The position numbers and the translations under genes were made by a program. Shown piece after piece: positions 1-46,579 of a stretch of DNA of 46,579 bases. The notes under the pieces are model-generated. The model was not told the DNA's origin and made no database searches. It worked only from the letters and a program-made list of their open reading frames with translations. Position 1 is the first letter of the stretch, and each line of letters opens with the position of its first letter. This stretch comes from Priapulus caudatus (lineage: Eukaryota > Priapulida > Priapulimorpha > Priapulimorphida > Priapulidae), in contig NW_014577657.1 of NCBI RefSeq assembly GCF_000485595.1, forward strand, positions 128,386 to 174,964. The letters are read 5' to 3'.

Positions 1-701
1 AATTTTACGTTTATAATCGTAGCAACAGACCTCAGATGAGCCCAGACGCTCTGCGGCTCTTGTTGTGAATGTACCGCGTTCATATTATTCTCAGTTTTTA
101 TTAACTTAGTCCCAAGTGCCTGTGGCGAAAACATATTGCAGGGGTACCAAACTATCCTTAAGCCGCTGTAGCGGTATGCCAGTATAATGATCTGACATCT
201 CCATCAAGAAAAGGCTGTTTTATTCACACGAAAGTGATTTTGCAGATAAGAAATTTATGTTTTGTACTGGATGGCATTTATCTTATTCGTTTGGTGGTTG
301 GTAAAACATAAAGTATTTTGGCTGTGCTGATGAGCATCTTTATTATAATGTCTATTGCACCCTGTTTATTGTTTTTTAACTCAGAATAATAATTTTAATC
401 TTAATTGTCATTCCAAAGGATGTGTTTTAAAACAGTTATTAAATTGTACACTTGTCTTCTATAACATAATTTATAGGCAGTGGATATTGAACCGTAAACG
501 GCAGAGTATCCTCTTCCGCTATTTTACCATACACCAATTTGATTGGCTAGTATATTTATGAGGTCATCAGCATTACGTTCGAATCCCATAAGGTTTAGCT
601 ATCTAGAAAACATCTAGACGTTCGCACCTTTTTGTGAGTGAAACGATACCCGTCCGCGAAGCGGACTACTTACACCGAGACAGCGATCACTGCTCAATAT
701 A

Positions 702-1636
702 CACTGGCAGCAAGAACCAGTCCGCACCTGCAGCTACAGCACACACGCGGCCATTGACTATATATATACTATTGTAGTATATATATCAGGAGTAGATAAT
801 AGGGAAGGAGTGTGACATCAATAAACAAGGGAAATTCGTCATTTACTAGCCTTATAATACCTACGATTTACTACACGTAACTCATCCAACTTGAGCTCAA
901 ATCGGACACAGTACATTCGCCTAGCATCGTGTGAAATCATTTCCTCGTATACAGCCGCAATCCGGAGATACAGACTAAAACGTACGACACGATTCTCCAT
1001 TCTTTGGCCATCAATCCAAAGCCATTGCGCGCCTCTAATTCAAACAAAAGGCAGCTACCTAACGCGCTATTGCTAACTCGGCGAGGCATGTGGCTCGCTG
1101 GGAGATTAGGCATCAACACTCGGCGAGATAACCTTTGACCCGGTACACAGCTACACAGGCATACCGGCGTACAGCAGCCACCTCTGCACATACCTGGCAT
1201 GCCTTCACGCACGCACGCCAACCGCAATCAGCAGCAGCTGATCGGACTCAAATCTCCCAGCGAGCCACATTGCCCGCCGAGTTAGCAAGCTGTGGTTAGG
1301 TAGCTGCCTTTTGTTTTAATAGAGGCGGGCAATGGGCTTGGATTGATGGCCAAAAAATGGATAATCGTGTCGTACGTTTTAGTCTGTATCTCCGGATTGC
1401 TTGTGTAAACGAGGAAACGATTTCGCACGATGCTAGGCGAATGTACTGTGTACGATTTGAGCTCAAGTTGGATGAGTTACGCGTAGTAAATCGTAGGTAT
1501 TTTAAGGCTAGTAAATGACGAATTTCCCTTGTTTATTGATGTCACACTCCTTCCCTATTATCTACTCCTGATATATATAGTCAATGGCCGCGTGTGTGCT
1601 GTAGCTGCAGGTGCGGACTGGTTCTTACTGCCAGTG
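702..1636. repeat. Large inverted repeat (about 400 bp arms, 143 bp loop)
   Basis: Bases 702-1107 match the reverse complement of 1251-1636 almost throughout, with a few indels and substitutions. The transcript or single strand could fold into a hairpin of about 400 bp. The arms run beyond the ends of the CAGGAG element at 787-1570, so flanking DNA on both sides is inverted as well. The left arm has an extra 15-16 bp near 765-780. ORFs in the arms are mirror images of each other and are not genes. Confidence 0.85.
787..1570. mobile_element. Long member of the CARGAG palindromic element family (784 bp)
   Basis: It begins CAGGAGTAGATAATAGGG and ends with the reverse complement, CCCTATTATCTACTCCTG. 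ATATATAT lies on both sides (779-786 and 1571-1578), consistent with an 8-bp target duplication, although the flank is TA-rich. Its ends match the tiny palindromes elsewhere in the window, such as 36409-36447. It may be a longer relative from which the tiny forms derive. No transposase reading frame is present. Confidence 0.6.
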
Positions 1637-3020
1637 GCTCAATACAAATTCTCCTATTTATGTCGATTGTTCGAAAAGTGGTTAAGTTTGGTAATCGAAC
1701 AGTTCGAAGCAAACTTTTGTGTTTATCCGATATGGTATATAAATAGAAGATCACAAGCTGTACTTCGTTAAATTTCGTGCACTTATTGTGAAAATGAAAA
1801 TACAAATAGAACTATTTCATCTATCTTGAGTGAGCGGAAGAATCCATGTTAAATGTGAAAATAGACCTAGAATGTTTCCAAGCCCTTGTCACAAGCTCGA
1901 TAGACATGCAGCGAACTGCAGCGTACCAGTCTATGTTTACGTCAGTGCACGTACTGCTACAGGGTCGTGCTGCGCAATGCGTAGTGGGAAGACAATATGT
2001 CAGCCCGCATGTCACTGAATTTACCGCTGTTAATTCGATATAAATTTCAACAGACGCAGCCTTATTTACTCCGAAATATATTCAATAATATGCCACTTAT
2101 TATATGCGAAAATATACTTAGCCTAATACATAGGCCTATATAGTCCTTTGTCAATTACAATAATATGAAATATGGCATACCCTTGGCGAGCGTCATTAGA
2201 CATTACTGACATTAGTCAATACATTACCTCAGTCTCTGACTTTTGCATAGAAGTAGATTTATACATGTTTACATTTCTTTCTATGGACTTATATAATATA
2301 TTACTAAACCGGTCTCCATGGCGTGTGATAGCAAGTGGAACCGTACGTACTGTATTTGTTCAAGTTTGAAATAAAATCACATTTAACTAAGATTTGCCCA
2401 ATATAGAATGTGTGTAAACTTCATTTATACATGCAGAACAAATACATGTTAATTTTGTTATTTGTTCAATTTTGTTGTTTGTTACTAAGTTGATAAATGG
2501 ATAAATGGAATTAACCATGCACGGGCACCGCCCCGTCTGTGACACGGCCTTTGGCAGGCTTCGTTAACGAGTGCAAATGCTTAGTGGACTCTACTAGTAC
2601 TGTTCATCAAGGCGCAGCGGACTGGGAAATAAGGGACAGCTGCGTGAAATAGACTATATATACTGCAGCGGTTCGTACATGCCACCCTGAGGAGGAACAC
2701 TTTCTGTCACCAAGTCTTTTCTTTGGATCCGTGCGCTGGCTTTCATTATGGCGCACAGATCCACCATGTTATCTTTTCTTTTCCCTCTGCTGCGCGCACT
2801 TCTCTTCTATGCGCGGCCAGTGCTCCATATTTGGCCATCTTCCATATCATTTCAGTTACACTTGCATCACTTCCACTGGGTTTAAATTCCATTTATTTCT
2901 ACACATTTGTAGCCCCGTTTGATCATAGAAGCTATTTTCCGTGAATCACGTTTCCAATACGAAACCTTTTGAACACATTCATAATATACTAACATACATA
3001 TATATACACTTACATAAATG
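1637..3020. other. Interior of the 2.6 kb TIR element, no gene recognised
   Basis: This is AT-rich sequence with only short ORFs, none of which I recognise. A short open stretch near 2720-2900 exists on both strands but lacks any family motif. I see no RNA gene here. Confidence 0.5.
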
Positions 3021-3235
3021 TACTAGTTAGCCAATCAGAAGTACTGTACGGTAAAATAGCGGAAGTGGATACTCTGCCGTATACGGTTAAATATCCAGTG
3101 TGTAATTTATATTTATTTTATCACCTCTCTATTAGAGTTGTAACTTGGTCTATGTTTCTCTCCTACAAACAGCTGCTGTAGTGACACATTCTGATTACGT
3201 GAACACCCGAGGTAGCCCTGATCCGTGTGAGCAAG

Positions 3236-3299
3236 ATGAAGTGTGAAGTCAACCGTTCCTTCTTACCAATAAAGTTCTACTTCCTCACATTTTATGCAG
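3236..3299 (+). CDS. MFSD6: MFSD6-like exon 1
   Basis: The start codon ATG at 3236 opens MKCEVNRSFLPIKFYF. The donor is GTAAGG at 3300. The exon ends in phase 1 after 21 codons. Confidence 0.88.
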
Positions 3300-5804
3300 G
3301 TAAGGTTTGGTAAGGTAATTTTAATGCATGATTCTGACAGAGGCAAGATTTTTGCAATCATCACTAAAATTTATGCATGATTTCTTTTATCAAAACAATT
3401 TATTGTCAATCAATGCAGTAACTATCTACATATCTATAATTCATGAGTTTTTTTATTTTGAGATTTGCCCAGTATTTCATAGGATATAGGTGCAAAGAAA
3501 CAATGACCATACAATTAACGTGACACTCTTGGAATATATCATTCTGTATATAACATGTTCTTATGGAGTTAAAATTGTTTGTATTAATACGAGTGAAGTA
3601 TTGTTGGAATTGAACACTAACTAACTAGACACTGTACAGCGAGAATAAGAAAAAGGTAACTGTAAGTGAATGATATGCCTATGACAAGCTATTTACTTTC
3701 ACATGTAGCCAGTGAAAAAATTTAATATCTATAACTGTTAACTACTGTTTACACGTACTGTTTGTGCATTTTTAGGGTGTGCTTGCTTGGTACCATTCTT
3801 GGCCATCTATTTGAAAGAGCAGGGATGGAATCCTCTAGAAGTAGCCATAATCTACACAGTGGTGCCGTTTGCAAGTGTGCTAACCAAGCCTATCATTGGT
3901 GGTATAGCTGACTATCTTAAGCAGCATAAATATGTGCTTCTTATTTGTGTTATGTTGATGGCGACGTTTTTCTTGGCAATCGCATTTGTTCCACCTGTAG
4001 AAGGTTACATCTACCATCATGAAGTTGTTCCTGAGTGCTTTGGTGGCAAGGTAACTGTATTACGTCTGTGTGACCCTTGCGAGTTCATTCCTCAACAAAT
4101 ACCAGGCATGTGTGACATCACCTGCACAGCAATCGCTAGTGGTGCTAACATATCGATGAATTCTAATGATTTCCCACACATGGCCCTCGGGCAACCTCAT
4201 GATTTCAAATCGGACGAAGTCACTAATTTTACTGACCCACATGAAAAGGATATGGAAATTCTCAGCGAAGGAAATAATACCAATGCAACCACAGTTATGA
4301 ACTGCATTAGCTATGACGTGATGCTAGCAGATGATGCACATGGTGATTTAAATGATCTGTGCCAGAGTCACTGTTCAGTACATTGCAGAAGCGACCCATT
4401 TGTTTGCACACCAGGTACCCCATATCATCACGTACGATTAGTGTGGAAGTTCTGGGTTCTACTATTTTTGTATATAATGTCACGTGTATTTTTCTCTTCA
4501 AATGTATCCATGTTAGACATGATTACCTTCACAGTGCTTAAGGATAGGCCTAATGTCTACGGCAAGCAGAAATTGTGGGGCACGTTTGGCTGGGGTGTAA
4601 TGGCATCCGTGACAGGCTTTCTTATGTTGGAATTCCGAGTACCAGGCGAACGAATGAATTTCCAACCTGCGTTTTACTTGTTTCTCACTCTGATGGCTGT
4701 GACGTGTGTTGTTAACATGGCAATTAATGTGAAAGTAGAACACTATTCGGAGAACATTTTAAAAGATATCTGGAAGATTACCAAAAATAGGGCTGTCCTG
4801 GCATTTCTCTTTGCCGTTTTCTGTTTTGGACTTCAGTTTGGAGCCCTTATTACGTTTAGTCTGTGGTATCTTGGTGACCTTGGTGCGTCCGAACTTTTGT
4901 ATGGGTTGGATTTGACGGCAGAGACGCTTATCGAAATGCCGTTTTATTTTCTGGCTGGTTGGGTTATCAAACGACTAGGACATGTAAAGTGCTTGTATGT
5001 GGGTTTCATTGCCTATACTGTCAGGTTTATCATATTCTCCTACATTGTGAATCCCTGGTGGACGTTAGCTCTGAATCTATTCCATGGTCTCTCGTTTGGG
5101 CTGGTATATACAACTATGGTTTCTTATAGTAACATAATTGCTCCTAAAGGCACAGCTGCTACAATGCAAGGACTGGTCGGAGGAATCTTCGATGGAGTAG
5201 GTAAGCCATTACAATGTTGATTAGTGAATACACTGGTTACCTCTGTTTTTATTGTGACGACTTCATACGAGTACGTAAAAGGGAGTCTTTTTCACTGACA
5301 AATTTTCACTGACGTCACTTCACACTGATATTTTGGGAATGAATATACCAAGATTGTTGGTAAACAATTAAAAAGAATCTACATTTTCAAAGTACAACTT
5401 AAAGACATTGTTTTTACAGGATTTCAGAACAATTTTGGCCTACAATTTAATCATACTGAATTGGATAATCTACCAATATATGTTTGACTTGCCTCTACAA
5501 GAAAGTATTGTTGTGTACTCGATGTAAATGAAGTTGAATTATTCGAGTGATTGTATATTGTGTTAATGTTTTCTTTGCAGGTTGTGGGTTTGGAAGCCTG
5601 CTTGGTGGCTTCATCTATGAGTCGTATGGTGGAGCCGTAACCTTCCGGTGCTTTGGAGTCCTAGCCTTGGTCAGTTGTATTCTATATTGGTTTGCAAACT
5701 GTTTTATCACGTCCACTGAGAGCAAAGATGAAAAAGATGAAACTGAAGGAAGTAATGAATTGACTCTTACCCTTAACACGCAAGAGGATGTTGTTAAGGA
5801 GTAA
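3236..5804 (+). CDS. MFSD6: MFSD6-like major facilitator superfamily transporter (3 exons, 570 aa)
   Basis: This is a polytopic membrane protein of the MFSD6 branch of the major facilitator superfamily. Transport substrates of this branch are poorly defined. Exons are 3236-3299, 3776-5200 and 5581-5804. All introns have GT-AG ends and both junctions are phase 1, giving one open frame of 570 residues. The N-terminus reads FLPIKFYFLTFYAG, then PFLAIYLKEQG, typical of MFSD6 helix 1 and the following loop. GGIADYLKQHK (63-73) is the motif A-like cytoplasmic loop. A long Cys-rich loop (about 100-240) with N-glycosylation sites such as NIS, NFT and NAT is characteristic of the family. YGKQKLWGTFGWG (283-295) and IAPKGTAATMQGLVGGIFDG (476-495) are strong family blocks. 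A hydrophilic C-tail of about 30 residues follows the last helix. The length is similar to MFSD6L and shorter than vertebrate MFSD6. The upstream TTTCTCTCCTACAAACAG (3155-3172) could be an acceptor for a non-coding 5' exon. I see no clear AATAAA close behind the stop. Confidence 0.93.
3776..5200 (+). CDS. MFSD6: MFSD6-like exon 2
   Basis: The acceptor is TTTTTAG ending at 3775 and the donor is GTAAGC at 5201. This exon encodes about 475 residues, including most transmembrane helices and the long extracellular loop. Confidence 0.92.
5581..5804 (+). CDS. MFSD6: MFSD6-like exon 3 (terminal)
   Basis: The acceptor is TTTTCTTTGCAG ending at 5580. Joined to exon 2, it reads GVGCGFGSLLGGFIYESYG, the last conserved helix block. 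The stop is TAA at 5802-5804. Confidence 0.92.
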
Positions 5805-7630
5805 TGAAAACCCGTTTGGCAGAGGCTACCCGATAAATCAACTCACGGGCAAAATATTTAGGAGTGATTATGTTTGCGGGCACGCATGTGTATCAAAAAT
5901 AGTGTGACGGTCTGCTTAGTGTAGATAACAGTCAGTCAAGACCACAGCAATCAATTGACCTATCCATCTGGCAGCTGTAGCCAGCAGATGCCATTGTTGT
6001 GATGGGATTTCCTAAAAACAATGTTTACTATTCACTTGCCTCTAAGTTGATAATTTGGCATGTAGCACATGCAAGTTGGTGATAGTTTAATTGACCTATC
6101 ATCATTATCTGGGTTGGGGGCACGGTAATCTAGCTTGGTCTATTGTGTGACATTGTGTGGATATCTCGATAGTACCGGCTAATGTGCTTGTATGCGTGTG
6201 CTGTGTCGTATTTTACACCTGGATCGTTATAGATTCCTTCGTAATAGCCTTGCCTCGGCTTCCCCCTACATGACCGGTGATTGGTCGGCACTTTTAAGAT
6301 GGGGAAGTCCTGTGCTCGCAAATGGCATTTCCCAAGCTGCCCACATGCGGAGAACATGGCTTCAAGGGGGCGGGGAAACCACGGTTTAGGTGAGGCCTGA
6401 CGCACATGGCTAATTGCTGCCACTCGCGGCATGCTCTGACCTTCAGCTGCTGTATAAAGGCCATGCGCTAAATCCTGAAATGTGGTTAGAAATTGAAACG
6501 TGTAGCTACCCCACCGAAAGCCGTCGGAATTTCTCGGTGAAATTAAAGCTTGTTGTTTGTTGTCATCTCCAACATGCGGAGATGATCATCTCTTGATGGT
6601 GTAACATATCCAAATAGTTATCCTATAATGCACATGCATGTATACATGTATGTAGATGATGTCTATGCATAGGCCTGCCTTGCGAGCTTCCTCAGAGAAC
6701 AAATCTACGCCATATTACCATTCTCTAGTTGGATGTGTTGTTGGTAGCTATACTTATAGCCGTGTTAGTGATATGAGTACTGGTGCTGGTACTGTCTTCA
6801 GTACAGGCTGACTTCATATTTATGAATCTGATATAGAAATACTCAGTTCGGTCAAGAATGTTATCATCCAGTTAACTGTTACATAAAATGTATTTTAATT
6901 TAGAGTATACTTATGACTTTACAAGTAGGAATATAATAGAACAAGCTGGTGCAATTTTTATTGATATAATATGTTTGTTATGTTTAGCAGTCGATCAACA
7001 ACGTATCTGTACCGTAACCAGTTACATAATCTCGCTAAAAATCAAAGTCGTAATCGGCTATGAATTTAGTTTTTACTGTGTTTTCACATGTATTATTATA
7101 CGTGCATATATTTTGATGTATTTTCTTATGTATAATTGTATATGTAAATACGTGTATATTTATATACATTTGCTGTGTTACACTTCTCTCATTATATGAA
7201 TCTTAATTTGTAATCACCACAAAGGTTATGCAAAGTATGTTGGAGACTATCTAATAATCTAATCTCATAATAAGATGTAATATATTATATCGGGAGTAAA
7301 TGAGCTGAAATCTATAGGTCATTCACTCATGACATGATTATATAATAAGGTCCAATGTGCTAATTGTTGGATGCACGTAATCATTTTGCGCAATCCGGAG
7401 TTGAGTTGAGTGGGAGTTATTATGATGAGAATTTGATCAGGAAAACGGTAATTATCCCACTTTTTACTGTCTTCGTTATCCAGACGTTTACAGAAATTCA
7501 TGCCTTTAGGTTGTGTCGCTGCTAAGAAATGCACATGTCTCATCATGTAATGTTTCTTGCTCGTGGCTGGATTGTCTGCATATTGCGCGCATCTGTGTAT
7601 TGCTTCTAATTCTATGATGTATATATGTAT
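5805..7630. other. Intergenic region after the MFSD6-like gene
   Basis: This holds the 3' UTR of the MFSD6-like gene and then unassigned sequence. A more GC-rich stretch at 6210-6420 has open frames on both strands but no recognisable protein. I see no RNA gene or repeat array. Confidence 0.5.
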
Positions 7631-8655
7631 GGGAGGGGATATGTGTCAAAATTTCAACGTTCAATTGATCGATTGATTGTTCAATTGAACATTCGTTTAA
7701 TCATTCAAACGTTTAATTGATCGATTGATTGTTGAATGCTGAATTGCTGAATTGAATGCTGAATTGATTGATTGAAGGTCGCAATCAAACGAAGAAAGAA
7801 AACGGAGAAGAAAACGGATTTAATCATTTATGCTGTTGTGTTTGTTCCGATATGGATGCAGTTAAGTTGAGGTTAGACGTTATCTATAAATGTTAGTGTA
7901 ATAGCGCCCTTTTAGATTCATTACTTGTGTAGACTGTAGTCTCATTGTCATTTATCCCAACCGGGCTCTACAACTGTTTCACGTATGTAGCCTGTAGGAC
8001 GTATTTCGTGACATTTCGTTTTCATTTTGCATACCCCGCCGCATACGCAATTTGGCAATTGCTCAATTGTCTATTCCATGATTCAAGACGCCTATTCAGT
8101 ATTCGTGCCTTTGATTTGTCAATTGGCCATTCAATTTGGCAATTCGTTATTTAATTGCTCAGTTGTCCGTTTCATGATTAACTAAAGTATAACACATTTG
8201 AGTAGTAAATTGAAGTATTAAGTGATTAAACGAGTTTTTAATTGAACAGAGTGGCTATATGCCCGGCAGCCGGCATATTATATCTGACGGCTGCCGGGCA
8301 CGGTCTTCGATTTCCTATATGCCCGGCAGTTTTTAATTTTCAGCGTTATCGGAAGTAAACAAGGGTTAGGGTTAGGGTTAGGAACTGCCGGGCATTTAGG
8401 AAATGGAAGACCGTGCCCGGCTGCCGGGCATATAGCCACAGCGTTAATTGAACGATCAATCGATTAATTGAAGTATTGAATGATTAAAGGACTGTTCAAT
8501 TGAACAATCAATCGATCAATTGAACGTTTGAATGATTAAATGACTGTTCAATTGAACAATCAATCGATCAATTGAACGTTTGAATGATTAAATGACTGTT
8601 CAATTGAACAATCAATCGATCAATTGAACGTTTGAATTTTGACACATCCCCTCCC
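7631..8655. mobile_element. 1 kb inverted-repeat element with 52-bp tandem units
   Basis: The left end GGGAGGGGATATGTGTCAAA (7631-7650) matches the reverse complement of the right end at about 8636-8655. The subterminal regions are inverted copies of a sequence built from ATTGATCGATTGATTG and TTCAATTGAAC. On the right these form a tandem array of exactly 52-bp periodicity (starts at 8492, 8544 and 8596). On the left there are about two diverged copies. TA-rich sequence flanks both ends. There is no coding capacity, and a second palindromic element is nested at 8251-8439. This is a non-autonomous element of unknown superfamily. Confidence 0.7.
8251..8439. mobile_element. Nested palindromic element containing TTAGGG repeats
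   Basis: GTGGCTATATGCCCGGCAGC at 8251 is mirrored by GCTGCCGGGCATATAGCCAC ending at 8439. Inside, a second inverted pair (GGTCTTC...CGGCAGTT and AACTGCCG...GAAGACC) surrounds about three perfect vertebrate-type telomere units (8363-8382). TTAATTGAAC occurs just outside both ends, but the host element is full of similar strings, so this is weak evidence for a target duplication. Confidence 0.65.
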
Positions 8656-8843
8656 ATATATATGTGTCCATCCATCTATGGTCGTGTGCGCGCACACACA
8701 AAGGTTTGCGTGTGCACACGTATACACTTACTCAGCGATCGTTTTGAAACCTTGAAGTAGCTGTGCTTAATATTTCTAGTCCTTTCAGTTTGTCATCGAT
8801 CGTTGATATATATTTATATATTGATATATATATTGATATATAT

Positions 8844-8881
8844 CAAGAGTAGATAATAACATGTGTTATTATCTACTCTTG
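8844..8881. mobile_element. Tiny CARGAG palindromic element (38 bp)
   Basis: It opens CAAGAGTAGATAATAAC, ends with the exact reverse complement, and has a 4-base loop. ATATATAT lies on both sides. Confidence 0.7.
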
Positions 8882-8884
8882 ATA

Positions 8885-9844
8885 TATATATATATCGTTG
8901 ATATATATCTTATTAGCAAAACAGAATCCTGCCTGAAATGCGAAGGAATGTTGTAATGACCTTGGTAGACGTACTGTTTTTTAGTATAAATAACGCATGC
9001 AATGCATAGCTAGAATGTTTATAGTGTTGAACGCTTGTAACATAAAATAATGTGTGTGGCCCGTTTAGAATTGTTACAGTAATCTCGACTAGTTATCGGT
9101 GTAACTGAAGTATATATAGATTTGTTCGATGCGGTATAGCATAAAGCGTGAGATGTTCGTCTATGTTCTACGTTATATTAACACTAGCGTTAAAAACTCG
9201 TTTTTTTAATCACTCGCGATTCTTTCTGGCGAATTTCGTTTTTCTTGGATTCTTGGACATTTTAGTAATCTGGCTTGCTTTGGTAGTTTAATAAAAAAAA
9301 CTACTGAGAAATGGAAACACGCCCGAATATTTACGGTGAACTGAGATTTGGCGGTACGCCATCAGGAATCTCCTGTAGGTCTTTCATTAATGAGCTCGCT
9401 TGTAGAAGAGAGGCCACTATTTATCATGCCTCAAGCTATACATCGTTATACACTGTTATTAACATGGAAACGTAACCATTATACATATATATATTTTCGT
9501 CTAATTAGTAAAAGTAATTACTTATTAAAGATATATATATATATATATATATATATATTACCAACGTAACGTATTTTGTTCTGTGTTGCTTAATTATTTG
9601 TTACATGCCTAATTATGGTTACCAAATCTTATCGAGCCGTCGTAACGCAACGTCAGTCAAAGATTCAAGGCGGTATGAAATGTAAATCTCGGCATAACAC
9701 CATGCAGTGTAGTCTCTTTATTGCAGTACACGCGGATGGTATAATTTAGTCCCATAGTTCGTGGTGTACCTAAGCTCTTATATCTCTTGCTGTGTGCTTA
9801 CCTTATCTCACGCGTTGTGCTCCCATCTCAACGCTGTTGTGGTT
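8885..9844. other. Unassigned AT-rich stretch with a short (AT)n run
   Basis: No gene is recognised. A perfect (AT)n microsatellite lies at about 9529-9557. Confidence 0.5.
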
Positions 9845-10280
9845 AAACTCATCTCGTGGGTGCTCTGCTTGATCTCCCATCTCATGTGCTTAGTTTGAAC
9901 TCCCATCTCACGTGCTTAGCTTGAACTCCCATCACACGTGCTTAGCTTGAACTCCCATCTCACGTTTACTGTGCTTAAACTCCCTCGATCACGGGCTTAG
10001 ATTGAACTCCCATCTCACGTGTGCTATGCTTAAACTCCCTCACGGGCTTAGCTTGAACTCCCATCTCACGTGTGCTTAGATTGAACTCCCATCTCACGTG
10101 TGCTATGCTTGAACTCCCTCACGGGCTTGGCTTGAATTCCCATCTCACGTGCTTAGATTGAACTCTCATGTTACGTGTGCTATGCTTAAACTCCCTCACG
10201 GGCTTAGCTTGAACTCCCATCTCACGTGCTTAGATTGAACTCTCATGTCACGTGTGCTATGCTTGAACTCCATCTCCACG
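9845..10280. repeat. Minisatellite with 26-28 bp unit and higher-order structure
   Basis: This is a tandem array with consensus near GCTTAGATTGAACTCCCATC plus TCACGT. Variant units (TGCTATGCTTAAACTCCCTC) recur at regular intervals, so the array has a higher-order period of about 80 bp. There are no unique spacers and no coding function. Confidence 0.85.
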
Positions 10281-10582
10281 GATGTAAATCAAAACACTGA
10301 AATTATGAATTACCCCACATAACAACGATGATGTAGACAAACCTATACAGAAACAATATATAAGATGACATAGATGCTATAATACCATCAATTACAGTGA
10401 TATATAATACGCTATAGAATCCCATCTCACTTTTTTGTACAGTTTTAGCGTTCTCAGTAAAATATGTTTTATCAAATTTTCAGAGGAAGATGATTTCCAG
10501 TGATGTAGTTGTGGGAGGTTGCGTGTTATTAAACCTCTGGGAGCCAAAGAAAAAAATAACTATAGAATTCACAAATATTGCA

Positions 10583-10860
10583 CTTACAATTTCTTTTTCA
10601 ATTCCTTCAAAAACGGCCACCTTGAAGGTTCTAAATTGCTAAAATCCAAGAGCTTCCGGGTGCTCCGCCCCCTGGACCCCGGGCAATGACTCTGCCCCTG
10701 CACCTGGCAAGGGGCCCTAACGCGCAGGCGGGCCCCTCGACCCCACCCATTAAGGTACTCGCGGTGTGCGCTACGCGCACACATTCTTCGTATACGTTGT
10801 GATGGAAGTAACAGCGAAATCATTCCCCCCCACAACTGAGTACCTGTCTACGCCACTGGT
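10583..10860 (-). mobile_element. hAT-like interspersed repeat (CAGTGGCGTAG terminus)
   Basis: On the minus strand it starts CCAGTGGCGTAGACAGG, followed by a G-run, a GCG-rich box and a GGGGTCCAGGGGGCGGAG block. This arrangement resembles a common non-autonomous repeat of marine invertebrates. The far boundary is uncertain. There is no transposase, and the open frame on this strand is incidental. Confidence 0.5.
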
Positions 10861-11061
10861 TGAGGCACACCCAGACGTACCTCGTCCACACACATATGCT
10901 TGTTATAAGTAACATAAATACGTTAAAAAACATAATATGTCGCGACATACACCCGCACGTTTGTACGCGCTCGCCACACCCAGACCCCCCTTTCTCGATC
11001 CTTCTCCCCCCCCCCTTTTATACGTATCTACTTATGCCATGCTGTCACGGCTTAGCGGAAC

Positions 11062-11575
11062 GGTAGTATCGGAAACGAAGACCTCGAAAACGAAGACCTA
11101 AGACCTAAGACCTCGAAAACAAAGACCTAAGACCTAAGACCTCAAAAACAAAGACCTCGAAAAATATACTAAAGCACTAAAAATCTTCGTTAATTGGTGT
11201 TTCGCAAACATTGTCTACCATATCCGCAAATAATAGCAGGGTCTTCGTTTTCGAGATTACCCCCCCCCCCAAAAAAAAATCTCGAAAACAAACACCCCCA
11301 TTTTTTTAGCCGAATTAATGACTATCAATGTAGACAACACTAGAATTAAAGGCATTTATAACAGTGGGAGACGAGATAATTTTTCGCAAGAAAACAGGCA
11401 ACCCATGCACAGTTTATTTGGAACAACAACCATTTAGTCAAGTTCACTATGTCCAGATATTAAGTTTCGTGAACTTTTTGGGGGGATTTGCGAACCTAGA
11501 CATTTTCGGAATCTGTATAGTATAGGAAATCAGAAAACCAATGTTTACAATTTGCCAGAAGCATGCATGGTGCTG
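11062..11575. repeat. Left TIR of the 6.6 kb element
   Basis: The outer part is a tandem of AACGAAGACCTAAGACCT-type units. These are followed by a poly-C/poly-A block at 11261-11279 and a unique inner part ending near CAGAAGCATGCATG. All three sections are found inverted on the right side. Confidence 0.8.
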
Positions 11576-12508
11576 ATGCTGATGTGGGATGCTGATGTTC
11601 CCGGAGAGCTGATAGCACCACCTCTGATCATAGGTGATGCACAAAGTTTATCGGTCACCCCATACAAAGTAGATGTGCTGCACTGTGACAAGCCCAAGCC
11701 GCAGCCAACCCAGAGGACAGAGGACTTCACCATCAACGAGGTGGGAGTCTCTGGCTCATATCAGCTGACACAGCTGGGATGGGTTGACGCCTCTTTTCTA
11801 TCCAGGATGAAAGACGGCAGACATTCCAGCCAAATCCCTGGTTGGGCAGGCTACAACTCACTGCTGTCTACAAACCAGTCCGTGACCAGGGTTGGAGCTT
11901 TACTACTACTGCCAGAGGTGGCACACGAGTGGCCGACCCTACTGACTGTGATCATGCAAGCAAGTCAGCTGAGGTACTTGGCAGTTGGTGAAGATCATCC
12001 GACGGTCATTTCATTTGACATGGATCTCTACGAAAAGGTGGTGCAACTGCTAGATGCCAGGCCTGACTTGAAGCACACCGTTGTCCCCAGACTGGGCGAA
12101 CTACACGTCGTCATGGCTGCTCTGCGAGCTCTCGGAGCCCCCATGGAAAACTCCGGCATAGATGATGCCTGGATGGAAGCTGATGTCTATGGTTCTGCCA
12201 CAACAAGACAAATCCTGAAATGCACACACTACGAGCGTGCTTTCCGTGCCCACATCTATTCATATATAGCACTCTATGAGATGGCACTGGAGGAGTTCTT
12301 CACGGACAACCCACAACTGAAAGACATCTGCTTAGAAGCTGCCTGCTCTGAGGGGAACAAATGCACAAAGGCTGAATCCGTGAAACATGTATGCTGCCAT
12401 GTATTGACAAGGCAAAGTTGATACACCTCCTTGAGAAGCTGGGAACAGCAGAACCACCCGATGAAGATCAGCAGCAGCAGCTGCATGATGCAAGTGTTCT
12501 GCAGCGAG
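11552..12508 (+). pseudogene. 5' part of a transposon-borne multi-copy invertebrate gene (broken)
   Basis: The frame is open from 11552 to 12421 (289 codons). It then shifts near 12390, and reading continues as IDKAKLIHLLEKLGTAEPPD to about 12508, where the retroelement interrupts. Segments such as GWAGYNSLLS, SFDMDLYEKVVQLL, RLGELHVVMAALRALG and VYGSATTRQILKCTHYERAF match a family I recall as high-copy 'uncharacterized protein' in corals and other marine invertebrates. The first ATG lies inside the left TIR, so the usual N-terminal region is absent. No function is established. The continuation lies at 15500-16580. Confidence 0.65.
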
Positions 12509-12639
12509 GTTTTATTCGGTCCTAGTACTGGGCTGTGCCAATACACTGAATCCCCACTGCTAACTTCTGATCTTTTGCTCTTTTATTACTGGTAGAGGAA
12601 ACGCATCGGATCTCGTAATTGAGTTTAAACGTCTCTAAT

Positions 12640-12981
12640 CTATACACATTTTCCATTCGCCAGTCTTTTTCTTAACAAGAAGGACCCCTGATCGAACTCG
12701 ATTGACGGTCTAATTAATCCTGCCTTTAATAAAGCTTAAACCTGGTTGTCTACTTCCTTTTGCTGAGAAATTGACATACGATACGGAGATGTTTTGAACG
12801 GTAAATTGGTTCCAGTATCAATTTTCATTTTGTATAATTTTGTACGACTTAACTCGGCATCTGTATGCGCGAACGTTGATCTATGTGCCTTTAAGAATGT
12901 TAAGAGTCGTGCTCTGTGTTGCGGATTAGTTAAGTGCTTAACTAATGAATCGTAATCAAATTGTTTCTCTCTTATGCTCAT
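12640..12981 (-). pseudogene. Reverse transcriptase N-terminal fragment (copy A)
   Basis: YKMKIDTGTNLPFKTSPYRM and KEVDNQV are the pre-finger block of gypsy-type RT. The VKKK and CID..RRLN motifs follow after a frameshift. The catalytic YXDD region is absent because of the internal deletion. Confidence 0.75.
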
Positions 12982-13168
12982 CGTGATTCTGCGTGTTAGC
13001 AGGTTTCATATTTCTATCTGCCTGCCGATGCAAGTGGCTATACTCCTTTTGCCTAATTCCATTAATCGACCGACGCTGTGCTCGATCGCCCGTAGTGCGT
13101 AGTGGAATCCTACGTTTCCTTAGCACGACAGACTTTCTACTACGCATTGCGAGTGGCTCTACAATCGC

Positions 13169-13810
13169 TTAAGTTGCCTTACGCGACAAGTGAACGCGTG
13201 AAGCTGATGCATTCGCTGACACATACATGCTGACGCAATGTATGCTTCCAATCTTTGTCACCCAATATACAGCTGGTACGACCTGCAGTCCCGGATAACG
13301 ATGGCAGATCTTGAGTGCTGCCGATTGCTGCACTAGAACATTTGTTCCCACTAGCAAATTCCCACTTACTAAACATTCGCAGTGAATCGTTTCAAAAGGC
13401 TTGATCCACCTGTAGCGTTGCACCACTGCTACACTGAGTGGTGGTAACGATTTGCCCCTTGCCTTACGACCAAATATAGGAATAACACTATTTCCTATCG
13501 ACAGGCATGCGTTATCAAAATCGACACTTGCATTTGTATGCTTGAGAAAATCCGCGCCTATAATCACTTGTGTTGGGAACCCCTTGATAATATACATGGT
13601 ACAGTTAAACGTAACTCTGCCTATTTTAATGGGTATGGTGACGCTTCCCTTAACTTCTACACGTTGCCCTGTGACGGATTATAAGTCCGCTGTAACTGCA
13701 CTACAGAAATTCGCAGTATCTGTAACACGCTCTGGCAGTCTTTGCCAAATCGCTTCATCTAAAAGGGTACACTCGGATCCCGTATCTATTAGTGCTGTAA
13801 GTGTAATCCC
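13169..13810 (-). pseudogene. Retroelement aspartic protease region (copy A)
   Basis: The active-site motif LIDTGSECTLL is encoded at about 13761-13793 on the minus strand. QVIIGADFLKHTNASVDF (second protease motif, 'GADFL') follows in the open frame 13597-13169. A frameshift separates the two parts. Confidence 0.75.
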
Positions 13811-13994
13811 GGATACTCGAATCTCGCAGCACGGCATTGCGGTTATCGATCTATCAGCCGTGGATGACGGTACGCTTAAACTTTATTCGTCACTATGGAC
13901 GTGATGATTGTGTATACGTCTGCGTATAAACATTTCTCGGTCCAAAACTGATTGTTTCACAGCTAATTCGATCGCGTCCTGTAATTTGCATACT

Positions 13995-14393
13995 TTATGT
14001 GACAATAATAGCTTCTGTATAGCTACGCTGTTGAGCCCGTCCAAAAATATGTCCGTAAGACGTTTTTGACTTAATTCCTGATAAACTTGGTGGGGGAATC
14101 GCTATTTCCGCTAGATGGATTAGTTGGTCTGCATAAGTTCGTATTTCCTCATGTTGATTTTGACGAAAACTTTTTAATTTGATATTCGCTATTAATCCCT
14201 TCAACGGATTTGTAAATCGTGTGCATAAAGCTTCGTAAAAACTCGGCCAAAAAATTTCGGGCGTCTTCGAGAGTAGATGGCGCGTGAAGTCAGCAGCAGG
14301 CCCGTGCAATGTGCTTATAGCAAAATTCACAAGTTTGCTATCAGATAATTTTAATTGAATTCGAGACCATGTTAAGGCTGCTTGCCATTGCAT
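13995..14393 (-). pseudogene. Retroelement gag capsid region (copy A)
   Basis: This is a 132-codon open frame with W..FYEALCTRFTNPLK, RQNQHEEIRTYADQLIHLAE and an upstream WQAALTWSRIQL segment. These match the retrotransposon gag family. The last residues are shifted out of frame. Confidence 0.75.
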
Positions 14394-15116
14394 AAAGGTG
14401 GGTACACCTTTATGTTCTTAAAGTTCTTTCCTCGAAAATTTTGGCATTTCTCGACGCAATTCCGAAACTCGTGTGCTATGAGCAAAACAGTTTACCACAC
14501 TGTCGAGTAATGGGTTAACCGCTTCACTAAAACACGTGCCATCGTTTCTATAACCGAGAAATTCATAGTAGTAATTTTTTAAGCTTCGTGGCATGCATTG
14601 GAAGCCCTGCAGCTTATGGGCACATACAAATGTATACTGGTAATTTTCACCTGCAACGAGTTACCTCTCTTTCCGCGAGTCACTCACGCAAGATACGCGA
14701 CACTAGAGTGTAACTCTTTTTGTGTGACAATGCTGAATGCTCTGACTAATCGTACGTGTTTAGACCGTTGTTGTCGGCACAACGGAGCTATATATTCTAC
14801 GTGAACTCGATCGTGACCGCTCGGTGACTGACGACCTGACGCGATGCTTTGGCCGTGGCGGGAAGTGTGACTCCGCGCTATCTATATTATATCTCTCCGC
14901 GGCTTTGTGTAGGCATAAGGACGTCAAACGGTGAGCAGCAGCTTGCTGCTGTCTATTCCGTAACGCAGCGACGACATAGCAACTGATTACGACAATGGGA
15001 CAAGGCGCTGTAATTACCATCGGTTATTGGGGGGATTGTGACGCGAACACGCCAATATTGAAGTCAGAGAATTACATACGCGCTATAATCATGTAGCGTA
15101 GCAGCTATAGGCGCTT

Positions 15117-15117
15117 A

Positions 15118-15152
<35 letters not shown>

Positions 15153-15157
15153 TATAT
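15117..15157. repeat. (ATT)n microsatellite
   Basis: This is a short trinucleotide run directly before a tiny palindromic element. Copy B has a shorter imperfect version at 25408-25450. Confidence 0.9.
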
Positions 15158-15197
15158 CAAGAGTCCATAATAGAAAATTTTCTATTATGGACTATTG
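15158..15197. mobile_element. Tiny CARGAG palindromic element in retroelement copy A (40 bp)
   Basis: The arms are CAAGAGTCCATAATAGAAAA and TTTTCTATTATGGACTATTG. The 7-bp ATTATAT lies on both sides. The same insertion is present in copy B at 25452-25490, so it predates the duplication of this segment. Confidence 0.7.
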
Positions 15198-15386
15198 ATT
15201 ATATCTTAGGATTGTGGACCTGCGCGCACTTCTCTATCTTCACTATACCCTCAACACATGGCTCACGACGACTCCCTGTAACGGCGAGAGATCATTGAAA
15301 TGAGGTATGAAACGTTTATGTCGCCTGTCGGAGACGGAGGAGAATTAGAGGAAATAGAATACGTTACATGAAGATATCGATGTTAC

Positions 15387-15444
<58 letters not shown>

Positions 15445-15469
15445 NNNNNNNNNNNNNNNNNNNNNNNNN
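15445..15469. other. Assembly gap of 25 N inside a (GA)n run
   Basis: (GA)n from about 15390 runs into 25 undetermined bases. The true length of missing sequence is unknown. Copy B has more than 200 bp of GA-rich sequence at the matching position. Confidence 0.98.
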
Positions 15470-15499
15470 GGGAGGATAAGATCCTATCCAATATCAGAT

Positions 15500-16580
15500 C
15501 AGAGATGAACACCAAGCACAACACATCCAAATGAGAACGGGTCCTTTCCACCACCAAAACGAAGGCTGATCTGACTGAGTATCTGGCAAGCAAATAACCC
15601 TGGAGTACAACAGAGACTCGCCAAAGGCTGGTATCGCAATTGCTGTCAGGACGCTACTAGGGATCAATAGCGCGCCTGCTACATTGAGGACAACCAATCA
15701 CGAGAAGAGCGGACACAACTCTGATCTATCCATGCAGTGCTGGCATTCACAGAAAGAGACCCACCTGAAGCAGATGGTGGTCTCTCCGCAGACAGTGTAG
15801 TTCTGGTGCTGGTCATTAGCAGCATTTTTATGACCTTCTGCTGATAAAGACACGTCCATGTCGATGGCGTTCCGGAGTGGTTCCAAGTGGCAGGGCAATA
15901 TGGACAGATTCTAGGTCGAGAAAGAGCAATAGGGCTTTGCCAGCATTCCACGGCCATTCACCGGGGTCATAACAACAGCTGGAAGGCTTCTCTCGCATAC
16001 GCAAGCAACCTGCTGGAAGCTACCTCAAGTCAGGCCGAGAGTCATCAATGTGCTCTACAAGATGCCCTTCAGCATTGCACACGAAGTCACTGACGAAACT
16101 GCGTCCAACCGCTGCGCTACCCATTCGTCCTGTGCTGCGCATTACGCACCAAAAAAGGCATCCAGATGCGAGCTGCCCTGAGCTGCAATGGCATCTATTC
16201 TGCTAACATATGGGCTGAAAGTGCAAGCTGGCCCCCACCCTGTGTGCCTCAAGCACACTATCCACAGCGCGTCAGATCCAGGCGCACAGATGGGGTCAGG
16301 CAAGGCTATTGCTCAGCAGCAGTTCCTGATCTGCTGCAGCCTGCTTCTACAAGGACACTCATCTGATTCAGGTGAAACCGCCAATCAACAAGCTGAGTCC
16401 TCCAGCGCCCAAGGCATTCATTGAGAATGGGAATGCCAGTTGCAGAGGCAGACTGTTCAACAATCGTCGATGCTCTTTGGCAGTCCAATTAACTTATCAA
16501 TGCACATACTCTGGCCAGTGCAGGCATCTCTGTGCCGGCTAGAATGACTTGGACTCTATGAATCGAGCATGTTGCCGGAC
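15500..16580 (+). pseudogene. 3' part of the transposon-borne gene (many frameshifts)
   Basis: Read across all three plus frames, the segment follows the C-terminal half of the same multi-copy family as 11552-12508. Its order is a DLTEYLA-like block, ADTTLIYHA (about 15709), VVFS.D..VLVLVIS (about 15780), a degenerate FTG..T block (about 15956), a PELRWHLF-like block (about 16180) and APKAFIE (about 16407). It ends in a Cys-rich tail with CRGR and RCSL. The EADT, D.DV and TG.D spacing in the family suggests a PIN/FEN1-like nuclease fold, and the tail suggests a CXC-type zinc-binding motif. Both are inferences. No frame stays open for more than about 80 codons. Confidence 0.55.
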
Positions 16581-16964
16581 GTCAGGTGACAGTGAGATGA
16601 TGTTGAAGTTGTAAAGATTCTGCGTACTATATACAAAGATTTGCTGATATCGACACGCATTATTTGTCATCTAATCAATGAATATTGATTAGTTTTGAAA
16701 GAAGCTGCCTAGACAAGCTAGAGGTTGACTTGCCTACATGTAGAATTCTGATCCATTAGAACATTTATTATAAATAAAAGAAATATGCTAATCTGCCTTG
16801 TGGGTTATGGTTTAGCTGTATTTACTTTGTACTCACTGGCTTCGCCTCACCCCTGAAAAATGTATGTTAGGCTGCCTTTGAAAATATGATCCTAGCGCAC
16901 CTGAATGCTGAATATTGAAAACACGCCATTTTAAAGCGGCATTTTGCGAAAAATCCTAAGATGC

Positions 16965-17653
16965 CGCTATGCATGCCTTCCGCAACTTGTAAACATTGTT
17001 TCTGATTGCCTATACTATACGCAGAATTTCCGAAAATGTATAGGGTTTCTAAATCCCCCAACAAGTTCACCGAAATTACACAATGAACTTGACTAATTGC
17101 TTCTCGAGCGGCGGAACGTATTCTAAAGAAATGAAAGTAGCTCGTATAAATACGAATAGAGTGTGTGGTTTGAGCAGCAGGCTTGTCTACAGTTGATGAG
17201 TTAGTTAATTTCGCTGAAAAAATGGGGTCTTTCTTTTCGAGATTTGGGGGGGGGGGTAATCTCCGAAAACGAAGACGCGCTATTATTGCAGAATCGGGTC
17301 GTTGTTGTATCAGGTACTACAGATATGTATCCCCGAGGCAGTTTTAGTGTTAGTATACGTTTATATTTTTATAAGGCGGTATGGTTTAGGGTTGGGTTAG
17401 TGTTAGGACACTTTGTAATACATGTCTGGTACACCCTTTGTTATACATATATGTACTTCGGTACATATCTGTACCTGATACGACAAACCGACCCCTTGAT
17501 GCGCTATATTTTCGATATGTAAAGATCATGTTGTGAAACACCAATTAACGAAGATTTTTAAGCTGGGCTCTCAACGTATACTTTTTCGAGAGGTCTTTGT
17601 TCTAGGTCTTAGGTCTAGGTCTTTCGTTTCGAGGTCTTTGTTTCGATACTACC
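16965..17653. repeat. Right TIR of the 6.6 kb element
   Basis: This is the inverse of 11062-11575 with indels. It is longer because a short TIR element (17296-17494) has inserted into it. The poly-G block at 17247-17256 mirrors the poly-C block of the left TIR. Confidence 0.8.
17296..17494. mobile_element. Short TIR element 1 (about 0.2 kb) nested in the right TIR
   Basis: The left end GGGTCGTTGTTGTATCAGG is mirrored by CCTGATACGACAAACCGACC at the right. It is absent from the left TIR of the host element, so it inserted later. The interior includes a degenerate TTAGGG-like stretch (about 17386-17406). Confidence 0.7.
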
Positions 17654-17681
17654 TTAGGCGGAACAATACTACGCGCAGATG

Positions 17682-17891
17682 GGGTCGTTGTCGTATCAGC
17701 GTACTACAGATATTACCGAGTAGTTAGATGTTTAATATTATGTTTTACATAATTTTATATGAGGTAGTTTAGGTTAGGGTTAGTGTTAGGGTTAGGGACA
17801 CTTGCTGTAGTATCTAGTCTGGTACAACTTTGGTGTATACCATATATTACCGTCAGGTACATATCGTATTACCTTATAACGACAACGAACC
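17682..17891. mobile_element. Short TIR element 2, same family
   Basis: It begins GGGTCGTTGTCGTATCAG and ends ...AACGACAACGAACC. The interior has about four TTAGGG-like units (17768-17804). CCTTGATGC follows the right end in both family members, so the true boundary may be a few bases further out. Confidence 0.65.
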
Positions 17892-17980
17892 TTGATGCAA
17901 TACTAGGCACCAGCGGCTTTGTTATAAATTCCGGCCGCCGCGGTGAACGTGTTGACATGTGCCGATGAGTCATCAGCTGT

Positions 17981-18930
17981 TGGGGTCCATACCTAGTGTG
18001 TCCCGTTACCATATGTGTGCCCATACAGTGTACTATGTGTCCGCAGTACCCAGGTACCTATGTGTCCCGTACCCTATGTGTCCCAGTACTCCCAGGTACC
18101 TATGTGTCCGCGGACCTTAGTTCGCGCGGTACCTATTTTCCCGGTACCTATGTTCCAAGTACGCTATGTGTCCGTACCTTATGTTTCCCGGTACCTAGGT
18201 ATCCGCGGTACTCTATGGTCCCGGTACGTTATATCCGCAGTACCCCAGCCCTATTGTCCCGGTACCTATGTTTCCCGTACCTATGTCCCCATCATTAAAA
18301 GGGGGACTATAAAGTCATGAGAGAAAAAACTATGCTCCAATATGTCTCCCTTAAAAATGTCTTTTAATACAAATGAAATAATACTGGAATTACAGCACTT
18401 AACCTCTTAAATACGGGACTCAAAATTCTTATTAACACAAACAAAAAAATTCTGAAATCTCAAACTTAAATTCGCATCATTATAATAATATTAAAATATA
18501 ATGAAGTTAATAAAAGTCTGAATAAAACGATAATGGAAAATTAACATTTATAATCGATATAGTAGAAATGTATATATCTATGGCTATATACCATGGCAGT
18601 TACTTTTGCATGGTTTGTCCCCGCTTAATGCAAAAATGTGAACTGAACTGCATTTTTTTTATTTGAAAAATTAACTAGGCAAAAACATTTAATTGTTGTT
18701 AATTAATTTTTGCAGACGTAACAGCCTAGGCGCTAATCCTTAAATACCTTTGTTCGTTACTGGGAAACATAAGTACCGACACATAGGTACCTGGTGACTG
18801 GACACATAGGTAGGACACATAGTGCCTTGGATACTGGGACACATAGTACCGGACACCTAAGTGCCTGATAGCTGGACACATTAGTAACCGGAACCATAGT
18901 ACCTGGTACGACACATAAGGTAGGACCCCA
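17981..18930. mobile_element. Foldback element with minisatellite arms
   Basis: The left arm (about 17981-18300) is a tandem array of about 18-bp units near CCCGGTACCTATGTGTCC. The right arm (about 18760-18930) is the same unit in inverse orientation (GGACACATAGGTACC). They are separated by about 450 bp of AT-rich DNA. The outermost bases, TGGGGTCC and GGACCCCA, are inverted copies. Terminal repeats made of tandem units are the hallmark of foldback elements. No transposase is present, and no target duplication is clear. Confidence 0.6.
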
Positions 18931-19109
18931 TCCCCCCTGTACTACTGCGATGGCATCATCTCTGCTATGGCGCAGTAAACCTATTTTCGTCGCCACATTA
19001 ACCCCGCCATATTCAAGTCGATTACCACCGGTAATTTAATCGGCTTGTCAGTCTCACTGAGTGATTACAAACATACATTTATAAATCAAGACACCAATGT
19101 AAACGAGAA

Positions 19110-21102
19110 TAGTGACGCTGAACATGTACGCGCTGTGTTACATAAACGTACCTGCCCTGAGATGGAGATCGAATGAAGACGGTCATGGGAGAGTATCAGG
19201 GCAGTAGGAAGGAGGATGAGCAGGAGGAGGAGGGGAGAAGGTGATGGAGTAGGGAGGAGAGGCAGCGAGAAAGGTGATGGAGAATCGAGTGAAGACGTCC
19301 TGGAGGAGCATAGAGGGCAGAGGAGGAGGAGGAGGGGGAGAAGGTGATGGACGTAGGGAAGAGGGGAAGAGAGGAGCGGAGACAGTAATGAATCGAATGA
19401 AAGACGGTCATGGAGGGAGGAGTAGGGGCAGAGGAGGAGAGGAGGAGAAAGAGGAGAGAAGTGAGGAGTAGGGGGAGTGAGAGAAGGCAGAGAAGGTGAG
19501 AAATCGAATGAAGACGTCATGAAGAGAAGTAAGGGGGCAGAGAGAGGAGGAGGAAGAGTGATGAGTAGGGGAGAGGAGAAGGAGAGAGAATGATGATAGG
19601 GAGAAGAGGAGGAGAGGGAGAAGGTGATGAGTAGGGGAGGCCTGGAAGGAGAAGGTAGAAGTAATGGAGGAGGAAGGGAGAATGTGATAGAGGAGAAAAG
19701 GAGATAAAGGAGGAGGAGGGGAGAAGTGATGGAGAGGAGTAGAGGTAGGGACAGCCTTCTCACATCTGCTCATCTAATCACTGTCTCCTCCTCCTCCCCT
19801 CCTCTCCTGCTGTCCCTAACTCTCCTCTATACCTTCCCCCTCATCCTCTCCTCCTCCTCCACGCTAATCCAACACCTTCTCCCTCCTTCTCACTGCGCTC
19901 CTACATTGCCTGCCCCCTCGCCGCCTCCCTACTCCAACACACGTCTCCTCTCCTCGCTCCTCTCTCCTCCCTCATCGCCACTACTCCAACACCTTCTCTC
20001 CTGCCCCTTCCTCGCTGCTCCTACTCCTCCATCACCTTCTCCGCCTCTCCTCCTCCTCCTCCACTACCCAACACTTCTCCTCCTCCTCCTCGCTCCCGCT
20101 TCCGCCTACTCCAAGCACCGCCCCCCCCCCCCGGCCCCCGCGCGCTCCTGCGTCTCCTTCTCCTCCTCCTCCTCATCCACCTATCATCCAACACCTTCTC
20201 CCCTCATCCTCCTCTCGCTCACCTCCCTCCCGCTCCCCTACTCCATCACTTCTCTCCTCCTTCCTCCTCCTCCTCCTCCTCTCTGCCCCCTCATCTCCTC
20301 CATGACGCTCTCATTCGATCTCCATCACCGTTCTCCGCTCCTAACCTCTTCTCGCCTCCCTCCCCCCCTCCTCCTCTCGTCCTCGCTCCCCTACCCACCC
20401 TTCTTCGCTCTCCTCCTCCTCCTGCCTCCTGCCCCTGCTACTGCCCATGCCCTCTTTCATTCGATCTCTCCATCACTTCTCGCTCGGCTCCTCCTCCTTC
20501 CTCGCCTCCTCCTCATCATCGCTCCCCCTACTGCCATCACCTTCTCTCCCCGCCTCGCTCCTACTCTCCTTCTGCCCCTACTCCTCCACATGACGTCTCA
20601 TTCGACTCCAATACTTATTCCCTCTTCCTCCCTCCTCCACCTCCTCCTCCTCCTCCTCTTCCCCACCTACTCCATTAACTCTTCTCCCTCGCGCCCCATC
20701 GCTTCTCTTCCTCCTCCTGCCCCCCTACTGCCTCCCTTCATGACCCTCTTCATTCGACTCTATCCCGCTTTTCGTTCTTCCTCTCCGCCTCCTCCCTCTA
20801 TCCTCCCCTCCTCTCCTCCCTCCCTGCCTCCTCGCCCATCCCCTCCTCCTCCTCCCCTCCTCCGCTCCCTCTAACTCCCCATCACCCTTCTCCCTCTCCT
20901 CCTTCTCACTGCCTCCTCCTCCTCCTCCCCCTGCCCCTACTCCTCCATGACCGTCTTCATTCGATTCCATCTCAGGGCAGGTACGTTTTATGTAAACACA
21001 GGGTACATATATGCTGAGAAGATACAGGTCTGGTACACCTAGCTGCGTATACATATACGTACCTCGCGTACATATCTGTAGTACCTGATACGACAACGAC
21101 CC
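19110..21102. repeat. Inverted purine/pyrimidine minisatellite with strand switch
   Basis: From about 19160 to 19755 the plus strand is a GGAG-rich minisatellite. From about 19785 to 20960 it is the CTCC-rich complement. Each arm contains a recurring box with CGAATGAAGAC about every 110 bp (left: 19170, 19283, 19394, 19505), or its inverse about every 150 bp on the right. Outside both arms, ACGTACCTGCCCTGAGATGG and its inverse define a longer inverted repeat. The right end has the same TACCTGATACGACAACGACC terminus as the short TIR elements at 17296 and 17682. Long ORFs here are low-complexity artefacts. Confidence 0.75.
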
Positions 21103-22419
21103 ATTCAGTCATAGTAACAATGGCTGTCATAGTGACGATGGCTGTATCATAGCGTCCTATCCGAGTCGAGCATTAGGGCTTCGTTAAGCGTGATCAAACT
21201 GTGATCAGCAGGGATTGGCACTTAAACGTCCCAATTGTGAGAATAGCCAGATGCTGAGGAATTCGTCGATCTGCTGATCTCCCCGGCTTCCACCACGTTG
21301 ATGTGCGGTTTGTCCATCCCGCTGGGCTCAACGGCTGGCACATAGAGCGTTGAGAGCTGCAGACGATGATGTCGGTAGATTGAAACGTGTGTTATTATCT
21401 TTGTCAGGTAACGTTTCTAGCACGCGAGTTATTAACAAGCTGCTCCTTGCACGACTCATGGAACTAACGTTCCTCGTCTAATCATTATATTAGTCGTTAT
21501 TATCGGTGTAGTGCCTTCTGCACTCAGCATGTCAACTATAGCGAGATATAAGTTTTTAACTATGAGCTCTTTTCCATACATATATGTAGACTAAATTCTA
21601 TGGGTCACTACGTTACAACGTATATACCGTTTTATGATATTAAACACATAGCACGTCCTATCGACGAGAATATATGACCGCGGTTAAGATACAATTTTTA
21701 TTGAACTCGTCCTTGTCTCTACGCGTGTGCCGAGCACACCTATTCGCGTAAATCACGCCTGCTGAGTTTACATAAATGAATACCCAGACAACAATAACAC
21801 GTGCAGTTCTGTAGGCTTGTGAAACAATCATATGTCGGCATCAAATCTGTCAAAATTTGGTTCTCATAACTAGCCTCGAAATATCATAATATGTACTTTG
21901 GGTATAACGTGAATACATTAGGCAGTGAGACTAACTGTGTATGAGGATGGATGGGTGGATAATGGAATTTAGAGTAACTTTCTGTGTATTTCGGGTAGTC
22001 CTTTTGACTCCGACAGTCCCGCACTTAAAACACGTACACATCTCGCGGTGCTACCTGTTCCGGTACACGACGGCGCGAGACCGGTGGCTAAAAATCTGCT
22101 CTTCTAGGTTGTGAGTCTGGGGATTACCAGGTACCCGATACATTCCTCCCTTGTCGTGAGGATAACCCAGCGATTAGGGGGGGGGGGCGGATCGCCCGCC
22201 GTTACTTCGATTGTCTACGGCCAATACAATCATCAAATTACTACTCGCTGCGTGCGCGCCCCCGCGGCGCATTCCGCTGCTCTGCTATTTCACTGTTACA
22301 CGGCTCTGTCTGCTTCGTTCAAACACAGTCCCCCAGAAACAACCTTCCTCTTGGACTAGCTTGTACCGTGTAAAGTTAAGCCGCAGATTCGCCTCTCAAA
22401 GGTGAATCTCTAATTTCTG
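21103..22419. other. Unassigned region before retroelement copy B
   Basis: No gene is recognised. The part next to copy B (about 22010-22419) may hold the 3' end of the retroelement, including a purine run at 22180-22191. I could not pair it with an upstream LTR. Confidence 0.4.
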
Positions 22420-22866
22420 CTAATGGTAGTAAGTCTTCAAGTTCCTATTGCTTACTACTAACGCTGTCTGTTTCATCATCCATTCCGCGAACCGTTTTAG
22501 CGTGTCTAGGGAGTATATATCCCGCATTCTCGCACTGTCTTGCGCACCTAAATTATCTTCCCGCGTCTTCCAAGAATCAGACGGGTAAGCCGATCGCAGA
22601 CTATCAGCGTGTGCCCTATACGTATGGGTTTGTCCTTGATGCCCAATGCGGAATACTAATGGAGACAACTGCTCCACAATCGTAAAATATGGACGCCAAG
22701 CAGAATGAAATTTGGTGGTTTTATTCGGTCCTAGTACTGGGCTGTGCCAATACACTGAATCCCCCACTGCTAACTTCTGATCTTTTGCTCTTTTATTACT
22801 GGTAGAGGAAACGCATCGGATCTCGTAACTGAGTTTAAACGTCTGTAATCTATACACATTTTCCAT
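22420..22866 (-). pseudogene. RT start fused to integrase C-terminal domain (copy B)
   Basis: This is a 148-codon open frame. Its first part overlaps, in another frame, the RT block with CID and FPLP. From about residue 23 it reads SNKRAKDQKLAVGDSVYWHS, then KFHSAWRPYFTIVEQLSPLV, the SH3-like/GPY-type integrase tail. The junction reflects the deletion shared with copy A. Confidence 0.7.
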
Positions 22867-25451
22867 TTGCCAGTCTTTTTCTTAACAAGAAGGACCCCTG
22901 ATCGAACTCCATTCCGACATTGACGGTCTAATTAATCCTGCCTTTAATAAAGCTTTAACCTGGTTGTCTACTTCCTTTTTCTGAGAAAATTGACATATCG
23001 ATATCGGAGATGTTTTGAACGGTAAAATGTTCCAGTATCCGAATTTCATTTGTGTATAATTTTGTACGCGACTAACTCGCATCTGTAAGCGCGAACGTTG
23101 ATCTATGTGCGCTTTAAGAATGTAAGAGTCGTGCTCACTGTGTTGTGGCGATTAGTTAAGGTGCTATAACTAATGATATCGTAATACAAATTGGTTTTCT
23201 CTCTTATGCTCAATCGTGATTCTGCGTGTTAGGCAAGGTTTCATATTTCTATTCTGCCTGTCGATGCAAGTGGCTATACTCCTTTTGCTAAATTCCATTA
23301 AATCGACGCGACGCTGTGCTCGATCGCCCGTAGTGCGACCTAGTGGAATCCTACGTTTCCTTAGCACGACAGACTTTGCTACTACGCATTGGCGAGTGGC
23401 TCTGACAACGCTTAAGTTTGGCCCTTACGCGACAGTGAAGAACGCGTGAAGCTGATGCATTCTAACTACGCAATTGTATGCTTCCAAATCTTTGTCACCA
23501 ATATACAGCTGGTACGCACCTGGCAGCCGCCGGATAACGATGGCAGATCTTGAGTGCTGGCCGATGTTGCTGCACTAGAAACATTTGTTCCCACTAGCAA
23601 ATTCCACTAAACCATTCGCAGTGAATCGTTTCAAAAGGCTTGATCCACCTCTGTAGCAGTTGCACCACCTGCTACACTGAGTGGTGTAACGATTTGCCCC
23701 TTGCTTACAACGCAAATATAGGAATAACACTATTTCCTATCGGACAGGCATCGTTAACAAAATCGACACTTGCATTTGTATGCGTTGAGAAAATCCGCGC
23801 CTAATAATCACTTGTGTTGGGAACCCCTTGATAATACACATGGTTGACGGTAAACGTAACTCTGCCTATTTTTAATGGGATGGTGACGCCTTCCCTTAAC
23901 TTCTACCACGTTCGCCCTGTGAGCGATTATAAGTCCGCTGTAACTGCACTACAGAAATTCGCAGTATCTGTAAACGCTCTGGCAGTCTTTGCCAACTATC
24001 GCTTCAATCTAAAAGGGACACTCGGATCCCGTATCTATTAGGCTGTAAGTGTAATCCGGCGGATACTCTGAATCTCGCAGCACCCGGCAATTGCGGTTAT
24101 CGATCTATCAGCCGTGGATGACGGTAGACGCTTAAACTATTAATTCGTTACTGATGGACCGTGATGACTTGTGTATACGTCTGCGTATAAACAGTTTCCT
24201 CTGTCCAGAACTGATTGGTTTCCAGCTAATTCGATCGCGTCCTGTAATTTGCATAGCCTTATTGTGACAACTAATAGCTTCTGTATAGCTACGACTGTTG
24301 GAGCCCGGTTCCAAAAATATGTCCCGTAAGAAAACGTTTTGACTTAATTCCCTAGATAAAACTTAGTGGTGGGGAATCGCATTTTCCGCTAGAACGGATA
24401 AGTTGGTCTGCATAAGTTCGGATTTCTCATGTTGATTTGAACGAATAACTTTTTAATTCGATTATTCGCTATTAATACGCCTTCAACGGATTTGTAATAA
24501 TCGTGTGCTAAAGCTCGTAAAAACTCGGCGCAAAAATTTCGGGCGTCTTCGAGAGTAGATGGCGCGTGAAGTCAGCAGCAGGCCGCATGCCAATGTGCTT
24601 ATAGCAAAAGTTCACGAGTTTGCTTCAGATAATTTTAATTGAATTCGAGACACATGTTAAGGCTGCTTGCCATTGCATAAAGGTGGGTACACCTTTATTG
24701 TTCTAAAGTTCTTTCCTCGAAGAATTTTGGCATTCTCGACGCAATTCCGAAACTCGTGTGCTATGAGCAAAACAGTTTACGCACACTGTCGAGTAATCGG
24801 TTAACCGCTCACTAAAAACACCGTGCCATCGTCTTCTATAAACCGAGAAATTCTATCAGTAATTTTAAGCTCCGTGGCATGCATTGGAACCCTGGCAGCT
24901 TATGGCACATACAAAATGTATACTGGTATTTTCACCTGCACGATTACCTCTCTTTCCGCGATCACTCACGCAAGATACGCGACACTAGAGTGTAACTCTT
25001 TTTTGTGTGACAATGGCTGAAGCTCTGACTAATCGTACGTGTTAGACCGTTGTTGTCGGACAACGGAGGGCTATATATTCACTGGAAGCTCGATCGTGAC
25101 CAGCTCGGTGACTGACGACGCTGAGCGATGATTTGGCCGTGGCGGAAAGTGTGACTCGCGCGTAATACTATATTATGATCCTCTCCGCGCTTTGTGTAGG
25201 CATAAGGACGTCAAACGGATGAGCAGCAGCTTGCTGCCTGTCTATTCCGTAACGCAGCGACGTACATAGCAACTGATTAGCGACAATGGACCAAGGCGCC
25301 TGTAATTACCAATCGTATATGGGGGGATTGGTGACGCGAAACACCGCCAAATTGAAGTCAGAAATTACATACGAGCTATAATCATGTAGCGTACAGCTAT
25401 AGCGCTTATTATTATTATTTATAATTATTATTATATTATATTATATTATAT

Positions 25452-25490
25452 CAAGAGTCATATATAGAAAATTTTCTATTATGACTATTG
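25452..25490. mobile_element. Tiny CARGAG palindromic element in retroelement copy B (39 bp)
   Basis: This is the counterpart of 15158-15197, at the same place in the retroelement. It has small indels in the arms and the same ATTATAT-type flanks. Confidence 0.65.
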
Positions 25491-25676
25491 ATTATATCTT
25501 AGGATTGTGGACGCATTCGCGCACTTCCTATCTCACTATACCCTCACACATGGCTCACGACGACTCCTTAAGCGGCGAGAGAATATTGAAATGAGGTATG
25601 AAGCGTTTATGTCGCTGTCGGAGAACGGAGGAGATTAGAGGAAATCAGAATAACGTTACATGAAAGATATCGATGT

Positions 25677-25680
<4 letters not shown>

Positions 25681-25707
<27 letters not shown>

Positions 25708-25762
25708 TATGAGAGAGAGCGAGAGAGCGCGTGGAAAGGAGAGAGGGGAGAGAGAGCGATAT

Positions 25763-25820
<58 letters not shown>

Positions 25821-25882
25821 TGGAAGGGAGAGAGGGGAGAGAGAGCGATATAGCGAGAATGAGAGCGAGAGCGAGAGAGAGC

Positions 25883-25914
<32 letters not shown>

Positions 25915-25915
25915 C
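25681..25915. repeat. (GA)n microsatellite with internal duplication
   Basis: Nearly pure GA dinucleotides are interrupted by a block with GCGTGGAA and AGCGATATAGCG that occurs twice (about 25728 and 25818). The block is therefore a tandem duplication of about 90 bp. ORFs on both strands are artefacts. Confidence 0.9.
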
Positions 25916-26214
25916 GTGTTGTACTTGTGCCCTAGATGTATACGAGAGAGCCGTTGTCGTTGTGCGCATGCGCGTATCAGTTCCTACAGGGTGCCCTTTA
26001 TTGATGCGCGGTGCACACTGATGAGTACGGATCGTGTATTCAGAGCTGGTCTTATACAAAAGGACAGGCGACAGAGACTCGGCACTACCGACAGGCTCCG
26101 CTGCAGCCCGAGGCAGGCTGGCTCATCCTCTCCGACAATAACAGAGAATGCAAGATGTGCGTAAATTCTGCATGCGCCACTCAGCTGTGTACACATCCAC
26201 CAAAACACGACGCT

Positions 26215-26432
26215 ACCAAGCACGCACACACACAAAACACACACACGCGTGCACACACCACACACACACACACACAACACACACAACACGGCCAGGAACG
26301 ACACACAGTGAGACTAGTGCACAGCACAACACAACACACAAAACATCACGACAGCACGCGCTGCCACACACAGCCACACAACACACACACCACACACACA
26401 CACACCATACGTACGTACGTACGTACTGTACG
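26215..26432. repeat. Imperfect (CA)n microsatellite ending in (ACGT)n
   Basis: The CA-rich tract runs to about 26406 and is followed by alternating ACGT units. No coding function. Confidence 0.85.
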
Positions 26433-27049
26433 TACGATTAACGCCAATATCACGTCGCTGACACGTTTCGTTGTGGATTTAAAACAGCCGACAGGATTGA
26501 ATGATGCGCCGATTGCAGTATAGCTTGTCATATTTTACACTGAGTACACGTATAGAATATCTGCACTTTGCCGAGGGCTGGCGTATAGGTGCACTAATAA
26601 CCCATGTTAGATTATTTGATAAGCATTGTCGGCCATGGCGCCGACGCCTTCGACCACTTGTTAAGAATTCCAAATGGCTGGTCTTTTATTAAATGTATAT
26701 AATATTTATAAAATTTATTTTATTTGTTTACCACACAGGACGTTTAATGCTACAGAAAGTGACGTGTATCAGCGGGAAATGGAGGACCAACAGGTATTTG
26801 ACGTTTACGTGAGGTAGAATTATCATTTCTGCGTGAGCGATGATTGTACGAGTGCACCGTGAGGTGCACCCGACCGCTGTTCTAACTACGTCGATGGACG
26901 TTAGACGTGAGACTGGAGTATACTGAAGGATATCGATGTGTCCCGATCGCTCTCAAGTGTGACATGTGTATCGATTTCTATCGCCCGCTGTCTTCCGTCT
27001 TGTCCTGTATTCCGATTTTTAATAGCTGTTTTTTCTTTATTCATTTATA

Positions 27050-27110
<61 letters not shown>

Positions 27111-28179
27111 TTATTTATATATTTATTTATTTGTACAGAAGGAATCCAGTGTAAATATAATCCTTAATTCAAATAAATATGATTTGGACAAACCTTTTCA
27201 TCTTAGACAATCTTCAGGGAGTTTTGGTTTACACCTTTCATTTCATACGTGCAAAGAAGCGTTTAATTAACGACTTTTTCGGAGATCAAAATGAAGAGAT
27301 CGAATGCGCTAGAGTATTTTGTACAATTGCATTTCACTGACCATCAGCATTCGCTGCAGGACCATGTATGCCGTACGTTTTACTGATGGCAAGGAAATAT
27401 ATTTCCCTAATTTTGATTTCCCCTAATGACAATTACTCCGTCTGCCGTGATAATGTGTGATGCAAATATTTACAAACACCCTGCATTCGTCACCAGTAAA
27501 GCGAATTCGGATATAGGTTTGAGTGGCAGTGCTACGTTGTAATCGTTGTGTAGTCGCTATGTGTAGATCTTTATAATCTTACATGAACAGAGTGGACTTG
27601 TTAAACTCGTGCGAGGAAGTGTTTTGTACATGTAAGTTGTTGATATTAATCGGGTACAGAATTTAACAAGGGTAATCTTTTATTTGAAATATAACCTGGC
27701 TAAATATATGGTCCTTGGTGCACCAGTACTTATGCTGACGATCATGCGTAAATTTCGGACACCTGCGATCTATCTCATGAATTCATAATGCCAAAGGTAG
27801 CAAATAAACTGTCAAGAAAATGTTTGTGTTATTAACGCAGTGGCAAGCACATGTTTATATAATTTTGTTCGAATTGAATTATTTTTAAACTGTGATCACA
27901 GATAAGTTTTGGCACAAGATGTTAACTCGTTCTTAATGTTCTTAATAAAATACGAAAAAGCTAGATTCCGGAAAGAGTATGCCAACCAAGCGTGTCGCTC
28001 ACTATACCCCTCCCCCCACTCTTATTCTCTACCAACATTGATGGGATTTGTACTACTTTTGTGTCCGCCACATCAATCTTCTAAGAATTCGTGAATCCAC
28101 ATGATTACAAAGAAATATATGCAGTTAGATTAGCATGATCTATAGACAACTAACGTTCATGAGCGTATTGGGTATGAAT

Positions 28180-28218
28180 CAAGAGTAGATAATATAACAC
28201 TGTTATTATCTACTCTTG
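28180..28218. mobile_element. Tiny CARGAG palindromic element with exact 8-bp duplication
   Basis: It opens CAAGAGTAGATAATA and ends TATTATCTACTCTTG, 39 bp in all. GTATGAAT occurs at 28172-28179 and again at 28219-28226. This is the clearest target-site duplication in the family because the flank is not simple sequence. Confidence 0.85.
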
Positions 28219-28681
28219 GTATGAATAGAACCCGCGTATGTCACATGAGCGCCTAACAGGTACATATCCGTATATATCCCTATTTACATATCTACCTGCT
28301 GATTAACAGGTAGCTCTAGCCAATTAACGTTGCTATACCAGCATTTAAAAAACCTTGCTTAATAGTGAAGTGCGGCAAAATCGTAAGTTTTGTGTGCGCG
28401 CGTAAAAAAAACACGTACAGACTGGTCTCATCCTCTCATGATCCGACCTAGCAAAAATATCCAAGGCAAGCGTGGTTATCTCGCTAATATGGTTAGGCGA
28501 ATCGCCGCGAGAGAAATTCTTGTTATATCGAATAATGCAATACACGAAACAAAATTTTGTTTCGTGTTCCGCGTACGTACGTACATCGCTTGGGTGTGTG
28601 GTTACAAGTCGCCCTAGCAGCCAAAAAGCAGCAATTAATTATAGATAAAGCGCCGCTAAATTTGTGCTCCTACATAAGTAT

Positions 28682-28720
28682 CAAGAGTCCAAAATAGAAA
28701 TTGTCTATTATGGACTCTTG
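28682..28720. mobile_element. Tiny CARGAG palindromic element with exact 8-bp duplication
   Basis: It opens CAAGAGTCCAAAATAGA and ends TCTATTATGGACTCTTG, 39 bp in all. ATAAGTAT occurs at 28674-28681 and 28721-28728. Confidence 0.85.
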
Positions 28721-29633
28721 ATAAGTATGCATCGTATGCCTGCCTCCTATTTGGGATCGCTTACCTCTGTGCAAGAGCGTTATAGTCGAAACTAACAGTT
28801 GAACCAGATTCGACCGCCATTTCAGCATTGAAATATTGGAAAGTTCGTTAGATTTCGTTGTAGATATCGCGTGATAAAGATCGCAGCATTAAAGTGCAAA
28901 TCCGCCAAAAAAGCACATGGCCGTTCGAAGGGCATTTTGCGTGCTACAAGAGCCTACAATAATCGACGGTCTAAATTGAAGCGCCTCTGCATGTTTTGTT
29001 TTCGCGTGACTGGAATACAATCGATGACGAATTTCCAAATATAGCTGCTTTCGCTCATTATAATCCGCTGTCGCTACAACTACGTTAGTACACGATACAC
29101 GCTATGCAGGTTAGTAGGCCTACCACGCAGTGGGTATCTCCATATGGAGCCTGCAATATATTAGCCGTGGCCTATTGTGGAATGCTCTGTTCCGGCGAAA
29201 ATATACTATACGTAAAACTATCAATTCAATATACAATCAACATACTACTTTTCACTGGAAAGTGGCAATCGCGAACATTTTTATTTTTTGCGCCTGAAGA
29301 AGCAGCTTATACGGCAGGCAGGCAGGACAAAGACTGCATGTCAGCGCTGTCGTGCATATTTTTATTATTTATTTTTCGTTTTTAGCTCAAGAAAATTACA
29401 AAAATATACGTTTCCTGTAATCACGTTATACAGTTCTATTTTGTTGTGTATGCGCACGTTTTGACTTTGTATATATTGAGATGCGCTATATTTGTTATTT
29501 CCCCTGGAATTCCATAATTTCCGTTGACGTATGAGCGAAACGAAACACGGGACGCGCATTACCTACAAATGATGCCGACATTCTATACATTCATATATAA
29601 AGCCATATCCAGTAAGAGTTTAATCAATAATAT

Positions 29634-29675
29634 CAGGAGCGATGGGAAAGAAATGTTGGTTTTTATTCACTCCTG
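29634..29675. mobile_element. Tiny palindromic element, first of three in tandem (42 bp)
   Basis: The ends are CAGGAG and CTCCTG. The arms are less perfect than in other copies. ATAATAT lies on both sides. Confidence 0.65.
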
Positions 29676-29682
29676 ATAATAT

Positions 29683-29739
29683 CAAGAGCATATAAACCAA
29701 AAAAAATACCTAAATCAATAAAAGGTTTATCCGCTCTTG
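29683..29739. mobile_element. Tiny palindromic element, second of three (57 bp)
   Basis: The ends are CAAGAGCATATAAACC and GGTTTATCCGCTCTTG. ATAATAT flanks it on both sides (29676-29682 and 29740-29746). Confidence 0.7.
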
Positions 29740-29746
29740 ATAATAT

Positions 29747-29821
29747 CAGGAGTGAATAATAATAGATTATCTATCTATAAGATAAGATTATAGATAATCT
29801 ATTATTATTCACTAGCTCCTG
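29747..29821. mobile_element. Tiny palindromic element, third of three (75 bp)
   Basis: The ends are CAGGAGTGAATAATAATAG and CTATTATTATTCACTAGCTC plus CTG. The arms are about 30 bp and ATAATAT follows at 29822-29828. Confidence 0.75.
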
Positions 29822-30429
29822 ATAATATGTGTAAGTATGAAACACTCAAGTAGTTAACCATCTAAAATATTTCGGGGTTAAAATATTCATAATGTAAATA
29901 GCGTGACGATGAACTCAAACGACTAAAACTAATCGTGATGTTTGCTGACTTTCAGAGATAAAGAAATCCTTTAGAAAGAAACTCCTAGAGATACACCGTT
30001 AGTCGTATTGACTATTAGTTACAGTCAGTTAACTGAACCCTGCCTCCCTCCTACGTTACAGTCATTATTACGTGTGTTCACTGTAAATGCTTTACAACGT
30101 ATCAATCGCACGGTTCAATCGCATATAAGTATAGAAAATGTCAAAGCTTGCTACGCTGTAGCTCTAGAACTATAGGGCTAGCTACGCTGCAGTTATCTTG
30201 GCTGCTGCCGGACAGACGTTGATAGGTAATTTGACGACCCGTTATCAGATGCTCACAGGTTATCTATCACCTTCTTTTTCTATCACATTCTATCACATTT
30301 ACATTCTTTTACATCACATTGCTTCCATTTTGTTCTTATTTCGCATCTCGAAACCGTTGCATGACCGGTAACTCAACTCGTCTGCTATCGGCGTGTGTAA
30401 CCGGGACAGTTATATAACGCACTGACAAA

Positions 30430-30830
30430 CAAGACGCTGTTAATGCGGGGACCCATGCTGACTCGTGAGATGCTCCCCGGCTACCTTCGACCGTATCCGA
30501 CGCGTCGATGGCGCATATGTCGTCCCCGTCAGCTCGCGCTGCACGCGCATGAATCGCTCGGCAGTATACGAGACAAATCCGATTAGATATCGCCGGAAAC
30601 AGTTACGCCCCCCCCCCTCCCGACTAAGACCGATGCTTCCGTGGTACCCACAGAAATAATACACTAGTGTCTCTGTATATTTCTATGGTTGCACCCGCAG
30701 TTTACGTCGCCGTCATCGTCATCTGACGCAGCAGCGGTCGTGCGTCCGCGACGTCGTGGCGGTAGGCTGTCGTGTCGAGGCCATGCTGATGGTGACGTCT
30801 GCAGGTAATATTATCAGGGGCCGTGTATTA
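30430..30830 (+). promoter_or_regulatory. CpG-rich segment, possible 5' region of the bHLH-PAS gene
   Basis: This stretch is clearly richer in CG dinucleotides than its surroundings. An ATG at 30783 (MLMVTSA) precedes a GTAATA donor-like site at 30805, but its phase (1) does not fit the bHLH exon at 31727. A second frame without ATG does fit. I treat it as a candidate promoter or first-exon region only. Confidence 0.25.
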
Positions 30831-31173
30831 CAGTGGAAATAGCTTTTGGATATATCAGTATCACCACCTCACCCCACGCAAAGTATTCAGGAAATTTCAT
30901 TGAGCGAACCTGCTAAACGTAATTGCCGTGTGAGTAAGTGAGAGATGTAGAGAAGTAGATGAAGATCATAGAGTAATTTTTGAACAAATTACACTAAATG
31001 TGAATGGCACAGTATGGATTTCGTTGTTTTACTCATAACGAGCACAAAAGGAAATTGCATAGAGGATATAATACTTCTCCGGGAATATTCTGCAACTACC
31101 CGTTTATTATATACGTACTCTGATAACATGTATATGCAAAACAGAATATACGATACATGCCAGGTAGATGGTA

Positions 31174-31220
31174 TCAAGAGCACATAAACGGCTCGAGAGC
31201 ACATAGTTTATCTGCTATTG
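31174..31220. mobile_element. Tiny palindromic element, diverged (47 bp)
   Basis: The ends are CAAGAGCACATAAAC and GTTTATCTGCTATTG. ATGGTAT on the left and ATGCTAT on the right look like a 7-bp duplication with one change. It belongs to the same subtype as 29683-29739. Confidence 0.6.
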
Positions 31221-31410
31221 ATGCTATTATTAGTACCTTTAGTTTACTTACCTTTACTTACCTATACCTTACTTACCTTTACTTTAGTTTACCTACCTTT
31301 AGTTACTGTTGAACCCATGCATCTAAGATCATTTCAAGAAATCATATTTTTCCTATTTATGTTGTAAATACGTTGGCACGTTTGAACCCGCTTGGCTAGT
31401 TCTTCTTGGT

Positions 31411-31720
31411 GTTCGTGGTTGTCATCTCCTTCTTCTTCTTCGTCGTCGTCGGCGACATTATCATCATCATCGTCGTCTTCTTCTTCTTCTTCTTCTTCTT
31501 CTTCTTCTTCTTCTTCTTCTTCTTCTTCTTCTTCTTCTTCTTCTTCTTCTTCTTCTTCTTCTTCTTCTTCTTCTTCTTCTTCTTCTTCTTCTTTCTTCTT
31601 CTTCTTCTTCTTTCTTTTTCTTCTTCTTCTTACTCTTCTTCTTCTTTTTCTTTTTCTTTTTTGCCACCTTCTTCGTCATCGTCATCGTCTTCTTCATCTT
31701 CTTTTTCTTCTTTTTGCACC
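31411..31720. repeat. (CTT)n microsatellite abutting a splice acceptor
   Basis: About 300 bp of CTT repeats with minor interruptions end at the CTAG acceptor of the bHLH exon. They form an unusually long polypyrimidine tract. The Ser, Phe and Arg runs in its open frames are not protein. Confidence 0.9.
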
Positions 31721-31726
31721 GACTAG

Positions 31727-42293
<10,567 letters not shown>

Positions 42294-43386
42294 TGTATAC
42301 GGGTGTATCTATATTAATGGCTGATATGTGAATGTGGACGTCTCATCACCAATGGTATCTATTAGACTGGTGAGCTGTGTATTCTCGGTGATTAATTAAA
42401 ATCTGCGTTAGTGTTGCGAATTCTTACATCGAAACAAAGTTAACAGATGTTTATTATGGTCCAAGATTTATTTCTGTTTGAAAACCGGCAGCGGAACCAA
42501 CGCATCTTGGTTTGAGGGCACAGCGTTGTGTCTTTTTGAATGTGACCGCCATTGCCCATGTAAAATACCTACGCGTCTTCTGGTGGCGGAGTTAACAACC
42601 CCCTTGCCCCCGCGCTAGCTACGGCCCCTAAAAACAATGTGAAATTTGATGACGATGTCGAAATCTTTTCTTATAAGGATGGAGGAGTGGTAAGTTAACT
42701 GTTTAGTAAAACTAGGTTTATCACGTGATGAGGTTGTAGCACGTACTTCCTCCTTCTAAACGCATCTACGTTCCTCATTTAATCCGTCCAATCCTGAATC
42801 TACAGATAGAATTACGTTTCACTCGCGTACCCCTGTCTGGATTTGCTAGTTGATGTAGCCTTTTCATTCTGGCTTCGCAATAATTAGTTTTGTATATGGC
42901 CTTCCACTAGTGCCACTTCGGAAACTGCGTTAGTTATTCCAGCGACAAAGGTCCTCGTCTGCCATAGGTAAAGCAATAAGCTGTTATACACATAATCTTT
43001 GGCGAGGCATGTCAAACGAGAAACTAGCCTCGACAGATCATGTAAGAATCCGTCTGAATGAGATCGAGAGCTTTATATAGAATGGGTGCGTCATCTGATT
43101 CGAGAGTTTCCGTATCTTGATGACTGCTATATTCACATTAGTCCAGCTGTGTTGACGCACGTTAGCGTATCTCAATTGTTATGAGACTCATTGCGTATCT
43201 AAATCGCTTTTATTCGTTTTTATGGTAACAACAGCCATATAAGAGAGTGAGATGTAAAAACACACTGAAATCGATAAAGACATGGACGAATAATTAAATA
43301 CGGTGTTTCCTTAATTATAAATTTATAAATGCGAGCTTTCATGATAGGGCTCTTCGTCGTGTCTCAATGATTATATATATATATAT
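42294..43386. other. 3' flank of the bHLH-PAS gene
   Basis: It contains the likely 3' UTR, then unassigned sequence. A GGGGCCGTAGCTAGCGCGG string (minus strand, near 42610) resembles the terminus of a marine-invertebrate repeat but is too short to define an element. Confidence 0.45.
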
Positions 43387-43424
43387 CAAGAGTGGATAAT
43401 AGAGATCTCTATTATCCACTCTTG
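43387..43424. mobile_element. Tiny CARGAG palindromic element (38 bp)
   Basis: It opens CAAGAGTGGATAATAGAGA and ends TCTCTATTATCCACTCTTG, a perfect palindrome with no loop. ATATATAT lies on both sides. Confidence 0.72.
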
Positions 43425-43744
43425 ATATATATATATGTATATATTATATATTCCACTTATACTCATCTGTTTGTGGATATGAAAGCATTTAGGCCCATTA
43501 CTGAGAATGTTATAGGAATCATGCCGTATAAGAGGCCTATTACTATAAATATGTGGAACAAGGGTTAGAACGGCATAACTCACACAACTCAACTACAAAG
43601 CTTCAATTTATCAAAGTGAAATCATACAGTGGTATCAGAGACGTAGATCGTCATATTGCCTGCAAGCTAAAACGCAACCATACCAGAGACGGGAAACTTA
43701 CAACAAGTCTGGGGACTCCATATATATATATAATATGGTGTCAG

Positions 43745-44085
43745 GACAAATACCCCCCGGACAATCACCCCCCGGACAATTACCCCCCGACATTACCCCC
43801 ATGCATTTACCCCCCATGCCATTCACCCCCGCACAATTACCCCCCGGACATTTACCCCCCGGACATATTACCCCCGGACAATCACCCCCCGCGACATTTA
43901 CCCCCCGGACACATTACCCCCGGACGATTACCCCCCGGACATTTACCCCCTGACAATTACCCCCGGAAATTTACCCCCGGACATTTACCCCCGGACAATC
44001 ACCCCCGCCGACATTTACCTCGAGACAATTACCCCCCGGACATTTACCCTCCGGACAATTACCCCCGGACATTTACTCACTTGTG
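43745..44085. repeat. Minisatellite of 14-15 bp (CCCCCGGACAATTAC)
   Basis: About 23 units alternate between CCGGACAATTACCCC and CCGGACATTTACCCC. There are no spacers. The Pro-rich open frames are artefacts. Confidence 0.92.
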
Positions 44086-44117
44086 TTATATTATTCATTG
44101 TTTGAACAGTGATACAT

Positions 44118-44818
44118 GCAGGAGGTCGGAGGAGGAGGCGAAGGAAGGTGGTGGAGGAGAGAGGGGGGAGAAGGTGAAAGTAAGTGGTGGAGGCAGGAGG
44201 AGAGGAGGTTGGAGGAGGAGGAGGAGGGAGAAGAGGAGGATGAGAGAAAGGGATGGAGGAGGAAGGACGGGCGAGACCTGGGGAGGAAGTGTGGCGGCGG
44301 TAGGAGGAGGGGAGAAGGTGTGAGGAAGAGAGAGGGAGAGAGTTAGCGGAAAGGGGCCAGGTGGTGGAGGGTGGCAGGGGGAAGAAGTGGTGGCAGGAGG
44401 GAGGAGAGGATGGAGAAAGAGGTGGAGGAGGAGAGGGGGAGAACATGAGGGAGAAGGTGGTGGAGGGGAGGGAGAGGAAGGCAGCGAGGAGGAGGTGGAG
44501 GAGGGAGGAGGAAGAGGAGGAGAGGCAGGGGAGGAGGAGGGTTGAGAACGTGGGAGAGGTGGTGGAGGAGGAGGGGGGAGAAGGCTGGAGAGGAGGAGGA
44601 GGAGGATGGTGAGGAGGGGCGAAAGGTAGCGCTGAGGCCACGGTGGTAGAGGAGGAAGGGAGAGCGTGTGGAGAGGAGAGGAGGAGAAGGTCGGAGGAGG
44701 AGGGAAAGAGGAGGAGGGAGGGAAATGGATAGGTAGAGGAGGTAGAGCGCCCTCTCTACTTACCTCCTTCCCCCACTCTCTCTCCATCTCCTCTCCTCTC
44801 CTTTCCTCCATTCCTCCT
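44118..44818. repeat. GGAG-rich purine block with terminal strand switch
   Basis: GGA/GAG-rich sequence with GAGAAGGTG-like motifs runs to about 44750. A short CTCC-rich stretch (44751-44818) of opposite polarity follows. The composition and switch resemble 19160-20960 on a smaller scale. Confidence 0.8.
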
Positions 44819-46309
44819 CACATAACAGCCTGTTTATTTGTATTTTATACAAAATTGGGATACCCATTAGGTTAACCGTTGTGCAGTTTTATTTCGTATT
44901 AATGCGGAACACCAATTCGATGTCCGCGTCTAGCCTATGCCGCGGGCCATATATTTGTCGCTCTATAGTGTCAATGCGAGCTGTCGCGCTCGAATCACCA
45001 GAAGGAATCTGCTTCAGTAGTTGAGTTAGAAGGCCCCTGCACGTTACTGAGCAGAGCATCTTAGTAATAATATCAGAACAGTGACAGAAACGGTTTGTTA
45101 TTGCTCCAACCAAATAACGGATAAGAATCCCTATATATATGGGTATGGTCTCTTTCTCAGCCATAAGCATGCATATGGATTTTCAGTTTTGGGTAACCTC
45201 TTGTATATGTTCAGTTGTTTGATGAAATATCGAATGTTATTCGTGATTACATTGCTGTACGCTGCCATTGTTCGTCATTGCATGTGTTGTTGGCTTCGTT
45301 GACAATTTGATCGCGTTGTGATGTTTATATTTATATACAAATATAATAAGTAATAAGTGTCGAACAGTTGCCCTGCACAGTTAATATGTTCACAGATTTG
45401 AGCATGTATTTTATAAATCCGTCTGCTGAGAACATTTGGTAGGACAGCCGGGTTAGATAGCTCATGGACGTTTCAAATAATAGCGGTTTCTCAATATAAT
45501 TATAAATTACGCGATTATGGCGAAATCGCGTTGTTTCCACAAATAATATTCGGAAATGGCAGTTCTCGCTTCCCGGCACCATTATGCTGATACGATGCGC
45601 GAGCACATAATCAGACAGTGTATATAGAACAATAATAGTATCAGGAAATAACTCAGACAAGTTCGGCGCGATACTAACGGCCGCGACGTGGTGTGACATC
45701 CATGGTTATATGATGGATTTCGTCCGTTGCCCGATGCTCGGACATGCATTAACTACTGCGATGCCTAAGTATTTCACTCGTGTAGAAACAGGTTTTACAC
45801 TCGTGATTGTATAGAGTTGGATGACGCAGGTACTACAGTGCTGCCTGTAGTCCGGCCAAAAGCACCGTCGGCCTTACGGTGGTTTACTGAACTAATGTAA
45901 GCTGGCACCTAGCTGCATAGTAAGCTGTAGTCTAATGCTAACCGATACTGCGGCGCTGAGGTCTTGTTGCAGTGATTATACGGCAAATGTCAGAAACGGG
46001 AGAGAGAAAATCAATTTAAAACATGTAATGCCGAGCGAAATCATGAAATAATTATGGATGTAAGTAACGTGCGTACTTTCTTGTTTCAAATAAACTGCAT
46101 AAATTTATATTACCATTAATTGCCCAATTTTTAGGTGCAGATTATTTTACTTGTAAATAGTACCTGTATATATGTATATCTGTTTATTGTATATCTGTTG
46201 TCTATGACGTAATGTATCAATATGTTGATAGGTGTAGTAATGAAGGTGATTATGGACACGTATAACAGTTTATATACTGATGATTAGACAGATCTCCAGG
46301 ATGGTAATG
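44819..46309. other. Unassigned region near the window end
   Basis: Two minus-strand open frames (45699-45331, 122 codons; 45170-44889, 93 codons) show no motif I recognise and are within chance expectation. No RNA gene is seen. Confidence 0.45.
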
Positions 46310-46579
46310 AGAAGTGGAATGCAGAGAGCAATTGAAGCAATGGTATGACTCGGATGGTATGGTGGAGGATCAGATGGATGATGGATGCGATGGATGAATT
46401 GATGGGATGGATGTATGGCAGGGCCATGGGTGATGGTGTGGATGGATGGATGGATGAATGATGGATGGGATGCAATGGATGGACATGGATAGGATGTAAT
46501 TAGTGATGGATGGATGGAATGGCATGGATAGATGGTGGCTATGGAATGGAATGGGATGGTGATGCGATGGATGCATCTC
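46310..46579. repeat. (GGAT)n-type imperfect microsatellite at window edge
   Basis: GGATGGATGATGG-like repeats carry many interruptions and run off the window end. Confidence 0.85.

What the first reader, a model, noticed from the sequence alone, without database searches (positions are those of the whole stretch)
8844..43424. A family of 38-75 bp palindromic mobile elements that are little more than two transposon ends
Twelve sites share CARGAG...CTCYTG termini: 787-1570, 8844, 15158, 25452, 28180, 28682, 29634, 29683, 29747, 31174, 36409 and 43387. Eleven of them are only 38-75 bp and consist of inverted ends with a loop of 0 to about 20 bases. At 28180 and 28682 the flanks are not simple sequence and show exact 8-bp duplications (GTATGAAT; ATAAGTAT), so these are insertions and not chance palindromes. 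CARNG-type ends with 8-bp duplications are known for hAT transposons, but mobile elements this short are far below normal MITE size. At least three arm subtypes exist (GTAGATAATA, GTCCATAATAGA, GCNNATAAAC), suggesting repeated origin or long activity. They may have arisen by end-to-end joining of TIRs and may be cut as hairpins. The mechanism is inference.
Basis: partly seen in the sequence, partly recalled or inferred. Interest (0 to 1): 0.88.

Follow-up and report, generated by a model that had tools for sequence, protein, structure and literature searches.

The report
Palindromic scars left by departed transposons
The tiny palindromes in this priapulid worm DNA are most likely not mobile elements but scars left where longer transposons were cut out, each keeping up to about 20 bases of both ends, so the genome carries a natural record of how a P-element-like enzyme cuts and how the animal repairs the break.

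Summary
In detail: all 12 sites exist, and 100 shuffles give none. The window is priapulid (Priapulus caudatus protein; G000:C597). A strict form of the palindrome occurs 1265 times in the genome, 0 in the reversed control. Of 41 sites read with flanks, 35 have exact 7-bp (29) or 8-bp (6) direct repeats.

The interpretation changes: these look like excision scars. Two intact parents (784 and 835 bp, ~320-bp inverted repeats) were found. In 22 palindromes of these families, 44 arms follow the parent for at most 20 nt. Genome-wide, 254 arms keep nt 1-20 of the first parent, 2 keep nt 21; 291 parent ends carry nt 21-22. In the second family 30 arms carry nt 21, denominator unknown. Drosophila P excision leaves 17-nt tails and the same kind of scar. 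The genome holds 64 P-superfamily domain matches; targets resemble Galileo's. No transposase was tied to these ends.

Verdict: scars of P-superfamily-like excision with a ~20-nt stagger, not hAT micro-MITEs.

The parts
787..1570 (+). Intact non-coding parent element, 784 bp, inverted repeats of about 320 bp, ends CAGGAGTAGATAATAGGGAA|GGAGTG
   Evidence: its 22-nt end occurs 291 times in the genome
779..786 (+). Left target duplication ATATATAT of 787-1570
   Evidence: removing the element plus 8 bp restores the host palindrome best, 138 of 143 positions
1571..1578 (+). Right target duplication ATATATAT of 787-1570
702..1636 (+). Host palindrome (CACTGGCAG...CTGCCAGTG) interrupted by 787-1570; serves as internal empty site
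8844..8881 (+). Scar, 38 bp, keeps 18 and 20 nt of the C1:151361 parent end; flanks (AT)n
15158..15197 (+). Scar, 40 bp, ATTATAT duplications at 15151-15157 and 15198-15204; inside a retroelement copy
25452..25490 (+). Same scar as 15158 in the second retroelement copy, with one-base losses at mirrored places in both arms
28180..28218 (+). Scar, 39 bp, GTATGAAT duplications at 28172-28179 and 28219-28226
28682..28720 (+). Scar, 39 bp, ATAAGTAT duplications at 28674-28681 and 28721-28728
29634..29675 (+). Scar, 42 bp, asymmetric (by eye about 7 nt kept on the left and 16 on the right); no significant hairpin; ATAATAT on both sides
29683..29739 (+). Scar with a filler of about 23 nt, 57 bp; ATAATAT on both sides
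29747..29821 (+). Scar with long self-complementary middle, 75 bp, mirror arms longer than 20 nt; ATAATAT on both sides
31175..31220 (+). Scar, 46 bp, filler copies the left tail (13 nt with one mismatch, 0 of 500 shuffles); imperfect duplication ATGGTAT/ATGCTAT
36409..36447 (+). Scar of the 787-type family, 39 bp, keeps 16 and 17 nt with filler AGAATA; flanks (AT)n
43387..43424 (+). Scar, perfect 38-bp palindrome; flanks (AT)n; the same palindrome also occurs at C7:285098

Best explanation
They are excision scars. A cut-and-paste transposon, probably of the P superfamily (Galileo-like: long inverted repeats, 7- or 8-bp target duplications), inserts at ATANTAT-like sites. Its transposase cuts one strand at the element boundary and the other about 20 nt inside the inverted repeat. 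The donor site is left with both target duplications and a ~20-nt tail from each end. End joining unites the two tails (whole, trimmed, or with filler, sometimes copied from the tails) and gives a ~40-bp palindrome flanked by the duplications. SHOWN: the palindromes, the duplications, two parents, the 20-nt limit in the 787-type family, templated fillers in some. INFERRED: the enzyme's identity, the polarity of the tails, the repair pathway, and that the scars no longer move.
For: 1265 strict palindromes, 0 reversed control. 35 of 41 sites with exact 7/8-bp repeats; the 29 exact 7-mers give ATANTAT. Two intact parents, 784 and 835 bp, ~320-bp TIRs, no long open frame, alike only at the first 15 bp. 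In the 22 palindromes that keep at least 17 parental nt on one arm (of 56 compared: 50 listed plus 6 of the window), 44 arms: 20 nt in 25, maximum 20. In all 50 listed palindromes of any family, exact mirror arms peak at 20 (13 of 50) and reach at most 21 (3 of 50). Genome-wide 254 arms with nt 1-20 of the 787 type but 2 with nt 21, against 291 parent ends with nt 21-22. Fly P junctions have this anatomy with 17-nt tails; 81 of 91 that I tabulated keep 8 or more nt on both sides, 24-78 bp, median 32. Fillers copied from tails: 31175 and 4 of 7 long fillers tested. 64 PF21787 matches in this genome, some in open frames of 716-827 aa. Galileo: foldback-like TIRs, 7- or 8-bp duplications, GTANTAC. 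An internal empty site fixes 8 bp for 787-1570.
Against: In the second family 30 arms carry the parent's nt 21 (A); 11 of these rows read exactly 20+A+20, which also fits a 21-nt tail, 5 rows carry G at nt 22 as the parent does, one of them AGA like parent nt 21-23 (read by eye); the matching 20-nt count did not complete, so the limit there rests on 9 scars. 29747 has mirror arms longer than 20 nt. Fillers of 29634, 29683 and 29747 show no significant templating, nor do 3 of 7. The search patterns demand the first 12-15 nt on both arms and gaps up to 30, so shorter tips and longer fillers are not counted. TIR likeness to Drosophila P (8-10 of 15) is weak: shuffle 0.03, and 0.15 with CA fixed. 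Whole-tail joins are common here (15 sites in the list, by eye) but rare in the fly tables, so repair differs. Identical 40-bp palindromes at different sites are also what a mobile mini-element would give.
Confidence: 0.87

Rival explanations
1. Micro-MITEs: the 38-75 bp palindromes are themselves mobilised in trans by a transposase that sees their ends.
For: Flanking duplications at 35 of 41 read sites; identical 40-bp palindromes at sites with different duplications.
Against: Arms stop at 20 nt of ~320-bp parental repeats, which suggests a measured cut; junction series and templated fillers at the centre; P and Galileo THAP-binding sites lie 41-70 bp from the ends, absent from 40 bp, if the enzyme is of that kind.
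Confidence: 0.07
2. In-situ internal deletions by abortive gap repair or palindrome collapse of long-TIR elements, without a fixed cut position.
For: Keeps both duplications; partial repair synthesis before end joining is reported for P; 29747 has arms longer than 20 nt.
Against: Retained length would vary along ~320 bp; instead 254 arms against 2 across nt 20/21 in the 787-type family.
Confidence: 0.04
3. Excision scars of a long-stagger transposon that is not of the P superfamily.
For: The 20-nt rule does not by itself name the enzyme; TIR likeness to P is weak; no gene tied to these ends.
Against: 7/8-bp ATANTAT duplications and foldback-like TIRs match Galileo; 64 P-superfamily domain matches in the genome; the review passages call the 17-nt stagger a feature that sets P apart from other characterised cut-and-paste transposons.
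Confidence: 0.1
4. Chance palindromes or simple-sequence artefacts.
For: Four of the window's twelve sites lie in (AT)n.
Against: 0 in 100 shuffles; 1265 against 0 genome-wide; 40 of 41 read sites have non-simple flanks.
Confidence: 0.001

Closest known systems
Drosophila P-element excision repair junctions (P{wa}; PMC2895639, passages and section 9 seen)
   Same: Target duplication, tail, optional filler, reverse-complement tail, target duplication; trimming at the centre; templated insertions
   Different: 17-nt tails, induced in the laboratory; here about 20 nt, natural, 1265 strict palindromes in one assembly, whole-tail joins common
Galileo (P superfamily; PMC4168063, PMC2775673 and PMC3688188, passages seen)
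   Same: Long foldback-like TIRs, 7-bp or occasionally 8-bp duplications, palindromic AT-rich target GTANTAC
   Different: No sequence comparison of TIRs was made; the intact copies seen here are 0.4-0.8 kb and two read in full are non-coding; the passages I saw describe no such scars
Zebrafish Pdre2/THAP9 (PMC10983969, passages seen)
   Same: P superfamily outside insects, 8-bp duplications
   Different: 13-bp TIR CATACCTGTCAAC, 3-5 of 13 like the window's ends
hAT MITEs and MADE1-like 80-bp palindromes (recalled)
   Same: Short inverted-repeat elements with duplications
   Different: Those transpose as units; hAT excision is recalled not to leave TIR tips

Membership tests
P superfamily excision scar | Both target duplications kept around two TIR tips joined head to head | tested here: met
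   35 of 41 sites exact 7/8 bp; window sites
P superfamily excision scar | Retained tips limited to a fixed tail length set by staggered cleavage | tested here: met
   20 nt in the 787-type family; second family only 9 scars, with 30 arms carrying nt 21 and no denominator
P superfamily excision scar | Tail length of 17 nt as in Drosophila P | tested here: not met
   About 20 nt here; whether 17 nt defines the superfamily is not known from the passages seen
P superfamily transposon (parents) | Transposase with the P-type RNase H domain (PF21787) inside the element | tested here: inconclusive
   64 matches in the genome, some of them parts of one gene; none tied to CARGAG ends; the two parents read are non-coding
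P superfamily transposon (parents) | 7- or 8-bp duplications | tested here: met
P superfamily transposon (parents) | TIR like known P TIRs | tested here: inconclusive
   8-10 of 15 v Drosophila P, 3-5 of 15 v hobo, 3-5 of 13 v Pdre2; shuffle 0.03 or 0.15
hAT | 8-bp duplications | tested here: not met
   29 of 35 exact repeats are 7 bp
   CARGA, position 5 is A
MITE | Transposes as a unit | not testable with these tools
   No population or relative genomes at hand

The most novel reading that the evidence does not exclude
Long staggered cleavage is a general trait of the P superfamily, with a tail length that differs by lineage (17 nt in flies, about 20 nt here). Scars at well over a thousand natural sites make an animal genome a readable archive of P-type excisions and of their end-joining outcomes.
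Probability: 0.6. Interest if true: 0.78.

Novelty: new variant of a known kind. Interest (0 to 1): 0.7.

Why it matters
In the passages I saw, the long stagger is measured for Drosophila P transposase only. Natural scars give the cut position of a relative without biochemistry and suggest it can be 20 nt. They also warn annotators: short palindromes with target duplications can be scars and not miniature transposons. Each scar would be one repaired double-strand break, so counts of whole, trimmed and templated joins could be read from an assembly.

Tried and rejected
hAT reading: rejected on duplication length, end sequence and scar anatomy. Micro-MITE and unmeasured deletion: disfavoured by the 20-nt limit. 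Matches outside this genome: a CAAGAG-only form of the palindrome, 0 in viral contigs and 0 in genome contigs; parent end 0 in viral contigs; relatives of P0053 in viral contigs none. P transposase remnants in the window: none convincing, best E 0.023. No Rfam or tRNA match. Paper searches that bear on natural P scars or very short MITEs listed no such report; one search returned mostly papers on mite animals and on surgery, and only an open-licence library was searched. One search (hAT end consensus) returned nothing useful. In one search the multiplicities typed beside each sequence were by eye, some wrong, and are not used; the 15 identical 40-bp sites are counted by eye from the list and the 22 parent pairs by eye from the list. 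Dropped before a count: one search keeps only palindromes with at least 17 parental nt on one arm (22 of 56); one search covers 41 of the 50 sites listed, the first listed of 1265; one search uses 91 junctions typed from Tables 1-3 where the legend gives 116 (left out: 21 long-microhomology rows and 2 others without both tails; 2 I could not account for) and then keeps 81 of 91.

Full report
WHAT IS THERE. The window carries 11 short inverted-repeat sequences of 38-75 bp (seven of them 38-40 bp) and one 784-bp element, with CARGAG...CTCYTG-type ends. Shuffled sequence gives none in 100 trials. An MFSD6-like reading frame in the window matches a named Priapulus caudatus protein at 100% over 97% of the query. 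The window lies at G000:C597:128386-174964 of a 385-Mb assembly in 2952 contigs.

THEY ARE INSERTION SITES. Exact 8-bp repeats flank 28180 and 28682; exact 7-bp repeats flank 15158, 25452, 29634, 29683 and 29747; 31175 has a 7-bp repeat with one mismatch; four sites, the 784-bp element among them, lie in (AT)n. The 784-bp element interrupts another palindrome (702-1636). Joining the flanks minus 8 bp restores that palindrome best (138 of 143 positions; 138 of 151 with nothing removed, 134 of 145 with 6 removed), so its duplication is 8 bp. Genome-wide, a strict pattern finds 1265 palindromes and none for the reversed control. I read 41 of the 50 sites that were listed: 29 have exact 7-bp repeats, 6 have 8-bp, 6 have none exact (four of these six differ by one base, by eye). 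The 29 exact 7-mers read ATANTAT.

WHAT THEY ARE. Two intact parents were found by asking for the same ends with matching duplications: 787-1570 in the window and C1:151361-152195 (835 bp, ATATTAT duplications). Both have inverted repeats of about 320 bp and no long open frame, and they are alike only at the first 15 bp. The 787-type end including nt 21-22 occurs 291 times; among the rows listed, 22 plus/minus pairs lie 398-813 bp apart (by eye). If the palindromes were random deletion products or free-living mini-elements, their arms should not stop at one place of the parents. They do: in the 22 palindromes that keep at least 17 nt of one of these two parents on one arm (of 56 compared), 25 of 44 arms keep exactly 20 nt and none keeps more. 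In all 50 listed palindromes, whatever the family, exact mirror arms are 20 nt in 13, 19 in 9, 18 in 8 and at most 21 (in 3). Genome-wide, 141+113 arms keep parent nt 1-20 of the 787 type within a short palindrome and 1+1 keep nt 21, both readable as one inserted base.

MECHANISM. A P-element transposase cuts the second strand 17 nt inside the inverted repeat (PMC7776569 passages). Donor sites then keep both 8-bp duplications and two 17-nt tails, and repaired junctions are duplication, tail, optional filler, reverse-complement tail, duplication (PMC2895639 passages and section 9). Of 91 junctions that I tabulated from its three tables, 81 keep 8 or more nt on both sides; they measure 24-78 bp, median 32. 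The window's 11 measure 38-75 bp, median 39. With ~20-nt tails the sizes shift as expected: whole joins of 40 bp, trimmed joins of 32-39 bp, filled joins up to 62 bp in the list, where the pattern limits the gap to 30 bases. Fillers copy the tails in some cases: 31175 and 4 of 7 long fillers; 29634, 29683 and 29747 show no significant copying. The row of three at 29634-29821, each flanked by ATAATAT, is best read as three visits to one target (inference).

WHICH TRANSPOSON. The genome has 64 matches over threshold to the P-superfamily RNase H domain PF21787, some adjacent pieces of one gene, three in open frames of 716-827 aa; none of the tool's 14 control genomes has one, but I was not told whether these include animals. 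Galileo, a P-superfamily element, has foldback-like long repeats, 7-bp and some 8-bp duplications, and target GTANTAC. The THAP-binding sites of P and Galileo lie 41-70 bp from the ends, so a 40-bp scar would lack them. The likeness of CARGAGYNNATAAWA to the Drosophila P end is only suggestive. No transposase gene was read together with CARGAG ends, so membership is likely but not proven.

RESULTS AGAINST. In the second family 16+14 arms carry the parent's nt 21. Eleven of those 30 rows read exactly 20+A+20, five carry G at nt 22 like the parent, one of them AGA as in the parent (by eye). The count of 20-nt arms did not complete, so the limit is less firm there and a 21-nt tail is possible. 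29747 has mirror arms longer than 20 nt; 29634 does not fold better than shuffles. Identical 40-bp palindromes recur at different sites (15 in the list, by eye); whole-tail joins explain this, but so would mobility. Whole-tail joins are common here and rare in the fly tables, so the repair preference differs or something else helps.

OTHER POINTS. 15158 and 25452 are the same scar in two 90%-identical retroelement copies; between them both arms lost one base at mirrored positions, beside one inserted base in one arm, which hints at arm-to-arm correction within palindromes, one case only. Four of 11 independent events in the window lie in (AT)n, against 0.4% of positions; (AT)n fits the target, but repeats may also have grown afterwards.

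Noticed in passing
window 702-1636: A second palindromic element, CACTGGCAG...CTGCCAGTG with ~66-bp matched arms or longer and an imperfect 10-bp flanking repeat GCTCAATATA/GCTCAATACA, hosts the 784-bp element.
   Followed up: partly
window 7629-8657: A 1029-bp element with ends ATGGGAGGGGAT, 8-bp repeat ATATATGT and 52-bp tandem repeats near one end; it holds a further palindrome at 8288-8426.
   Followed up: no
window 12508-15433 and 22717-25727: Two retroelement copies, 90% identical, in a region with a gag match and weak protease and integrase matches; both carry the same scar.
   Followed up: partly
window 15158-15197 v 25452-25490: Single-base losses at mirrored places in both arms of one inherited palindrome, possible arm-to-arm correction.
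   Followed up: partly
window 29634-29821: Three scars in a row separated by the same 7-mer ATAATAT.
   Followed up: partly
L019 (G000:C1:188263-188455): A 193-bp element with CAGGAGTGT ends and TTGGTAT duplications that contains a further, degenerate CAGGGG...CATTCCTG palindrome.
   Followed up: no
window 3236-5801: MFSD6-like gene matched in three pieces by a named P. caudatus protein.
   Followed up: no
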